Assembly: GCF_041200145.1 (NCBI RefSeq) | Contig: NZ_CP165734.1 | Coordinates: forward strand, 7,607,001 to 7,671,000 | DNA length: 64,000 nt | Direction: 5' to 3' | DNA from: Bradyrhizobium sp. LLZ17 | GTDB taxonomy: Bacteria; Pseudomonadota; Alphaproteobacteria; Rhizobiales; Xanthobacteraceae | In this document: positions 1 to 64,000 of the stretch, piece after piece | Layout: each line of letters opens with the position of its first letter | Numbering within the stretch: the first letter of the stretch is position 1 | Notes under the pieces: model-generated | The model's database searches: none | Seen by the model: only the letters and a program-made list of their open reading frames with translations | What the model was told of the DNA's origin: nothing | Position numbers and translations under genes: made by a program

Positions 1-723
1 GAATTCCAGAGCCAGACGACGGGACGGTTCGGCAAGGGCGGCGGGACCTATCGCGCCATCGGCCAGGAGGTCGAGATCGAGGTCGTCCCGCTGCCGAATT
101 TTCGCATCGAGGCCGGCGGCATTGTGACCCTGCACGACATCACCGGGGTCCCCGACATCGACGACCGCCGTCAACTCAACTTCCAGGGCGCCTCGCTCGA
201 TTTGCGTTATCGTCTGCTCGATCGCGAGCAAGCACCGTTCGGCCTGACCGTCGCCGCGGAATTGCATGGCGATCGCATCGATGAGACCAGTGGCGCGAAG
301 GGGCGGATGTACGGCACCGACTTCACACTGGCATTCGATCGTGAGCTGACCCCGAACTTTGTCATCGGCGCGCTCAACTTGATCTACCAGCCGGAATGGG
401 CGCGGTTCGAGGTCAGCGGTCTCTCGGAAAAGAGCTCGACGGTCGGCGCCGCCTTTGCCGGCATGGTGCGCCTGCGCCCGGACTTTCTGCTCGGTGGCGA
501 GCTGCGCTACTTCCGCCAGTATGAGGGCATCGGCCTCGGCGAGTTCGCCGGGCAAGCCCTGTTCGTCGGCCCGACCGCCTATTATCAGATATCGGAGCGC
601 TCCCGCCTGACCCTGAGCTGGAGCATGCAGGCCTGGGGGCGTTCGGCTGGATCAGGCGCCAATCTCGACCTCGTCAATTTCGAGCGGCAGCAGGCGAGAT
701 TGATATTTGGGGTGAATTTCTAG
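1..723 (+). CDS. Outer-membrane beta-barrel protein, C-terminal part
   Basis: The frame is open from the first base of the window, so the start lies upstream and only the last 240 codons are seen. The protein shows alternating polar/aromatic strands separated by short turns and ends in Asn-Phe. A terminal aromatic residue is typical of outer-membrane barrels recognised by BamA. A GTG at 124 is in frame but falls inside the barrel pattern and is unlikely to be the real start. I recognise no named family; it may be a porin-like or transporter barrel. The next gene follows on the same strand after about 100 bases. Confidence 0.7.
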   Translation, partial: EFQSQTTGRFGKGGGTYRAIGQEVEIEVVPLPNFRIEAGGIVTLHDITGVPDIDDRRQLNFQGASLDLRYRLLDREQAPFGLTVAAELHGDRIDETSGAKGRMYGTDFTLAFDRELTPNFVIGALNLIYQPEWARFEVSGLSEKSSTVGAAFAGMVRLRPDFLLGGELRYFRQYEGIGLGEFAGQALFVGPTAYYQISERSRLTLSWSMQAWGRSAGSGANLDLVNFERQQARLIFGVNF

Positions 724-824
724 CGAAGTGGGTTCCAGCTAGTCCTCACGCCAGATTGAAACTTCCCGCTCTTTGGCACGTATCGTTTGTGCTAATCTCC
801 ACTGCCCCCGCGCGAGGATCCGGC

Positions 825-1034
825 ATGAACCCGATCGACCTTGTGGTGACTGTGTGTGCGGTGCTCTCGCCCGCGACCTGCGAGGAGCAGCATATTGTGT
901 TCAACTATGCGGGGTCGCCGGCGCAATGCGCGATGGCGGCGCCGCCCTATATCGCGCAATGGGTCGGGAACCATCCGAAATGGCAGGCGGTGCGGTGGCG
1001 CTGCGAATATCCGCACCCGAACGACAAGGCGTGA
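825..1034 (+). CDS. Small conserved hypothetical protein, 69 aa
   Basis: I chose the ATG at 825 because a GAGG stretch lies just upstream; an earlier in-frame start at 756 lacks one. The product has an N-terminal hydrophobic stretch, three cysteines, and a C-terminal half rich in Trp and Tyr (QWVGNHPKWQAVRWRCEYPH). This pattern is familiar from short uncharacterised proteins of Bradyrhizobium, probably membrane-associated or exported, but I can assign no function. It lies between the outer-membrane barrel gene and a palindromic intergenic repeat and does not look part of the leftward ABC operon beyond. Confidence 0.6.
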   Translation: MNPIDLVVTVCAVLSPATCEEQHIVFNYAGSPAQCAMAAPPYIAQWVGNHPKWQAVRWRCEYPHPNDKA

Positions 1035-1050
1035 TCCGGCGCGAAACCCT

Positions 1051-1152
1051 CATGGTGAGGAGCGCGAAGCGCCTCTCGAACCATGCAGGCCCGGTTCTCG
1101 CCTGTGGCCATCCTTCGAGACGCCCGCTTCGCGGGCTCCTCAGGATGAGGAG
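1051..1152. repeat. Palindromic intergenic repeat (Bradyrhizobium-type)
   Basis: The left end (CATGGTGAGGAGCGCGAAGC) and right end (CGGGCTCCTCAGGATGAGG) are related inverted sequences. Each also contains a local hairpin: GAGCGCGAAGCGCCTC on the left and GCCCGCTTCGCGGGC on the right. Such elements are scattered between convergent or weakly linked genes in Bradyrhizobium. It differs in sequence from the repeats at 4.5, 8.0, 11.8 and 13.8 kb. Confidence 0.65.
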
Positions 1153-1177
1153 CTAAGCCGCTTTTGATGCGCCCGCG

Positions 1178-1531
1178 CTACTTGGTGCAATCCTTCAGAT
1201 CCTTGTCGGCGATCGAGAACACTGCGTCCGCCTTGATCTCGACATCGCGCACGATGCACTGCCGCGAATTGGGATAGGTGACCTTGGCGTCATAACGGCC
1301 GGGCTCGACGCCGGTGATGCGCAGCCGCTCGTCATGATCGACCTCCTTCTCCTTGTCGTTCAAGGTCTGGTTTGGACCCCAGTCGGTCTTGCCGGCCGGT
1401 GACAGCTGAAAGCCGGAGATCGTCTCTGTTGTCAGATTCCATAACCGGATGCCCTTGCCTTTGGCCTGCGCGAGGGCCGTGCCCGGCATCGCCAACATCA
1501 GGATGCCGATCGCAATCAGCGTACGCCGCAT
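1178..1531 (-). CDS. Exported hypothetical protein, 117 aa
   Basis: The start at 1531 is preceded by GAGGGAGGTC, a strong ribosome-binding site. An N-terminal signal peptide (MRRTLIAIG... to about ALAQA) precedes a mature domain of about 95 residues with two cysteines (QCIVRD and DLKDCTK) that could form a disulfide. It lies 47 bases downstream of the ABC ATPase on the same strand, so it may be the last gene of that operon. I do not recognise a family. The compact beta-rich look (WNLTTETISGFQLSPAG) resembles small periplasmic proteins of unknown role. Confidence 0.65.
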   Translation of the reverse strand: MRRTLIAIGILMLAMPGTALAQAKGKGIRLWNLTTETISGFQLSPAGKTDWGPNQTLNDKEKEVDHDERLRITGVEPGRYDAKVTYPNSRQCIVRDVEIKADAVFSIADKDLKDCTK

Positions 1532-1578
1532 GGTGACCTCCCTCGACAATCTCGTTCGGTCCAGTTGACCACGAGGTT

Positions 1579-2290
1579 TCATTTCGATTCAAGTTGTGCT
1601 GCAGCGAGCTCGGCCTTGATCCGGCCGAGCTCGACCTCGCTACGCTGCGCGCGCGGGATCGGAATCGGGACCTCCCGAATGATGCGCGCCGGCCGTGGCG
1701 ACAGGAAGAACAGGCGATCGCCGAGACGGATCGCGTCGTCCAGGCTGTGGGTGACGAGCAGCGTCATCATGGGGCGGCTTGCCACCAGTGTCGCGATCTC
1801 GTCGCGCAGGCGGCCTGCGAGCGCATCGTCGAGCGAGGCGAGGGGCTCGTCGAGCACCAGCAGATCGGGCTCGACCGCAAAGGCGCGGGCGAGTGCAACG
1901 CGGCGGGCGAGCCCCAGCGACAATTCACCGGGGAAGTGGCTGCGATGCGAGGTCAAGCTCGAGGATCCTGAAAAGCTCCGACAGCTTTGCCTCGCTGACG
2001 TCGGGGGCGGCTAGCCGTACGTTCTGCTCCACCGAACGCCACGGCAACAGCCGCGGCTCCTGGAACACCATTCCAACCCGCGCTTCGGGTGGGCGCGCGA
2101 CCCTCCCGTGAAAGTCGCGGTCGAGCCCGAGGATGATGCGCAGCATCGTGCTTTTGCCGCAGCCTGACGGGCCGATCAGCACACCGACTTCGCCGGATTG
2201 AATCGCGAACTTGATCGGCGCCAGCACCTCGTGCGTTCGGCTCGCGGCGCTCTCAAATGTCTTGCCTGTGATATCGACCTCAAGCCGCAC
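1579..2290 (-). CDS. ABC transporter ATPase, TauB/SsuB-like (frameshifted)
   Basis: This is the ATP-hydrolysing subunit of a nitrate/sulfonate/taurine-type importer acting at the inner membrane. The upstream half (GTG start at 2290) carries Walker A (GPSGCGKST) and the Q-loop (VFQEPRLLPW). The downstream half, in another frame, carries the signature, Walker B (LLVLDEP), D-loop (ASLDD) and H-loop (VTHSLDDA). The frame is lost between ELDLAS and HFPGEL at about 1935-1955: one base too many or two too few. The signature reads LSLGL instead of the usual LSGGM/LSGGQ. The start overlaps the permease stop by 11 bases. Whether the break is a sequencing error or real cannot be decided here. Confidence 0.8.
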
Positions 2291-3017
2291 GGGGGCGCCA
2301 CCGTGTTGCCCGAGACTCGAACGGCTGCACCAGCGCGGTCTCGATCACGAGCACGACGGCGGCGAATGTCAGGGAATAGGCGAGCAGCCGCGGCGTGTCG
2401 AATAGCTGGAAGGCGACCCCGATCTCGAAGCCGACGCCGTTCGGGCGTCCTAACAATTCGGCGACCAGCACGATCTTCCAGACCAGCGACAGCCCGGAGC
2501 GGGCGGAGGCCGCGACATAAGGCGCAAGCTGCGGCAGCACGACATGGCGGAACGCGCGCCAGCGCGGCATGGCGAACACGGTCGCCATCTCGTCCAGCGA
2601 ACGGTCGAGCGCGCGGGTGCCCTCGCGCAAGGTGACGACTGCCGTTGGCAGCTTGTTGATGGCGATCGCCGCAATGGCGGCGGCCTCAGTGAGCCCGGCC
2701 CAGATATAGGCGAGCACGATCACGACCAGCGCCGGCAGATTCAACAGCAGGATCAGCCAGGGATCGCCGAGCCGGTCGGCAAGCTTCACCCGTCCCATCA
2801 GATAGCCAATGGCGCTGCCGAGCGACATCGCCAACACGAAGGCGAGCGCGACGCGTGCGAGCGTGGCGCCGAGATGCAGGAAAAGCGCCCCGCTCGAGGC
2901 TTCCGCGATGATGACGTTGAGCACGGCGGGTGGGGAGGGCAGTTTTGCGCCGCCGACGAACAGCGCGGCTGTCCACCAGATCACGAGAAGCAGGGCAATC
3001 GACAGAAGGCGCAGCAC
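2280..3017 (-). CDS. ABC transporter permease, TauC/SsuC-like
   Basis: This is an inner-membrane permease of 245 residues, within the usual size range for this family, with about six hydrophobic segments. The cytoplasmic coupling motif is seen near residues 150-165 (FRHVVLPQLAPYV), matching the EAA loop of nitrate/sulfonate/taurine permeases. The gene starts one base after the binding-protein stop and overlaps the ATPase start, giving the order binding protein-permease-ATPase on the minus strand. The substrate cannot be read from sequence. The position beside the quinoprotein region suggests a link to C1 or organosulfur metabolism, which is inference. Confidence 0.85.
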   Translation of the reverse strand: MLRLLSIALLLVIWWTAALFVGGAKLPSPPAVLNVIIAEASSGALFLHLGATLARVALAFVLAMSLGSAIGYLMGRVKLADRLGDPWLILLLNLPALVVIVLAYIWAGLTEAAAIAAIAINKLPTAVVTLREGTRALDRSLDEMATVFAMPRWRAFRHVVLPQLAPYVAASARSGLSLVWKIVLVAELLGRPNGVGFEIGVAFQLFDTPRLLAYSLTFAAVVLVIETALVQPFESRATRWRPRAA

Positions 3018-3018
3018 C

Positions 3019-3993
3019 TCAGTCTCCGGTCACGGCGTGATAGAAGGTGCCGGGGTCGAGCTCGGCCGCCGGTCCAACCAGATCACGGCCTCCGATTTCG
3101 GCCAGCACCCGATAGAGCACGCGCGCATCCGCCTCCTCGTCGGCGACGCTCCGGCGCGGGATGCCGTCGCGATAACGGCCGCGATAGGTCTTGAGCATGG
3201 CGGCGTCGGCCGTGCCGGTCAGCGGCGCGACCTTGTCCCAGGCCGCATCGGAGGTGACGAGCAACTGCTTGGCTTTGCGGGTCATCGCGATGAAACGCGC
3301 CACAGCGTCGCGATGGCTCGCCGCCCAGCTCTCGTCGAAGACATAACCGACCGCGGAGACCGCTCCCTTGGCGCCAAGCTTCGGCAGAATGTCTTCGATG
3401 CCGGCGAGGCGCCGGAAGCCCTTGGCCTCCAATTGCGCGCAGAAATTCCAGAAGTTGAGGCTCGCATCCATCTCGCCGTCGGCCGCTTTGGCGGCGATCA
3501 GGGGCGGCGCACCATAGGCGATGGTCGCCTCCGATTTCAGGTCGATGCCGTCTTGCTTCATCCGCGCCTGAAGCAGCAGCCAGCTCTTGTCGATGGGGCC
3601 ACCGCCGACTCCGAGCTTGCGGCCCTTGAGGTCGGCGAGGGTCTTGATCGGCGAGGCCGCCGGCACCATCACCGCGCCGAGCGCGCTGGAATAGGGATAG
3701 AACGTCAGCTTGGCGCCGAGCGCGCGCTCGCGCGACACCCAGAGCCAGTCCGAGAGCATGATATCCGCATTGCCGGCGCGAAGCGCGATCTTGCCGGCCT
3801 CGGGACTCGCGAGCTCGGTGACCTCCAGCGACAGGTCGGCCTCCTTGTCGAGACCGCTCGCGCGGATCGTGGCCAGCTCCCAGGAGAAGGTTCCGGTCTT
3901 CTGGACCGCAAGACGGATAGTATCCGCGGCGTGGCCGGGTGCAACCAGCGCCAGCGTCATCGCGAGCGTCAATGTTCGACCAAGAAGTTTCAT
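3019..3993 (-). CDS. ABC transporter substrate-binding protein, NMT1/TauA-like
   Basis: This periplasmic binding protein of 324 residues delivers ligand to the adjacent permease. I prefer the start at 3993 over 4044 because it gives a clean signal peptide (MKLLGRTL... to PGHAA) and sits behind AAGGTG. The mature protein begins DTIRLAVQKTGTFSWE, and contains LKGRKLGVGGGPIDKSW and IAYGAPPLIAAKAADGEMDA, typical of the nitrate/sulfonate/taurine class. It is the first gene of a leftward operon. The small rightward gene at 4081 is divergent, so a shared promoter region of under 100 bases lies between them. Confidence 0.85.
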   Translation of the reverse strand: MKLLGRTLTLAMTLALVAPGHAADTIRLAVQKTGTFSWELATIRASGLDKEADLSLEVTELASPEAGKIALRAGNADIMLSDWLWVSRERALGAKLTFYPYSSALGAVMVPAASPIKTLADLKGRKLGVGGGPIDKSWLLLQARMKQDGIDLKSEATIAYGAPPLIAAKAADGEMDASLNFWNFCAQLEAKGFRRLAGIEDILPKLGAKGAVSAVGYVFDESWAASHRDAVARFIAMTRKAKQLLVTSDAAWDKVAPLTGTADAAMLKTYRGRYRDGIPRRSVADEEADARVLYRVLAEIGGRDLVGPAAELDPGTFYHAVTGD

Positions 3994-4080
3994 CACCTTG
4001 TGAGCCGTTTCCTCGAAGCGAGTGCTTTTCAGGACAATACGCATAGCATAGCTTCCATCGCAACCAGCGGGAGGATGCTG

Positions 4081-4440
4081 ATGGATTTGGCCGGACAGCT
4101 ACGACCGATTGTCGCCGCGCTGGCGGTGCTCGCCGCAATCGCGTCTGCGGCGCGAGCCGATGAAGCCAATGATTATCCGACGACGGCGCGCGCCGAATAT
4201 GTCTATGGCTGCATGAAGGCCAACGGCGAGAGCCGGCAGTCCATCGAGCAGTGTTCCTGCTCGATCGACGTGGTCGCCTCGATCGTGCCCTACGAGCGCT
4301 ACGTCACCGCGGAAACCGCGCTCAGCATGTCCCAGGTCCGCGGCAATCTCGGCGCCCAGTTTCGCACCTCGGAGCAGGCGAACGCGGCGGTGAATGATCT
4401 CAGGCGCGCGCAGGCTGAGGCAGAGGTCAGGTGTTTCTGA
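4081..4440 (+). CDS. Exported cysteine-containing protein, 119 aa, quinoprotein neighbourhood
   Basis: The start at 4081 lies six bases after GGGAGG; an in-frame ATG at 4075 overlaps that site and is less likely. A signal peptide (to about ARADE) is followed by a short alpha-helical domain with four cysteines: C in VYGCMKANG, a CSC pair in EQCSCSID, and a C two residues from the end. The spacing suggests two disulfides or a metal/cofactor site. I do not recognise a named family. Its position beside SoxYZ-like, metallohydrolase and XoxJ genes suggests a role in periplasmic quinoprotein function. Confidence 0.7.
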   Translation: MDLAGQLRPIVAALAVLAAIASAARADEANDYPTTARAEYVYGCMKANGESRQSIEQCSCSIDVVASIVPYERYVTAETALSMSQVRGNLGAQFRTSEQANAAVNDLRRAQAEAEVRCF

Positions 4441-4458
4441 TACTTGCGCTGCTGCCTT

Positions 4459-4618
4459 CCCTTCTCCCCCTGTGGGAGAAGGTGGCGCGAAGCGCCGGAT
4501 GAGGGGTATTTCTCCGCAATTTCGATTGTGAGAGGTGTGCTCGCGGAAGCAACCCCTCACCCGTCTCGCCGCTGCGCGGCGATCCACCCTCTCCCACAAG
4601 GCCCACAAGGGGAGAGGG
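4459..4618. repeat. Long palindromic intergenic repeat, copy A
   Basis: The ends are inverted relatives of each other: CCTTCTCCCCCTGTGGGAG on the left and ACAAGGGGAGAGGG on the right. Internal blocks are GGCGCGAAGCGCCGGATGAG and CACCCGTCTCGCCGCTGCG. The same blocks recur in inverted order at 13777-13958, and a related unit lies at 11775-11911. It sits between two convergent genes and could fold into a long hairpin that ends transcription from both sides. Confidence 0.7.
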
Positions 4619-4631
4619 AAATACAGCGCCC

Positions 4632-5451
4632 TCACGTCGCCGGCTTATCAACATCCCACTCGTTGCGGAACACATGGCCGTCCGTGTCCTTGGCCTCGGC
4701 GCGAAAACGCCGGGCGCCGTTGGAGACGTAGGTGAAGCGCAGATTGGGATCTTCCGAGATGGAGATGCCGCCTTCCATCGACAGCACGGGACTGTCGTCC
4801 TGCGTCAGCTTCAGCTGGTTGACGAAGAAGGCGGGAATATAAAGCTGCGTGACCTGGTCCATCTGGAGCCCGGAATTGTTGGGATGGCCGATCATGATCT
4901 GCGCCTCGCGGACGCGGCTCGCCGGCGCCTCCTCGCGCGCGAATTGCCGATAACGCATCTGGCCGAGATGATTCCGGGCTTCCTCGGCATTCTTTCCCGC
5001 CGGTGCCGAGCAGCCGCCGGAGGCTTTTTACATAGATCTTGGAGACATAGAGCTGGCCGTCGCTTAGCTCCGCCACCGCATGGACATCGGTATAGTTGTT
5101 GACCCGCACCCGCGTCGAGATTTCGGTGACGTTGGCGTCCGGCCCAAGCTCGAACTTCGCCGCCATCGGTGCCGGGTTGCGGTCGATCACCAGCGTGATC
5201 GAACGGATGCGGCGGCTGTCGCCCGGCGAGAGCTTGCTGCGCAAACTCACCGGGACGATCGCCGCGTCCTCGGCGCGATAGGGCATCTCGATGCCGATCA
5301 CGCCGGCACCGTCGTTCATTGGACGGTTATTGAAAATGTCCTGCACTAGACCCGGCCAGGGATCATAGGCCTCTTCCGCGCTCGCCGGTGCGGCAAGGGC
5401 GATGCCGGCAAACGCGGCGATCAAGGTCAGGCGGAGCATATGTCGCATCAT
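4632..5451 (-). CDS. Quinoprotein dehydrogenase-associated SoxYZ-like carrier (frameshifted)
   Basis: This is a periplasmic protein with a signal peptide (MMRHMLRLTL... to PASAEE), a SoxY-like N-terminal domain and a SoxZ-like C-terminal domain (VTQLYIPAFFVNQLKLTQDD), a fusion known from PQQ-dehydrogenase neighbourhoods. In SoxY the C-terminal GGC cysteine carries the sulfur substrate. Here the matching motif is ASGGCSAPAG, encoded just after the frame break. A run of five T at 5025-5029 has one base too many; removing it gives an uninterrupted YVKASGGCSAPAGKNAEE. I therefore treat it as one gene. The start at 5451 is uncertain (5448 or 5439 also possible). It faces away from XoxJ and is followed by the metallohydrolase upstream on the same strand. 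Confidence 0.85.
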
Positions 5452-5505
5452 GGGTGTGATCCCGTGCGGGCGAAGCGGCACTTGAGCTTCAGCGTAGCGC
5501 GTCCG

Positions 5506-6432
5506 CTACTCCCATTCAATTTCCGAAAATGCTGCGGTTGCGTTGCGGGCGTTGTAGTCGTCGAAAAGGTCCCAACGGGAACGCTCGGATGAGCCCGCTT
5601 GATCCGCCGCAGCCCGGATCGATTCGCCCTTCTTGTTGAGCGCGCGCACGTCGGACAGCAGCGTCGAAAGATAACGCCGCTCATCGGCCAATGCGGCAGG
5701 CCAGTCGCTCACGGGTCCGTGACCGGGAACGACGCGCTGCGCCGGAACGGTCTCCAATTCCTTCAGCAGGGCGAGCCAGCCACGGATGCTGCCGTCCACC
5801 ACCGGAATGTGGCGGAGAAAGACGAGGTCACCCGCGAACAGCGTCTTCGTCGTCTCGTCGAACACCGTCAGGTCGTTATCGCTATGCGCCGGCGGCCACG
5901 CCCGCAAGGTCAGCCGGCGCGATCCGAGGTCGAGCGTCAGCGTCTCCGTGACCAGCAGCGTTGGCGGAACTATCTTCACGGGATCGATCAATTCGCCACC
6001 CATGATCTGCTTGAAGTTGTCCAGGTAGTAAGGCCCGCGCGTTGCCAGTGCCTGCGGCAGCTTGCTGTGGCCGATGAAGCTGGTTCTGTCGGCGATGAAG
6101 GCGGCATTGCCGAAGACATGGTCTGGATGTCCGTGGGTGTTGATGACGTAGCGGATCGGCTTGGTGGTGTGGGCCCGCACCGCCGCCAGCAACGCCTCGC
6201 CCTCGCGAACGCTGCCGCCGGTGTCGATCACGGCGACCGCCTCCTCGCCGACGATGAAACCGACATTGGCGATGTCGCCCTCGTTCTCGCGCGTCATCAG
6301 CGCGATGGTCCCGGAGTGTACGAAGATTCCCGGCGCGACTTCGCTCACAGGCAATTCGGCCGCCGCAGCGCGTGCTAACGTGGCGAGGCCCAGCAGGGCT
6401 AAGGCAGCAATCGTTGACGCGAGATGAGACAC
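5506..6432 (-). CDS. Quinoprotein relay system zinc metallohydrolase (MBL fold)
   Basis: This is an exported metallo-beta-lactamase-fold protein of 308 residues. A signal peptide (to about RAAAAE) precedes the zinc-binding signature THGHPDH at residues 99-105, followed by a second-shell AHSDNDL, the FAGDLVF motif and PGHGPVSD. These are the canonical metal ligands of the fold. The family is named from co-occurrence with PQQ-dependent dehydrogenases and SoxYZ-like carriers; its reaction is not known to me. By analogy with MBL-fold hydrolases it may cleave a thioester or similar bond on the neighbouring carrier. It lies about 55 bases upstream of the carrier gene on the same strand and is divergent from XoxJ. 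Confidence 0.85.
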
Positions 6433-6552
6433 GTTTCCGCCTCAGTTCGGGGTTTTCTGCGCTGCACACGACAAGCCACCGCAGAGTTTGGCAAAACATG
6501 GTGCGTCCTGCGTTGCATGGATAGCATTGGGATGAAACGAGGAGGAAGTGCG

Positions 6553-7434
6553 ATGACGGAGGCCGGGCGACATCGTCGCTGGTTAGTTTCACTATGTCTG
6601 ATGGTCGCGTCCTGTGCGATCGGCGACGTCGCCGCGGCGCAGACCAACGAAACTGGCGATCTCTCATTCGAACTGGTCGATCCAAAGGTGCTGCGCGTCT
6701 GCGCTGATCCGCGCAACCTGCCGTTCTCCAACGAGAAGGGTGAGGGCATCGAAAACAAGGTCGCCGAACTGTTCGCCGAAAAGCTCCAGAAGAAGCTCGA
6801 CTACGTGTTCTTTCCGCAGGCGACCGGCTTCGTGCGGATGACGCTGGGCGCGCACCGCTGCGACGTCATCATGGGCTTTCCGCAAGGCGATGATCTCGTG
6901 CAGGGGACCAATCCCTATTACCGCACGTCCTACGCGCTGGTCGCGAAGGTCGGCAGCGGGCTGGAAGATGTCGATACGCTTGAAGACGCGCGGCTCAAGG
7001 GCAAGCATCTCGGCATCATCGCGGGCACGCCGCCGGCCACCAACATGGCGATCGCCGGGTTGATGGGTGATGCGAAGCCGTATCCGCTGATGATCGACAC
7101 CCGTTATGACAATTCGGCGCAGGCGATGATCGACGACCTTTCCGCCGGGAAGATCGATGCCGGCGTGTTGTGGGGACCGATGGCGGGCTTCTACGCCAAG
7201 AAAGCCGACTCGCTTCACGTGATGCCGCTGGTGAAAGAAACCACCGGGCCAAAGCTGGTCTATCGTATCGGCATGGGCGTGCGTGCCGCCGACCAGAATT
7301 GGAAACGTCAGCTCAACAAGCTGATCCAGGAGAACCAGGGCGAGATCAACAAGATCCTGCTCGACTTCGGCGTACCGTTATTGGACGAGAGCGACCGGCC
7401 GCTCGGCGCGGAGACGGCCAAGAAGGCGCCATGA
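6553..7434 (+). CDS. xoxJ: XoxJ: quinoprotein dehydrogenase-associated periplasmic binding protein
   Basis: XoxJ/MxaJ proteins are periplasmic-binding-protein-fold accessory proteins of PQQ methanol dehydrogenases, proposed to help activate the lanthanide enzyme XoxF. The ATG at 6553 follows GGAGGAAG by four bases, ruling out longer in-frame starts. A signal peptide runs to about VAAAQ. The mature part begins with the family-typical VLRVCADPRNLPFSNEKGEG, followed by CDVIMGFPQGDDLVQGTNPYY and a GVLWGPMAG segment. At 293 residues it has the usual size. XoxF and its cytochrome, often adjacent, are not in the window. The stop overlaps the start of the CXXCW gene (ATGA), so the two are translationally coupled. 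Confidence 0.88.
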   Translation: MTEAGRHRRWLVSLCLMVASCAIGDVAAAQTNETGDLSFELVDPKVLRVCADPRNLPFSNEKGEGIENKVAELFAEKLQKKLDYVFFPQATGFVRMTLGAHRCDVIMGFPQGDDLVQGTNPYYRTSYALVAKVGSGLEDVDTLEDARLKGKHLGIIAGTPPATNMAIAGLMGDAKPYPLMIDTRYDNSAQAMIDDLSAGKIDAGVLWGPMAGFYAKKADSLHVMPLVKETTGPKLVYRIGMGVRAADQNWKRQLNKLIQENQGEINKILLDFGVPLLDESDRPLGAETAKKAP

Positions 7435-7988
7435 GACGGCCTCTTGCCGCTGCGGTCGTCGCCGTCATGCTGGCGGCGCCGGCATTAGCGCAGCAGCAGG
7501 AGCCGTTCGAGCCGGAAGGTTTTCGCACCGACAATTACCGTGCGCCGGTGCCGGCGACACTGGAAGGCGCGCGCGTGCTCACGACGGCGGAAGCCGAGGC
7601 AATCTGGCGAGCCGGGAGTGGCGCGTTCATCGACGTGCTGCCGCGCGCGCCCAAGCCGAAGAACCTTCCCGAAGGCACTGTCTGGCGCGATACCCCGCGC
7701 AAAAACATTCCGGGCAGTGTCTGGCTGCCGGACACCGGCTACGGCACGCTTCCACCGGCGATGGACGACTATTTCCAGCGCGGTCTTGCGCGGGCGTCAC
7801 GCGGCGACAAGGCCGCGCTGCTGGTGATCTATTGTCTGGCCGATTGCTGGATGTCGTGGAACGCCGCCAAGCGCGCGCTGGCGTACGGCTATGCCAACGT
7901 CGCCTGGTATCCGGACGGCACGAACGGCTGGGAGCGTGCGAAGCTTCCCACCGAGCAGGCGCAACCGGAGCCGCGCCCGGAACAGTGA
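7431..7988 (+). CDS. PQQ-dependent catabolism-associated CXXCW motif protein
   Basis: This exported protein of 185 residues has a rhodanese-like layout. The signal peptide ends near ALAQQ. A first half with AEAIWRAGSGAFIDVLPRAP resembles the rhodanese entry strand, and the active-site-like loop is CLADCWMSWNAAKRA at residues 135-149. In this copy three residues separate the two cysteines before the Trp. The family is defined by presence beside PQQ-dependent dehydrogenases and its chemistry is unknown; a persulfide or disulfide-handling role is inference from the rhodanese-like fold. It overlaps xoxJ by four bases and is probably cotranscribed with it. Confidence 0.85.
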   Translation: MRRPLAAAVVAVMLAAPALAQQQEPFEPEGFRTDNYRAPVPATLEGARVLTTAEAEAIWRAGSGAFIDVLPRAPKPKNLPEGTVWRDTPRKNIPGSVWLPDTGYGTLPPAMDDYFQRGLARASRGDKAALLVIYCLADCWMSWNAAKRALAYGYANVAWYPDGTNGWERAKLPTEQAQPEPRPEQ

Positions 7989-7999
7989 GCGAGAGACCG

Positions 8000-8082
8000 T
8001 CATGCCCGGGCTTGTCCCGGGCATCCACGTTCTTCCTGAGCGTGGTTAGGCGTGGATGGCCGGGACAAGCCCGGCCATGACG
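8000..8082. repeat. Palindromic intergenic repeat
   Basis: The left half contains the perfect hairpin GCCCGGGCTTGTCCCGGGC followed by ATCCACG. The right half contains the related inverted block CGTGGATGGCCGGGACAAGC followed by CCGGCCATGACG. The element can fold as one long stem with an imperfect centre. It separates the convergent CXXCW gene and the small exported gene, and may act as a bidirectional terminator. It is unrelated to the repeats at 4.5 and 13.8 kb. Confidence 0.65.
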
Positions 8083-8088
8083 CCGTGT

Positions 8089-8388
8089 CTACTGCTTCTG
8101 CAATTTGGTCAGCGTCCCCGTGCCGTTGGCTTCGGTCGCGGAATAGCTCACCTTGTCGCCGGCATGGACGGTATCGAGCATCGCCGCGTCCTTGGTCTTG
8201 TACTCCTGAAGCGCGCCGGCACCGCCTGCGCTGCCGCCGACCGTGCCCTTCTGCGTCTGCTGGATCGAGATCGTGTTGTTGAGCCGATCGATCCTGGTGA
8301 CCATTCCGGTCATATCGTCAGCAAACGCGCTGGATGCGAGCATGCCGATGGCCGCAGCGCCTGCGAAGATAAATTTTGCTGTTCCCAT
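8089..8388 (-). CDS. Small exported protein, CusF/DUF1344-like fold
   Basis: The product has 99 residues, with the start chosen at 8388 behind GGGGAGA. A signal peptide (to about SAFADD) is followed by a small beta-barrel-like pattern: GMVTRIDRLNNTISIQ, then LDTVHAGDKVSYSATEANGTGTLTKLQ. This order of strands is typical of CusF-like metal chaperones and DUF1344 proteins. The copper ligands His/Met/Trp of CusF are not evident, and the middle holds a Gly/Ala-rich loop. It lies at the end of the leftward uptake operon, separated from the previous gene by about 135 bases. A role in metal binding is only a suggestion. Confidence 0.6.
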   Translation of the reverse strand: MGTAKFIFAGAAAIGMLASSAFADDMTGMVTRIDRLNNTISIQQTQKGTVGGSAGGAGALQEYKTKDAAMLDTVHAGDKVSYSATEANGTGTLTKLQKQ

Positions 8389-8523
8389 CGAGGTCTCCCC
8401 GGGTTGGAGCTTCACTTCGACAAGCCATCCTAGATCGATTTGGTTCCGGCAGATAGCGCGGCAAAGAGCTTAAGGATTCTTATTGCGAGGACGGGAACCC
8501 GGGAGCCGTCAGCAACGCTGACG

Positions 8524-9138
8524 CTATTCCAGTTCCTGCTGGATCACGCGTCCGAGCGCAAACAGGCGCTGGTCGATCGCGGTGGGAACCTCGCAGACGA
8601 ATCGCACGACCTTGCGGCGATCCTCGAAGATGCGGGTTTCCCAGATCAACTGGTTGCTGAACGCCTCGACCTTGGCCTCGTCGCGTGGTGTTGCGTCCTG
8701 CAGCGCCTGAAGCTGGACTGTATCGTCGCGGATCTTGTCCGCGGCCTCACGCTGCTTGCGGCTGACCCGTTCGAGCCCCCGCATGACCTGGGAGCGCTGG
8801 GCGTTGAGCGTGTCGAACAGGCCGGCGAACAAGAGCTTTGCGTTCCCGGTCTTGTCGGACCCGGAACCGGCCAGAAATTCCTTCACCGACTTCTCGGCGT
8901 CATCCAGCGGCGTTTTTCGCGCCGACAGCTTTGAGATCAGCGCGCTGACTTTCGCGTCGTCCTTCCACCGGGTTTCGGCGTCGTCGAGCGCCGGGCCGGC
9001 CCAGACGGCCGCGAGCGAGATCTCCGGCACCTTAGCCTGCGTGCAGGGCCAGTCCGGATAGCGCGGATCGGCCGCGCGCGCGGCCGTGCCCGACACCACG
9101 ACCGCAAGGGCAGTAATGGCAAGAGCCCGAACCTTCAT
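8524..9138 (-). CDS. Exported hypothetical protein of PQQ/lut-like operon, 204 aa
   Basis: A signal peptide (to about TAARAADP) is followed by DPRYPDWPCTQAKVPEISLAAVWAGP and then a helical, charged domain including FAGLFDTLNAQRSQVMRGLERVSRKQRE. The start codon overlaps the ABC permease stop (ATGA), so it is the next gene of the same operon. In methylotroph lanthanide-uptake clusters an exported protein of unknown function follows the ABC permease, and this gene has the same position (lutG-like). That comparison rests on order and general features, not on an alignment. Function unknown. Confidence 0.7.
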   Translation of the reverse strand: MKVRALAITALAVVVSGTAARAADPRYPDWPCTQAKVPEISLAAVWAGPALDDAETRWKDDAKVSALISKLSARKTPLDDAEKSVKEFLAGSGSDKTGNAKLLFAGLFDTLNAQRSQVMRGLERVSRKQREAADKIRDDTVQLQALQDATPRDEAKVEAFSNQLIWETRIFEDRRKVVRFVCEVPTAIDQRLFALGRVIQQELE

Positions 9139-9983
9139 CCTTCGCCTCCGGCAGGCCCGCGCCGTGCTAGCCCGCGCGACGGATCATAGGCGAAAATCGC
9201 GCCGGTCATGAACACGATTGTGCAGGTCGCGACCACCGCGAGCGAGATCCAGTTGACCTGCCCGTAGAGCGCAAACCGGATCATCTCGACCGCATGGGTG
9301 AACGGATTTGCCTCGCAAACATAATAGAGATAGGGGCTGCCCTCCTGCACCCGCCACAGCGGGTAGAGCGCGGAGGATGCGAAGAACATCGGAAAGATCA
9401 CGAAGTTCATCACGCCGGCAAAACTCTCGAGCTGCTTGATGCCGGAGGAGATCAGCATGCCGAGCGAGCCCAGCATCAGCCCTGACAGGATCAGCGCCGG
9501 CAGCACCGTGAGATAGCCAATCGGCGGAGGGGTGATGTCCCAGAACCAGGCGATCAGGAGGAATGCATAGACCTGAAGCAGCGAGACTGCGGTGCCCGCG
9601 AGCAGCTTGCAGAACAGGAGAAACCCGCGCGGTAGCGGGCTCACCAGCAGCGTGCGCATGTTGCCCATCTCGCGGTCATAGACCATCGAGAGCGAGGATT
9701 GCATGCCGTTGAAGAGCTGTATCATCGCGATCAGCCCGGGCGCGATAAAGACCTCGTAGAGAATATAGGTCTCGTAGGGCGGGATAATGGAGATGCCGAG
9801 CACCTGCCGGAAGCCCGCTGCAAAGATGAACAGCCACACCAGCGGGCGCACCAGCGCGGAGACGAAGCGCTCGCGCTGATGCAGGAAGCGCAGGCCCTCG
9901 CGCCAGACGATGCCCATGAGACAGGTCATGTACTCGGCAAACGAGAATCCGCGCGGTGTGTCACGGGCGGTGATGCTGCTCAT
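9135..9983 (-). CDS. ABC-2 type permease of PQQ-associated / lut-like transporter
   Basis: This inner-membrane permease of 282 residues belongs to the ABC-2 family. It has six hydrophobic segments and the conserved stretch MQSSLSMVYDREMGNMRTLL seen in that family. Relatives are annotated as the permease of PQQ-dependent alcohol-dehydrogenase-associated transporters (PedC-type), and the equivalent gene in methylotrophs is part of the lanthanide-uptake cluster (lutF-like). The start overlaps the ATPase stop by four bases and the stop overlaps the next gene by four. Despite the exporter-type fold, the operon includes a periplasmic binding protein, which fits import. Confidence 0.85.
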   Translation of the reverse strand: MSSITARDTPRGFSFAEYMTCLMGIVWREGLRFLHQRERFVSALVRPLVWLFIFAAGFRQVLGISIIPPYETYILYEVFIAPGLIAMIQLFNGMQSSLSMVYDREMGNMRTLLVSPLPRGFLLFCKLLAGTAVSLLQVYAFLLIAWFWDITPPPIGYLTVLPALILSGLMLGSLGMLISSGIKQLESFAGVMNFVIFPMFFASSALYPLWRVQEGSPYLYYVCEANPFTHAVEMIRFALYGQVNWISLAVVATCTIVFMTGAIFAYDPSRGLARRGPAGGEG

Positions 9984-10789
9984 GCGCCGCCTCCCGGCAT
10001 GATCTGCGCGCCCGTCAGCCGCATGAAGGCGGTGTTGACGTCCTGCGCACCGGCTTCCGCAATGACGCGGCCGACCGGGCCCTTGGCCAGCACCTTGCCC
10101 TGGTGCAGCACCACGAGGTCGTCGCCCGCATTGATCTCGTCGAACAGATGCGTGGCCCAGAGCACCCCGATGCCTTGTTCGGTGACGAGCTGGCGCACAT
10201 GGCTGATGATGTCGGCGCGCGCCTTGACATCGAGGCCGACGGTCGGCTCGTCCAGCAGCAGCAGTCGCGGCCGGTGCAACAGCGCGCGCGCGATCTCCAG
10301 CCGCCGCATCTGCCCGCCGGAGAGATCGCGCACCTTGCTTGCAGCGCGCTCGCCAAGGCCGATGCGGCCGAGCAACTCGGCAGCGCGCGTGGCGGCCTCG
10401 CGGCGGCTGATGCCGTGGAGGGCGGCGTGATAGAGCAGGTTCTGCGTCAGCGACAGATCGAGATCGAGCGTGCGCGGCTGGAACACGACGCCGAGCAGCC
10501 GCAGCGCTTCGCCGGGGCTATTGCTGATGTCGTGGCCGAAAATACCGACGCGGCCGGTCTGGATGCCGAACAGGCGCGTGATCAGCGAGAACAGCGTGCT
10601 CTTGCCGGCGCCATTGAGGCCGAGCAGCGCGGTGAAGCTCGCGGGCTGGACGTTGAAGGAGACGTCGATCAGCGCCCGGCGCGGTCCGTAGGCGTGGCTG
10701 ACGCCGTCGATCGACAGCGCCGGCACCGCGGCCGGATCCGGCCTCAGTGTGGTCTCGCGTGGCTCGGCGATGGGGGCGGGGCTGGTCAT
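9980..10789 (-). CDS. ABC transporter ATPase, PQQ-dependent alcohol dehydrogenase system
   Basis: This is a nucleotide-binding subunit of 269 residues with all motifs intact: Walker A GLNGAGKST, Q-loop VVFQPRTLDLDLS, signature LSGGQMRRLEIARAL, Walker B LLLLDEPTVGLD and the switch His in WATHLFDE. It pairs with the ABC-2 permease, whose gene it overlaps by four bases, and its own start overlaps the beta-propeller stop by four. The family is known from gene neighbourhoods of PQQ-dependent dehydrogenases and matches the ATPase (lutE-like) of lanthanide-uptake operons. The assignment to metal uptake is by synteny. Confidence 0.88.
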   Translation of the reverse strand: MTSPAPIAEPRETTLRPDPAAVPALSIDGVSHAYGPRRALIDVSFNVQPASFTALLGLNGAGKSTLFSLITRLFGIQTGRVGIFGHDISNSPGEALRLLGVVFQPRTLDLDLSLTQNLLYHAALHGISRREAATRAAELLGRIGLGERAASKVRDLSGGQMRRLEIARALLHRPRLLLLDEPTVGLDVKARADIISHVRQLVTEQGIGVLWATHLFDEINAGDDLVVLHQGKVLAKGPVGRVIAEAGAQDVNTAFMRLTGAQIMPGGGA

Positions 10790-11745
10790 GGCGCGATCGT
10801 GATGCCCCAGGGCAGCTCGCCCACCTGAATGGTCTTGATCACCTTCTGCGCGGCCACGTCGATCACCGAGACATCGTTGGAGACGCCGTTGGTCACCAGC
10901 AGGTATTTTTCATCCGGCGTGAACGCCATGTGCCAGACCCGCTGGCCGACCAGCAGATATTTCGTCACCTTGCGCGTGGCAGTATCAACCACCGCGACGC
11001 GGTTGGCGGGGCCGAGCGCGACGAAGGCGGTCTTGTCGTCCTTGGTCATGCCGATGCCGACCGGCTGGATCGCCTCGCGCCGCAGGCCCGGGATGTCGAA
11101 CGTCACCTTGCCGATCACCTCGTGCTTTTTGGGATCGATGATCGACACCGTACCGCCGATCTCGGACGACACCCAGAGTTCTGAAGCGTCGTGCTTGAAC
11201 TCGGCGAAGCGCGGGCGCGCATCGACCAGCACATTGGCGACGATCTGGCGCGAATTGGTATCGATGAAATGCGCCATGTTGGTCGTTTCCGACGTGTTGA
11301 TCAGAATCTTGCCGTCGGGACTGACGGTCATGCCTTCGGGCTCGACGCCGACCTGGATGTCGCCGAGGCGGGCGCGCTTGTCCAGGTCGATCACCGTCAC
11401 CGTGTTGTCGTTCTCGTTGGCGACATAGAGCGTCTTGCCGGTTGCATCCTGCGTGAACAGCTCGGGGTCGGGTCCGGAGGGCAGGGTGTCGACGACCGCT
11501 TGCGACTTGGCGTCGATCATCTGGATGGTGTCGTCATCGCCGACCGCGACCATCACGAACTTGCCGTCGCGCGTGAATTCGATGCCGCGCGGACGCTGGC
11601 CGACCTTGATCGTCTTGGTCACCGTCCAGCTCTCGGTGTCGATCACCGACACCGAGTTGCTCTTCTCGTTCGAGACATAGGCGATGAACGCATGGGCAGG
11701 CGTTGCCGAGAGCGCCAGTGCCACGGGCAAAGCTGCCCCGAGCAT
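10786..11745 (-). CDS. PQQ-dependent catabolism-associated beta-propeller protein (YVTN repeats)
   Basis: This exported protein of 319 residues has a short signal peptide (MLGAALPVALALS... to TPAHA) and seven repeats of the YVTN type, for example AYVSNEKSNSVSVIDTES, LYVANENDNTVTVIDLDK and LLVTNGVSNDVSVIDVAA, forming a seven-bladed propeller. The frame is open further upstream to an ATG at 11937, but that extension is encoded by the repeat at 11775-11911 and is Pro-rich low-complexity, so I prefer 11745. No good ribosome-binding site precedes 11745; a TTG two codons earlier is an alternative. Such propellers accompany PQQ dehydrogenases and the lut cluster. The role may be scaffold or metal/cofactor binding. 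Confidence 0.85.
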   Translation of the reverse strand: MLGAALPVALALSATPAHAFIAYVSNEKSNSVSVIDTESWTVTKTIKVGQRPRGIEFTRDGKFVMVAVGDDDTIQMIDAKSQAVVDTLPSGPDPELFTQDATGKTLYVANENDNTVTVIDLDKRARLGDIQVGVEPEGMTVSPDGKILINTSETTNMAHFIDTNSRQIVANVLVDARPRFAEFKHDASELWVSSEIGGTVSIIDPKKHEVIGKVTFDIPGLRREAIQPVGIGMTKDDKTAFVALGPANRVAVVDTATRKVTKYLLVGQRVWHMAFTPDEKYLLVTNGVSNDVSVIDVAAQKVIKTIQVGELPWGITIAP

Positions 11746-11774
11746 GCGCAAGGCTTGTCCGCGGGGCGCCTTCA

Positions 11775-11911
11775 CCTCCCCCGCTTGCGGGGGAGGTCGT
11801 ATCGCATCGTTAGATGCGATACGGGAGAGGGCTCTTTCACCTTGGGGACTCTCGCTCGTGGACACACCCTCTCCCCAACCCTCCCTCGCAAGCGGGGGAG
11901 GGGGCGTAGCG
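11775..11911. repeat. Intergenic repeat with three hairpins inside the uptake operon
   Basis: The perfect hairpin CCTCCCCCGC-TT-GCGGGGGAGG lies at 11775-11796 and is followed by a second one at 11798-11823 (CGTATCGCATC-GTTA-GATGCGATACG). The far end (CCTCCCTCGCAAGCGGGGGAGG) repeats the first hairpin imperfectly. The element sits between the binding-protein gene and the propeller gene, directly upstream of the propeller start. It could process or attenuate the transcript between the two genes. Confidence 0.7.
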
Positions 11912-11962
11912 TCGTTGTGGTCGCAGCTCGAACTCATCTCACATAGCCCACTTCAGCTTGGC

Positions 11963-13144
11963 TCACTTCAGCTTGCATTTGCTCTCCGGACGGTCATAGC
12001 CGAGCGTGTCGAGCTCGGAGACCTGGTGCAAGAATCCCTCTTGCGGCGACACCGACACCACCATGCGGCCATCGACCAGCAGGATCGGTTGGCGGAGCTG
12101 GAGGTTCCAGTCGCGCAGCGTCAGCTTTGTGCCCTTGAAGGCGGCCACGGAGAAGTCCGGTCCCTTGATGAAATCGGTGACTTTCTTGACGTCCCCGGAA
12201 TTGGTGCGCGAGGTGCCTTCGCCGACCATGCGAACCGCGGTCCAGGCCTGCATGTCGAGCGCGGTCATCCGCCGTGAGTTCAGCTTCATGAAGCGGTTCT
12301 GCATCTGGGTTGCGCCCCATTGGTCCTGGGCCGCGTCCCAGCTGCGCGGCACCAGACCGGCCGAGCCCGCGACGGGGCGCGGATCCCAGGTCCGGTAGGG
12401 CAGGTACGCGCCGAACACCTCACTCTCGTCGGCGGCGACCATTACGTCGTAAGCGGGGGCCTGCTGGGTGAACACCGGCATCTGCCGCTGGATCAGCGTC
12501 ACGCCGCTATCGGTGCGCCGCGCGCCGCCGGTGTCCTCGAAGGTGCGCTCCTGCACGATCTTGGCGCCAAATCGGGTTGCGGTACGCCGGAGCGCGTCGG
12601 CAAACAGCTTGTCCGCGTCATGCGAGCCGACCACGAGCAGCCAGCGCTTCCACTGCTTCCACACCAGATACTGGCCGAGCGCGTCGGCCAGCATCGACCG
12701 CGTCGGTGCGGTGTGGATGACATTGGCGCGGCAATCGACCTCGCGCAGCCGCTCGTCGATCGCGCCGGCGTTGAACAGCAGCGTGCCGCGATCGCGCAGG
12801 GCGTCGGCGACCTTCAGCAGCGTGTCGGCGGGCAAGTCGGCAATGATGAAGCCGTTATGCGCGGCGAGATCGGTCGCGGCCTGGACCGCATCCTCGCCCT
12901 CCTTGACCCGGCGCTCTTCCAGCGCAAAACGCTGGTTGAGAAATTTACCGGTGGTGTTGTTGTCCTCGATCGCGAGGCGTGCGCCGGCGACGCCGTCATT
13001 CTCGGCGGGCTGCTCGACCAGCGACAGCGTCGACCTGGTGCCGGCGACACCGAGATAGCCGACGCCGATCTGCACCGGGTCCGCCGCGAGCACTTGGGTC
13101 GCCGCCAGACTCAGGCCGATCAGGCCGGGCAACCATCGGATCAT
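11963..13144 (-). CDS. ABC transporter periplasmic binding protein, PQQ-associated (lutA-like)
   Basis: This periplasmic binding protein of 393 residues has the type I (branched-chain amino-acid) fold. The signal peptide ends near TQVLAAD. The mature start VQIGVGYLGVAG, the AGARLAIEDNNTTGKFLNQ helix, and YDVMVAADESEVFGAYLPYRTW are family hallmarks. It contains an acidic-rich hinge (LVEQPAENDGVAGARLAIED) but I cannot point to metal ligands. It is the first gene of the leftward operon with the propeller, ATPase, permease and exported protein. The equivalent in Methylobacterium is the lanthanide-uptake binding protein LutA; the ligand here is inferred from that order. Confidence 0.83.
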   Translation of the reverse strand: MIRWLPGLIGLSLAATQVLAADPVQIGVGYLGVAGTRSTLSLVEQPAENDGVAGARLAIEDNNTTGKFLNQRFALEERRVKEGEDAVQAATDLAAHNGFIIADLPADTLLKVADALRDRGTLLFNAGAIDERLREVDCRANVIHTAPTRSMLADALGQYLVWKQWKRWLLVVGSHDADKLFADALRRTATRFGAKIVQERTFEDTGGARRTDSGVTLIQRQMPVFTQQAPAYDVMVAADESEVFGAYLPYRTWDPRPVAGSAGLVPRSWDAAQDQWGATQMQNRFMKLNSRRMTALDMQAWTAVRMVGEGTSRTNSGDVKKVTDFIKGPDFSVAAFKGTKLTLRDWNLQLRQPILLVDGRMVVSVSPQEGFLHQVSELDTLGYDRPESKCKLK

Positions 13145-13271
13145 GCTTCCTCCGTACGTCTCCCCGGCTTGACCGCCGATGGAGAATTGTCTCCACTAAA
13201 GCATGACCGATTTGTCAGGGCATGCAACCCCGCATTTCGTCCTCGCGTGTGCGCGGACTGGAATCACGATC

Positions 13272-13775
13272 ATGCGAGCGCTGCTTTGCTTCGCCGCTTT
13301 GCTGTTGACGCCATCGGCAGCGTTGGCCGATCCGCCGAAACTCGCGGTATTCGATTTCGAGCTGATCGACACCAGCCTGCCCGGCGAGTTCTACGGCTCA
13401 AAACCGGAGGAGGCGCGGCTCGCGCAGATCAGCGAGCAGCTGCGCAAGGAACTGGCGGACTCAGGCAGGTTCCAGCTGCTCGATATCACGCCGGTCCGAG
13501 ACGCCGCGAGTCACAGCAATTTGCAGGTTTGCGGCGGCTGCGACCTCAAGCTCGCGAAGCAATTGGGCGCCGATCTCGAGATCACCGGAATGGTACAGAA
13601 GGTCTCGAACCTGATCATCAACCTCAACGTCTATCTTCGCGACGTGAAGACCGGCAGCATGATCACGGCTGCCAGCGCCGATATGCGCGGCAACACCGAC
13701 GAATCCTGGTCCCGCACCATGAGCTATCTGATCCGCAACCGACTGCTGGCGCCGAATTACGGGCGGCCGGAGTAG
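13272..13775 (+). CDS. Exported DUF2380/DUF3280-type protein, 167 aa
   Basis: I chose the ATG at 13272 because it gives a signal peptide (MRALLCFAAL... to ALADP) right before the conserved KLAVFDFELIDTSLPGEFYG. The body resembles TolB/FlgO-like N-terminal domains, with an ISEQLRKELADSGRFQLLDI segment and a CGGC pair (VCGGCDLKLAKQLGADLEITG). Proteins of this type recur in PQQ-dependent alcohol oxidation clusters, but I know of no assigned function. The CGGC pair could be redox-active or metal-binding, which is inference. It is divergent from the binding-protein gene, sharing a region of about 130 bases with it. Confidence 0.75.
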   Translation: MRALLCFAALLLTPSAALADPPKLAVFDFELIDTSLPGEFYGSKPEEARLAQISEQLRKELADSGRFQLLDITPVRDAASHSNLQVCGGCDLKLAKQLGADLEITGMVQKVSNLIINLNVYLRDVKTGSMITAASADMRGNTDESWSRTMSYLIRNRLLAPNYGRPE

Positions 13776-13776
13776 G

Positions 13777-13958
13777 GCCTTCGCCTCTCCCCGCGTGCGC
13801 CGCTGCACCCTCGCCCCTTTGTGGGAGAGGGTGGCTCGCCGCGCAGCGGCGAGACGGGTGAGGGGTTCTCTCCGCGTGCGAGTCTCTCGAGAGTGGAGTT
13901 CGAGGAGGTAACCCCTCATCCGGCGCTTCGCGCCACCTTCTCCCACAAGGGGAGAAGG
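13777..13958. repeat. Long palindromic intergenic repeat, copy B
   Basis: This repeat shares blocks with the one at 4459-4618, in opposite order: GAGACGGGTGAGGGGTTCTC and then CTCATCCGGCGCTTCGCGCC, ending in TTCTCCCACAAGGGGAGAAG. It fills the whole gap between two convergent genes, so it probably serves as a bidirectional transcription end. The extra CTCTCCCCGCGTGCGCC at the left has no counterpart in copy A. Confidence 0.7.
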
Positions 13959-13967
13959 AACAAACCC

Positions 13968-14813
13968 TCACGTCTTCAATCTCTCCGCATGCCAGTGCAG
14001 ATGATCACTCATGAACGTCGAGATGAAGTAATAGCTGTGGTCATATCCCGCCTGCCGCCGCAGCGTCAGCGGGATGTTGGCCTTGCTGCAGGCGGCTTGC
14101 AGCAATTCGGGCCGAAGCTGCTCGTTCAAAAAATTATCGGCATCGCCGACGTCGACGAGAAAGCCCGAGAATCTCGCGCCGTCCTCGATCAGCGCCACCG
14201 TGTCATGGCTGCGCCAGGCCTCCTTGTTGGGCCCGAGATAGCCGGTCAGCGCCTTGACGCCCCACGGCACCTGTGAGGGCGCCACGATCGGCGCGAAGGC
14301 GCTGGCTGCGCGATAGCGGTGAGGGTTGCGTAGCGCCACCGTCAGCGCGCCGTGGCCGCCCATCGAATGGCCCAGCACCGATTGGCGTTTGGGATCGACC
14401 GGAAAATTCTCCGCTACCAGCTTCGGCAGCTCGTCGGTGACGTAGCTCCACATCCGATAGTTGCGCGCGAACGGCGCTTCGGTGGCGTCGACATAGAAGC
14501 CGGCCCCCAAGCCGAAATCATAGGAATTGTTGGGATCGCCGGGCACGTCGGGCCCGCGCGGGCTGGTGTCGGGCGCGATGAAGATCAAGCCAAGCTCGGC
14601 GCAGGCGCGGCGAAATTCGCCCTTCTCGGTCACGTTGGCATGGGTGCAGGTCAGCCCGGAGAGATACCAGACCACGGGCAGCTTGGCGCCCTCCGCATGT
14701 GGCGGAACATAGACCGAGAACACCATGTCGGTTCCGGTCGCCTGGCTGGCATGGCGATAGACGCCCTGCACGCCGCCATAGGATGTGTTGGTCGAGACAG
14801 TCTGCATGGTCAT
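13968..14813 (-). CDS. fghA: S-formylglutathione hydrolase
   Basis: This cytoplasmic serine hydrolase splits S-formylglutathione into formate and glutathione, the last step of glutathione-dependent formaldehyde oxidation, and so handles the product of methanol oxidation. It has 281 residues, the normal length. The nucleophile is Ser150 in GHSMGGHGAL. The family-specific LSGLTCTHANVTEKG lies near residues 51-65, and the triad is completed by Asp226 (DADNF) and His259 (GYDHSYYF). It lies 88 bases downstream of the response-regulator gene on the same strand. The glutathione-dependent formaldehyde dehydrogenase gene is not in the window. Confidence 0.93.
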   Translation of the reverse strand: MTMQTVSTNTSYGGVQGVYRHASQATGTDMVFSVYVPPHAEGAKLPVVWYLSGLTCTHANVTEKGEFRRACAELGLIFIAPDTSPRGPDVPGDPNNSYDFGLGAGFYVDATEAPFARNYRMWSYVTDELPKLVAENFPVDPKRQSVLGHSMGGHGALTVALRNPHRYRAASAFAPIVAPSQVPWGVKALTGYLGPNKEAWRSHDTVALIEDGARFSGFLVDVGDADNFLNEQLRPELLQAACSKANIPLTLRRQAGYDHSYYFISTFMSDHLHWHAERLKT

Positions 14814-14901
14814 GCCGTTTTGCTCCGTGGCATCTCACCACATCTCTGTTGCAACGCCTATGTGACCGAATTCGTGCCGGTGCGCCACGTGCGGCGCAAG
14901 A

Positions 14902-15522
14902 TCAGGCCATGCCGCTGTCGATCGCCAGCCGCACCAGTTCGACCGAGGTCTTGACTCCGAGCTTCTGGCGCATGATCGAGGAGGTGTTGGCCACCGTCTT
15001 GTAGGAGGATTGCACCAGCCAGGCGATCTCGGACAGGCTCTTTCCGGCGCTGAGCAGCCGCAAGATCTCCATCTCGCGCGCGTTCAGCTTCGACAACGGG
15101 TTCTGCGCCAGCGCTGGTCCCGCGAAGGCGATGCGGCGTGCGATCGCGCTCGGCAGATAGGTGCCGCCGCCGCCCACGGTGCGGATCGCTTCGACGAGGT
15201 CATCGGGGTCGCCGGTCTTGGAAACATAACCTTTGGCGCCGCACTCGATCGCGCGGGCGGCGAAAGCGGGGTCGTCGTTCATGCTGAACATGATGATACG
15301 GGCATCAGCCGCGCGCTCGAGGATGCGGCGGGTGAGTTCGAAGCCGGAAACGGTGGGCAGGTTGATGTCGATGATGCAGAGGTCGGGGCGCTCGACGATG
15401 AAGACGCATTCGCCGCTTTCGGCGTCGGCGGCCTCCAGAATCTCGATATCGCCGTCGTCCGCCAGCACGGCTCGGCAGCCGGAGGCGACGATTGGATGAT
15501 CGTCGACGATCAGAATGCGCAT
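14902..15522 (-). CDS. NarL/FixJ-type response regulator, near methanol-oxidation genes
   Basis: This two-component regulator of 206 residues has a receiver domain (residues 1-120; phosphoacceptor Asp52 in CIIDINLPTVSG; acidic pair DD near residues 7-8; Lys in GYVSKTG) and a LuxR-type helix-turn-helix (LNAREMEILRLLSAGKSLSEIA ends the first half; KTVANTSSIMRQKLGV is the recognition part). The start at 15522 begins directly with the receiver strand MRILIVDDHP. The gene is divergent from the histidine kinase at 15715. Similar pairs (MoxXY, FlhRS of Paracoccus) control methanol and formaldehyde oxidation, so fghA and the uptake genes are likely targets; this is inference. Confidence 0.85.
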   Translation of the reverse strand: MRILIVDDHPIVASGCRAVLADDGDIEILEAADAESGECVFIVERPDLCIIDINLPTVSGFELTRRILERAADARIIMFSMNDDPAFAARAIECGAKGYVSKTGDPDDLVEAIRTVGGGGTYLPSAIARRIAFAGPALAQNPLSKLNAREMEILRLLSAGKSLSEIAWLVQSSYKTVANTSSIMRQKLGVKTSVELVRLAIDSGMA

Positions 15523-15714
15523 GGGCGTTCCCCGCGTCAGCGCCTCGGCTTGTTGTGAGCCGCATGAGCCGAACAAGACAACGGCGTGTCTCATGTCAGC
15601 TCATGCAACCCGGCCAGGATTGCTGTACGCTTTCGATTAGATATCGGGCGCTTCGGGTCTGTCAACGCTATCGGACGGGCACGAGCAGAGCTTGGCGGGG
15701 TACGGACGATACCA

Positions 15715-17073
15715 ATGTGGCAAAATCTATCCTTGCGCGGGCGCATCAATCTGCTGCTGGCGCTGCTGCTGGCGCTGGGGCTCGCCGTCAACATCGCCAG
15801 GCAGGTGGCGGAGGCGGCGCCGCGCGTGCAGGCCGAGGACCAGAGCGTGATCCGGCTCGCGCGCGAATTCATTGAGATGATCGTGGCGGATCTCAACGAC
15901 GCCCCCGATCCGGATGCCAAGCTGAACCAGATCGCGCGTGACCTCAACCGTCTCCGCCACGTCAGTATCGCGCTTCATGATTCCGGCGGGATTCCGCTGA
16001 CGCCGCTGCGAACCGCGGCCGATGACGATGCGCCCGGGCCGCCGGCCTGGTTCGTCAGTCTGGTTCATCCCGAGCAGACCGCGGTCAGCGTGCCGGTCTC
16101 GGTTCATGGCAAACCGGGCTCGCTGGTGATCACCTCGCATCCCACTGACGAGATCGCCGAGATCTGGGACGCCATCGTCACGCAGCTCGAGGTCGGCTCA
16201 GTCATCGCGCTCGCGCTGTTCCTGGTGATGATGAGGGTGGTGGGCCGGGCGCTCACCCCGCTGCAGTCCCTGGCGCAAACCATGGCCGAGCTTGAAAGCG
16301 GTCGCTACGACGCGCGCGTGGCGCCGGGCGGTGCACCCGAGCTGGCCGCGATCTGCACCAAGCTCAATCATCTGGCGGCGACACTGGGGGAGGCGGTCGA
16401 GGACAAGCGCCGGCTCGCCGAGCGCGCGGTCTCGCTTCAGGACCTCGAGCGCAAGGAGATCGCGCGCGAGCTGCATGACGAGTTCGGGCCGTATCTGTTC
16501 TCGCTGCGCGCACATGCGAGCGCGCTGGCGAAGCTTGCGGACGGGCGCGCCCCGAACGCCGATGCCGTGCGAAGACACGGCAGCGCCCTGCTGGAGCAGA
16601 TCAACGCGCTTCAGCAATTCACCCGCCGCGTGCTGGAGCGCTTGAGGCCGGTCGGCCTCGCCGAGCTCGGCCTGAGTCAGGCGCTCGAATCGCTGTCGCG
16701 GCTGTGGCGGGAGTCGCATCCCGACGTCGCGATCGAAACCACGATCTCGCCCGCGCTCGGGCCGGTCGGCGAGACCGCCGATCTCACCATCTACCGCGTT
16801 GTGCAGGAGGCGCTCACCAACGCGTTTCGTCATGCCGGTGCGACCTCGATCAATGTCGTGATCGAGCCGGCGGAGTCGCCGGGCAGCGATGGCCGCGGCT
16901 GCGCCCGGGTGCGCGTCAGCGACAACGGCCACGGCATGGAGCCGGGCCAGAAGCTGGGCTTCGGCCTCGTCGGCATGCGCGAGCGCATTCTGGCGTTGGG
17001 CGGCACGCTCCACGTGGCCTCGGGCGATGGCGGCGTCACCGTGGAGGCGTTGGTTCCGACGGCGGCGGCCTGA
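15715..17073 (+). CDS. Membrane sensor histidine kinase (HisKA_3 type)
   Basis: This protein of 452 residues probably pairs with the divergent response regulator. A first transmembrane helix (INLLLALLLALGLAVNIA) is followed by a periplasmic sensor region of about 130 residues and a second helix (SVIALALFLVMMRVVG). A HAMP-like linker (LTPLQSLAQTMAELESGRYD), the phosphoacceptor helix ERKEIARELHDEFG and a GHKL ATPase domain (QEALTNAFRHAG; DNGHGM; GFGLVGMRERI) follow. I chose the ATG at 15715 because it starts just before the first helix; longer in-frame starts add unlikely sequence. Its signal is unknown; regulation of C1 or quinoprotein genes is inferred from position. Confidence 0.85.
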   Translation: MWQNLSLRGRINLLLALLLALGLAVNIARQVAEAAPRVQAEDQSVIRLAREFIEMIVADLNDAPDPDAKLNQIARDLNRLRHVSIALHDSGGIPLTPLRTAADDDAPGPPAWFVSLVHPEQTAVSVPVSVHGKPGSLVITSHPTDEIAEIWDAIVTQLEVGSVIALALFLVMMRVVGRALTPLQSLAQTMAELESGRYDARVAPGGAPELAAICTKLNHLAATLGEAVEDKRRLAERAVSLQDLERKEIARELHDEFGPYLFSLRAHASALAKLADGRAPNADAVRRHGSALLEQINALQQFTRRVLERLRPVGLAELGLSQALESLSRLWRESHPDVAIETTISPALGPVGETADLTIYRVVQEALTNAFRHAGATSINVVIEPAESPGSDGRGCARVRVSDNGHGMEPGQKLGFGLVGMRERILALGGTLHVASGDGGVTVEALVPTAAA

Positions 17074-17221
17074 TCGCGAGGAACGCCATCGGGAAAAATT
17101 CCCGATTTCGTCGGGAAAACCGGCGGCAAGAGTGCCCGATCTTTTGTGGCTGGCGCACGCATGACGGCAGACTACACTTCTCGACGCAATCGGCGACGTT
17201 CAGAACAGCCGGCGCTTGGGA

Positions 17222-19669
17222 ATGGGACGGCAGGGGATGGGCGTGCGAAAGCTTTTGATGGCCTCGATGTCGACGGGGCTGATGCTTTGGACTGACGCCG
17301 CCACGGCGGCGCAGGACGAGGACACCAACGTCCAGAACCTCCCCGCGGTCGAGGTGGTGGCGCCGCAGCCGACCGCGCGTCGCAGCGCGCCGCGCGCGCC
17401 GACGCGCGTCGTAAGTTCCGGCAAACCCAACACCCGCATCTACGTCTACCCGACGGCGCCGGGCAATGCGAAGGGCCTTGATGTCGACAAGGTTCCCTCC
17501 AGCATCAACGCGGTCGATGCCAGCCAGATCAAGCGCGCCGGCTCGATGAACGTCACCGACGCGCTGCGTGACAATGTCGCGAGCGTCAACATCACCGAGG
17601 TGAGCGGCAATCCGTTTCAGCCGAATGTCGAGTTTCGCGGCTTCGTGGCCTCGCCGATCGTCGGCACGCCGCAAGGGCTTGCCGTCTACCAGAACGGCGT
17701 GCGCATCAACGAAGCATTCGCCGATAGCGTCAATTGGGACCTGATCCCGACCGCCGCGATCCGCTCGGTCACGGTGGTGACCAACAATCCCGCCTTCGGC
17801 CTCAACGCGCTCGGCGGCGCGGTCAACCTGCAAATGAAGGACGGATTTACCTATCAAGGCGCCGAGATCGATACGATGGGCGGCTCGTTCGGCCGCATCC
17901 AGAGCTCGGCGCAATGGGGCAAGCATGTCGACACCAATTACGCCGTCTACGCCGCGCTGGAGGGCTTGCACGACAATGGCTTCCGCAACTCCGCGCAATC
18001 GGACGTGCGACGTTTTTACGGCGATGTCGGTTACAAGGGCGGGGACAGCGAATTCCACGTCAACATGGGGCTCGCCAACAACAACTTTGGTGCTTCCGCC
18101 ACCGTCCCCGCCGAGTTGTTGCAGCAATATTGGGGCGCAATTTACACCAACCCGCAGACCACCAACAATCGCGTCGGCTATGTCAACCTGACCGGCAAGG
18201 TCGAGGCGACGCCGACCTGGACCTTCGAAAGCACGGCCCATGCGCGCGTGTTCGAGCAGCGCGTTGTCGACGGCAATCCCACCAGCGTGCAGGAATGCGC
18301 TGCGCCCGGCCTGCTTTGCTTCGGCGACGACACCACGGCCGCCAATGGCCTCAACGGGGCGCAGCTCGTAAACCCCTTCGCGTCCGGCACGCTGCTCGGC
18401 GAGATCGATCGCACGACGACGCGATCGACAACGTTCGGTGTCTCCTCGCAGGCGACCAATACCGACAAGCTGTTCGAGCACGAGAATCGCTTCGTGGTCG
18501 GCGCGAGCTTTGACGCCAGCGTCACGCGTTTCAACGCCACGGCCGAGCTCGGAACCATCGGCACGGACTATCTCGTCAGCGGCCGCGGGATTTTTCTGGG
18601 ACCATCCGGCACACCGGCGACCGGCGAGATGGGCCCGGTGTCGCTGCGTACCGTCAATCAATATTCCGGCCTCTATGCGCTCGACACCTTCAGCATGACC
18701 GACGCCTTTGCGATCACCGGGGGTGGTCGCTTCAATCACGCCCACGTCACGCTGGAAGACCAGCTTGGCACCGCGCTCAACGGCGATCACAGCTACGACC
18801 GCTTCAATCCGATCGTCGGCGGCACGTACAAGATCACGCCCGAGCTCACCGCCTATGCCGGTTACTCCGAGGCCAACCGCGTCCCGACGCCGCTCGAGCT
18901 CGGTTGCGCCGATCCGAACAACCCGTGCCTGATCGCATCCTTCCTGGTCTCCGATCCGCCGCTCAAGCAGGTGGTGTCCAAGACGGTCGAGGCGGGCCTG
19001 CGCGGGACGAGGGAGTTGAACATCGGCACGCTCGGCTGGAAGATCGGCGGCTTCCGGGCGACCAATTATGACGACATCATGGGCCTGCCGGTGGCGGGAC
19101 GGCAGGGTTTCGGCTTCTTCCAGAACGTCGGCGCGACGCGCCGGCAGGGCATCGAGGCCGAGGTCAACCTCAAATCGGAGACGCTCCAGTTCCACGCCAG
19201 CTATGCTTTGGTGGACGCGCGCTTCCTCGATGCGCTCGAGCTCTCGTCCAACAGTCCCTTTGCCGCCGGCGGCACCATCCACGTCGTTCCCGGCAACCAG
19301 ATTCCGGCCGTGCCACGCCACCGCGTCAAGGCCGGGATCGAATATGCCGTGACCGACGCCTGGAAAATCGGCGGCGATGCGTTGTTCGTGTCGAGCCAAT
19401 ATCTGGTCGGAGACGAGTCCAATCAGGCCTCGAAGCTGCCTTCCTACACCGTGTTCAACCTGCACACCTCCTACCAGCTCAGCAAGAACGTCCAGCTCTA
19501 CGGCAAGATCGACAACATCTTCGACAATCGCTACGCGACCTACGGCACCTTCTTCGACACCACCGCGGTGCCCAACTTCGGCAACGGCGGCAATCCCTTC
19601 ACCGACCCACGCTCGCTGAGCCCGGCAAGGCCGCGCGCATTCTACGCGGGCGCGCGCGTGACGTTCTAG
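17222..19669 (+). CDS. TonB-dependent outer-membrane receptor (lutH-like position)
   Basis: This receptor of about 815 residues has a signal peptide (MGVRKLLMAS... to ATAAQ), a possible TonB box near VEVVAP, a plug domain (VDASQIKRAGSMNVTDALRD; GLAVYQNGVRINEAFADSVN; NPAFGLNALGGAVNLQMKDG) and a 22-strand-type barrel ending in a terminal Phe (YAGARVTF). The start is ambiguous between 17222 and 17237. Lanthanide-uptake clusters of methylotrophs end in such a receptor (lutH), thought to bring in a lanthanide-chelator complex. Here it lies in the same neighbourhood but on the other strand and beyond the two-component genes, so the substrate remains inferred. Confidence 0.85.
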   Translation: MGRQGMGVRKLLMASMSTGLMLWTDAATAAQDEDTNVQNLPAVEVVAPQPTARRSAPRAPTRVVSSGKPNTRIYVYPTAPGNAKGLDVDKVPSSINAVDASQIKRAGSMNVTDALRDNVASVNITEVSGNPFQPNVEFRGFVASPIVGTPQGLAVYQNGVRINEAFADSVNWDLIPTAAIRSVTVVTNNPAFGLNALGGAVNLQMKDGFTYQGAEIDTMGGSFGRIQSSAQWGKHVDTNYAVYAALEGLHDNGFRNSAQSDVRRFYGDVGYKGGDSEFHVNMGLANNNFGASATVPAELLQQYWGAIYTNPQTTNNRVGYVNLTGKVEATPTWTFESTAHARVFEQRVVDGNPTSVQECAAPGLLCFGDDTTAANGLNGAQLVNPFASGTLLGEIDRTTTRSTTFGVSSQATNTDKLFEHENRFVVGASFDASVTRFNATAELGTIGTDYLVSGRGIFLGPSGTPATGEMGPVSLRTVNQYSGLYALDTFSMTDAFAITGGGRFNHAHVTLEDQLGTALNGDHSYDRFNPIVGGTYKITPELTAYAGYSEANRVPTPLELGCADPNNPCLIASFLVSDPPLKQVVSKTVEAGLRGTRELNIGTLGWKIGGFRATNYDDIMGLPVAGRQGFGFFQNVGATRRQGIEAEVNLKSETLQFHASYALVDARFLDALELSSNSPFAAGGTIHVVPGNQIPAVPRHRVKAGIEYAVTDAWKIGGDALFVSSQYLVGDESNQASKLPSYTVFNLHTSYQLSKNVQLYGKIDNIFDNRYATYGTFFDTTAVPNFGNGGNPFTDPRSLSPARPRAFYAGARVTF

Positions 19670-19790
19670 AGCCGGATGAATCCTCGTTGCATCAGTCCTC
19701 GCATAGGTCGCTTGTGGCCTGAATGTGGTCACCGGCGCTGCAGCTGTTGCAACCAAGGTCGCTGCTGGGACGTTGCCTCGGGAATGTGGT

Positions 19791-21263
19791 ATGCCTGCAA
19801 AGCAGCAGGCTTTTGCGCTCCGACCGGCGGCAGATATGTCCTCGACCGATGGTACAGGTGCAACCAGTGACGTAGCCCGCCGGCGGCGGAGAAGGGGCAA
19901 CACGTTATTGCTGATCCTGGGAGTCGGATTCCTCATTTTTGCTGGCGCAGCGGGCGCGCTGTATTACGCGTTGCAGCCGGTCACGCTCCGGATTGCGGTC
20001 GGACCGGCGGGAAGCGACGATCACAAGGTTGTTCAGGCTGCGGCCGAGGCCTTCGCCAGCGAAAGCAGGACAGTCAGGTTGTCCGTGATCACGACTGACG
20101 GCGCGGTCGAAGCGCTCGGCCTGCTCGGTGCCCGCAAGGCCCAGCTTGCGGTGGGCCGCGCCGACCTGGACATGCCGGCCGATGCGCAGACCGTGGTCAC
20201 CTTGCGCAAGAACTTCGTTGTGTTGTGGTCGCCTTCCGGGCTTGCGGGCAAGAGCTCCAGGAGAAAGCCCGCGGCGAAAATCAAGGAGATCGCCGATCTT
20301 GCCGGCCACAGGGTCGGCGTGATCGGCCGGACCCCGGCAAACGTCGCGTTGCTGCGGGTCATCCTGAGCGCTTGCGGGGTCGAGGCTGACAAGGTCGCGG
20401 TTACCCAATTCGGCACGGATCAACTCGAGCAGCTGGCGAGTGACAAGACCCTTGATGCATTCATGACGGTCGGTCCGCTCGACAGCAAAATCACCTCGCA
20501 GGCCATCGCAGCAACGGCTCGGGCCCGAGGCGAGCCCAAGTTTCTCGCGATCGACGCGTCAGAGGCGATCGCGCTGAAAGACCCGCGTTATGAATCCGAA
20601 GAAATTCCCCCCAGCGTCTTCAATGCCAATCCGGCCTGGCCGGACGACAAGGTCGAGACGGTCAGCGTCAGCCATCTGATCGTGGCGCAGCGAGCCTTGT
20701 CCGAAACGACAGTAGCGGCCTTCTTCCGGCAATTGTTCGCCGTCCGTCAGGTGATTGCCCGGCGCGTGCCCGGCGTTGCGCACATCGCCAAGCCGGACAC
20801 CGACAAGGACGCCGAGTTGCCGGTGCATCGCGGAGCGGCAGCTGTCATCGACGGCACCGAACGTACCTTTCTCGACCGGTACGGCGACTACTTCTGGTTT
20901 GCCCTCCTGCTTCTCTCCGGAATCGGTTCGGTCGGGGCCTGGCTGCGCCACTATTTGAATCGGGATGAAAGGGACGAAAACACCGGTCATCGCAACCGAA
21001 TCCTGGCCATGGTCTCCGGGGTGCGGACTGCGGAAACGAACCAGCAACTCCTGGCGATGCAGCGCGAGGTCGACGACATCATCGGTGAAACGCTCGAATG
21101 CTATGATGACGGCGCCATCGAGGAAGAGGAGCTGGCGGCCTTTGGCCTGGTGCTCGACCTGTTCAATCACGCCATCATCGAGCGGCGCGCCACATTGCAA
21201 GCGGACGCGCCCGAACCGGTCCGCGGCGCGGCAGCAGGCCGTGGTTTCACGTCGCCACGATGA
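19791..21263 (+). CDS. Membrane-anchored TAXI-type solute-binding protein
   Basis: A short cytoplasmic basic stretch (ARRRRRRG) leads into a transmembrane helix (LLLILGVGFLIFAGAAGALY). A periplasmic domain with the TAXI solute-binding pattern follows (LRIAVGPAGSDDHKVVQAAA; IADLAGHRVGVIGR; ACGVEADKVAV). A second helix (FWFALLLLSGIGSVGAWL) and a cytoplasmic helical tail of about 100 residues complete it. Classical TAXI proteins are free periplasmic partners of TRAP permeases; no TRAP permease genes lie nearby. The two anchors and cytoplasmic tail suggest a sensor or scaffold rather than a simple transporter component. The start could also be 19836. Confidence 0.75.
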   Translation: MPAKQQAFALRPAADMSSTDGTGATSDVARRRRRRGNTLLLILGVGFLIFAGAAGALYYALQPVTLRIAVGPAGSDDHKVVQAAAEAFASESRTVRLSVITTDGAVEALGLLGARKAQLAVGRADLDMPADAQTVVTLRKNFVVLWSPSGLAGKSSRRKPAAKIKEIADLAGHRVGVIGRTPANVALLRVILSACGVEADKVAVTQFGTDQLEQLASDKTLDAFMTVGPLDSKITSQAIAATARARGEPKFLAIDASEAIALKDPRYESEEIPPSVFNANPAWPDDKVETVSVSHLIVAQRALSETTVAAFFRQLFAVRQVIARRVPGVAHIAKPDTDKDAELPVHRGAAAVIDGTERTFLDRYGDYFWFALLLLSGIGSVGAWLRHYLNRDERDENTGHRNRILAMVSGVRTAETNQQLLAMQREVDDIIGETLECYDDGAIEEEELAAFGLVLDLFNHAIIERRATLQADAPEPVRGAAAGRGFTSPR

Positions 21264-21302
21264 GATAGCCACGTCAAAGATCACCCGCGATCTCGCCGCT
21301 GG

Positions 21303-23072
21303 TCACTCCGGCAGGCGCGTCGATCGCAGCGCTCCCGCCCATTTGGCGAAGTCCTCCGGCCTGCGCAGCGGGAGCAGATCCCCGAGACCGGAAACGCGCA
21401 GAGTGGGATCCATCTCGGTTACGCGATCCATGAACCTTTTTGGCCTCCTTGGGCCGCCCTGCAAGCGCATGGCTGACAGCGGCCATGCGCACCGCGGTCA
21501 GCCAGGTGGGGCGCGCACGCACGGCTCTCTCCGCCCAGGTGCTGGCCTCGTCGTAGTTGCCTGCAAAGAAATGAGCATAGGCCATTCCGGCCTGCATCCG
21601 GAAAAGCAATGGATCACGCGGACTGAGACGCATGGCGGTTTGCAAGCGCTCGATCGCCTGCTCCGGCTCCCCGCGTAGACCAGCAGCCAACCGCTTACGT
21701 ACCAAGCGGCGGCCAGATTTGGATTGAGGTCCATCGCGCGATCCAGGCAAAGGATGCCCTCGTCGAGCTCGAGCGCGAGATAGGCGATCGCAAAGCCGCC
21801 CCAACACAGCGCCGCCGCATCGTCGTTGCCGAGTTCAAGAGCCCGCCTCGCCAAGCGGGCGCCCTCTGCGGTCTCCGCTTCGCGGTCGACCATCCAGCCG
21901 TTCGACTTGCGGGTTACGAAAATCCAGGACGCCCAGTCATAGGCCACGGCAAGGTCGGGATCGAGTTCGGTGGCACGATAGAATAGCCCCAACGCTTGAT
22001 CGTCGCCTTCCCGCGTGTATGCCACCGCGCTGGCGACGGCGCGCAGGTAGCTATCGTAGGCGTCGAGGCTTTCGGTCGGCTTGTTTTTCACGCGATCGAT
22101 CTCGACCTGCTCCAGCTTCGGCACCAGCGCGGTGACGACGCTCGTGGTCACCTTGTCCTGCAGTTGAAACGCGTCTTCCAGCGCGCCATCAAAGCGGTCG
22201 GCCCAAAGATGGCCGCCGGTTCTGGCGTCGATGAGCTGGCCGGTGATGCGGACGGTGGTGCCCGCCTTGCGAACGCTGTCCTCCAGAACGTAGCGGACGC
22301 CCAGTTCGCGGCCGACCTGCTTCAGGTCCACGGCGCGGCCCTTGTAGGTGAAGCTCGAGTTTCTGGCGATGACGAACAGCTGCTTGAAACGGCTGAGCGC
22401 CGTGAGGATGTCCTCGACCATGCCGTCGGCGAAATACTCCTGCTCGGGGTCGCCGCTCATATTCTGAAACGGCAATACTGCGATGGACGGCTTGTCCGGC
22501 AGAGCGAGCGGACGGTCCGCCGCGGAGAAGCTGGCTGTTCCGTCGGCGGGCCGGGCTCGCCAGGCGCGCATCGGCTCCGAAATGTTCTTCAGCGATTGGT
22601 GGCCTATGTCGTCATAGGCGATCTCGGTCTTGCCTCTGATCTGGCGATAAGCGTCGTCCGAAATACAGATGCCGCCCGGCTCCGCGATCCCTTCCAGACG
22701 GGCCGCAATGTTGACGCCTTCTCCGAAGATGTCGTCGCCATCGATGATGATATCGCCGACGTGGATGCCGATGCGAAACTCGATACGCTTGCCGTCGGGC
22801 ACATCGACATTGCCGCTCGCCATTCCGCGCTGGATCTCGATCGCGCAACGAACCGCGTCGACCGCGCTTGCGAACTCGACGAGCACGCCGTCCCCGGTCG
22901 TTTTGACGATGCGGCCTCGGTGCTCCTCGATTTTGGGATCCATCAGCGCCCGACGACAGGCCTTCAGCCGCTCGAGCGTGCCTTCTTCGTCTTCGCCCAT
23001 GAGGCGGCTGTAGCCCGCGACATCCGCGGCCAATACCGCCTCGAGTCGGCGCTCAATGCGCTTGGTCAACAA
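21303..23072 (-). CDS. Adenylate/guanylate cyclase with TolB-like and TPR domains (two frameshifts)
   Basis: Domain order from the start at 23072: a class III cyclase catalytic domain (residues about 8-180; EAVLAADVAGYSRLMGEDEE, KTTGDGVLVEFAS, RIGIHVGDI), a TolB/FlgO-like domain (SIAVLPFQNMSGDPEQEYFADG, about 205-330) and tetratricopeptide repeats to the end. The frame breaks twice. The first break is a C4 run at 21669-21672, one base short, where VYAG should continue EPEQAIERLQTAMRLSPRDP. The second is at 21435-21441, one base too many, after GRPKEAKK, where the reading continues FMDRVTEMDPTLRVSGLGDL and ends at 21303. With both corrected the TPR region is complete. This is a large family in Bradyrhizobium; cAMP production is likely. 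Confidence 0.85.
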
Positions 23073-23133
23073 GGCGTCCCCATCTCAGGTTCTGCATATC
23101 AGCTTAAAGGCTCTGAAATGAGGGCGCCAGCGA

Positions 23134-23403
23134 TTACCGACAGACCCAGACGCCGTTGACCATCACGCGGTGACACCCCACCGCCGCTCCGCCCACGGCG
23201 GCACCTCCGACGACGGCCCGTCGTGTGGTTCGACGGGCGACGCCGGCGTAGCTCATCGGCGTCAAGGGGCGGCCGACCCGGGCCTCCGCGCTGGTGATGG
23301 AGAACGACAAACCGTCGGTTTTGGACCAGGCGAGTGAACCTGAAATCCCGCACAGTACAACGCTTGCAGCAAGGAATCCTCTTCCCAATGCCTTCGTGTT
23401 CAT
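23134..23403 (-). CDS. Small exported hypothetical protein, 89 aa
   Basis: The ATG at 23403 follows AAAGGAG. A signal-like helix (LAASVVLCGISGSLAWS) is followed by RVGRPLTPMSYAGVARRTTR, a Gly/Ala/Val block (AVVGGAAVGGAAVG) and a short C-terminal segment with two cysteines. Small proteins with this SYAGVARRTTR and glycine-rich pattern are frequent in Bradyrhizobium and have no known role to me. The gene lies downstream of the cyclase start on the same strand but about 60 bases away, and is probably expressed alone. Confidence 0.6.
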   Translation of the reverse strand: MNTKALGRGFLAASVVLCGISGSLAWSKTDGLSFSITSAEARVGRPLTPMSYAGVARRTTRRAVVGGAAVGGAAVGCHRVMVNGVWVCR

Positions 23404-23931
23404 AGTCGGCTCCTTTACTGACGATCTTAGCCTTCTTCAGGTGCTCATGCCCGACCGCCGAAGGCCGGATCGTCGTCGAGCATGTCGTCCATTCTGCCGA
23501 GTGGACCGCCGCATCCACCCTCACATCAGCCGCCGGGCCACGATGGGGCGGACATCGCGGCCGCTAACGGGCGGACCGAGAGCGTCAGCCCGGAGCGCCC
23601 CAGGCCAGGATTTGTAGCAATCGTGGGATAACAAGCCGCTTCATGATCGCTCTCCTGAAAGGAGGGGATGCCTTACCGATCAACACGCAGAAGGACATTT
23701 CATCACTGCGACGAGCGCTAGGCAAGTTACTTCTTTGGCGCCAGCCAGCTCAAACAACCTGAGGTAAATACCACTTTTTTGCCGAGCGCCGTGCTCACGG
23801 CAATGCCAACGAACACGCGCAAGTTCGACCGATCGACGCGAAGCCACCGGCGGACTTGTCAGGTACATGCGTAAAAACTACCATCATAGTAACTGCGCCG
23901 TCCGAAGCGCACCCGTCGGAGGAGGATCGCC
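23404..23931 (+). other. Intergenic stretch of 528 bases, no clear gene
   Basis: I see no convincing coding sequence here. The only candidate is a minus-strand frame of 19 codons at 23585-23644 with a good ribosome-binding site (AGGAGAGCG), too short to call. The part after 23690 is less GC-rich than the flanks and probably holds the promoter of the carbonic-anhydrase gene. GGAGGAGGA at its end is that gene's ribosome-binding site. Confidence 0.5.
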
Positions 23932-24681
23932 TTGCATCACCGAACCGAACATCCAACACATTGCGATTGCCTCGCGCGTCGCAAATTCCTGAAGATGGCC
24001 AGCGCCGCAACCGCCGTGGGCCTGGCAGGTAGCGGTCTCTTTCTCGCCGATGACGCCCGCGCGGACGCTCTCACCAGAGAGATGCGCGACAAGCTGAGCC
24101 CCGACCAGATCATCCAGGCCATGAAGAAAGGAAACGGGCGTTTCCGGAAGGGCGAGAGGAAAGACCGCAACTATCTGCGCGAACAGAAGGCGAGCGCCTC
24201 TGGGCAATATCCGGCCGCCGCGCTGCTCAGCTGCATCGATTCGCGCGCTCCCGCCGAGGTCATCATGGACCTTGGGATCGGCGACATCTTCAACTGCCGT
24301 ATCGCCGGCAACATCGAAAACGCCGACATTCTCGGCAGCCTCGAGTTCGCCTGCAAGCTCGCCGGAGCCAAGGTCGTGCTCGTCATGGGCCATACCGCCT
24401 GCGGCGCGATCAAAGGGGCCATCGACAACGCGGAGCTCGGCAACCTCACCGGGCTGCTCGCCAGGATCAAGCCCGCGGTCGAAGCGACGACCTACTCCGG
24501 CGACCGGTCGGCCAAGAACTACGCCTTCGTCGATGCCGTCGCACGCAAGAACGTAGAGATGACCGTCGCAACTATCCGGAAGGACAGCCCGGTCCTCGCC
24601 GAACTGGAATCGAAGGGCAGTATCAAGATTGCCGGGGCGATGTACAACGTCGGAAGCGGCGCGGTGGAGTTCTTCGGCTGA
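23932..24681 (+). CDS. Tat-exported beta-class carbonic anhydrase
   Basis: This zinc enzyme interconverts CO2 and bicarbonate. I place the start at the TTG at 23932 because GGAGGAGGA lies six bases upstream and no ATG or GTG fits. The N-terminus carries a twin-arginine signal (ARRKFLKMASAATAVGLAG), so the enzyme probably acts in the periplasm. The zinc ligands of the beta class are present: Cys and Asp in SCIDSRAP and His plus Cys in GHTACGAI. The 249-residue length includes about 45 residues of signal. Downstream genes (antiporter, RND pump) are on the same strand. Confidence 0.88.
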   Translation: MHHRTEHPTHCDCLARRKFLKMASAATAVGLAGSGLFLADDARADALTREMRDKLSPDQIIQAMKKGNGRFRKGERKDRNYLREQKASASGQYPAAALLSCIDSRAPAEVIMDLGIGDIFNCRIAGNIENADILGSLEFACKLAGAKVVLVMGHTACGAIKGAIDNAELGNLTGLLARIKPAVEATTYSGDRSAKNYAFVDAVARKNVEMTVATIRKDSPVLAELESKGSIKIAGAMYNVGSGAVEFFG

Positions 24682-24733
24682 ACTGGATATGGGATTCCAA
24701 CGCTCGAAAAATTTCAATCGATAATCGCGGGGG

Positions 24734-25819
24734 ATGGGCATGGCTGTAGCAGGCACAGCTCGGTGGACGTGGCTTTGGCCGGCGCTCGCGTGGGCCGTCT
24801 TGTTGGTCACGATCGTGCTCGGCGGAAACGGGATTCTTTACGCCGCGGCCGGAGCCGCTCTGTTCGGCACCGTGTTTGCTGCGGTGTATCATGCCGAGGT
24901 GGTCGCCCACCGCGTAGGCGAGCCGTTCGGCACACTGATCCTCGCCCTGGCGGTGACGGTGATCGAGACGGCGCTCATCGTCTCGGTCATGATCGCAGCG
25001 CCCGCCGAGAAGGCGGGACTGGCCCGCGACACGGTTTTCGCGGCGGTCATGATCGTCTGCAACGGCATAGTTGGCGCCTGCTTGTTGTGGGGCGGCGTCC
25101 GCCACCACGAGCAGGGCTTCCAGGCGCAAGGCGCGAGCGCCGCTCTGGCCGTGCTCGTCGCGCTGACCAGTCTGACGATGGTCCTTCCGAACCTTGCGGC
25201 GCAAGAACTCGGGCCGCTGTACAACACGCCGCAACTCGTCTTTGCCGCGCTTGCTTCTCTGGTTCTCTATCTCGCGTTCGTGTTCATCCAAACGGTAAGG
25301 CACCGTGATTATTTCCTTGCCGCAAAGGGTGGCACGGCCGACGATCATTCGCCACCTCCGGACAACGGAACGACGACCCTCAGCGCCGTTCTCCTCGTCC
25401 TCTCCCTTGTGGCCGTGGTGGGGCTTGCCAAGGTCCTGACGCCGACCGTCGAGGGAGCGATAGACTTCCTCCAGGTACCCAAAGCCGTGGTCGGCACCAT
25501 CATCGCCGCCCTGGTTCTTCTTCCGGAGGCGGTGGCGGCCATCAAGGCCGCTCAAAGCGACCGGCTGCAGACCAGCCTCAACCTTGCGCTCGGCTCGGCG
25601 CTGGCGACGATCGGTCTGACCATCCCCGCAGTGGCCGGGGTGTCGATCGCTCTCGGCTACCGGCTCGAACTCGGGTTGGACGTCAAGGAGTTGGGGCTGC
25701 TGCTGGTCACGCTGCTGTTGAGTGTCATCACGCTCGGCACCGGCCGGACGACGGTGCTGCAGGGTGTCGTTCACCTGGTGATCTTCGCCGGGTTTCTGTT
25801 TTTTGCGGTGGTGCCGTGA
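24734..25819 (+). CDS. chaA: Calcium/cation:proton antiporter, ChaA family
   Basis: This inner-membrane antiporter of 361 residues has about ten or eleven transmembrane segments. The two alpha-repeat signatures of the CaCA superfamily are seen: FGTLILALAVTVIETALIV in the first half and VVGTIIAALVLLPEAVAAIKAA in the second, each with the conserved glutamate. The linker of about 30 residues (TADDHSPPPDNG) is hydrophilic. ATG 24740 is also possible and has better spacing from GGGGG. It starts 52 bases after the carbonic-anhydrase stop, so the two may be cotranscribed; bicarbonate and cation exchange would then be linked, which is inference. Confidence 0.85.
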   Translation: MGMAVAGTARWTWLWPALAWAVLLVTIVLGGNGILYAAAGAALFGTVFAAVYHAEVVAHRVGEPFGTLILALAVTVIETALIVSVMIAAPAEKAGLARDTVFAAVMIVCNGIVGACLLWGGVRHHEQGFQAQGASAALAVLVALTSLTMVLPNLAAQELGPLYNTPQLVFAALASLVLYLAFVFIQTVRHRDYFLAAKGGTADDHSPPPDNGTTTLSAVLLVLSLVAVVGLAKVLTPTVEGAIDFLQVPKAVVGTIIAALVLLPEAVAAIKAAQSDRLQTSLNLALGSALATIGLTIPAVAGVSIALGYRLELGLDVKELGLLLVTLLLSVITLGTGRTTVLQGVVHLVIFAGFLFFAVVP

Positions 25820-25880
25820 GTTGTCGGTTCGATACGGCTGGTCGAAGCCCTCTCCGGACAGACCAAGGGGAATGCCGGCA

Positions 25881-26995
25881 ATGATCGGACGAATACCGCG
25901 ATTGGCGGCCCTTGCCCTGCTCGTCGTCGGCCTGCAGGGCTGCGGCGAAAAAAGAAGGAAGCGAACGAACAGCCGGTCCGCGGTCTGCGCGCCTACAAAG
26001 TGGCTGCAACCGCGGAGAGCCGCGTGCGCCGGTTTCCGAGCGTTCTGCAGCCCGCCGATGTCAGCGCTTTGTCGTTCGAGATCGGTGGCCAGTTGAAAGC
26101 CGTCGGCCTCACCGTCGGCGAGAGGGTGCAACTCGGAGACGTTCTTGCCGAAATCGATCCGAGATCGCTGCAGAGCCAGGTGGACCAGGCCAGCGCCGGC
26201 GTGCAGCAGGCGCAGGCGCAGCTCGACAACGCGCAGTCCGACTTCCAGCGCAAGGAAGAACTCCTCAAGCGCGGCGTTGCCACCCAGGCCGCTTTCGAAC
26301 AGTCGAACGCGACCCTGCTCAGTTCGAGAGCCCAACTCGACCAAGCGCGCCGGCAGCTCGAGTTGGCCAACCACAACCTCGACCGGAGCAAGCTGCTGGC
26401 CCCCTTCGCCGGTACCATCGCCCGCGTGGAGGTCAAATCCTTCGCCCAGGTCGCTGCGGGACAGCCGGTCGCCACACTCTACAGCGACGACAGCTTCGAA
26501 ATGAGCTTTCTGGTCCCGGCTGCGACCTTCCAGAGCCTCAAGGTCGGACAGAAGGTCGAAGTGAAAGTCGCCGACAAACCCGACCTTCCGCTCAAAGGCG
26601 AGATCAAAGAGCTCGGGTCCAAAGCCGAGCAAGTATCGGCCTTCCCGGTCGTGGTCAGGCTCGACAACAACGCCCCTGGTCTGAACGCGGGCATGTCGGT
26701 CGAAGTGACGATCGAAGAACCGCTGGTCGTGGGTCGCAGAGGGTTTCTCGTCCCGCTGAGCGTCCTTGTGCCCGAAGGCGGAAAGGTGCTGCAGAACACC
26801 GGCACCGTGTTCCGCTATGACGAAGCAAGTTCGACGGTGAAGAAGCGCGTCATCACGGTCGGCGGGATCCGCGAGAATCGTCTGGTCGTCGTGGATGGCG
26901 TCGCGCCGGGCGACATCCTGGCCTCCGCAGGCGTGTCCTATCTCTCGGACGGAGAGCAAGTGAAGCTGCTGCCGTTGGAGCAGGAGGCACCGTGA
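25881..26995 (+). CDS. RND efflux periplasmic adaptor lipoprotein (frameshifted near N-terminus)
   Basis: This is the membrane-fusion protein of the RND pump encoded next. The start at 25881 gives a lipoprotein signal (LALLVVGLQGC) with the lipidated Cys. Just after it an A-run at 25948-25953 is one base short; with one more A the frame continues GEKKKEANEQPVRGLRAYKV into the adaptor. The rest is intact: the barrel-sandwich halves (SFEIGGQLKAVGLTVGERVQ; LLAPFAGTIARVEVKSFAQV) flank a coiled-coil hairpin (VDQASAGVQQAQAQLDNAQS), then a beta-barrel (VGQKVEVKVADKPDLPLKGE). Its stop overlaps the pump's GTG start (GTGA). Confidence 0.85.
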
Positions 26996-29900
26996 ACCTC
27001 CTCACCCGCTTCGGTCTTGCGCGATCCCGATTCACCATCGCGGCCATGATCGGGCTGCTGATCGCCGGCATCGGCCTCTATCCGAACTTCCCGAAGCGCG
27101 AAGATCCAGTCATCGTCATCCGGACGGCCGTCGTGTCGGCGCTCTTCCCGGGCATGGCGCCCGAGCGGATGGAGAACCTCGTCGCCGTTCCCATCGAGCG
27201 AAAGATCCGCGAGCTCGCCGAGGTCAAGGACATCAGAACGCTTGCGGGTGAAGGATCCCTGACGATCTACGTCGACCTGAAGGACGAGATCGCCAATGTC
27301 AACGCCACTTGGCAGCGGCTGCGCGACAAGATGGCCGACGCCAAGGTCGAACTGCCCGACGGGGTTGTCGGGCCATTCGTGAACAGCGACTTCGGCGATG
27401 TCGCGATCGCGACCATCGCCATCACCGGCGAAGGCTTTTCGCCGCGCGAACTGAAGGACACCGCCGAGGACTTCCGGAAGAAGCTCTATCAGATCGTCGG
27501 CATCTCCAAGGTCGAGCTTCACGGTGTGCAGGACGAGCGGGTATGGCTGGAACTGGATACACGGAAACTGGCCGCCATCGGCGTTCAAGTGAACGCCCTG
27601 ATCAAGGACCTTCAGGGTCAGAACGTGGTGCTGCCCTCTGGCAACATCAACGCGGACGGCACGCGTCTTCTGCTTGAAACCTCCGGAGATTTTCCGAACG
27701 TTCGGGCGATCGAGACGATGCTGACCCGGGTCGGGACCACCGAGAGCCTGGTGCGGCTCGCCGATATCGTCACGGTCCGCCGCGACTACGTCTCCCCCAA
27801 GGTCAAGCCGATCTATTTCAACGGCCGTCCCGCCGTCGTGCTCAGCGTCATCATGCAGCCGGACCAGGACGTCACACAGCTCGGCGGGAAGCTCCGCGAA
27901 GCCGCAAGCGAGTACGAGCAACGCCTTCCGATCGGCTACGCCGTCGCCTTCGCGACCTACCAGGCCGATCAGGTCAGCGCCTCCGTCAATTCCGCCCTGT
28001 CCAGCGTGGCGCAGACCTTCGTCGTCGTGGCCGTGCTGGTGATCGTTTTCCTTGGCCTGCGGGCGGGCACTATCGCCGCCATGATCGTGCCATTCGCCGT
28101 GATGTTTTCCTTGATCGGCATGCGGGCGCTGGGGATCGCGCTGGAGCAGGTCTCGATCGCGGCGATCATCATCGCGCTCGGGCTGCTGGTCGACAATGGG
28201 GTCGTGATGGTCGAGGACATCGTCAGCCGGATCGGCCGCGGAATGCCTCCCGAGGAGGCCGGGCTGGCGTCGGGAGAGCAGTATGCGCTGCCGCTCCTGA
28301 TCTCCTCGATCACCACCATCGCGGCGTTCTTGCCGCTCATGCTGCTGTCGGGGGCGTCCGGCGAGTATGCGTTCTCGCTGGCAGCCGTGGTGGCGCTCAC
28401 GCTGGGAGGCTCCTGGATCACGGCGCTGTACATTCTTCCAGCCCTGACCGTTTGGCTGATCAGGCCGCGGGGTAGGGCCGGCCATGAGGACGCGCCGCCG
28501 TCCCGGCTGCAGCGGCTCTATGCGTCCGCACTCGGTTCGGCTTTGCGCTTCTCGCCCCTTGTGCTGGTGGGATGTGTCGCGCTGGTGGTGATCGCGCTCA
28601 CTCAGTTCGGCCGCATTCCCAAGGAGATGTTTCCGCTCAGCGAACGGAGCCAGTTCCTGGTCTACATGAACATGCCTGACGGCACCGATATCTCGCAAAC
28701 CGAAGCTCGCGCGCGAGATCGAGCAATGGCTCGGCGACAAGACGGCCAATCCGGAAATATCCGGGGAGATCCTTTATGTGGGTGACGGCGGTCCGCGGTT
28801 CTATCTCACCTTGACCCCCGTTCCGCCAGACTCGGCATCTGCGTTTTTCTTGGTCAGCACGAACGACTACCAGGGCGCGATCCGTGCCGCCGATCGCGCC
28901 TGGAAATATCTGTACGCCAATCACCCCGAAGCAAGCTTCAAGATCAAGCGGCTGGCCATGGGAGCCGTCGAATCCGGCGTCGTGGAGCTGGAGATATCGG
29001 GGCCCGATGGAGACCGGCTACTCGCCTTCAGCGAACGGGTACGATCCCTGTTGCAGCGGGCGCCGAACGTCCGTGAGAACGACGACGACTGGGGCAACAA
29101 GATCGTCAAGGTGGTCGTCGAGATCGACCAGGACCGGGCGCGCCAGCTTGGGGTGACCTCCGAGGAAGTCACTCGGCTGCTGAACACCTATTTCAGCGGC
29201 ACCGCGGTGTCGATCTACCGGGAAGGCGACAACTCGATCCCGATCGTGTTGCGCGCCGGCGCCTACACGTCGCAGAGCCTGGAAGGCCTCACCAGCGCGA
29301 CGTTCGCGAAGAACGGCGGCCTCATCTCGTTGGCCCAGGTCGCGAGGCTGAAGCCCGGGTTCGACTTCGCGCGGATCCGCCGCAAGAACCAGGAACGGAC
29401 CATCACGGTGACGGCCCGCAGCACCTCGCTGACCGCCGGGCAGCTGCTGGAAACCATCCAGCCCGGGCTCAACGAGATGGACACGACCGGGGGTTATCAC
29501 GTGGCCATCGGTGGCGAAATCCAGAAAAGCGCGGAGACCAACCAGAAGCTCGCCGCCGGCTTTCCGATCGCACTTGCCGTCATGGTGCTGGCCATCATCC
29601 TGCAGTTCAACTCCTTTCGGCGCACGCTCCTGACCTTCATGAGCATACCGCTGATCTTGATCGGCATCCCGTCCGGGCTGCTGGCAACGGGACAACCGCT
29701 GTCGTTCTTCGGGACCTTGGGCATCATCAGCCTATCGGGGATCATCATCAACAACGCCATCGTGCTGATCGACCAGATCGATATCGAGCGGCAGAGACTC
29801 CCGCTGCGCCAAGCGGTCGTGGCCGCATCGGAGAAGCGGTTGCGTCCGATCCTGCTGACCTCGGCGACGACGGTTCTAGGGTTGGCTCCGATGGCCATCG

Positions 29901-30046
29901 CCGGCGGCGCCTTGTGGCAGCCGATGGCGGTGCTCATGATGTCGGGGCTTGCAATTGCTTCGCTGCTGACGCTGTTCTTCGTTCCAGCCGGATACGTCCT
30001 GCTATTCTGGTTCGATAAGGAGCTGCTTCTGGCAGATCAGCGCTAG
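26992..30046 (+). CDS. RND efflux pump, inner-membrane transporter (frameshifted)
   Basis: This proton-driven exporter of about 1015 residues is of the AcrB/MdtB-like superfamily. The GTG start at 26992 follows AGGAGG and overlaps the adaptor stop. The first half has TM1, the porter subdomains and TM2-6 with the proton-relay region (IIALGLLVDNGVVMVEDIVS). The second half mirrors it (SGIIINNAIVLIDQIDIERQ). The frame breaks at about 28702-28712: DISQTEA should run on as LAREIEQWLGDKTANPEISG. The shift needs one base fewer or two more. No outer-membrane factor gene is adjacent. The substrate is unknown; MMPL or lipid-type substrates are not indicated. Confidence 0.87.
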
Positions 30047-30120
30047 CCCTGAATGCGTTAGTGCCCCACCTACCCATTTTTGCCGGTTTGCGCTGTGATG
30101 GCAACAGGGCTGCATTCAGC

Positions 30121-32676
30121 TCAAACGCGAAGGCGTGCGCGCCAAATCGGCTTGAGAGCCTCGAGAACCAGTAGCACGGCTGCCGCTGCAGCCATGGTGA
30201 CGAGGAGGTCGTCGCCATGCAGCGGGTCGAAGCGAAACAGCAAGGAGGCTGCGGGCCAGTACAGGACCGCCGCAAGGACCGCCGCGATCGTCAGGAGGAT
30301 CCAAACAAGCGCGGCGTTCGGGCGGCGGAAGGCAACGATCAGCGAGGAGCTGAAAGAGCGGTTGACCAGTACAAGGCTGAAGATCGTCAGCACGAGCGCG
30401 AAAAACCCGAGCGCGCGGGCTTCGTTTTCCGGCATGCCGCGGCGCAGCCCAACGATATAGACGAGCGCGACGACGGCGAAAGCAAGCGCTCCCTGGACAA
30501 TGCTCCATACGATCAGGGACCATGAGAACAGCGGCGCGTCGGGCGGGCGTGGCGGCCGGTTCATGATGTCGCGCTCGTCGGTTTCCGCCTCGAAAACCAG
30601 CGAGCACACGGGATCGATCACCATCTCCAGAAAGGCAATGTGGATCGGGCTGAAAAAGATCGGCAGGCCCAGGACCAGCGGCAGCAGCGCCATGCCCGCG
30701 ATGGGGACGTGCACCGCGAAAATAAAGCTCATGGCCTTGCGTAGATTGTCGTAGATGCGCCGCCCGAGGCGGATTGCGGTCACGATCGAGCCGAAGTCGT
30801 CATCGAGCAGCACGATCGAGGACGCCTCTCGCGCGACGTCCGTGCCGCGCCCACCCATGGCGACGCCGATATGAGCGGCCTTGAGCGAGGGAGCATCGTT
30901 GACCCCGTCGCCAGTCATCGCGACGACCTCACCGTTCGTCTTCAATGCCTGGACGATCCGCAACTTCTGCTCCGGCACGATGCGCGCGAAGACATTGACC
31001 ATTTCGACACGTCGCGCGAGCGCGGTGTCGTCGACCTGCCGGAGTGCGTCCCCACTCAGAACATCGGACGTCTTGATGCCGGCTTGCCGGGCGATGGCCT
31101 GCGCCGTGGCCGGATAGTCCCCGGTGATCATCACGACGCGGATGCCCGCCATGAGACATTCCCGCACGGCATCCGGCACGCTCGAGCGAAGCGGATCGGC
31201 AAGGCCAACCAGCCCAACAAGGCGGAGAGCGAATTCGGTCTGGGACTCTGGGAGCGTCGCCCCATCGTATGAAGCGCCGGCCACGCCCAGCACGCGCAAG
31301 CCGTCGGCGGCCATGGCATCGGTCGCCTCGCGCAAGGCGATCATCTCCGGCTCTGCGAGCCCGCAAAGACGCGCGATGGCCTCGGGAGCTCCCTTGCTCG
31401 CGACCAGGAGCTGCGTCGCACCGGGCCGTTGCCAGACCTGGGTCATGGCAAGAAGATCGGGGCGCAGACCATAGCTGCGTACGAGGCGCCAGCCATTGCC
31501 CGGGACATCGAGGCGCGTAGCTGGCGCCTGCTGGACGAAGCTGTAAAAAGCCTTTTCCATGGGATCGAATGGCTCCGGCGTACTCGCGAGCAGGCCATGA
31601 ACGGCGATCCGGGCGAACTCCGCCGGGAGGTGCGGCAACAAGAGCGCGGAGTTGCGCAGCGCGCTGCCGTCCGGACGGCGCAGCTCGGCAATCGTCATGC
31701 GGTTCTCGGTGAGCGTACCGGTCTTGTCCGTGCACAGGACCGTTGCCGAGCCCAGGGTTTCGATCGAGGCGGCACGGCGGGTCAGCACCCGGGCCTTGGA
31801 GATACGCCAGGCGCCCATCGCCATGAAGACCGTCAGCACGACCGGAAATTCCTCCGGCAGCATGGACATGCCGATCGCGATGCCCGCCAGAAACGCTTCA
31901 AGCCAGCCGCCCCGGAGCGTTCCATAAAGCACGACCGCCAATACACTGACCAACACGCCTCCGAGTGCGCACCAGCGCACGAGCGCGGAAGTCTGTTGCT
32001 GAAGCCGCGGCGGCTCGCTATCGAGGCTTTGCAGCGACTGGCCGATCTTTCCGATTTCGCTGCGCGGCCCGGTCGCGATCACTTCGGCAATCCCGGTACC
32101 TCGTACGACCAGCGAGCCTGAATAGACGTAAGGCTGGTCGTCGCCGCCGGGACGGGGATGGTCAACGGCAACGCGATCGGCTGCGACCTTGCGCACGGGC
32201 ACGGATTCGCCGGTGAGCAGGGACTCGTCCGTCTGCAGGTCTGAGGCTTCACACAGCGATCCATCAGCGGGAACGCGGTCTCCTTCGGCGAGCACGATGA
32301 GGTCACCTCGAGCGACGTCGCGCCCGGCAATGCGCCGCCGTTCGCCGTCCCGGATCACCAGCGCCCTGGGGCTGGTCAAATCCCGCAACGCCTCGAGCAC
32401 ACGCTCGGTGCGGGTCTCCTGGATCACGGTGATGACGACCGACATAAGCCCGAAAGCCAGCAGGATCAGCGCTTCCTTGAGGTCCCCCAGTAAGAGATAG
32501 ACCAGCCCTGCGCCAACCAGCAGCGCCAGCATCGGTTCGCGCAACACCTCCAGGACGATGCGAAGCGGCGTCCGCCGAGCCTGTCGTGGCAGCTCATTGT
32601 AGCCTTCGGCTTCGAGCCGGGTCCGGGCTTGCTGTTCCGTCAGGCCCGTGACTGCGGGTGTTGAGCTGGCGGTCAT
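30121..32676 (-). CDS. Cation-transporting P-type ATPase (type II-like)
   Basis: This inner-membrane ATPase has 851 residues. From the N-terminus: a cation-ATPase N-domain (GLTEQQARTRLEAEGYNELP), the actuator loop (DESLLTGESVPVRK), TM4 with MLPEEFPVVLTVF, the phosphorylation site DKTGTLTENR, the nucleotide-binding KGAPEAI, the hinge MTGDGVNDAPSLKAAHIGVAMG, and C-terminal membrane helices. TM4 reads PEEFP rather than the PEGLP of Ca-ATPases, so the ion is uncertain. It lies 59 bases downstream of DUF3240 and is the last gene of the CusBA-type operon, suggesting heavy-metal or divalent-cation efflux. Confidence 0.88.
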   Translation of the reverse strand: MTASSTPAVTGLTEQQARTRLEAEGYNELPRQARRTPLRIVLEVLREPMLALLVGAGLVYLLLGDLKEALILLAFGLMSVVITVIQETRTERVLEALRDLTSPRALVIRDGERRRIAGRDVARGDLIVLAEGDRVPADGSLCEASDLQTDESLLTGESVPVRKVAADRVAVDHPRPGGDDQPYVYSGSLVVRGTGIAEVIATGPRSEIGKIGQSLQSLDSEPPRLQQQTSALVRWCALGGVLVSVLAVVLYGTLRGGWLEAFLAGIAIGMSMLPEEFPVVLTVFMAMGAWRISKARVLTRRAASIETLGSATVLCTDKTGTLTENRMTIAELRRPDGSALRNSALLLPHLPAEFARIAVHGLLASTPEPFDPMEKAFYSFVQQAPATRLDVPGNGWRLVRSYGLRPDLLAMTQVWQRPGATQLLVASKGAPEAIARLCGLAEPEMIALREATDAMAADGLRVLGVAGASYDGATLPESQTEFALRLVGLVGLADPLRSSVPDAVRECLMAGIRVVMITGDYPATAQAIARQAGIKTSDVLSGDALRQVDDTALARRVEMVNVFARIVPEQKLRIVQALKTNGEVVAMTGDGVNDAPSLKAAHIGVAMGGRGTDVAREASSIVLLDDDFGSIVTAIRLGRRIYDNLRKAMSFIFAVHVPIAGMALLPLVLGLPIFFSPIHIAFLEMVIDPVCSLVFEAETDERDIMNRPPRPPDAPLFSWSLIVWSIVQGALAFAVVALVYIVGLRRGMPENEARALGFFALVLTIFSLVLVNRSFSSSLIVAFRRPNAALVWILLTIAAVLAAVLYWPAASLLFRFDPLHGDDLLVTMAAAAAVLLVLEALKPIWRARLRV

Positions 32677-32735
32677 CGCGGCGGACCTGAACGTTTCATT
32701 GTGAATTGCATCGCGTGACAGGCACGGTGCGGCGG

Positions 32736-33047
32736 TCAGGCAATGGTGCCGAAATCAGTCACCGGCGTTACCCAATATACGATGTTGGTGCCGGCGAATG
32801 AAACGCGAACCCGCTCGAGCAAACGTTCGGCACTGGCGCGTTGCAGGATAATCCGGACCAGCACCTGGTCCGCGTGTCCCTTGACGCGTTCGCTGGGGGT
32901 TTGCAGCAACACGTTGGCCCCGTGTCCGGCAGCCTCCGAAGCATTGAAGCCGGACACCAGATCTCCCTGTTCGCTCAGATAGTCGAACAGTTCGTCGCGA
33001 AGATTGCGCGCAGCGATCAGGGTGAGGCAAACCGTGTCGTTTTTCAT
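32736..33047 (-). CDS. DUF3240 family protein (metal-efflux operon)
   Basis: This small protein of 103 residues has the ferredoxin-like, PII-resembling alternation of DUF3240 (CLTLIAARNLRDELFDYLSE; VLVRIILQRASAERLLERVR). Its ATG overlaps the CusA stop (ATGA), so it is translationally coupled to the pump. Members are typically found directly after CusA/CzcA genes in proteobacteria and may sense or modulate the pump; no function is established to my knowledge. A single Cys near residue 7 is the only candidate metal-binding side chain that stands out. Confidence 0.78.
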   Translation of the reverse strand: MKNDTVCLTLIAARNLRDELFDYLSEQGDLVSGFNASEAAGHGANVLLQTPSERVKGHADQVLVRIILQRASAERLLERVRVSFAGTNIVYWVTPVTDFGTIA

Positions 33048-36000
33048 TTCGCCACCTTCGCGGCGCCGCCGAACCGCTGGTAGAGGATCGGCAGCAGGAT
33101 CAGGGTCAGCACCGTCGATGATAGCAAGCCACCGATCACCACAATGGCGAGCGGGCGCTGGATCTCGGATCCGGGCCCGGAAGCAAACAGCAGTGGGATC
33201 AGTCCCAGCGCGGTGATGCTGGCTGTCATCAGCACTGGCCGGAGCCGCCGCTTGGCACCCTCGACAACGATACGCTCCTCGGCAAGGCCATGCGCGCGCA
33301 ACTGATTGAAGTAAGAGACCAGCACTACGCCGTTCAGGACCGCGATCCCGAGGAGAGCAATGAAACCAACGGAAGCCGGGACCGACAGGTATTCCCCGGT
33401 CGACACCAGGGCGAATACGCCACCGATCAAGGCGAAAGGGATGTTCACAAGCACCAACAAAGCCTGCCGCACGGAACCGAACGTGGTGAACAGCAGCACG
33501 AAGATCAGGCCAATCGCGATGGGCACCACGATCGACAGCCGGGCGGCGGCACGCTGCTGGTTCTCGAACTGTCCGCCCCAGCTCAACCGATAGCCTTTCG
33601 GCAGCGGAAGCTCGGTCGCGACCTTCTGTTGGGCCGCCTGGACAAACCCGACCATATCGCGGCCGCGGACGTTGGCCCTGACGACGCTCATCCGGTTGCC
33701 GTCCTCGCGGTCGATCTTCACGGGACCGTCGACGCGCTGGATCTCGGGCGACCTGCGACAGCGCAACATGTTGCCCGGACGACAACGTCAGCGGCAGGCT
33801 TGCAAGCAGCGTCGGAGCCTCCCGTGTCGTCTCGCCGCCGCGGACCAGGATCGGCGTACGGCGACCATCCTCGAGCGCGGTGCCGATGGTTCGTCCCTCG
33901 ATCTGGGTACGGAGCGTGTTGGCAATGGAATCCACCGTCAGGCCAAGTCGGCCGGCCTCCATCCGGTTCACGGCCACAGTGTAGTATTGGGCGCCCTCGT
34001 TGAGCGTCGTGTACACATCTTCGGCCCCCTCAATGCCCGAGACAATGGCGGACAATTTTGCCGCAATCTCGTTAAGCTGGCCAATGTCAGTGCCGAAGAT
34101 CTTGACCGCGACGTCGCCGCGCACGCCACTGATCATCTCCTGCACGCGCATGTCGATCGGCTGCGTGAAGCTGAGCGACAAGCCAGGAAAATCTGCGAGC
34201 ACATCGCGCAGCTCTTGCAGAAGGGCCGAGCGGTCTCGGGCTTGCCTCTGCTCGACAGGCTTGAGCACCAGGAACGTATCGGTCTGGTTCGGACCCATCG
34301 GATCAAGACCGAGCTCATCAGAACCGGTTCGGGCGACTATTCCAGTGACGTCCGGCACCTTCATAAGGGCCGACTGGAGTCTGGCGTTGACGGCAATGGA
34401 ATCGTCGAGATTGACAGAGGGCAGAGTTTCCACGCTGACGATGACGTCGCCTTCATCCATGGTCGGCATGAACGTCTTGCCAAGCTGCGTATAGGCGTAA
34501 CCGGCGGCGGCGAGCCCCAGCACAGCCGCGACAACGACCTTGCGCTCGTTCCTCAGTGACCAATCGAGGGCGGGCTCATAGACCCTTAGCGCGATGCGGA
34601 TGAGTAGCGGATCGCCATGGGCCGTAGATTTGAGCAAAAACGAGGTCGCAACCGGAATGACCGTGAGCGCCAGCAGCAACGAGCTGGCGAGCGCAAAGAT
34701 GATGGCGAGCGCGACAGGGATGAAAAGCTTTCCCTCAAGTCCTTGTAGCGTCAGCAGAGGCACGAACACGATGATGATGATCAGGACACCGGACGCGACC
34801 GGTTGCAGCACCTCGCAAACGGATCGGAACACAATGTGGATCAGTGGAGTTGTTTTTCCCGGCTCGTGCTTGGCGAGATTGCCGACGATATTTTCGACCA
34901 CGACCACGAGAGCGTCGATGAGCATGCCGATCGCGATCGCGAGCCCGCCGAGGCTCATCAGATTGGCCGACATGCCAACGGCGCGCATGACGAGGAGCGC
35001 CATCACGATCGCTAGCGGCAGGCTGAGCGCGATGACGAGGGAGGCGCGCCAATTGCCGAGGAACAGCAACAGGAGGACGACGACGAGCACGGTGGCTTCG
35101 CCGAGTGCACGTACGACGGTCCCGACGGCACGTCCGACCAGCCGGCTCCGGTCATAGAACACATTGATCGAGACGCTCTTCGGCAGAGAGGGCTGTAGTG
35201 CCTCAAGTCGCAGGCGGACATCGCGGACGAGTTGGCCGGCATTGGCGCCGCGCAGCCCGAGCACGAGCCCCTCGACCGTTTCGCCACGGCCGTCGGAGGT
35301 GACCGCGCCGTAGCGGCTCAGGGCGCCGACCTTGACCCGGGCGACGTCGTTCACACGGATCGGAACGCCGTCGCGCGTGTCGACGACGATGGCCCTGATG
35401 TCATCAATTGTACGGATGCTGCCTTCGATCCGCACCAGCGAGCTGTCCTCCCCCTGGTTCACGCGTCCGGCACCATCGTTGCGGCTGTTGGCCTCGATGG
35501 CGCGACGAAATAGCTCGGAGGAGATCCCGCGGGCCGCAAGCGCGGCGTCGCGGGGGACAATCTCGAAGGCTCGGACATAGCCGCCGAGCGCGTTGACGTC
35601 GGCAACGCCGGGGACCGTACGCAGCGCGGGGCGGATCACCCAATCGAGCAAGGTTCGCCGCTCCGCGAGCGAGAGTTCCGGGCTGTCGATCGTGAACATG
35701 AACATCTCACCGAGCGGGCTCGTGATCGGCGCCAATCCGCCGCTCACCCCGTCGGGAAAATCGCGCGAAACATTCGAAAGTCGCTCCGACACTTGACTGC
35801 GCGCCCAGTAGATGTCGGTGCCGTCCTCGAAATCCACGGTCACATCGGCCAGGGCATATTTGGTCGTGGTGCGAAGAATCTTCTTGTTGGGCAGTCCAAG
35901 CAATTCCAGTTCGATCGGAACTGTAATGCGCTGCTCGACCTCCTCAGGGGTGAGGCCAGGTGCCTTCATGATGATCTTCACCTGGACCGGAGAAACGTCG

Positions 36001-36119
36001 GGAAAGGCGTCGATCGGCAGGCTTGGAAGAAAAGCCGCGGCCGCGCCGACCAGCAAGAGCACGCTCAAGGCGACGAACAACCGCTGTGACAACGCAAATG
36101 CGACCAGCCGTGGCAGCAT
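33044..36119 (-). CDS. cusA: Heavy-metal efflux RND pump, CusA/CzcA family (frameshifted)
   Basis: This is a proton-driven metal exporter of about 1025 residues. It has an N-terminal helix (FVALSVLLLVGAAAAFLPSL), the HME-typical IDAFPDVSPVQVKI and PGLTPEEVEQRITVPIE, and TM4 with GLAIAIGMLIDALVVVVENI, which matches the monovalent-ion (Cus) subgroup more than divalent Czc. The frame breaks at a GGG run at 33746-33748 with one base too many: SQVA should continue EIQRVDGPVKIDREDGNRMS. The C-terminal half is then complete to 33044. It starts in a TAATG overlap with the adaptor stop and is coupled to DUF3240 downstream. The symbol follows family resemblance; the metal is not proven. Confidence 0.87.
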
Positions 36120-37243
36120 TACTGTCCCGCCCCGAGCCGCAAGAGAATGCCCCGAAGCGCAGAGATGCCGGCGATTGCGATCTGATCCTTCTCGGCGATC
36201 GGCCCGGAGATCACGACGTGGTCCTGATCTTCCGCGAGCAACGTCACGGGCACCAGACGAAAGCCGCCATCGATGGCGACGAAAACAGACGTCTGCTCGC
36301 CGCGGCGAACGAGTCCGCTATAGGGAATTTCCCAGGCGCTCTCGTCCGCGGAGAGAAAGCTGACGCGCGCCGCCGCAGTCTGACCGGGACGCAAGCCGCC
36401 ATTCTCATTCGGGATCTCCGCGCGCACGAGAATAGTCTGCGTTGTCGCGTCGGCCGTCTCGGATACCAGGATCACGCGGCCTGACGCATCGTAACCCTCG
36501 ACGTCGACCTTGGCGCCGGGCCGAATGGCTCGGATACTGGATGCCGGGATCGCAATCTCGGCCCATAGCGGTGACAGCCGCGCAAGTTTTACCAGAGACG
36601 CGGCCTGCTCCAGGCGCTGACCGGGCGAAACAGCGATATCGACGACGGATGCGGCCTGTGGCGCGCTGACGGTGAGCGTTGCGCTGATCGCTGCATCGTT
36701 GATTAGACGAGAGATCCCGTCGTCCGACATGCCGCTCAGATGAAGCATTTGTCGTCGTTCGGCGAGGATGGTGCCGGCTTGGCGAGCCTCCGTCTGACTG
36801 GCCTCCAGCACGCGTTGCGGTACTGCCTTGCCGTCGAACAAGTCGGCGTTCCGCTTGAGCTGCTGATTGGCAAGAACCTCCTGAGCGATTGCCTGCAGGT
36901 AGTCGCGTTGCAATGTGACAAAGCTTGGGCTCTGCAGGGTCACGAGCGGTTGACCCGCGGTGACTCGATCGCCGCGCGCCGCCGCCAGATTGGTGACCAT
37001 GCCGGCGACCGGAGCGCTCACGACCCACAATTGCGCCGTCGGAATGACGATCTGTGCTGGATAGGGCAGTGTTTGATCGGTCCGGCTCGAGATCGGATGG
37101 GCCATGCGGACGCCCAGGTTCTGAGCCTGTGTCGCCGTGAGCTTGACGTCCTCATCGGCCGTCGCAACGTTGGGCAGGACGGCAAGCGAGAGCACAAGCA
37201 AAATTGGACGCAGCATCCGCATTTGGTGCGGAGAGCGCTTCAT
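36119..37243 (-). CDS. cusB: Heavy-metal efflux periplasmic adaptor, CusB family
   Basis: This membrane-fusion protein of 374 residues is for the adjacent CusA-like pump. I chose the start at 37243 because CAAGG lies just upstream; 37222 gives a shorter signal peptide (MRMLRPILLVLSLAVLPNVA) and is also plausible. The adaptor hallmarks are AQIVIPTAQLWVVSAPVAGM, the hairpin with QRDYLQAIAQEVLANQQLKRN, and VSPGQRLEQAASLVKLARLS. Metal-binding methionines of E. coli CusB are not clearly kept at the N-terminus. It is the first gene of a leftward operon; no outer-membrane CusC-like gene is present. Confidence 0.85.
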   Translation of the reverse strand: MKRSPHQMRMLRPILLVLSLAVLPNVATADEDVKLTATQAQNLGVRMAHPISSRTDQTLPYPAQIVIPTAQLWVVSAPVAGMVTNLAAARGDRVTAGQPLVTLQSPSFVTLQRDYLQAIAQEVLANQQLKRNADLFDGKAVPQRVLEASQTEARQAGTILAERRQMLHLSGMSDDGISRLINDAAISATLTVSAPQAASVVDIAVSPGQRLEQAASLVKLARLSPLWAEIAIPASSIRAIRPGAKVDVEGYDASGRVILVSETADATTQTILVRAEIPNENGGLRPGQTAAARVSFLSADESAWEIPYSGLVRRGEQTSVFVAIDGGFRLVPVTLLAEDQDHVVISGPIAEKDQIAIAGISALRGILLRLGAGQ

Positions 37244-37408
37244 CCTTGAGACGAGCATCACTACCAACTGATTTGAGCCAAGAATCTTTCATACTCCGGA
37301 TCGCTCCACTGGTATTGACCCACGTCAATCGGAACTGCCATGCGTTAATCGGCCTCGGATAATCGCAGCGGAACGGACCGAGATTGAGACCAGGAAAGGA
37401 GTGACGGC

Positions 37409-37812
37409 ATGCTAGCGAACGCGAAAGTGGCAACCCGGCTTCCAGCAAAAGACCTTGATCGGGCGAGGGCGTTCTATTCCGAGAAACTCGGGCTCGAGCC
37501 GGTCGAGCACGCGAGGGTGGGCTCCGCTACGTCTGTGCCGCTGGCGAGTTTGCGATCTTCGTCTCGGCCGGAACGCAATCCGGGACGCACACGCAGATGG
37601 GTTGGGAAGTCGAGGACATCGAGGCCACCGTGCGCGAGCTTCGCCTACGAGGGGTCGCGTTCGAGGAATATGACTTCCCCGGCTTGAAGACCGTTGACGG
37701 GATTGCGGAGATTGCCGGCAATTACGCCAGCAAAGGTATCGGCGAGCGGGGCGCGTGGTTCCGCGACAGCGAAGGTAATCTGCTGGGAATCGGGCAACCG
37801 GTTCGATCTTGA
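37409..37812 (+). CDS. VOC (glyoxalase/bleomycin-resistance) family protein (frameshifted)
   Basis: This small cytoplasmic protein of about 134 residues has the vicinal-oxygen-chelate fold. The start at 37409 is behind AGGAAAGGAG. The first half (VATRLPAKDLDRARAFYSEK) and second half (GWEVEDIEATVRELRLRGVA; GAWFRDSEGNLLGIGQ) are in different frames. One base is missing near 37507-37510; restoring it gives EGGLRYVCAAGEFAIFVSAG between them. The fold normally holds a metal and can act as lyase, dioxygenase or drug-binding protein; the substrate is unknown. It stands alone between the divergent metal-efflux operon and a GH1 gene. Confidence 0.82.
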
Positions 37813-37896
37813 AGCTGGCTCCGTCGTCCGCGCTTTTCAAATCGCTTGTGACCCGCCATTGTGCGACCGCAACAGCGCACAAGCGGAGCAGCATCA

Positions 37897-39357
37897 ATGT
37901 CGGACAAGGTCTCGCGGCGCCAGTTCGCGAAGCTCGCGGGGCTGTCGGCTGCCGGGATGGCAAGTCCGCTGGAGGTCAGGGCCCAGCCGGCTTCGACGCC
38001 GGGCCGTGCCGGTAGCTTTCCGCCAGGTTTTCTCTGGGGCACCGCCACCTCGTCCTACCAGGTCGAGGGCGCGGTCAACGAGGACGGGCGTGGCGCCTCG
38101 ATCTGGGACAAATTCGTCCGCATCCCCGGCAAGATCGAGGACGGCACCAATGGCGATCGCGCCAACGAGCACTATCACCGCTACGGAGAGGACATCGCGC
38201 TCATCAAGGAGCTCGGCTGCAAGGCCTATCGCTTCTCGGTGGCCTGGCCGCGCGTGTTTCCGGACGGCGACGGCAAGCCGAATCCGAAGGGGCTTGATTT
38301 CTACAACCGCCTCATCGACGAACTCCTGAAGAACGGCATCGAGCCGTGGCTGACGCTCTACCATTGGGACCTCCCGCAATCGCTCCAGGACCGTTTTGGC
38401 GGCTGGCGCTCCACCGAGACCTGCAAGATTTTTGGCGACTACGCGGCCTATGTTGCCGAGCACCTGACCGACCGCGTCAGGAACGTGTTCACGCTGAACG
38501 AGAGCGGCCGCTTCGTCTATTTCGGCTATGGCATCGGCATCGACGCGCCGGGCCTGATGTTGCCGCAGGCCGAGGTCAACCAGGTCAGGCACAACAGCGC
38601 GCTTGCGCACGGGCTCGCGGTGCAGGCCGTGCGTGCCCATGGCCGCCAAGGCACCCGCGTCGGCCCGGCCGAGAACATCGATGCCTGCATTCCCGCGATC
38701 GATACGCCCGACCATGTCCGCGCCGCCGCAATCGCGCTGCGCGAGCTGAATGCGGGATATCTCAACGTCATCATGGAGGGTCGCTATACCGACGCCTTCC
38801 TGAAGTTCGCCGGCCGCGACGCGCCGAAATACACCGACGCGGAATTGAAGATCATCTCCTCCCCGGTCGATTTCCTCGGCCTCAACATCTACGCGCCGCA
38901 GCACTACATCCTGCCGTCCGACCAGGGCGCGGGTTTTGCGCCGCTGCCGATCCCGAAATCATTTCCGCACATGAATTCGGACTGGCTGCGCGTCGGCCCC
39001 GAGACGATCTATTGGGTGCCGAAGCTCGCCGCAAATATCTGGAAGACGGACGCGATCTATATCAGCGAGAACGGCACCTCCGGCGAGGACCAGGTCACGC
39101 CCGACGGCAAGATCTACGACACCGATCGCATCATGTACCTGCGCAATTATCTCGCCCAGCTCCAGCGCGCCACCGTCGAAGGCGTTCCGGTGCGCGGCTA
39201 CTTCCTCTGGAGTCTGATGGACAATTTCGAGTGGGTGTTCGGGCTCAACAAGCGCTTCGGGCTCTATCACGTCAATTTCGAAACGCAGGTGCGCACGGCA
39301 AAACTCAGCGCCAGCTTTTATCGCAACGTGATCGCGAACAACGCGGCGGGAGCTTAG
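37897..39357 (+). CDS. Tat-exported beta-glucosidase, GH1 family
   Basis: This retaining glycosidase of 486 residues is probably periplasmic. The start at 37897 begins with a twin-arginine signal (SRRQFAKLAGLSAAGMAS). The GH1 domain starts at FPPGFLWGTATSSYQVEGA. The acid/base Glu is in TLNES (the family norm is NEP), and the nucleophile Glu is in YISENGTS (norm TENG). The C-terminal YFLWSLMDNFEWVFGLNKRF is typical and holds the substrate-binding Trp residues. Specificity could be beta-glucoside, fucoside or galactoside. Tat export of GH1 is uncommon but known in alphaproteobacteria. No transporter gene is linked. Confidence 0.9.
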   Translation: MSDKVSRRQFAKLAGLSAAGMASPLEVRAQPASTPGRAGSFPPGFLWGTATSSYQVEGAVNEDGRGASIWDKFVRIPGKIEDGTNGDRANEHYHRYGEDIALIKELGCKAYRFSVAWPRVFPDGDGKPNPKGLDFYNRLIDELLKNGIEPWLTLYHWDLPQSLQDRFGGWRSTETCKIFGDYAAYVAEHLTDRVRNVFTLNESGRFVYFGYGIGIDAPGLMLPQAEVNQVRHNSALAHGLAVQAVRAHGRQGTRVGPAENIDACIPAIDTPDHVRAAAIALRELNAGYLNVIMEGRYTDAFLKFAGRDAPKYTDAELKIISSPVDFLGLNIYAPQHYILPSDQGAGFAPLPIPKSFPHMNSDWLRVGPETIYWVPKLAANIWKTDAIYISENGTSGEDQVTPDGKIYDTDRIMYLRNYLAQLQRATVEGVPVRGYFLWSLMDNFEWVFGLNKRFGLYHVNFETQVRTAKLSASFYRNVIANNAAGA

Positions 39358-39909
39358 CTCTCCCTCGCAGCATTCTTACGGGAGAGGGCGGGGTGAGGAG
39401 CTCTATCCACCAGTCCGTCTGTCACCGCTCTCGCGGACGAACCGGGCCATGATCAACTACTGCTCCTGTTTTGCCCGACGAGTCAATCGCTTCGCAGGCG
39501 GGCGAGGCGCCATCCCGGGGCCTGCATTTCTACTGTGCATGGGGTTGTTTTCGAGTTTTTTGCAAAGAGGGTGCCGCATCAGGGCGTCTGCGCCGACGCC
39601 GCAGCGATCCTTATCGAGCGGATCCAGGCCTTATTTTTCAGGGTGAATCGCGACCGACCTTGCACAAAGAGGCCGGTCGTCGCTTGTCGAAAGCAGCGAA
39701 TCAGCTTTAGCAAGGCTGCTTGCGGGCCTTTGAAACAAGGCAAAAACCGCTGCCGGAGGCTCTTTCCGCCCAGGAAGCGGCTAAAATGCAGGGTTTTTTG
39801 CCGGAGGGGGCCAGAAAAGCCCGTAAAACGCGACAAAACTGTGCAGAAGGCAGTAGAGCCTTCAACGGTTGGTCTAGTATGCAACCGGCAACGAATCAGA
39901 GGAGACACG
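39358..39909 (+). other. Intergenic stretch of 552 bases upstream of HU, structured leader
   Basis: There is no convincing gene here. The first 40 bases contain a short CTCTCCCT/GGGAGAGGG hairpin related to the intergenic repeats. Between 39726 and 39802 several stems can form: GCCTT/AAGGC at 39726-39741, and a ten-pair stem GGCAAAAACC (39739-39748) with GGTTTTTTGCC (39792-39802), one bulge, enclosing about 43 bases. A possible -10 box TAGTAT lies at 39875-39880, close to the HU ribosome-binding site GAGGAGA. The structure could be a terminator or a leader RNA. Confidence 0.4.
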
Positions 39910-40212
39910 ATGCCAACCCAAATGTCCAAATCGCAGCTGATCGAAAAGATTTCGACCGTCACCGAGCTTTCCAAGCGCGACGTCAAGAGCGTCATGGAGA
40001 CGCTGACCGACGTCGGCCACAAGGAGCTCAAGAAGAACGGCCTGTTCCTGGTGCCGGGCTTCGCCAAGTTCGTGGTCATCAAGAAGCCCGCGACCAAGGC
40101 GCGCAAGGGCACCAACCCGTTCACGGGTGAAGAGATGATGTTCAAGGCCAAGCCGGCCCGGAAGATCGTCCGCGCCCGCCCGGTCAAGGCCGCCAAGGAC
40201 GCTGTGGCCTGA
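39910..40212 (+). CDS. HU family histone-like DNA-binding protein
   Basis: This protein of 100 residues binds and bends DNA as a dimer. The start at 39910 follows GAGGAGACAC. The N-terminal helices (SKSQLIEKISTVTELSKRDV, SVMETLTDVGHKELK) and the beta-arm region (GFAKFVVIKKPATKARKGTN; TGEEMMFKAKPARKIVRARP) are clear. The arm begins with the family's RKGTNPFTGE-type turn. The C-terminal tail is Lys/Ala-rich (VKAAKDAVA). It is a divergent member compared with the canonical HupB, as found in several copies in Bradyrhizobium. The gene is monocistronic with a perfect terminator directly after it. Confidence 0.9.
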   Translation: MPTQMSKSQLIEKISTVTELSKRDVKSVMETLTDVGHKELKKNGLFLVPGFAKFVVIKKPATKARKGTNPFTGEEMMFKAKPARKIVRARPVKAAKDAVA

Positions 40213-40219
40213 TAAAGCA

Positions 40220-40249
40220 AAGGCCCCCTCGGGAAGAGGGGGCCTTTTT
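40220..40249 (+). terminator. Rho-independent terminator of the HU gene
   Basis: An 11-base perfect stem (AAGGCCCCCTC / GAGGGGGCCTT) with the loop GGGAA is followed by a T-tract (TTTTT including two stem bases). It begins eight bases after the HU stop codon. It may also end transcripts from the opposite strand, where the small gene and Lon come toward it. Confidence 0.9.
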
Positions 40250-40282
40250 GTGTTGTGACCGCAAGGGCTGATGCTGAGGGGA

Positions 40283-40438
40283 TCAGCCGTTGCGGCGCTT
40301 CACCCGCACGGGAATCGGCCGAAGCCGCGGCCCAGGTGCCGCCAGCGCCTCGCGAACCCGATCGATCGCGCGATCGAGCAACTGCCGTAGCCGCTGCGCT
40401 CTCCGCGATTTCGTCGCTCGTTCCAACAATCCGCTCAT
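40283..40438 (-). CDS. Small basic protein, 51 aa, downstream of lon
   Basis: An ATG at 40438 follows GGAGTAAGG, which overlaps the lon stop codon, with good spacing, and the frame runs 51 codons to a TGA. The product is strongly basic: MSGLLERATKSRRAQRLRQL, then LDRAIDRVREALAAPG and a tail PVRVKRRNG. It would be one amphipathic helix plus a basic tail. The position five bases after lon suggests translational coupling. I do not recognise a family, and the third codon position is GC-rich as in real genes, but short frames occur by chance in such DNA. It may be a DNA- or RNA-binding peptide, or spurious. Confidence 0.5.
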   Translation of the reverse strand: MSGLLERATKSRRAQRLRQLLDRAIDRVREALAAPGPRLRPIPVRVKRRNG

Positions 40439-40442
40439 TGCC

Positions 40443-42834
40443 TTACTCCGCCGCTTCGACCTTGGCCTCGGCTGGCTCGAGCACCGCGGCGATGGCCTCG
40501 TCGACGCGCTCGAGCCAGATGAATTCGAGGTCGTCCCGCGCGCTCTTCGGGATGTCGTCGTAATCCCGCCTGTTGCGCGCAGGCAGCATCACGCGCTTCA
40601 GTCCGGCGGCGGCAGCCGCCACCACTTTCTCCTTGATGCCGCCGACCGGCAGCACCAGCCCGCGCAGCGAGATCTCGCCGGTCATCGCGGTGTCGCTGCG
40701 CACCGTGCGATTGGTGAGCAGTGAGGTCAGCGCCGTGAACATCGCTACCCCGGCGCTCGGCCCGTCCTTGGGGGTTGCGCCCGCCGGCACGTGAACGTGG
40801 ATGTCGCTCTTCTCGAACAGCGACGGTTCGATGCCGATCTGCGAGGCTCTGCTCTTCACCAGCGTCAGTGCCGCCTGCACGCTCTCGCGCATGACGTCGC
40901 CGAGCTGGCCGGTCAGGATCAAATTGCCCCTGCCGGGCACCCGCGTTGCCTCGATGAACAGGATGTCGCCGCCGACCGGCGTCCAGGCAAGGCCGGTGGC
41001 CACGCCGGGAACGCTGGTGCGCTGCGCGATCTCGCCCTCGAAGCGCGGCTGGCCGAGCACGGTGGCGATGTCCTTCGGGCCGACCACGACCTTCGTGGCC
41101 GTGCCCTCCGCGACCTGCACCGCTGCGTGCCGGAACAGTTTTCCGATCTCACGCTCCAGGTTACGCACCCCGGCTTCCCTTGTGTAGCCCTTCGCGACCA
41201 GCTTCAGTGCTTCCGGTTCGATCTCGGCTTGCTCGGCGCTCAGGCCGTTGGCCTCGAGCTGCCGGCGCACCAGATAGCGTTGCGCGATCTCGAGCTTCTC
41301 CTCCTGAGTGTAGCCGGCCAGGCTGATCAGCTCCATGCGATCCAACAGCGGACCGGGAATCTGGTCCAGCATGTTGGCGGTCGCGATGAACACCACGCGC
41401 GACAGGTCGAAGGGCACGCCGAGGTAATTGTCCCGGAACGTCCCGTTCTGCTCGGGGTCGAGCACCTCCAGCATCGCAGCCGAGGGATCGCCCTGCACGC
41501 CGCGACCCATCTTGTCGATCTCGTCCAGCATCATCACGCAGTTCCGCGCGCCTGCCTTCTTGATGCCCTGGATGATGTTGCCGGGCAGCGCGCCGATATA
41601 GGTGCGCCGGTGACCGCGGATCTCAGCCTCGTCATGCAGGCCGCCCAGGCTGACACGCACGAAGGGGCGATCCATCGCGCGGGCGATGGATTGTCCGAGC
41701 GAGGTCTTGCCGACGCCGGGCGGACCGACGAAGCACAGGATCGGCGCCTTGCCCTGCGGGGCGAGCTTGCGCACCGCCAGATATTCGATGATCCGGCTCT
41801 TGATCTTCTCCAGGCCGAAATGGTCGGCATCCAGGATGCGGCGCGCCTCCTTGATGTCGATCGGCTTCTCCTCGGGCAGGGCCCAGGGCAGCTCGATCAG
41901 CCAGTCGAGATAAGTGCGGACCATGCCCGCTTCGCCAGCAGCCTCCGGCATGCGCTCGTAGCGGCGCAGCTCCTTTTCGCATGCGCGTCCGCCTCCGGCG
42001 GCATGTTGGCCTGGGCGATGGCGGCGGTCAGCTCGGCGACCTCGGCTGCCTTGCCGTCGCTTTCGCCGAGCTGGCGCTGGATTGTCGCCATCTGCTCGCG
42101 CAGGATCGCCTCGCGCTGCCGCTCGTCGAAGCTGGCGCGGGTCTGCTGGCCGATCTCGTTGGAGATGCGCAGCACCTCCAGCCGCTCGGCCAGATGCTTC
42201 GACACCTTCTCGACGCGCAGGGAGAGGTCGATGGTCTCCAGGACCTCCTGCTTGTCCTGCGGCTTGATGTCCATGAACGAGGTCGCCAGATCCGCCAGCG
42301 CGCCGGGCGCACTGGTGCTCTGGAACATCGCGACCAACTCGGGTGGCGCCTGCGGCAGCAGCTCGACCGCCTCGATCGCCTGGCGCTGCAAATTCAGAGC
42401 GCGCGCCTCGATCTCGGGCGAGATCGTGGTCGGCTCCGAATCTGCTGAATCCGCGCGGCCGCGAACGGCGTCCCGGGCAGGAAGTCGAGGATGCGGGCAC
42501 GCTGCACGCCCTGGCAGACGATGTGATGGGTGCCATCGGGTGCAGTGATATAGCGCACGATGTTGGCGATGGTTGCGACCCGATAAAGATCGTCGGGCCC
42601 CGGCTCTTCGGTCGCGGCGCTGCGTTGCAGCACGATGCCGACCGGCCGCTGCTCGCGCAGTGCCTGCTGTGCGGCGGCGACCGACTTCGGCCGCGCGATC
42701 GCGATTGGCGCGATGGCGCCGGGGAATAGCACCATCTCGCGCACGGGGATGATGATCAGCGCGTCTTCGGGAATCTTCACGTCGGAGCTGTTTTGGGAAT
42801 TGGTCTGGGCGGTGTTCATCTGTTCGGTGGCCAT
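40443..42834 (-). CDS. lon: ATP-dependent protease Lon (two frameshifts)
   Basis: This hexameric ATP-dependent serine protease has about 797 residues when repaired. The start at 42834 follows GAGGTCG. The N-terminal substrate-binding domain ([20 protein letters not shown]), the helical region, the AAA+ module (Walker [16 protein letters not shown]; Walker [10 protein letters not shown]) and the protease domain with catalytic Ser (PKDGPSAG) and Lys (GGIKEKV) are all present, in three frames. One base is missing at about 42436-42438 (QQI then [14 protein letters not shown]). Another is missing in the T4 run at 41974-41977 (AHAK then [14 protein letters not shown]). It is the second gene of an hsp20-lon pair, so it may be a heat-inducible, second Lon. 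Confidence 0.9.
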
Positions 42835-42842
42835 GATCGACC

Positions 42843-43226
42843 TCAGGATTTGGCGAGGCGCAGTGCGACGCAGCCGTCCATCACGAAGCGGCTGATGGCG
42901 TAGCGCCCAAGGGGCAATGCAATGCGGCGCTCAAAACGCCCCTGCGGTAGCTCCAGCCGGTGGATGCGGGCATTGCGAAGCTCCGGCGGAAGCGTGCGCT
43001 GGCCGGAGATCACGAGCACGCCGTCATGGATCACCGTCTCGACGTTGTCGGGATTGACGCCTGGCAGCGCGACGAGAATCAAAAGCTCATGCTCGGTCTC
43101 GAGCACGTCGATCGGAGGCTCCCAGCAGGATTCCTGGCGGCCGAACTGCTGGCGCATCCGTTCGGCGCGGGTCAGCGAGTCCAGGGCTTCTGACAGCATC
43201 CAGTCGAGGGGATTTTTGGGTTGCAT
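42843..43226 (-). CDS. Small heat-shock protein (Hsp20/alpha-crystallin)
   Basis: This protein of 127 residues has the alpha-crystallin domain from about residue 35: WEPPIDVLETEHELLILVAL, then PGVNPDNVETVIHDGVLVIS, GQRTLPPELR and a final FERRIALPLGRY strand pair. The C-terminal I-x-I/V oligomerisation motif is not evident. It acts as an ATP-independent holdase. The stop lies eight bases before the lon start, so the two are probably one transcript. No strong ribosome-binding site precedes the ATG, while the upstream DNA can fold into nested hairpins, which fits a temperature-controlled leader. Confidence 0.88.
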   Translation of the reverse strand: MQPKNPLDWMLSEALDSLTRAERMRQQFGRQESCWEPPIDVLETEHELLILVALPGVNPDNVETVIHDGVLVISGQRTLPPELRNARIHRLELPQGRFERRIALPLGRYAISRFVMDGCVALRLAKS

Positions 43227-43243
43227 GGCATAACTCGGGGAGG

Positions 43244-43299
43244 GCGCTGCGATTGGAAAAAAGGCATATGGGGATGGTTCCCCGGAAATCCAGCAGCGC
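43244..43299 (-). promoter_or_regulatory. Structured leader upstream of hsp20, possible RNA thermometer
   Basis: Read on the minus strand, a seven-pair outer stem (GCGCTGC with GCAGCGC, 43293-43299 and 43244-43250) encloses a hairpin GGGGA/TCCCC at 43270-43283. The distance to the hsp20 start is about 18 bases. Small heat-shock genes of Bradyrhizobium are known to carry ROSE-type RNA thermometers. The sequence does not show the typical ROSE 3' hairpin, and I cannot see it mask a clear Shine-Dalgarno sequence, so this is a weak candidate. Confidence 0.25.
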
Positions 43300-43411
43300 G
43301 CGTTTGGAGCATGGCTGACCCAACTGCCGGCGGGCGCCCCTTGTCATCAGACGTTTCGGCGCCACGGAGTGTCCGTGGCGCCGTTGGTAACCAATTCGGC
43401 CGCGCGGTGGC

Positions 43412-43978
43412 TCAGGCCGCTTCGCGGTATTCCTCTTCCGCTTCGAGGTTGATCACCGAGGTAGCGAGCTCGGTCAGGGTGTGATCGGTCGCTTCTTCCT
43501 CGTCCAGCGTTGCCTGGAGCAGCCTTGCGGCGTCCGGCATGCCGAGCTCCTCGGCCCAGGTGCGCAGAGTGCCGTACCGGGAGATCTCGTAGTGCTCGAC
43601 GGCCTGGGCCGCCGCGAGCAGGCCGGCGTCGAGGGCAGGGGCGTTCTTGAAGTCCTTCATGATCTCAGCACCCTCATCGGTGATGCCGTTGATCGCTTCG
43701 CAGGGCTTGCCGCGGGCCGGCTTGCCCAGCATCTTGAATATCTGGTCCAGCCGTTTGACCTGGCCCTGCGTCTCGCGCACGTGCTTGTTGAAGGCCGCCG
43801 CAAGATCCTTCGACTGCGCGGCCTTGGCCATCTTCGGCAGCGTCTTGATGATCTTGTTCTCGGCGAAATAGATGTCCTTCAGCGTTTCCAGAAACAGGTC
43901 GCTCAGCAGCTTCGGCGCCTGACGCGTGCGGCGTCCTGCGCTCTTCTTTGTGGTGCGTTTCTTTGCTCGTTTGGCCAT
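43412..43978 (-). CDS. YciF/DUF892 ferritin-like protein
   Basis: This protein of 188 residues starts at 43978 behind CAGGAGGATCC. A basic N-terminal extension (AKRAKKRTTKKSAGRRTRQA) precedes a four-helix ferritin-like domain: LFLETLKDIYFAENKIIKTL, then HVRETQGQVKRLDQIFKMLG, AAQAVEHYEISRYGTLRTWA and TLDEEEATDHTLTELA. The Glu/His residues in each helix match the DUF892 di-iron-like pattern. YciF proteins are stress-induced and structurally dimeric; the enzymatic activity is unknown. The Lys/Arg tail suggests DNA or cell-surface association. Neighbouring hsp20 and lon genes fit a general stress context. Confidence 0.88.
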   Translation of the reverse strand: MAKRAKKRTTKKSAGRRTRQAPKLLSDLFLETLKDIYFAENKIIKTLPKMAKAAQSKDLAAAFNKHVRETQGQVKRLDQIFKMLGKPARGKPCEAINGITDEGAEIMKDFKNAPALDAGLLAAAQAVEHYEISRYGTLRTWAEELGMPDAARLLQATLDEEEATDHTLTELATSVINLEAEEEYREAA

Positions 43979-44080
43979 GGATCCTCCTGTCGAGGTGAAC
44001 GGGAAGGCCCGGCCTTCCCTCGGGCGATCAAGACTTGGCGAGGCCAATGGTTCCCATTTTGCAACAGGGCCGCCGGCCAG

Positions 44081-45048
44081 CTAACCGTTCGTCGTGTCTT
44101 CCTGGTCCTGCCGTTCTCTTGTGACGCGATCGGAAGCGCACGCTCGCTTCGACGCATGTGGCTGCAACAGCCCAGATCTGGCAGGGGCGGCCGACGGCGT
44201 GCCCTTCGGCTCGGCGGCCCGGGCGGCGAAATCGCCGGCCTCGGTCGAGGTGCGCAGCCACTTCGTCCCGTCACCGATCGCCTCACGCGGCGAGCGGCCG
44301 AACTTTCTCAGGCCCCGGAAATACTCGAGCTGAAGATGCGCCGAAGTGCCGCGTTTCGGGATGGCCTTGAGGTGCTGAACATCGTCCTCGATGCCGAGAT
44401 GCGCGATGTCGGGCGCAAGCATCGCGATCACCGCCTCAAGCTAGCTCCTGAACGAGACCGGCTCGAACGACGCCAGATCGATCTACGTTCCGTCCGTCCC
44501 GTAACGCTGGGCGCGCCAGCGGTTTTCCTCGATCAGCGCGCGGTGCACGGCCGAATAGGTGGCGTTCAGATCCGGGTGGTGCACGACGTGTCTGACCAGC
44601 GCGCGATACACCGCCGCGATCGCCACCGTGTCGGCGATCGACGTGCAGCAGTCGGTGATACGAAGCTCGAGGGTCGGATGCTGGAGCGAAGGCCGCAGCG
44701 CCCACCAGACATAGGTGGCGTTGGGAACGATGCCCGCGTCGACCAATGTCCTCACATAGGTCTCGTATTCAGCAAGGTTGCGAAACATCTCCGGGAAGCC
44801 GGTCCGCGGCAGGGCGTCGTTCGCGGCGTTGCGGTAGCCCAGCAATCCGGTTGGTAACCGCACCAGAACGGCGACGAAGTCGACCGCGCCAGCAGCAGCG
44901 GCAGGAACGGCACCAGGCGGTGCATGATCTCGACGCGCTGGTCTGGCTCGGGCACCTCGACGTGAACGTGCAGGCCGCTGATGGGATTGCCGAGCCCGAC
45001 CATTCCGAGGTCGCTGATGACCTTGCTGTAGCGGCGCTTGCGCGTCAT
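44081..45048 (-). pseudogene. Carboxylate-amine ligase (YbdK/GCS2-like) remnant, 5' truncated
   Basis: Homology begins around RYSKVISDLGMVGLGNPISG LHVHVEVPEP, which is about residue 118 of E. coli YbdK, so roughly a third of the gene is missing at the 5' end. It continues to SPFWCGYQ, then breaks: one base is missing at 44851-44852, after which TGLLGYRNAANDALPRTGFP follows. The next part (ALIEENRWRAQRYGTDG) runs into an in-frame TAG, resumes IDLASFEPVSF, meets a second TAG near 44435-44440, and the C-terminal part (LEAVIAMLAPDIAHLG) follows. Truncation plus stops argue for a pseudogene. The upstream side joins a PuuD fragment directly. Confidence 0.75.
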
Positions 45049-45404
45049 GCGCTGCTGCTGGGCTCCTGCAGTCCGCGGCAGACGAACAGGGTGGGGATGC
45101 CGCGCGCCAGCGCGCGCGGAATCAGGCGAAGAGCGACCTCGTCGCGGAATTCATCAAACGGGCCGTCGAGCGCCTGGTCGGCCATTTGGCCATAGCGGGA
45201 CGGGTGAACATTGGTCTGCCCGCCGCCGACAAAGAGGCCGTCAAGACCGTCGAGATAGGCCTCCAGATCTGCTTCGGGAGCCGCGGGCAGGACCCGCGGA
45301 ACGGCACCTGTGACCAGGCCGATGGCGTTGACGCAAATCATGGCAACGGACGAGAGCAGCTCGCCGCACGCAATCATTGAATCGGAGAGAAGCCCAACCT
45401 GCGG
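45045..45404 (-). pseudogene. PuuD-type gamma-glutamyl-GABA hydrolase (peptidase C26) remnant, 3' truncated
   Basis: The frame shows the N-terminal half of a class I glutamine amidotransferase-like hydrolase: PRVLPAAPEADLEAYLDGLD, GLFVGGGQTNVHPSRYGQ, then the nucleophile elbow LFVCRGLQE with the catalytic Cys. It ends abruptly two codons later in PSSSA and a stop, so the catalytic His-Glu half is absent. The break lies exactly where the YbdK-like remnant begins. The first strands are also weak (VGLLSDSMIACGELLSSV). It is non-functional as it stands. Residual similarity is visible by eye only. Confidence 0.7.
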
Positions 45405-45449
45405 CGCGCCGCTGCGAGCTTTCCACTGACCATGGGAGGAGTTGAGCCG

Positions 45450-45599
45450 CCACTGTTGAAGTCCGTAGGCCACGGCATCCGCCGCGTTGCCGATTTGATG
45501 AATCGCGGCCTTGAGTTCTCTGACGTTTGTTCCTAATCGAAGCGCCCAGCGGCTGCCGGCAATGGGATCGTGCGCATCAATTCTGGGACGGAGCTCGTG
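45450..45599 (-). pseudogene. DUF3606-like small protein remnant
   Basis: The segment LHELRPRIDAHDPIAGSRWA to IGNAADAVAYGLQQWR follows the pattern of DUF3606 proteins (RIDV...W...LG....L..A+..VG..A..V...L), a family of short proteins common in rhizobia. No start codon precedes it in frame at the right place and there is no stop before the PuuD remnant, so it is probably a fragment. Recognition is by pattern and may be wrong. Confidence 0.4.
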
Positions 45600-45750
45600 C
45601 AATTGTCTCGTCTGCTTCTGTTGATGCCGCTGCCGAGTGAAACGGCAGTGTGCGGGAATGGTTGCTTCAATGTTGAGCTGCTTGGGTTTTTTCCGACCGC
45701 GGACCTTAATTTTGTTGTGGTATCCAAGTTGGACCAACAAGACGACCTCG

Positions 45751-46050
45751 GAGCATGCCTCCGATGTCGCGGTGTTTCCGCTGGCCATACCGATGATGGC
45801 CAGCCCCGGCGCGATCGCGACCACGCTGCTGCTGACAGGTGATGCCGGTTATGGGGCAAGGCTCGCGATCATCATCTTGGTCGTTGTTTTCGTGTGCCTG
45901 CTCTGCTTTGTCTCTGCGGGCCTGATCGCGCGCACGCTCGGGCGCACCGGCAATGCGGTGCTGTCGCGCGTGCTCGGGATGCTGCTCGCTGCCTATTCCG
46001 TGCATCTCGTAATCAACGGAATTGCTGCTGTCCGGACAAGCCTCTCATAA
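45751..46050 (+). pseudogene. MarC family membrane protein remnant, 5' truncated
   Basis: The C-terminal half of a MarC-type inner-membrane protein is clear: VFPLAIPMMASPGAIATTLL, then a long helix and LGRTGNAVLSRVLGMLLAAY SVHLVINGIAA. The first about 90 residues of the family, including the DPLGN helix, are missing, and the sequence before 45751 in this frame is unrelated and less GC-rich. The reading frame from 45637 has no plausible signal. The gene is therefore 5'-truncated; its neighbours on both sides are also fragments. Confidence 0.75.
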
Positions 46051-46208
46051 GGCTGCGACAATCTGTTAATTTGTCGATTTTACGGTATATCTCGTGATCT
46101 GGTGGTGCCGCCGCCGATGCGGGTGCGCGATCCGGTCCGCTTTCTCTTGCGCTGCCATATTGCTTTGACGTACTCCCGCTCTCACAAGGCCCATCGCCGG
46201 GAAATCGA

Positions 46209-46325
46209 ATGTCGACGACAGCTGACGAACTCGACAAGAGACAGGCCATCATCGACGCCTGCCACCGCATGAATGCGCTCGGCATCAACCAGCGCATGGC
46301 CGGCTACGGCATGTCGGAAGGTTAG
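46209..46325 (+). pseudogene. Class II aldolase/adducin family remnant, N-terminal 27 residues
   Basis: An ATG at 46209 opens MSTTADELDKRQAIIDACHR MNALGINQ, the typical start of class II (AraD/FucA-like) aldolases, where GTSGNIS should follow. Instead it reads RMAGYGMSEG and stops at 46325, only nine bases before the ClC gene start. It is therefore a remnant or the left edge of a deletion. The short length makes the assignment moderate. Confidence 0.55.
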
Positions 46326-46333
46326 GGCAGGCG

Positions 46334-48121
46334 GTGTTCGCGCGGATCAGACATATCGCCGATCGCAAGGGATCCAACCGCCTCATGGTTCGGCTGCGTG
46401 CGCTGTTGCGCAGCAACGAGTTCTACCTGATCCCGCTGGCGCTGGTGATCGGCACGCTGGCCGGCGCCATCGTGACCCTGATGGCCGAGATCGCGCAGAT
46501 TGCTCATATGGTGATCTACGGCATTCCCGTCGACGTCCGCCTGTCCGCCAACGCACGTGTCAGTCCTTGGGCGGCGCTGCTTGCACCCGCGCTCGGCGGG
46601 TTGGCACTCGGCATCATGGAATGGTGGCGGCGGCGGCTGAAGATATCCAGCGCCGTCGACCCGATCGAGGCCAATGCGCTGCGCGGCGGCAATCTCTCCA
46701 TGCGCGACAGCGTCGTGGTGTCGAGCCAGACGCTGATCTCGAACGGCTGTGGCGCCTCGGTCGGTCTCGAGGCTGGGTACACCCAGATCGGCTCCGGCAT
46801 CGCCTCACTGCTCGGCAAGTTCTTCAATCTGCGCCGCAACGATCTTCGCCTGATCGTCGGCTGCGGCGCTGCTGCGGCGATTGCGGCAGCGTTCGGCGCG
46901 CCGATCACCGGCGCTTTCTACGCCTGCGAACTCATCGTCGGCGTCTATTCGGTCGGCAGCGCCGCGCCGATCCTGGCGGCTTCGCTCGCCGGCGCGCTGA
47001 CCGCGCAATGGCTCGGCGGCGCGCCGTACTCCATTGAAATACCCAAGGTGAGCGCGGTCGGCATCGAGCAATATCTGGCGCTGATCGGGCTTGCGCTTGT
47101 CACCAGCGGCGTCGGCATCGCCGTGATGCGCTCGTCTTCGACCTTCGAGCGCCTGTTCGCCTGGTTGCCGGTCTGGCTGCGACCGGTGATCGGCGGCCTC
47201 GTCGTCGGCGGCTTTGCCATCGTCACGCCGCAGGTGCTCGCGGCCGGCCACGGCGCCATGGTGCTCGATCTGTTTCACGAGATGACCATCGGGCTGATCG
47301 CAATCATCATTGCCCTGAAGGTGACGGCCTGCCTGATCTCGCTCGCTTCCGGCTTTCGCGGCGGTCTGTTCTTTGCCTCGCTGTTCGTCGGCAGCCTGAT
47401 CGGGAAGTTCTTTGCCGCCGTCCTTCTGCTTATCAGCCCCAACTTCGTGATCGATCCGCTGGTCGCGATGCTGACCGGCATGGCGACGCTGGGCGTCGCC
47501 ATCGTCGGCGGTCCCTTGACCATGTCGTTCCTCGTGCTCGAAATGACCCGCAATGTCGACGTCACCGCCGTGGTGCTCGCCGGCTGCATCGTCACCTCGA
47601 TCTGCGTCCGCTTCATGTTCGGACATTCGTTCTCGACCTGGCGCCTGCATCTGCGCGGCGAGACCATCCGCAGCGCCAACGATGTCGGTTGGCTGCGCAA
47701 CCTCACCGTCGAGCGGCTGATGCGCTCCGACGTCGGCAAGGTGCCGTCGACCACGACGATTGCCGCCGTCCGGAACGAATTTCCGCTGGGATCGCGGCCC
47801 GGCATCGTCATCGTCAACAATGCGGACGAATATGTCGGCCTCGTCTTGCTGCCCGACCTGTTCACCAGCGATCTCGATAGCATCGCCGACGAGATCCAGG
47901 TCATCGAGCTCGCGCGCCTGACGGACATCGTGCTCATCCCGGAAATGAACGTAAAGTCGGCCATGGCGGTGTTCGACGAAGCGGAGGCCGAGATGCTGGC
48001 CGTGGTGGATTCCACCGACAGCCGCAAGGTCGTCGGTTTCCTGACCGAGACCACCGCCCGCCGCCGCTATGTCGAGGAGATCGACAAGGCCACGCGCGGC
48101 GTGCTGGGGGCGCTGTCGTAA
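46334..48121 (+). CDS. ClC-type chloride channel/transporter with C-terminal CBS region
   Basis: This inner-membrane protein of 595 residues has a ClC core with selectivity-filter regions NGCGASVGLEAGYTQIGSG (in place of GREGP) and SGFRGGLFFASLFVG (in place of GxFxP). An AAAIAAAFGAPITGAFYACE helix and a C-terminal CBS-like domain pair (LTVERLMRSDVGKVPSTTTI; ARLTDIVLIPEMNVKSAMAV) complete it. The GTG start at 46334 is used as there is no nearby ATG until 46385 (MVRLRALL). The glutamate gate of antiporters is replaced (ASVGLEAG), so channel versus antiporter mode is open. The upstream neighbour is a truncated gene, so the native promoter may be disturbed. Confidence 0.85.
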   Translation: MFARIRHIADRKGSNRLMVRLRALLRSNEFYLIPLALVIGTLAGAIVTLMAEIAQIAHMVIYGIPVDVRLSANARVSPWAALLAPALGGLALGIMEWWRRRLKISSAVDPIEANALRGGNLSMRDSVVVSSQTLISNGCGASVGLEAGYTQIGSGIASLLGKFFNLRRNDLRLIVGCGAAAAIAAAFGAPITGAFYACELIVGVYSVGSAAPILAASLAGALTAQWLGGAPYSIEIPKVSAVGIEQYLALIGLALVTSGVGIAVMRSSSTFERLFAWLPVWLRPVIGGLVVGGFAIVTPQVLAAGHGAMVLDLFHEMTIGLIAIIIALKVTACLISLASGFRGGLFFASLFVGSLIGKFFAAVLLLISPNFVIDPLVAMLTGMATLGVAIVGGPLTMSFLVLEMTRNVDVTAVVLAGCIVTSICVRFMFGHSFSTWRLHLRGETIRSANDVGWLRNLTVERLMRSDVGKVPSTTTIAAVRNEFPLGSRPGIVIVNNADEYVGLVLLPDLFTSDLDSIADEIQVIELARLTDIVLIPEMNVKSAMAVFDEAEAEMLAVVDSTDSRKVVGFLTETTARRRYVEEIDKATRGVLGALS

Positions 48122-48243
48122 AGGGGCGGACCGGCAAAGCGAGGCTTGCACGCGCGACGGCCTTGTCGCATCATCCACAACCTCTAGGCTAGAGAGACGA
48201 ACGGGCGGCCGATTTGGCCACCCTCAGCGACAAGGGCCGTGCG

Positions 48244-49554
48244 ATGTCCGACACGCTTCGCCTGTTGCTTGCCTTGCTCGAGCTCGGGCCGCAAATGGAG
48301 CATTTGCTCGGCGGCAGATGGCCGCCCTATCGCGACGAATTGTTGGAGCTCGCCGGGCGCGCCAACGATGGCGATGATCCCAACGAGCTCCGCCGCGCGC
48401 TCGACGCACTGGTTCAGCGGCTGCTTGCCGAAGAGCCGGCCGCAGAACTCGTTCGGCGCACCCTGCCGGAACCGGCTCCCGCCCGGGAATTCGTCGTCCG
48501 CCGTGGCCGCGCGTCCCCGCCCTTGGTCTCGGAGATCGTTCGGCCGAGCGCGGACGAGGCGACCGGCATCGTCACGATCCCCGTTTTCTACGGCACCGAT
48601 CGCGCCCGGGGCGACGACACGCCGGCGAACTATTTTCGAGGGGAGCGTGGCGGGCTTGCATTCGGGATCGCGGAGGTCAGCGTGCCCACGCGCGGACGCG
48701 ACCTCGGCGAACTAACCGGGCCGAGCTGGTGGCATCTTGAATTTACCGCCGATCCGGCAAGGCATGTGATCCTCAAGAGCGTCGGAGTGCTTGGCCGGGA
48801 TGTCTTCATCACGAGCCTCGCGGACTCGCTCGCCGCTGCGGACGGGCGCGACGTCCTGATCTTCGTGCACGGCTATAACGTCGCGTTCGAGGATGCGGCG
48901 CGGCGGGCCGCGCAGATCTCCGTCGACCTGAAATTTGCCGGGAGGACGCTTCTCTACAGCTGGGCTTCTGCGGCGGATACGAAGAAGTACACCGTAGACG
49001 AGAGCACGATCGAATGGTCGCGCGACCATTTTGAGGCGTTTCTCCAGCTTGCGCTGAGCGAAATCGGCGCCCGTGAGGTTCACGTCATCGCCCACAGCAT
49101 GGGCAACCGCGCCGTGATCAATACGCTCGAACGCGTCACCTCCTGGCAGCTACCGGCCGGCGCCGCCAAGCTGGGCCAGGTTATCTTTGCCGCGCCCGAC
49201 ATCGATCGCGACCGCTTCATCCAGCTCGCTGCGAAGTTCAACGGTTGCGCTGCGCGCTTCACGCTCTATGCCTCGTCGCGCGACGTCGCGCTGCTGGCGT
49301 CGAAATTCATGCACGGCTATCCAAGGGCGGGGGAGGCTGGCGAAGCGTTGCTGGTCGTCGACGGTGTCGATACGATCGATGCATCGCTGGTCGACACCAG
49401 CCTGGTCGGCTTGCGCCATTCCTATTTCGGCGACAAGCGCTCGATCCTCAACGACATGTTCAACCTGATCACGCAGCAACTCGCGCCGGACAAGCGCTTT
49501 GATCTCGATGCCGTGGGCGATGCGCTCAGGAGATATTGGAGCTACCGCGCCTAA
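48244..49554 (+). CDS. Alpha/beta hydrolase, DUF900 family
   Basis: This protein of 436 residues starts at 48244 behind AAGGG. The N-terminal 120 residues are helical and unknown (MSDTLRLLLALLELGPQMEH). The hydrolase core begins at IPVFYGTDRARG, with the oxyanion region FVHGYNVAFEDAARR, the nucleophile elbow IAHSMGNRAV (Ser) and FAAPDIDRDRF. The late part SLVGLRHSYFGDKRSILNDM probably provides the His. DUF900 proteins are soluble or membrane-associated esterase-like enzymes with no agreed substrate. It is separate from neighbours and may be monocistronic. Confidence 0.85.
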   Translation: MSDTLRLLLALLELGPQMEHLLGGRWPPYRDELLELAGRANDGDDPNELRRALDALVQRLLAEEPAAELVRRTLPEPAPAREFVVRRGRASPPLVSEIVRPSADEATGIVTIPVFYGTDRARGDDTPANYFRGERGGLAFGIAEVSVPTRGRDLGELTGPSWWHLEFTADPARHVILKSVGVLGRDVFITSLADSLAAADGRDVLIFVHGYNVAFEDAARRAAQISVDLKFAGRTLLYSWASAADTKKYTVDESTIEWSRDHFEAFLQLALSEIGAREVHVIAHSMGNRAVINTLERVTSWQLPAGAAKLGQVIFAAPDIDRDRFIQLAAKFNGCAARFTLYASSRDVALLASKFMHGYPRAGEAGEALLVVDGVDTIDASLVDTSLVGLRHSYFGDKRSILNDMFNLITQQLAPDKRFDLDAVGDALRRYWSYRA

Positions 49555-49671
49555 GGGTCTGAAAGCGAGACGGCGTGCGCCGCCGTCCGTGCCGGTTGAG
49601 ACCATTTCCGCGGTTTGCGCATCGCATGCTGTTGCATATCTCTACTTTGGGCAAGAACAGAGGACGTCAAG

Positions 49672-50064
49672 ATGAGTGATAGACATGTGAATTCGAGGAT
49701 CGGCCGCAGTAGCCTGCTGGCTGTATTCGCAAGCCTCGCCCTGGCGGCGGCCCCCGTGTCCCCCTCGGCTGCCGCGTCATCGGTGCCCGAGACGCCCCCC
49801 GCAAAGATAGCTATGGCGGGCCAGCGCTCATCCGACGTCACCGATTTCAGCGCGGCCCGACGTCGCCACTATTATCGACGCGGGCCGAATGCCGCGGGCT
49901 TCGCCTTCATGGGCCTGGCGGCAGGTTTGATCGGAGGTGCGATCGCGGAGAGCCGGCGCCAGGAATACTACGACAACAACTATTACTATGGCGGCCCGCC
50001 CACCTATTACGATCCCGGTTATGGCTATAGCGGTGGTCCGCGCCACTACTACAGGCCATACTGA
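49672..50064 (+). CDS. Exported Tyr/Gly-rich hypothetical protein, 130 aa
   Basis: The start at 49672 has GAGG twelve bases upstream. A signal peptide (LLAVFASLALAAAPVSPSAA) is followed by a basic RRRHYYRR patch, a hydrophobic glycine-containing helix (GFAFMGLAAGLIGGAIAESR) and a C-terminal tail rich in Tyr, Gly and Pro (YYGGPPTYYDPGYGYSGGPR). This architecture recurs in small rhizobial envelope proteins. The helix with GxxxG spacing suggests membrane insertion or oligomerisation. Function unknown. Confidence 0.65.
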   Translation: MSDRHVNSRIGRSSLLAVFASLALAAAPVSPSAAASSVPETPPAKIAMAGQRSSDVTDFSAARRRHYYRRGPNAAGFAFMGLAAGLIGGAIAESRRQEYYDNNYYYGGPPTYYDPGYGYSGGPRHYYRPY

Positions 50065-50304
50065 TTGTTGCGCGCTGATCACTCTTGAAGAGTGCTGAGT
50101 GTACCCTGTGATGACACCCAGTGGCGGGACGCCAACGCATCCCGCCACTTATGCTACCGTGCCGCCGGTGCCGACAGAGCCTCACGATGGGGCGAGCCAA
50201 TTGTTTGATCTCGGCTAAGTATTCGGCAACCGCCCTCGCTGGTCCGATGGACTTGCCCCGCGCAATCCGGTTGAATGGGACCAATTGAGGTTCTTTGGGC
50301 GACA

Positions 50305-50586
50305 ATGATGTCGAAATATCTGCTGGTCCTTCTGCTGATCGTCTCGCCGGCCGCGGCGCAGGTCAAGTTGACTCCAAAAACCTCGGCGGCGCATCCCGAC
50401 CTCTGTGCGCCGATCGGGCGCACCGCGGATGGCAAGCTGGTCTACTCCATGAGGTGTGAGACCCTGCCGGCGCCGCCCGCGCCACCGCCCCAGGCGGAAC
50501 TGAAGGAGGCGCCTCAGCCCGCCGCCGAGCCGGAGCCGGAAGTGCGCCGTAGCGGCATTCTGGGCTGGTCCTACGACCGCAGGTAA
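50305..50586 (+). CDS. Small exported hypothetical protein, about 93 aa
   Basis: A signal peptide (MSKYLLVLLLIVSPAAAQ) is followed by a short domain with two cysteines (HPDLCAPIGRTADGKLVYSM, then RCETLPAPPAP) and a Pro/Glu-rich linker ending in GILGWSYDRR. The start could be 50305 or 50308; no strong ribosome-binding site is seen. The two cysteines 26 residues apart may form a disulfide. I do not recognise it. It lies between a hypothetical gene and the purine block and probably does not belong to either. Confidence 0.6.
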   Translation: MMSKYLLVLLLIVSPAAAQVKLTPKTSAAHPDLCAPIGRTADGKLVYSMRCETLPAPPAPPPQAELKEAPQPAAEPEPEVRRSGILGWSYDRR

Positions 50587-50676
50587 TGAGCCGCGCCACT
50601 TGCGCGAAGCGCTCTGGAATGCTCTTTGCTTGAAAGTTCCCCGTGGGGCCCACCGCCCCCGATCCAGAGAGATGAG

Positions 50677-51090
50677 ATGAGCAAACTCGTTATCCGCACC
50701 GGCGACTACACCTTCGATGCCCGCTTTGAGGAGCAGCTTGCACCCAAGACTGTCGCTGCGTTCCGCAAGGCGCTGCCGTTCGAGAGCCACATCATCCATG
50801 TGCGCTGGAGTGGCGAGGGTGTGTGGATGCCGCTCGGCGATCTCGACTTCGGGGTCGGCTACGAGAACCACACCAGCTATCCCGCGCCCGGCCAGATCAT
50901 CCTCTATCCCGGCGGCATCAGCGAGACCGAGATTTTGCTCGCCTATGGCGGCGTGCATTTCGCAAGCAAGATGGGCCAGCTTGCCGGGAACCACTTCATC
51001 ACGCTGACCTCGGGCCTGGAGAATCTGGCGACGCTCGGCAAGAGTGTGCTTTGGAAGGGCGCGCTCCCGATCCGCTTCGAGGAAGTCTGA
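50677..51090 (+). CDS. DUF3830 family protein, purine-catabolism neighbourhood
   Basis: This protein of 137 residues resembles the cyclophilin-like DUF3830 fold: TGDYTFDARFEEQLAPKTVA AFRKALPF, then SHIIHVRWSGEGVWMPLGDL, YENHTSYPAPGQIILYPGG and ILLAYGGVHFASKMG. The conserved Trp, Tyr and Gly residues are typical. The start at 50677 follows AGAGATGAG. It stops one base before the allantoinase TTG start, so it heads the purine operon. Members occur in purine or pyrimidine catabolic clusters; the activity is unknown. Confidence 0.78.
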   Translation: MSKLVIRTGDYTFDARFEEQLAPKTVAAFRKALPFESHIIHVRWSGEGVWMPLGDLDFGVGYENHTSYPAPGQIILYPGGISETEILLAYGGVHFASKMGQLAGNHFITLTSGLENLATLGKSVLWKGALPIRFEEV

Positions 51091-51091
51091 T

Positions 51092-52027
51092 TTGCAGGAC
51101 GCCCGCTATCCGCGCGACCTCCGCGGCTACGGCCGTAACCCGCCGCATCCGCGGTGGCCCGACAATGCGCGGGTCGCGGTGCAGTTCGTCATCAACTTCG
51201 AAGAGGGCGGCGAGAACAACATTTTGCACGGCGACCGTGCGTCGGAAGCATTCCTGTCCGACGTGCTCGGCGCGCAGCCCTGGCCGGGCCAGCGCCATGC
51301 CAACATCGAATCGATGTTCGAATATGGCTCGCGCGCCGGCTTCTGGCGGCTGTGGCGGCTGTTCAGCGAGCGGAAGTGGCCGACCACCGTGTTCGGCGTC
51401 GCGACTGCGCTGAAGCGCAATCCGGAAATCGTCGCGGCGATGAAGGAGGCGGGCTGGGACATCGCGAGCCATAGCCTGAGATGGATCGAGCACAAGGATA
51501 TGACCGAGGCGCAGGAGCGCGACGAGATTGCGCAAGCGATCCACGTTCACACCGAGGCCACCGGATCGCGACCGCTCGGATGGTACACCGGGCGCTCCTC
51601 GATCAACACCAACCGTCTCCTGATGGAGGAGGGCGGCTTCCGCTATCTCTGCGACTCCTATGCCGACGATCTGCCCTATTGGGTCAAGGGCGGGAACGGC
51701 AAGCAGCTGATCATCCCCTATACGCTTGATGCCAACGACATGCGTTTCATCAATCCGCAGGGCTTTGCCGAGGGCGAACAATTCTTCACCTATCTGAAGG
51801 ATGCCTTCGACGTGCTCTATGCCGAAGGCGAGACCGCGCCGAAGATGATGTCGGTGGGGCTGCATTGCCGTCTCGCCGGGCGGCCCGGCCGCGCTGCGGG
51901 GCTGATCCGTTTTCTGGATTACATCGGCAAGCACGAGCGCGTTTGGGTGCCGACGCGGTTGCAAATCGCACAGCACTGGCACGACAAACTCGCGCATCTT
52001 GCGACCGATGCGTTCGAGATCGAGTGA
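51092..52027 (+). CDS. puuE: Allantoinase PuuE (polysaccharide-deacetylase fold)
   Basis: This enzyme of about 311 residues opens the allantoin ring to allantoate, using the NodB/polysaccharide-deacetylase fold rather than the amidohydrolase fold. I start at TTG 51092, seven bases after GAGGAAG, since no ATG precedes the conserved YPRDLRGYGRNPPHPRWPDN. Other family marks are VQFVINFEEGGENNILHGD, EYGSRAGFWRLWRLF, WDIASHSLRWIEH and PLGWYTGRSSINTNRLL. It lies between DUF3830 and the UraD-UraH gene with almost no gap, so it is part of a purine operon. Confidence 0.9.
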   Translation: MQDARYPRDLRGYGRNPPHPRWPDNARVAVQFVINFEEGGENNILHGDRASEAFLSDVLGAQPWPGQRHANIESMFEYGSRAGFWRLWRLFSERKWPTTVFGVATALKRNPEIVAAMKEAGWDIASHSLRWIEHKDMTEAQERDEIAQAIHVHTEATGSRPLGWYTGRSSINTNRLLMEEGGFRYLCDSYADDLPYWVKGGNGKQLIIPYTLDANDMRFINPQGFAEGEQFFTYLKDAFDVLYAEGETAPKMMSVGLHCRLAGRPGRAAGLIRFLDYIGKHERVWVPTRLQIAQHWHDKLAHLATDAFEIE

Positions 52028-52034
52028 GCCGATC

Positions 52035-52922
52035 ATGTCGCAGATTTCGCTCGCCGATCTCAACGCCGCGGATAAGGCCAGTTTCGTCGCCGCGCTTGCC
52101 AATGTGGTCGAATACTCGCCGTGGATCGCCGACCGGCTCGCCGAACAGCGGCCGTTCGCTGGCCTCCATCAATTGCATGCCGCGCTGATCGCTGCGATCC
52201 AGAGTGCCGACCCCGATCTCCAGCTGGCGCTGATCCGGGCGCATCCCGATCTCGCCAACAAGACCCAGCGCGCCGCGGGCCTCACCGCGGAATCGACCGA
52301 TGAGCAGAACAGCGCCGGCCTCGACCGGCTGTCCGACGCCGAATACGCCGCATTCGAGCGCGTCAACAATGCCTATCGTGAGAAGTTCGGCATCCCCTAT
52401 ATCGTCTGCGTGCGCCGTCACACCAAGGATTCCGTGCTGCGCGATTTCGAAACGCGGTTGCGCAATATCGCCAAGACCGAGACGCGCCGCGCGATCGAGG
52501 AGATCGGCCGCATCTCGGCTCTGCGGCTCGATCAGCTCGTCGTCGCCGAGGATAGGCTGAAGGTACATGGCCGGCTCTCGACACATGTGCTCGACAATCA
52601 CGCCGGCAAGCCGGCGCCGGGCATCGCCGTCGAGCTCGTCGAGCTCGCCACTCTCGGCGAGAACCGCGTCATCGCCCGCACCGTGACCAACGCGGATGGC
52701 CGCACGGACCAGCCGTTGATCGGCGGCCGGCCGCTGCCGATCGGTCGTTACGAGCTCAAATTCAGCGTCGCCAGATATTACGCCGAGCGCAACGTGCAGC
52801 TCACCGACCCGCCGTTCCTGGACGAGATCCCGCTGCGCTTTGCGATCAGCGAGCCGGAAAGCCACTATCACGTGCCGCTTCTGGTCACGCCCTGGAGCTA
52901 TTCGACCTATCGCGGCAGTTAG
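52035..52922 (+). CDS. uraD: OHCU decarboxylase fused to 5-hydroxyisourate hydrolase (UraD-UraH)
   Basis: This protein of 295 residues joins two consecutive steps of urate breakdown. Residues about 1-165 are the helical OHCU decarboxylase (LADLNAADKASFVAALANVV; LIRAHPDLANKTQRAAGLTA; EYAAFERVNNAYREKFGIPY). Residues about 180-295 are the transthyretin-like hydrolase with GRLSTHVLDNHAGKPAPG, RYELKFSVARYYAE, HYHVPLLVTPWSYSTYRGS and the terminal YRGS. HIU made by a uricase would be hydrolysed then decarboxylated to S-allantoin. It starts seven bases after puuE and overlaps the xanthine dehydrogenase end by four bases, converging with it. Confidence 0.9.
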   Translation: MSQISLADLNAADKASFVAALANVVEYSPWIADRLAEQRPFAGLHQLHAALIAAIQSADPDLQLALIRAHPDLANKTQRAAGLTAESTDEQNSAGLDRLSDAEYAAFERVNNAYREKFGIPYIVCVRRHTKDSVLRDFETRLRNIAKTETRRAIEEIGRISALRLDQLVVAEDRLKVHGRLSTHVLDNHAGKPAPGIAVELVELATLGENRVIARTVTNADGRTDQPLIGGRPLPIGRYELKFSVARYYAERNVQLTDPPFLDEIPLRFAISEPESHYHVPLLVTPWSYSTYRGS

Positions 52923-55646
52923 GATCCGAACTTATCGTGCAGGGCCGGAAACAACCGATCCGGCTTGAAGGGCGGTGCGGTGAAGCGGATGCCGGTGGCA
53001 TCGGCAATCGCGTTGGCGAGCGCGGCGGCGACCGGATTGTACGGGCTCTCGCTCATCGACTTCGCGCCGAGCGGCCCGATCGTGTCTGATGTTTCGGCGA
53101 AGAACACTTCGGTGCGCGGCACGTCTGCGTACGACGGCAGGTGGTAGTCGCGGAATTTCGGGTTGGTGACGCGGCCGGTCGCGTCGATCACCATCTCCTC
53201 GTAGAGCGCCGCGCCAAGCGCCTGCGCCACGCCGCCTTCGACCTGGCCGCGGCACTGCATGGGATTGGCGACGACGCCTGCATCAGCGGCCTGCACGCTC
53301 CTGGAGAATCTTGATCTCGCCGGTGGCTTTGTTCACCGCGACGCGAAAGCCCTGGACGTTGAAGCCGACCGATCGCGGCGTTCCGCTGGAGTTGCCGCTG
53401 ACTGCGAGCGGTTGGCCCTGCTCGCGCGCGAGCTTTGCCAATTCCGCGAACGGCATCCGCCGCACGCCGCTCACCACCGAGTCGCCATCAAGCACGCAGG
53501 TTTCCACATCGCACAGCCAGGCGCCGGCGGCGCTGGTCCGCAATTTGGTCGCAAGCTGCATGGCCGCTTCGTGCGTCGCCTTGCCGGCAACGAAAGTGCC
53601 CGCGCTGCCATAGGCGCCGGTATCGTGGCCACCATGGGCGGTGTCGGATTGGCGCAGGCGGATTCTGTCAACCGTGGTTGCCAACGTCGTCGCCGCGATC
53701 TGCCGGTGCACGGTGCTGGTGCCGTTGCCGAACTCCGCGGTGCCGACGGTGAGGTCGAAGCCGCCATCGTCGCGCAACGCGATCGTCGCATCGGCGAAAT
53801 GGCCGGCCGGCGGCACCGTATCGATCATGGTCAGCGCCACGCCCTCGCCGATCAGCCACTCCGGCGACAGGGCTGGCTGCGGCGCGTCGGCCTGCATCGC
53901 GCGCTCGACCAGGTCGAGGCACTGGTCGAGGCCGTAGGAGCCATAAAGCACGTCGTGATATTCGGACGGCGGCGGCGCCAGCATGGGATCCCCGGGCTTG
54001 ACGATGTTGCGGCGACGGATGTCGTAGGGGCTGATGCCAAGCTGCTTCGCCAATTCGTCGATCGCGGCCTCCACTGCGATCAGGGTCTGCGGCAGACCGT
54101 AGCCGCGAAACGCGCCCGCGGGCACCGTGTTGGTGTAGACCGCGACGCCATCCACCTTCTTGTTCGGGCAATTATAGACGCTGATGGACTCAGACAACGC
54201 GTGGAACATCACGGAGCCGGCGTGATTGCCATAGGCGCCGGTGTTGGAGAGCACGTCGAGCTGCAGCGCGGTGAGCTTGCCGTCCGCATCGGCGCCGGCC
54301 TTGATGTGGAGCCGCATCGGGTGCCGCGTCGAGGTCGCGATGAACTGCTCCTCGCGCGTGAACTCCAGCTTGACCGGGCGCCCGGTCTTGAGTGCAGCGA
54401 GTGTCAGGATGTCTTCGACGAACATCTCCTGCTTGCCGCCGAAGCCGCCGCCGACGCGCTCGCAGAACACGCGGACCTTGTCCATGGGAAGCGCGAAAAT
54501 GTTCGACAGCGCGCGCCGGGTCAGGAACGGCACCTGCGTGGAGCAGCGGACATTGAGCACGCCAGTATCATCGAGCCAGGCCAGGCCGCCATGGGTCTCC
54601 AGCGCGGCGTGCTGCACGCGATGGCTGTGGAAGATGCCCTTAAAGGTGACAGCGGATGTGGCGAGCGCGGCCGCGACATCGCCGAACTCCCCGTGAGTCT
54701 CCGCGACGAGGTTACGCCGGGCGTCGGCGACGCGATTCTCGGTGGTCCGGTCGGGATGAATGATGGGCGCACCCGGCGCCATCGCCTGCTCGGGATCGAC
54801 CAGAGCGGGCAGGACCTCGTACTCGACTTTTAGCCGCCGGCACGCCTCCTCGGCGGCGCATTCGCTCTCGGCGACGACAGCCGCGACCTTTTGACCGATG
54901 AAGCGGACCACGTCGTCGAGGACGCGGGTGTCTTCCGGGTCCATCCAGTCCTTCTCATGCCGCGCGGTCGAGAACAGCATCGACGGTGCGTCCTCATGCG
55001 TCAGCACCGCGTGCACGCCGGGAACGGCCAGCGCCGCCGACTTGTCGATCCCGACAACTTTCGCGTGGGCGTGCGGTGAGCGGAGCAGCTTGATGTGCAG
55101 CAGACCGTCCATTGCGGTGTCGAACGTGTACTGCGCCTTGCCGCGCACGATGTCGGGGCCTGCGGGTGCCGGCAAACTGCGGCCGAACGCTGCGCCGGCC
55201 TCGACGCTCTCCTCGACATTGGTCTTGCCGAGGATCGCGTCCTCGATCGAACGATAGCCGGTGCAGCGGCAGATGTTGCCCTTCAGCGCTCCGCCAAGAT
55301 CGGTGCGTTGCGCCTGGTTGAGCGAGGCCGAGGTGAGGATCATGCCTGCAGTACAGAAGCCGCACTGAAAGCCCTGCGCGTCGAGGAAGGCCTGCTGCAT
55401 TGGATGCGCGCCGCTATCTCCGCCAAGTCCTTCGATCGTGGTGACCGTGCGGCCTTCGGCGCGGAAGGCTGGGATGAGGCAGCTGTGCACGGGCTCGCCG
55501 TCGAGCAGCACGGTACAGGCGCCGCAATCCCCGGCGTCGCAGCCCTTCTTCACGCCGAAATGGCCGAGTTCGCGCAGGAACGTACGCAGGCACTGGCCCG
55601 CGCGCGGCTCTTGCCAAAACCGCTTGCCGTTGATCTCGAAGCTCAT
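52919..55646 (-). CDS. Xanthine dehydrogenase, fused 2Fe-2S and molybdopterin subunit (frameshifted)
   Basis: This oxidoreductase of about 908 residues is like E. coli XdhD. The N-terminal part has two iron-sulfur clusters (GCDAGDCGACTVLLDGEPVHSC; QCGFCTAGM...CRCTGYRSIE). The rest binds molybdopterin (GIFHSHRVQHAALETHG; ERVGGGFGGKQEM; PAGAFRGYGLPQ; GTAEFGNGTSTVHRQIA). Near the C-terminus the frame breaks at 53300-53301, with one base too many; KILQ should continue SVQAADAGVVANPMQCRGQV, then GLGAKSMSESPYNP-type sequence to 52919. It oxidises hypoxanthine or xanthine to urate, or similar purines. The start overlaps the FAD subunit's stop. Confidence 0.88.
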
Positions 55647-56470
55647 GGCTGAACAATCCCCAGCAATTCGCCGCGGATCTCCTCGGCGAGCCGCTGCGTC
55701 ATGTGCTTGCGCCAGAGCGGCTTGCCGTGAATGTCGGTGTGATACAGATCGTCCGTGATCTGCTCCGAGAGCGCGGCGCGAAGCGCGCTCGCATCGGGCG
55801 GCTCGGGAAACGACAGTTGGATCGGGCGCACCGTCGATGCGGTGATTGTCAGCGTCTGCGCGCCGGCGGCATCGAGGCTGCCGATCAGAAGCGCCGCAGA
55901 GCGGCCGACCGGCGTGAGCGAGATCTGGCGAAACGCCGAGCGTCGCCTCAGTGCTGAAACTGGAATATCGATCTGCCGCAACAGGTCGCCGGACATCAGT
56001 CGGTTTCGCTGGTTACCGGTGACGAAGTCGACGACGGAAATCTTCTGTTCGCCGCCGCTGGCCTTCCAGATGGTGCAGACGCCGTCGAGCGCGGACATCA
56101 GCGAGATCATCGGTCCCGCGGGCAGCGACATGCAGAGATTGCCGCCAACGGTCGCCGTCTTCCAGATCTTGAAGGAGGCGAGGAAGGCGCGGCAGCACTG
56201 GCTGATCAGTGGTGCCGCGAGCCAGTCGGCCGGGCAGGCCAGCGCATCAAGTTGAGAAATCGTGCAGGTGGCGGCGATGGTGAGGTGGTTTTCCGTCATC
56301 GTTAACGCCGGCCATTTCAGATCGGTAAGATCGATGAGCCGTGTCAGGTGGACTTGTGGCTCCGAGAACAGCCAGGTGCCGCCCGCGAGCCAAGCATCGC
56401 CTGGCGTCCAAACGGGCAGCTGCGCACGCGTTTGCGGATGGGCGACTGCTGTGATGGTATTCAAGTCCAT
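55643..56470 (-). CDS. Xanthine dehydrogenase FAD-binding subunit
   Basis: This protein of 275 residues carries FAD between the iron-sulfur clusters and NAD or another acceptor. The FAD loop is LAGGTWLFSEPQ near residue 30 and the second site CRAFLASFKIWKTATVGGNLCMSLPAGPMI near 100-125. The start at 56470 is chosen as it directly precedes the domain (MDLNTITAVAHPQTRAQLPV); an open frame continues upstream without homology. It is upstream of, and overlaps by four bases, the fused large subunit, so both are made from one transcript. Confidence 0.85.
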   Translation of the reverse strand: MDLNTITAVAHPQTRAQLPVWTPGDAWLAGGTWLFSEPQVHLTRLIDLTDLKWPALTMTENHLTIAATCTISQLDALACPADWLAAPLISQCCRAFLASFKIWKTATVGGNLCMSLPAGPMISLMSALDGVCTIWKASGGEQKISVVDFVTGNQRNRLMSGDLLRQIDIPVSALRRRSAFRQISLTPVGRSAALLIGSLDAAGAQTLTITASTVRPIQLSFPEPPDASALRAALSEQITDDLYHTDIHGKPLWRKHMTQRLAEEIRGELLGIVQP

Positions 56471-56620
56471 GGCTGCGCCAACGCTTCCACCAAGTGATTT
56501 GCTTACGGAAAGTCTTGCAAGACCAGCGCCAAGTGGCAACAACAAGTCGTAACGATATCGCTCTCGGGCTGGCCTCCGCCTTGCAGGCCTGTCGTCAGCG
56601 ATGTGGGGAGAAGCAGGATC

Positions 56621-57970
56621 ATGAGCGACGCAAAGCCGATCTGGATCAGGGATCCGCTCGCCATCCTCGCCAGCGGCGCCGAGCGCGGGGTCGTGGCGAA
56701 AGACGGCCGGATCATCGAGCTTGTTCCGGCCGGCGGAGCGCCCGCGACTGCGGATGCGGCCGTGTTCGATGCGAGCGAGCATGTCGTGCTGCCGGGCCTC
56801 ATCAACACGCATCATCATTTCTACCAGACGCTGACGCGCGCGCTGCCGGCGGCGATGGACCGCGAGCTGTTTCCATGGCTTCAGGCGCTCTATCCGGTGT
56901 GGGCGAGGATGACGCCGGAATCACTGGAGCTCGGCGTCACCGTGGCGATGTCCGAGCTGCTGCTCTCGGGCTGCACCACGACGACGGATCACCACTATGT
57001 ATTTCCGGCAGGGCTTGAGCAGTCCGTCGATATCGAAGTCGGGGTCGCGAAACGGCTCGGCATGCGCGTGCTGCTGACGCGCGGCTCGATGAACCTGTCG
57101 CAGCGTGATGGCGGCCTGCCGCCGGATAGCGTCGTGCAGGACGAGGATACCATTCTCGCCGACAGCACGCGGGTGGTCGCAAAGCACCATCAGCGCGGAG
57201 CGGACGCGATGGTGCAGATCGCTCTCGCACCTTGCTCGCCCTTTTCGGTGACGACATCGCTGATGCGCGCCACCGCCGATCTCGCCGACAAGCTCGACGT
57301 GCGCCTGCATACCCATCTCGCCGAGACCGAAGACGAGAACAGGTTCTGCCAGCAGATGTACGGCTGCCGCCCGCTCGACTATCTTGAGCAATGCGGCTGG
57401 CTCAATGACCGCACCTGGCTTGCCCACGGAATCTTCTTCAATGCCGACGAGATGAAACGGCTCGGAAAAGCCAAGACCACCATCAGCCATTGCGCCTGTA
57501 GCAACCAGCTGCTGGCCTCCGGCTGCTGCCCGGTGTGCGACATGGAAGACGCCGGCGTCGGCATCGGTATCGGCGTGGACGGCTCGGCGTCGAACGACGG
57601 ATCGAACCTGATGCAGGAGGTTCGCTCTGCCTTCCTGCTGCAGCGGGCGCGCTACGGGGTGAGGAAGGTCAGCCACAAGGACGCATTGCGCTGGGCCACC
57701 AAGGGGTCGGCAGCGTGCGTAGGTCGGCCGGAGCTTGGGGAGATCGCCGTCGGCAAGGCTGCCGACCTTGCGCTGTTCAAGCTGGACGAGCTGCGCTTCT
57801 CAGGCCACGGCGATCCGCTGGCCGCGCTGGTGCTGTGCGGGGCGCATCAGGCCGACCGGGTGATGGTGGCGGGAAGATGGGCCGTTATCGACGGCGCCGT
57901 TCCGGGGCTGGACGTGGCGGATCTCGTCCGTCGCCACAGTTCCGCGGCGCGAGCGATGCAGGCCGGATAG
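56621..57970 (+). CDS. 8-oxoguanine-type deaminase (amidohydrolase)
   Basis: This zinc-dependent amidohydrolase of 449 residues starts at 56621 behind AGCAGGATC. The metal site is NTHHHF near residue 66, then TTTTDHHYVFP, HTHLAETEDE, WLAHGIFF and VDGSASNDGSNLMQEV, the last typical of the 8-oxoguanine deaminase/atrazine-chlorohydrolase group. The SHCACSNQLLASG motif takes the place of the SHCPxSN of hydroxyatrazine hydrolases. It would turn 8-oxoguanine into urate or act on a related purine, feeding the neighbouring catabolic genes. It is divergent from the FAD subunit and convergent with the purine importer. Confidence 0.87.
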   Translation: MSDAKPIWIRDPLAILASGAERGVVAKDGRIIELVPAGGAPATADAAVFDASEHVVLPGLINTHHHFYQTLTRALPAAMDRELFPWLQALYPVWARMTPESLELGVTVAMSELLLSGCTTTTDHHYVFPAGLEQSVDIEVGVAKRLGMRVLLTRGSMNLSQRDGGLPPDSVVQDEDTILADSTRVVAKHHQRGADAMVQIALAPCSPFSVTTSLMRATADLADKLDVRLHTHLAETEDENRFCQQMYGCRPLDYLEQCGWLNDRTWLAHGIFFNADEMKRLGKAKTTISHCACSNQLLASGCCPVCDMEDAGVGIGIGVDGSASNDGSNLMQEVRSAFLLQRARYGVRKVSHKDALRWATKGSAACVGRPELGEIAVGKAADLALFKLDELRFSGHGDPLAALVLCGAHQADRVMVAGRWAVIDGAVPGLDVADLVRRHSSAARAMQAG

Positions 57971-57984
57971 CACCGGAACAAAAA

Positions 57985-58027
57985 GAGGGGGCGACCACAA
58001 GTGCCGGGTGCTTCTGGCCACCCCCTC
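57985..58027. terminator. Possible bidirectional terminator hairpin
   Basis: GAGGGGGCGACCA (57985-57997) pairs with TGGCCACCCCCTC (58015-58027) with two mismatches around a 17-base loop, between the convergent deaminase and binding-protein genes. An A-rich run precedes the left arm, giving a T-tract for the minus strand. Confidence 0.45.
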
Positions 58028-58076
58028 CGAACCTCCTCCGGGAGGAGCAGGTCGTCAAATCAATGCAAGAAGCGTG

Positions 58077-59153
58077 CTACTTGCCTGGCAGCTTGTCGTC
58101 GATGCCCTTGACGTAGAAATTCATGCCGAGGATCTGGCCGTCAGCGAGATTGGCGCCGCCCTTGCACTCGATCTCCTTGCCGTCCTGCCCAATGACCGGG
58201 CACTTGAACGGATGCAGCTTGCCGGCGGCGATCGCGGCCTGGGCATCCTCGGCGATCTTCTTCACGTCATCAGGCATGTTGGTGTAGGGCGCCATCGCGA
58301 ACATGTGGCTGTCGAGACCACCCCAGGTGTCCTCCGATTTCCAGCTGCCATCGAGTTCCGCCTTCACGCGGGCGATGTAGTAGGGCGCCCAGGTGTCGAG
58401 GATCGAGGTCAGCTGCGTCTTGGGCCCGAACTTGATCATCTCGGAATCCTGGCCGAAGGCGAGCTTGCCGCGTTCGCTGGCGATCTGCATCGCCGCGGGC
58501 GAATCGGTGTGCTGCATGATGATGTCGGCGCCCTGGTCGATCAGCGCCTTGGCGGCGTCGGCTTCCTTGCCCGGGTCGAACCAGGTGTTGGCCCAGATGA
58601 TCTTGACCTTGATGTTCGGGTTGATGGTCTGCGCCGCAAGGATCGTCGCGTTGATGCCGGAGACAACCTCGGGGATTGGGAACGAGCCGATATAGCCGAG
58701 CACGCCGGACTTCGACATCTTGGCCGCGATCAGGCCCTGGATGTAGCGGCCCTGATACCATTTGGCCGAATAGGTCGACATGTTCTTGTCGCGCTTGTAG
58801 CCTGTGGAATGCTCGAAATGCACATTCGGATACTTCTTCGCGACCTTCAGTGTCGGATCCATGTAACCGAATGAAGTGGTGAAGATCAGCTTGTTGCCGG
58901 CGCGCACGAGCTGCTCGATGGCGCGCTCGGCGTCCGGACCTTCGGGAACGTTCTCGAGATAAGTCGTCTCGATCTTGTCGCCGAGCTCCTTCACCAGCGC
59001 TTGGCGGGCGAGCTCATGCTGATAGGTCCAGCCGAGATCGCCGACCGGGCCGAGGTAAATAAAGCCCACCTTCAACTTGTCGTCGGCAGAGGCTGCACTG
59101 ACGCTCCCGGCAAGCAAGAGTCCGGCAGCCAGCGCAAGAAGTGATTTCCTCAT
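58077..59153 (-). CDS. BMP family periplasmic binding protein (purine/nucleoside uptake)
   Basis: This binding protein of 358 residues is of the Med/BMP type. The start at 59153 is seven bases after GGAG and gives a signal peptide (RKSLLALAAGLLLAGSVSAA). Family marks are KVGFIYLGPVGDLGWTYQHE, FTTSFGYMDPTLKVAKKYPN, KMSKSGVLGYIGSFPIPEVV and DQGADIIMQHTDSPAAMQ. Relatives bind purine nucleosides, xanthine or guanine. It is encoded downstream of the permeases and ATPase of the same transporter, in reverse gene order to many operons, and converges on the deaminase gene. Confidence 0.88.
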   Translation of the reverse strand: MRKSLLALAAGLLLAGSVSAASADDKLKVGFIYLGPVGDLGWTYQHELARQALVKELGDKIETTYLENVPEGPDAERAIEQLVRAGNKLIFTTSFGYMDPTLKVAKKYPNVHFEHSTGYKRDKNMSTYSAKWYQGRYIQGLIAAKMSKSGVLGYIGSFPIPEVVSGINATILAAQTINPNIKVKIIWANTWFDPGKEADAAKALIDQGADIIMQHTDSPAAMQIASERGKLAFGQDSEMIKFGPKTQLTSILDTWAPYYIARVKAELDGSWKSEDTWGGLDSHMFAMAPYTNMPDDVKKIAEDAQAAIAAGKLHPFKCPVIGQDGKEIECKGGANLADGQILGMNFYVKGIDDKLPGK

Positions 59154-59230
59154 CATCAATCTCCAAACAGTCGGGGAAACTACGATCCGCAACACGCGCG
59201 CCCCATCGCACATGCCGCGGAATGAAAACC

Positions 59231-60147
59231 CTAGCGGTCGGGTACGAATACGGTGCCGAGCGCGGCCGGCGCGGTCGAGCCGCCGGTGCGCGCGCGGGAG
59301 AGCAGGACCAGGACGATCACGGTCGCAAGATAAGGCAGCGCCGACATGAACTGCGAGGGAATACCGACGCCCCAGCCCTGCGCGTGCAGTTGCAGGATCG
59401 TCACCGCGCCGAACAGGTAAGCGCCGACGACGAGCCGGCCCGGCCGCCAGGACGCGAACACCACCAGCGCCAGCGCGATCCAGCCGCGGCCCGCGGTCAT
59501 GCCGGGAATGAAGAAGGGCGTATAGGCGAGCGGCAGGTAAGCGCCGGCAAGCCCAGCGCAGGCGCCGCCGAACATCACGGCGAAGGTGCGGATGCGCAGC
59601 ACGGGATAGCCGAGCGCATGTGCGGAGATGTGGTTGTCGCCGCAGCGCGCAGGATCAATCCCGCCCGCGTGCGGTACAGGAACCACCAGACGGCCACGAT
59701 CAGTGCGATGGAGAAATAGACGAAAGCGTCCTCGCCGAACAGCACGCGGCCGATCAGCGGGATATCGGTGAGACCCGGAATGTAAAGATGCACAGCCGGC
59801 GCGATGCGTTCGCCGACGAAGCCCGCGCCGATCAGGCCGGACAGTCCGATCCCGAGAATGGTCAGCGCCAAGCCCGTCGCGACCTGGTTGACGGCAAGCC
59901 CGAGCGCCATCAGTGCGAAGATCAGCGACATCAGCATTCCGGCGACCATGCCAAAGAGTGCGCCGATGAAGATCGAGCCGGTCAGCCACGCGCCGCCAAA
60001 ACCGCAGGCCGCGCCGACGATCATCATGCCCTCGACGCCGAGGTTGAGCACGCCGGAGCGCTCGGTCACGAGCTCGCCGCTCGCTGCGATCAGGAGCGGT
60101 GTCGATGCGGCGAGCACCGCTAGGATGATGGCTTCAACCAGCTCCAC
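59231..60147 (-). CDS. ABC transporter permease, BMP-type (frameshifted)
   Basis: This inner-membrane permease has about 305 residues. The first part begins MELVEAIILAVLAASTPLLI and includes TERSGVLNLGVEGMMIVGAA, the conserved BPD_transp_2 stretch. It breaks at 59640-59641, where one G is missing: RAAG should continue DNHISAHALGYPVLRIRTFA, which is found in the next frame and runs through AGLAGAYLPLAYTPFFIPGM to 59231. The two halves together give a normal permease. It overlaps the other permease by 14 bases and follows it in the operon. Confidence 0.85.
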
Positions 60148-61225
60148 GGGTCACCTGACGGCTCGGGAAAACCAGCTTGAAGCGGTAGAGGATGAGGGAG
60201 TCGCAGGCGAGCACGTAGAACAGCAGGATGCCCTGAAAAACCTTGGTGACATCCAACGGGATCTTCATTGCGATCTGCGCCTGCTCGCCGCCGATAAAGG
60301 TCAATGCGAGAAAAAGGCCTGCAATTAATATTCCAAGCGGGTTCAGCCGGCCGAGGAAGGCGACGATGATCGCGGTAAAACCGTAGCCCGGTGAGATGCC
60401 GGGCTGGAGATGCCCGACGGGACCTGCGACCTCGATGATGCCGGCGAGGCCCGCCAGCGCGCCGGAGACCGCGAAGGTGAGGATGATCAGCTGGTTGGCG
60501 TTGAAGCCGCCAAACCGTGCCGCACGCGGCGCGGCACCGACCACGCGGATCTCGAAACCCTTGATGGTCCGTCCAAGCAATATGGCTGCAGCCGCGACAA
60601 CCAGCAGCGCGATGATGGAGCCGAGATGCAGCCGGCCGCCTTCGATCAGGAGCGGGACAGTGGCGACCGGATCGAACTCGGCCGTGGTAGGGAAGTTGAA
60701 GCCTTGCGGATCGCGCCAGGGGCCGCGCACCAGGTAGTCCAGAAAGAGATCCGCGACATAGACCAGCATTAGGCTGGTTAGGATTTCACTGGCGCCGAAC
60801 TTCACCTTGCAGATCGCCGGGATCAGCGCATAGAGCGCGCCCCCGGCTGCAGCGAGCACGAACATCGCCGGCAGCACCCAGACACCGGCGTCGGTGCCTT
60901 GCGTCTTCACCGCGATCCAGCTTCCGGCGACGGCGCCGATCAGGAATTGCCCCTCGGCGCCGATGTTCCAGGCATTGGCGAGATAGCAGAGCGACAGGCC
61001 GATCGCGATCATCACCAGCGGCGTCGCCTTCACCGCGATCTCCTGGAGCGAATAGCTGTCCGTGAGCGGTGCGATAAAATAGGCTTGCAGCGCGAGGAGC
61101 GGGTTCTTGCCGAGGATCGCGAACAAGACGGTCATAGTGACGATCGTCAAGCCGATCGCGATCAGTGGTGAGACCAGTGCGATCGTGTTGGAACGCTCGG
61201 CGCGCTTCTCAAGCACCAACTGCAT
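60134..61225 (-). CDS. ABC transporter permease, BMP-type
   Basis: This protein of 363 residues has about nine membrane segments, for the partner position in the purine importer. The start at 61225 is behind GGAGGCCGCGC, preferred over 61258. It contains ANAWNIGAEGQFLIGAVAGS, KVKFGASEILTSLMLVYVAD and LAGLAGIIEVAGPVGHLQPG, typical of RbsC-like permeases of the nucleoside class (BPD_transp_2). It overlaps the ATPase stop by 17 bases and the next permease by 14 bases. Confidence 0.87.
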   Translation of the reverse strand: MQLVLEKRAERSNTIALVSPLIAIGLTIVTMTVLFAILGKNPLLALQAYFIAPLTDSYSLQEIAVKATPLVMIAIGLSLCYLANAWNIGAEGQFLIGAVAGSWIAVKTQGTDAGVWVLPAMFVLAAAGGALYALIPAICKVKFGASEILTSLMLVYVADLFLDYLVRGPWRDPQGFNFPTTAEFDPVATVPLLIEGGRLHLGSIIALLVVAAAAILLGRTIKGFEIRVVGAAPRAARFGGFNANQLIILTFAVSGALAGLAGIIEVAGPVGHLQPGISPGYGFTAIIVAFLGRLNPLGILIAGLFLALTFIGGEQAQIAMKIPLDVTKVFQGILLFYVLACDSLILYRFKLVFPSRQVTRGAG

Positions 61226-62798
61226 GCGCGGCCTCCTTCGGCTCGATGCTGCTGCCACCCATCAACAGGCCGAGTTTTTCGCGTGTTGCGTCGCGCGTGG
61301 CGAGCGGCTCCGACAAATGGCCGTGGAACATCACGGCGATACGATCGGCGATTTCGGCGAGCTCGTCGAGATCCTGGCTGGTGACGAGCACGGCCGCACC
61401 GGCGGTTGCCAGATCGAGCAGCGCCTGGCGGATCACCGCGGCGGCACCGGCGTCGACGCCCCAGGTCGGCTGGCTCACCACCAGCACCGCCGGATTGCGC
61501 AAGATCTCGCGGCCGACAATGAATTTTTGCAGATTGCCGCCGGAGAGGCTGGCGGCTTCCGGGTCGCGTTTCGCTTTGCGGACGTCAAAGGTTTCGGTGG
61601 CACGGTCGACCGTCTTGAGCGTGGCGGCGGTGTCGATGAAGCCGCGATGGACCATGCCGCTCGCCGCATGCCCGGTGAGTAGCGCGTTCTCCGAGAGCTT
61701 CATCCGCGGCGCGGTGCCGTGCCCGAGCCGCTCCTCGGGCACGAAGGCCGCGCCGAGCTTGCGCCGCTTGGTGATCGAAAGCTGGCCGGCGGCGATGCCC
61801 TCGATCACCACCGTGCCGGGGTCTTTCGACAGGCGCTCGCCGGACAGCGCGGCGAACAACTCGTCCTGGCCGTTCCCTGCCACGCCGGCGATGCCGAGGA
61901 TTTCGCCGCCCTTGAGCTCGAACGAGATGTGCTCGAGCCGTACGCCGTGGGCCTCGTCCGGCGCGAGTGAGAGATCGTTCACGACCAGCCGTGGTATCGT
62001 GGTCTGCCGGCCAGCTGCAGCTTTCACTTCCTTGATCTCGCCGCCGACCATCATGCGCGCGAGCGAGGCCGCGGTCTCGAGCCGCGGGTTGCAGGTCTGG
62101 ATTTTCTTGCCACCGCGCAAGATCGTGGCGGTGTCGCAGAGCCGCTTCACCTCCTCGAGCTTGTGGCTGATGTAGAGGATGGCGCGGCCTTCGGCCTTGA
62201 GCCGTTCCAGGACGACAAACAGTTGGTCGGCTTCCTGCGGCGTCAGCACCGCGGTGGGCTCGTCCAGGATCAGGAATTTCGGATCCTGCATCAGCGCGCG
62301 CACGATCTCGATGCGCTGGCGCTCGCCGACGGATAATTGCCAGACCTCGCGCCTGGGATCGAGCGGCAGGCCATAGGTCTTCGACACCTGCTCCAGCCGC
62401 GCCGACATGTCCTTAAAGGATTCCCTTCCATCGAGGCCAAGTGCGACGTTCTCGGCGACGGTGAGGTTGTCGAACAGCGAAAAGTGCTGGAACACCATGG
62501 CGATGCCGCGGCTGCGCGCTTCCGAGGGACCAGACAGCACGATCGGTTCGCCTTGCCAGCAGATCTCGCCGGCACTGGGCTGGATCAGCCCGTAGATTGC
62601 CTTGACCAGCGTCGACTTGCCGGCGCCGTTCTCACCGAGCAGCGCGTGGATTTCCGTCGGCCAGATGTCGAGGTCAATGGAATCGTTGGCGAGGAAATCC
62701 CCATAGCCTTTGGTGAGCCCGATCGCTCTCAGCAGCGGGGACTCGCCGGAATGCAGGCCGTTAGCCGTCGGATCTAACATTCGCTGATACGCTTGCAT
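61209..62798 (-). CDS. ABC transporter tandem ATPase, BMP/nucleoside uptake
   Basis: This protein of 529 residues holds two ATPase domains. The first has Walker A GENGAGKSTLVKAIYG, VFQHFSLFDNLTVAENVALG, signature LSVGERQRIEIVRAL and Walker B FLILDEPTAVL. The second has a degenerate Walker A (AGVAGNGQDELFAALSG), the signature ASLSGGNLQKFIVGRE and VVSQPTWGVDAGAA. This is the layout of sugar/nucleoside importers (NupA/YufO-like). The second Walker A lacks the Lys, usual for these. It is the first gene of the leftward operon that ends with the binding protein. Confidence 0.88.
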   Translation of the reverse strand: MQAYQRMLDPTANGLHSGESPLLRAIGLTKGYGDFLANDSIDLDIWPTEIHALLGENGAGKSTLVKAIYGLIQPSAGEICWQGEPIVLSGPSEARSRGIAMVFQHFSLFDNLTVAENVALGLDGRESFKDMSARLEQVSKTYGLPLDPRREVWQLSVGERQRIEIVRALMQDPKFLILDEPTAVLTPQEADQLFVVLERLKAEGRAILYISHKLEEVKRLCDTATILRGGKKIQTCNPRLETAASLARMMVGGEIKEVKAAAGRQTTIPRLVVNDLSLAPDEAHGVRLEHISFELKGGEILGIAGVAGNGQDELFAALSGERLSKDPGTVVIEGIAAGQLSITKRRKLGAAFVPEERLGHGTAPRMKLSENALLTGHAASGMVHRGFIDTAATLKTVDRATETFDVRKAKRDPEAASLSGGNLQKFIVGREILRNPAVLVVSQPTWGVDAGAAAVIRQALLDLATAGAAVLVTSQDLDELAEIADRIAVMFHGHLSEPLATRDATREKLGLLMGGSSIEPKEAAHAVGA

Positions 62799-63362
62799 GC
62801 GATGAAGTGCCTCAATACTGGGCTAGTTTGAACCGCCGCGTAAGGTGTGAAAAAACGTCATCCCTTGCTCAACGCTTCGGCAGGCGACGGGCGTCGCGAG
62901 TCGCGGCTCCCGCCGCGCGACGATCGCCTCCAATCGCGCCTCGGATAGCGGACGCGGCCGCGTCCTGCGAGCAACGGTTGTTGCCAATTTGTGACGGTTC
63001 GAACCAAATCGGAACCCGCTATGCAGGGTTGACGCGAAGTTGAGCATTGTCGTGTCGCCACACGTATGCATTGCCGCGGAGCAATGATGAACGTGTTCGC
63101 GGCCCCATGTCCACGCTTCGCGCAGGACGCAAAAGCCGAGCAGAATCAAACGGGAATATTTGGCAATCGCGGGGAATTGTCGTGCCGCTTACAGGGAAGT
63201 GCGAGGCGCACAAGCCTCGAGAATCCATCGTGAAATGCCACTCGCTGCCGAAACAAGCGGCATGCCTTGGAACAAGTTGAGGCTTCTCACTCCGGGAGAT
63301 CGGCGCAAGTGTCGCATCCAGGGACGTTCATTTTTACGTGTCCAAATTTGGGGGTATTCAGG
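62799..63362 (+). other. Intergenic stretch of 564 bases, divergent promoters
   Basis: I see no supported gene here. It lies between the divergent purine importer operon and an outer-membrane protein gene, so it should carry both promoters. I could not pick out convincing -35/-10 boxes or an operator by eye. The last 100 bases are less GC-rich than the flanks. Confidence 0.45.
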
Positions 63363-64000
63363 ATGTCGTTTCGTTTGAAAGCAGTTGCAGCCGCGGCGCT
63401 GTCACTTGCTACGCTTGCCACGGGGGGCCTGGCGCAGGCAGCGGATTTGCCGGTCAAGGCAGTCAAGAAGGCCGCGGACCTGCCGTTTTTCCTGGTGATC
63501 GATGACCGTGTGTCGTTCTCCTGGATGCCCAAGGGTACCGATCCCGGCATGTGGAGCACTCGTCCCGATGGCAGCATCAACGGTACCACCGCCAAGCAGG
63601 TCTACTCCTTCACTCACTTCGACCTCTGGGCCTACGGCACCAACTTCTTCACCATCTCGATGTTCAAGTCGGGCCACAACGATCCGGCTTCGCCCTGTAC
63701 CGCGCCGGGCGTGACCATCACCGGCGGTGTCGGCGATTGCGCAGGCGCAACCGAGATCTACGGCCTGTTCCGCTCGACCTTCGGCTGGAACGAGCTGTTC
63801 AATACCAAGACCTTCACCATGGGTCCGCTGCACAACATCTCGTTCGAAGTCGGTATGGATGCGAACACCGAGAACAACTTCCTGGCGCCGGCCAAGCGCG
63901 ACGTCGTCGCCGGTCTCCAGTTCGCCTTCGACCTTCCCTATAAAGGCTACGTCAACGTCTCTCCATTGATGTACTGGGAGTTCTTGAACCACAATGCCTT
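63363..64000 (+). CDS. Outer-membrane protein, possibly nucleoside-channel (Tsx)-like, N-terminal part
   Basis: The frame opens at ATG 63363 and runs off the window end. A signal peptide (LKAVAAAALSLATLATGGLA QAAD) is followed by a linker ADLPVKAVKKAADLP and strands such as FFLVIDDRVSFSWMP, VYSFTHFDLWAYGTNFFTIS, EIYGLFRSTFGWNELFNTKT and GLQFAFDLPYKGYVNVSPLM, typical of an outer-membrane barrel. The acidic/aromatic strand pattern with TNFFTI recalls Tsx-like nucleoside channels, but I am not certain. It stands divergent from a purine/nucleoside importer operon, which makes a substrate-porin role plausible. Confidence 0.7.
   Translation, partial: MSFRLKAVAAAALSLATLATGGLAQAADLPVKAVKKAADLPFFLVIDDRVSFSWMPKGTDPGMWSTRPDGSINGTTAKQVYSFTHFDLWAYGTNFFTISMFKSGHNDPASPCTAPGVTITGGVGDCAGATEIYGLFRSTFGWNELFNTKTFTMGPLHNISFEVGMDANTENNFLAPAKRDVVAGLQFAFDLPYKGYVNVSPLMYWEFLNHNA

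Follow-up and report, generated by a model that had tools for sequence, protein, structure and literature searches.

Genes for probable lanthanide uptake and PQQ recapture in a xox-lan-lut-pqqT island of Bradyrhizobium sp. LLZ17

The locus described here has its closest known counterpart in the lut cluster of Methylorubrum extorquens AM1 (lutA-lutI and lanM), which was viewed through the corresponding cluster of Methylorubrum thiocyanatum (L175). According to the accessible part of PMC7391723, AM1 mutants in lutE or lutF do not grow on methanol with La, those in lutA, lutB or lutG grow slowly, and an mxaF lutH strain initially failed to grow, with about 60% of the cultures later acclimating and growing. 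In Methylobacterium aquaticum 22A, a LutH-like receptor beside the regulator pair mxcQE (TonB_Ln-mxcQE) is needed for XoxF-dependent growth (PMC9260416, in excerpt); the likeness to the present locus is one of arrangement. The PedA1A2BC system of Pseudomonas putida consists of the same four kinds of genes, for a binding protein, a propeller, an ATPase and a permease, and is required for growth at low La in a species that, by the same excerpted source, is without a LutH homologue (PMC6839425), whereas here a receptor is linked to the set. The PqqT protein of M. extorquens (9b1u, 9b1v) likewise has permease and ATPase genes alongside and is linked to xoxF and lut; for its counterpart here, PQQ binding is predicted from sequence. 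Finally, lut homologues have already been published in Bradyrhizobium itself. The available text of PMC12628762 describes in strains 110 and 3456 homologues of lutA, lutB, lutE, lutF and lutG with a divergent lutH, as well as xoxF, xoxG and frmA with neighbouring gene numbers, and reports no rise of the predicted lanthanide uptake genes of strain 3456 on methanol relative to succinate with La in both; as far as that text extends, it holds no mention of a PqqT importer, lanmodulin or a two-component system. The gene set reported below is an example of a kind already known and not a new kind.

The window analysed is a stretch of 64,000 nucleotides of the Bradyrhizobium sp. LLZ17 genome (contig NZ_CP165734.1, positions 7,607,001 to 7,671,000), and its positions 1178-19669 appear, with a high degree of confidence, to make up the right portion of a xox-lan-lut-pqqT island with genes for lanthanide uptake and PQQ recapture. 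The island shares with the M. thiocyanatum cluster the homologues of lutA, lutB, lutE, lutF, lutG and lutH, lanmodulin, and the divergent DUF3280 gene next to lutA. It differs in having no match to lutC or lutD, in that lutH is encoded on the opposite strand, beyond fghA and the genes of a two-component pair, and in holding xoxF, xoxJ, the pqqT genes and an orf6 homologue in one compact island, while the xoxF start in M. thiocyanatum lies about 34 kb from lutA (L184, L175). The analysis established gene identity, orthology and cross-genome linkage, and co-occurrence was counted in 149 genomes of the family, 54 with lutA and 95 without. The 54 genomes hold 57 strong lutA matches, from which 40-kb neighbourhoods were taken in 40 other genomes, one match each, chosen by eye on the length of the contig and the score, with 13 other lutA genomes left out and several regions cut by contig ends; fractions of 40 below refer to these. 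Genome searches scored the best first-look candidates (e.g. the best 14 of up to 67).

The core of the island runs leftward on the minus strand from 13144, where the earlier note had described a binding protein, a YVTN propeller, an ATPase, an ABC-2 permease and an exported protein, at coordinates and on strands that hold. The binding protein (11963-13144) is LutA, with 498 bits to TIGR03863 (cut-off 414) and 48% identity to M. thiocyanatum LutA; a single-sequence search for solved relatives returned none at E 0.01, and a 31-sequence profile gave weak matches of the leucine-binding-protein type among solved structures. The beta-propeller (10786-11937) scores 517 bits against TIGR03866 (cut-off 287), is 61% identical to the product of the gene that follows lutA in M. 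thiocyanatum and is LutB by the gene order there, which amends an earlier naming whose LutA, LutE, LutF and LutH parts otherwise stand. LutE, the ATPase (9980-10789; TIGR03864, 345 bits, cut-off 302), and LutF, the ABC-2 type permease (9135-9983; TIGR03861, 400 bits, cut-off 241), are 58% and 65% identical to their M. thiocyanatum counterparts. Most known members of the ABC-2 family, which includes LutF, are exporters, and this counts against an import reading. The exported LutG (8524-9138) matches its M. thiocyanatum counterpart at 36% identity over 211 residues and occurs in 33/40 neighbourhoods, and Pfam and NCBIfam scans of it gave no match. Homologues of lutA, lutE and lutF are thus present together, along with those of the exported LutB and LutG, and the proposed match to Methylobacterium lut content was borne out by comparison with the M. 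thiocyanatum cluster and, for all but lutG, by profiles. A tblastn search of 118 kb of this genome for lutC and lutD gave no match at E 1e-3; as lutC was matched in 5/41 and lutD in 0/41 lutA neighbourhoods (E 1e-5), neither is a constant part of the lut cluster. LutD is lanthanide-binding. Divergent from lutA on the plus strand is a DUF3280 gene (13203-13775; PF11684, 192 bits; 27/40), which in M. thiocyanatum and Ancylobacter is likewise a neighbour of lutA.

The NCBIfam name of these families, "PQQ-dependent alcohol dehydrogenase system", would suit a set that serves alcohol oxidation directly, as a transporter of the alcohol or its product, and in four genomes (G040, G072, G114 and G129) the set is indeed paired with an ADH2-type alcohol dehydrogenase, with no xoxF5 within 40 kb. 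Such a role is nevertheless highly improbable, since the pedA1A2BC mutants of P. putida grow on oxidised intermediates, the strain that has the Ca enzyme shows no effect and the La enzyme in the mutants needs approximately 100-fold more La (PMC6839425, in excerpt), and the AM1 lutE and lutF mutants fail on methanol with La (accessible part of PMC7391723). As far as sequence can show, best matches of the ABC and binding genes to alcohol or peptide transporters, which would have spoken against lanthanide import, did not materialise, the genes being lutA, lutB, lutE, lutF and lutG homologues. The earlier suggestion that the alcohol-related names may describe a lanthanide importer is supported by the lut homology, the XoxF5 gene near the window and the families of PedA1A2BC, and the names very likely hide a set for lanthanide uptake with XoxF and lanmodulin alongside.

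XoxF, which is not visible in the window and had been expected elsewhere or just outside it, with a check suggested within 20 kb of the left edge, is present in the genome as a XoxF5 gene 5.5 kb to the left. The assignment is by best solved match, which for its product is M. extorquens XoxF1 (6oc5, 947 bits); the sequence reads DYD where 6oc5 has DFD, and both have the additional Asp, two positions past the catalytic one, that goes with lanthanide methanol dehydrogenases. At E 1e-180, xoxF5 is found in 42 of the 149 family genomes, all 42 of which carry lutA. Raw counts of 32/40 neighbourhoods for both xoxF5 and XoxJ became 27/40 and 28/40 after a recount on the maps, 5 and 4 of them having hit different genes for dehydrogenases or binding proteins, and those of ADH2 and ADH3, 32 of 40 each, became 8 and 1, the remainder being cross-matches. 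A xoxG-like cytochrome gene lies near xoxF5, and the gene of a PedH-like enzyme is found just beyond the left window edge; when a PedF cytochrome was sought with TIGR04494, the only match was a weak one, to the cytochrome beside the PedH-like gene. Also near xoxF5 is a lanmodulin gene, which ends 463 bp outside the left window edge. Its product has 54% identity over 108 residues to M. thiocyanatum LanM, a signal peptide recognised by eye and four EF loops, three of which have Pro2 (Ser in loop 1), with Thr at position 9 of loop 3; LanM of M. aquaticum is likewise without Pro2 in two loops (PMC9260416, in excerpt). Lanmodulin lies near lutA in just 4/40 relatives.

Several genes of quinoprotein systems accompany the set. 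XoxJ and fghA are found flanking the lut genes as proposed: XoxJ (6424-7434, plus strand) scores 296 bits against TIGR03871 (cut-off 212), with XoxJ 6onp as its best solved match (E 2.5e-64), and occurs at no less than 30% identity in 28/40 neighbourhoods, while FghA, an S-formylglutathione hydrolase (13968-14813, minus strand), scores 410 bits against TIGR02821 (cut-off 282) and occurs in 18/40. At 4075-4440 on the plus strand lies a gene seen in 27/40 neighbourhoods (28/41 with this genome included); its M. thiocyanatum homologue, 133 residues long and 57% identical over 90 residues, occupies the orf6 position there. A SoxYZ-like carrier of quinoprotein systems is encoded in two frames at 4632-5481 on the minus strand (28/40), with 122 bits to TIGR04557 on the broken frame 4648-5481 (cut-off 140) and 90 bits to SoxZ on 4632-4958. 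Also encoded are a quinoprotein relay system zinc metallohydrolase 2 (5506-6432, minus strand; TIGR04559, 407 bits, cut-off 280; 28/40) and a PQQ-associated CXXCW protein (7431-7988, plus strand; TIGR03865, 248 bits, cut-off 128, scanned as 7170-7988; 27/40).

At the left end of the window, all on the minus strand, is an ABC importer (1579-4044) which, judging by homology, is a PqqT-type PQQ system. Its predicted PQQ-binding protein of the PqqT family (3019-4044; Pfam NMT1, TauA-like; 21/40) has 9b1u/9b1v as best solved match (E 1.5e-67) and a reciprocal match with its M. thiocyanatum homologue at about 40% identity over nearly the full length. The permease (2280-3017; PF00528, 85 bits; 21/40) has a counterpart in M. 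thiocyanatum (L184; 53% identity) that is encoded upstream of xoxF, and the ATPase (1579-2290; 21/40), named by eye and homology, is spread over two overlapping frames, 1579-1956 and 1925-2290, the latter 48% identical to the product of a gene beside pqqT in M. thiocyanatum. Adjoining them is a gene for a small protein, exported as judged by eye (1178-1582, minus strand; 18/40), whose homologue in Rhodoblastus acidophilus (L178) adjoins the histidine kinase and the receptor. The PqqT-type system is present in 40/54 family genomes with lutA and in 1/95 others, and pqqT lies at most 20 kb from lutA, the receptor or xoxF5 in 37/41, which shows that the PqqT-type PQQ importer is closely bound to lut and xox genes. 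Both this importer and the lanmodulin gene had been overlooked in the earlier note. A reading of the importer as an unknown, possibly novel taurine/nitrate-type system was abandoned once the PDB search matched it to PqqT, and a literature search on taurine/NitT-type transporters with xoxF found nothing useful.

The TonB-dependent receptor (17216-19669, plus strand; 25/40) lies near the lut set at the place and on the strand first proposed, with Pfam plug and barrel domains and 40-43% identity to the lut-linked M. thiocyanatum receptor. Among the candidates scored in this genome, it alone is closely related to LutH (E 2.8e-168, the next 8e-4), and the reverse search of the M. thiocyanatum genome gave one match at E 1e-20, inside its lut cluster, making the two reciprocal best matches. 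It also tracks lutA, being found in 41/54 family genomes with lutA and 2/95 without. The receptor, which had been called the weakest link of the set, is thereby tied to it. It is, however, not universal, as a match is missing at E 1e-100 in 13/54 lutA genomes, one of which (G072) has the receptor in two pieces, and at E 1e-20 in 5/14 named genomes with lutA. A TRAP-TAXI-like gene at 19725-21263 was ruled out as an island member (0/40).

Among solved structures, those of YncD/PqqU (6v81, 9c4o; E 3e-28) come nearest to the receptor family, the receptor is the best match in the genome to the PqqU profile (83 bits), and pqqT genes share the island, all of which would fit a PqqU-like PQQ receptor that serves the PqqT importer in place of LutH. 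This is most unlikely, given that the scores of 89 and 83 bits to the profile (NF041535) compare with a cut-off of 1200 and that the receptor forms a reciprocal best pair with a lut-linked one. Of the PqqU signature Y99 (or F/W), R304 and R365, the two arginines fall outside the aligned stretches, and the aromatic Y99 (PMC12124388, in excerpt), taken as chain position 99 of 6v81 with the match in numbering inferred, aligns to Val, with no aromatic in 17 sequences inspected by eye. Moreover, given lutA, the receptor is present in 11/14 genomes without pqqT and 30/40 with it (Fisher p = 1). A LutH-type receptor is the preferred assignment. A further idea, which is very doubtful, is that PQQ itself is the lanthanophore, so that the receptor would import lanthanide-PQQ, PqqT take the PQQ and LutA the metal; one island would then load both XoxF cofactors. 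Consistent with it are the reported crystals of PqqT with both PQQ and Gd(III) (PMC12828617, in excerpt), the PQQ transporter as nearest solved receptor relative, pqqT in 40/54 lutA genomes and the lack of IucA/IucC; against it are the missing PqqU aromatic and the independence of receptor and pqqT once lutA is given. The search of the genome for an aerobactin-type IucA/IucC synthetase (PF04183; methylolanthanin/aerobactin-type) found none, and the same search was positive in 2/14 controls.

Between fghA and the receptor lie a LuxR-type response regulator (14902-15594, minus strand; PF00072, PF00196; 23/40) and a histidine kinase (15586-17073, plus strand; PF07730, PF02518, PF00672; 23/40) with a weak MoxY-type periplasmic domain, the LapD_MoxY_N match (PF16448, a MoxY/MxaY feature) scoring 23.9 bits, just below the cut-off of 25. 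The pair travels with the receptor, the kinase being at most two genes away in 22/25 neighbourhoods, and it probably controls uptake or which dehydrogenase is used.

Three island genes appear to be frameshifted in this assembly, with non-triplet differences from two or three of six relatives: the pqqT-linked ATPase (1579-2290) has one extra base near 1950 against two relatives, the SoxYZ-like gene (4632-5481) has one near 5028 against three, and xoxF5 is split at its C-terminal end, near -7362 as numbered from the window start. If the last is real, XoxF5 may be inactive in this strain, and were all three real, the island would be decayed and the set non-working, or else the island misassembled. 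This is unlikely, since the reading frames of the lut genes and of the receptor are unbroken and their proteins conserved, and similar splits seem, by eye, to be present in unrelated window genes (26992-30046, 40443-42834 and 52919-55646), which fits a poorly polished assembly.

What the systems carry and in which direction, what the accessory proteins do and how the set is regulated are inferred as follows. Lanthanide, probably as a chelate, would cross the outer membrane through the LutH-type receptor, with energy from TonB; LutA, with LutB and LutG as periplasmic accessories, would pass it to the LutE/LutF ABC transporter and so to the cytoplasm; and the second ABC importer, with its PqqT-type binding protein, would recapture PQQ. 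As quinoproteins of the periplasm, XoxF5 and the PedH-like enzyme would be aided by lanmodulin and XoxJ, by the SoxYZ-like carrier, and by the Orf6-like protein, the CXXCW protein and the zinc hydrolase, and a glutathione-formaldehyde-dehydrogenase-like enzyme, named by eye, would remove formaldehyde together with FghA. Control of uptake or of dehydrogenase choice would probably fall to the two-component pair next to the receptor. The island thus probably provides import of rare-earth metal and PQQ for the methanol dehydrogenase encoded just outside the window. In nodule-forming relatives, for which the available text of PMC12628762 reports no clear methylolanthanin genes, the linkage of pqqT, lut and xox offers a concrete gene set for studying how both XoxF cofactors are acquired.

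The window (7607001-7671000), located within a 7.80 Mb single-contig genome, encodes leftward from 13144 to 8524 on the reverse strand LutA, a YVTN propeller, an ATPase, an ABC-2 permease and an exported protein in overlapping or closely spaced genes, of which all except the exported protein exceed curated NCBIfam cut-offs. As a comparison genome, Methylorubrum thiocyanatum was chosen from a scan of named genomes with the M. extorquens XoxF1 (best 80 loci). Its lut region contains, in order, lutA, the propeller, a 154-residue protein, an 87-residue protein, the ATPase, the permease, LutG, a TonB receptor and lanmodulin, in agreement with the lutA-lutH plus lanM order of strain AM1 in the available text of PMC7391723. 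The lut-like gene set proposed in the earlier note was thereby matched gene by gene, with identities of 48% for LutA, 61% for the propeller (LutB), 58% for LutE, 65% for LutF, 36% for LutG and 40% for LutH, whereas a search of the surrounding 118 kb gave no match to lutC or lutD. Following the M. thiocyanatum gene order, the propeller is therefore LutB and not the published lanthanide binder LutD; a lutB mutant is described in the same excerpt as growing poorly on methanol with La (PMC7391723). Among 40 lutA neighbourhoods fetched from other genomes of the family, LutG is present in 33, and a DUF3280 gene adjoins lutA in 27, as well as in M. thiocyanatum and Ancylobacter. A small CusF-like protein (PF11604; 8089-8415) between a CXXCW gene and lutG is found in only three of the 40. 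Since lut homologues with a divergent lutH have already been reported in Bradyrhizobium (PMC12628762, in the portion available), the present set is a well-supported example of a known gene set.

The TonB receptor (17216-19669, forward strand) had been regarded as the weakest link, being separated from the other genes by a two-component pair (14902-17073). The M. thiocyanatum receptor matches the window gene with an E-value of 2.8e-168 and no other gene of this genome better than 8e-4, and the reverse search of the M. thiocyanatum genome gave a single match at E 1e-20, within its lut cluster. In 149 family genomes, with thresholds of at least 360 bits for lutA and E 1e-100 for the receptor, lutA occurs in 54 and the receptor in 43, with both in 41, the receptor without lutA in two and neither in 93, although the Fisher p-values for this co-occurrence ignore genome relatedness. 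The two genes lie within 20 kb of each other in 25 of the 41 genomes and on different contigs in 11, and 25 of the 40 neighbourhoods contain the receptor. Against its universality count the 13 of 54 lutA genomes without it at E 1e-100, one of which (G072) has it in two pieces, and five of 14 named lutA genomes without a match at E 1e-20 (Ancylobacter rudongensis, Labrys okinawensis, Paracoccus limosus, P. kondratievae and Sinorhizobium saheli). The two-component pair itself tracks the receptor: regulator and kinase are found in 23 of the 40 neighbourhoods, all 23 with the receptor, and the kinase is at most two genes from it in 22 of the 25 receptor-bearing ones. In Rhodoblastus acidophilus a kinase of 39% identity directly precedes the receptor, and in Methylobacterium aquaticum 22A the lanthanide receptor likewise adjoins a regulator pair, mxcQE (PMC9260416, excerpt). 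The pair that had cast doubt on the receptor is therefore part of the arrangement. The kinase shows a weak match, just under the cut-off, to a MoxY-type domain, and the lanthanide switch of Methylomicrobium buryatense is under MxaY control according to the accessible part of PMC5018670; the pair in the window may have a regulatory role.

XoxF, expected elsewhere or just outside the window, and within 20 kb of its left edge as a check, was found at -7397 to -5547 (negative coordinates lie left of the window). Four PQQ alcohol dehydrogenases in the genome exceed the family cut-off, and two of these are no more than 7.5 kb beyond the window's left edge. The first, XoxF5, has 6oc5 as its best solved match and an Asp-x-Asp motif, and among the best 80 named loci, themselves selected by similarity to M. 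extorquens XoxF1, it is closest to the six Bradyrhizobium records (86-88% identity; next best 77%), which places the strain in Bradyrhizobium or close to that genus. The adjoining cytochrome (-8228 to -7659) has 59% identity to the gene that follows xoxF in M. thiocyanatum, and a nearby gene reads by eye as glutathione-formaldehyde dehydrogenase; in Bradyrhizobium 3456, xoxF, xoxG and frmA likewise carry adjacent gene numbers (PMC12628762, same portion). The second dehydrogenase, at -2855 to -1191, most resembles P. putida PedH, with 6zcv as its best solved match and, by eye, a DYD motif; a cytochrome and a binding protein of its own come next, the whole stretch spanning -4145 to -1191 (14855-17809 of the fetched region L009). 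A lanmodulin gene within -1035 to -463 encodes four EF loops and matches M. thiocyanatum LanM at 54% over 108 residues. The 40 neighbourhoods include xoxF5 in 27, xoxG in 26 and lanmodulin in four. An AraC/FeaR-like regulator (L009:13558-14712), below the FeaR cut-off, is located together with the PedH-like set between xoxF5 and lanmodulin, and a partial outer-membrane-barrel-like protein (124-723, by eye; 17 of 40) lies between the lanmodulin and pqqT genes. Further PQQ-dehydrogenase-family matches are present elsewhere in this genome (G000) at C1:7519286-7530011, 7591459-7592988 and 2735290-2736819.

Other members of the island recur in the neighbourhoods: XoxJ (6424-7434; at least 30% identity), the SoxYZ-like carrier (4632-5481) and a zinc hydrolase in 28 of 40 each, the CXXCW gene in 27 and fghA (13968-14813) in 18. 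The gene at 4075-4440 matches at 57% over 90 residues a 133-residue M. thiocyanatum gene that is preceded on the same strand by a 238-residue gene and by pqqE. In AM1, orf6 (META1p1746), orf7 and pqqE are adjacent in numbering, and the orf6 mutant grew at 0.03 versus 0.16 per hour on methanol with La (PMC7391723, excerpt). By position, 4075-4440 is the orf6 counterpart; the search of the same 118 kb gave no match to orf7. A second layout, seen in G040, G072, G114 and G129, consists of pqqT genes, the two-component pair, receptor, lutFE, propeller, lutA and an ADH2-type dehydrogenase, and xoxF5 is absent from the fetched 40 kb.

Judged by Pfam and NCBIfam, the importer at 1579-4044 resembles a taurine/nitrate-type system, while the nearest solved structures of its binding protein are 9b1u/9b1v, which show the PQQ-binding protein PqqT of M. 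extorquens, and 9ooz (9b1u at E 1.5e-67 with the single sequence and 1.9e-117 with a 26-sequence profile); the importer is accordingly classed as PqqT-type. The reciprocal best match of the binding protein in M. thiocyanatum is encoded upstream of xoxF, with permease and ATPase genes intervening. This pqqT gene occurs in 41 of the 149 genomes, 40 of them with lutA, and in 37 of the 41 lutA, the receptor or xoxF5 lies no more than 20 kb away; it is present in 21 of the 40 neighbourhoods. The linkage to lut and xox genes was not found stated in the open-licence literature searched, which is no proof of novelty. Apparent frameshifts affect the pqqT-linked ATPase (1579-2290), soxYZ (4632-5481) and the end of xoxF5 (at -7397). 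As comparable splits seem, by eye, to be present in unrelated genes (26992-30046, 40443-42834 and 52919-55646), assembly error seems more likely than decay.

The nearest solved relatives of the receptor family are YncD/PqqU, and the window receptor is the genome's best match to the PqqU profile, which could indicate a PqqU-like receptor for PQQ. However, its score is far below the cut-off, the residue aligned with the aromatic Y99 of PqqU (PMC12124388, available part) is not aromatic, and among genomes with lutA the receptor occurs independently of pqqT (30 of 40 genomes with pqqT, 11 of 14 without), so that such a function appears highly improbable. That PQQ itself carries the metal is similarly hard to credit. 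The best reading of the sequence comparisons is instead that lanthanides would pass from the receptor to LutA and through LutEF into the cytoplasm, as proposed for AM1, and that the PqqT system would recapture PQQ.
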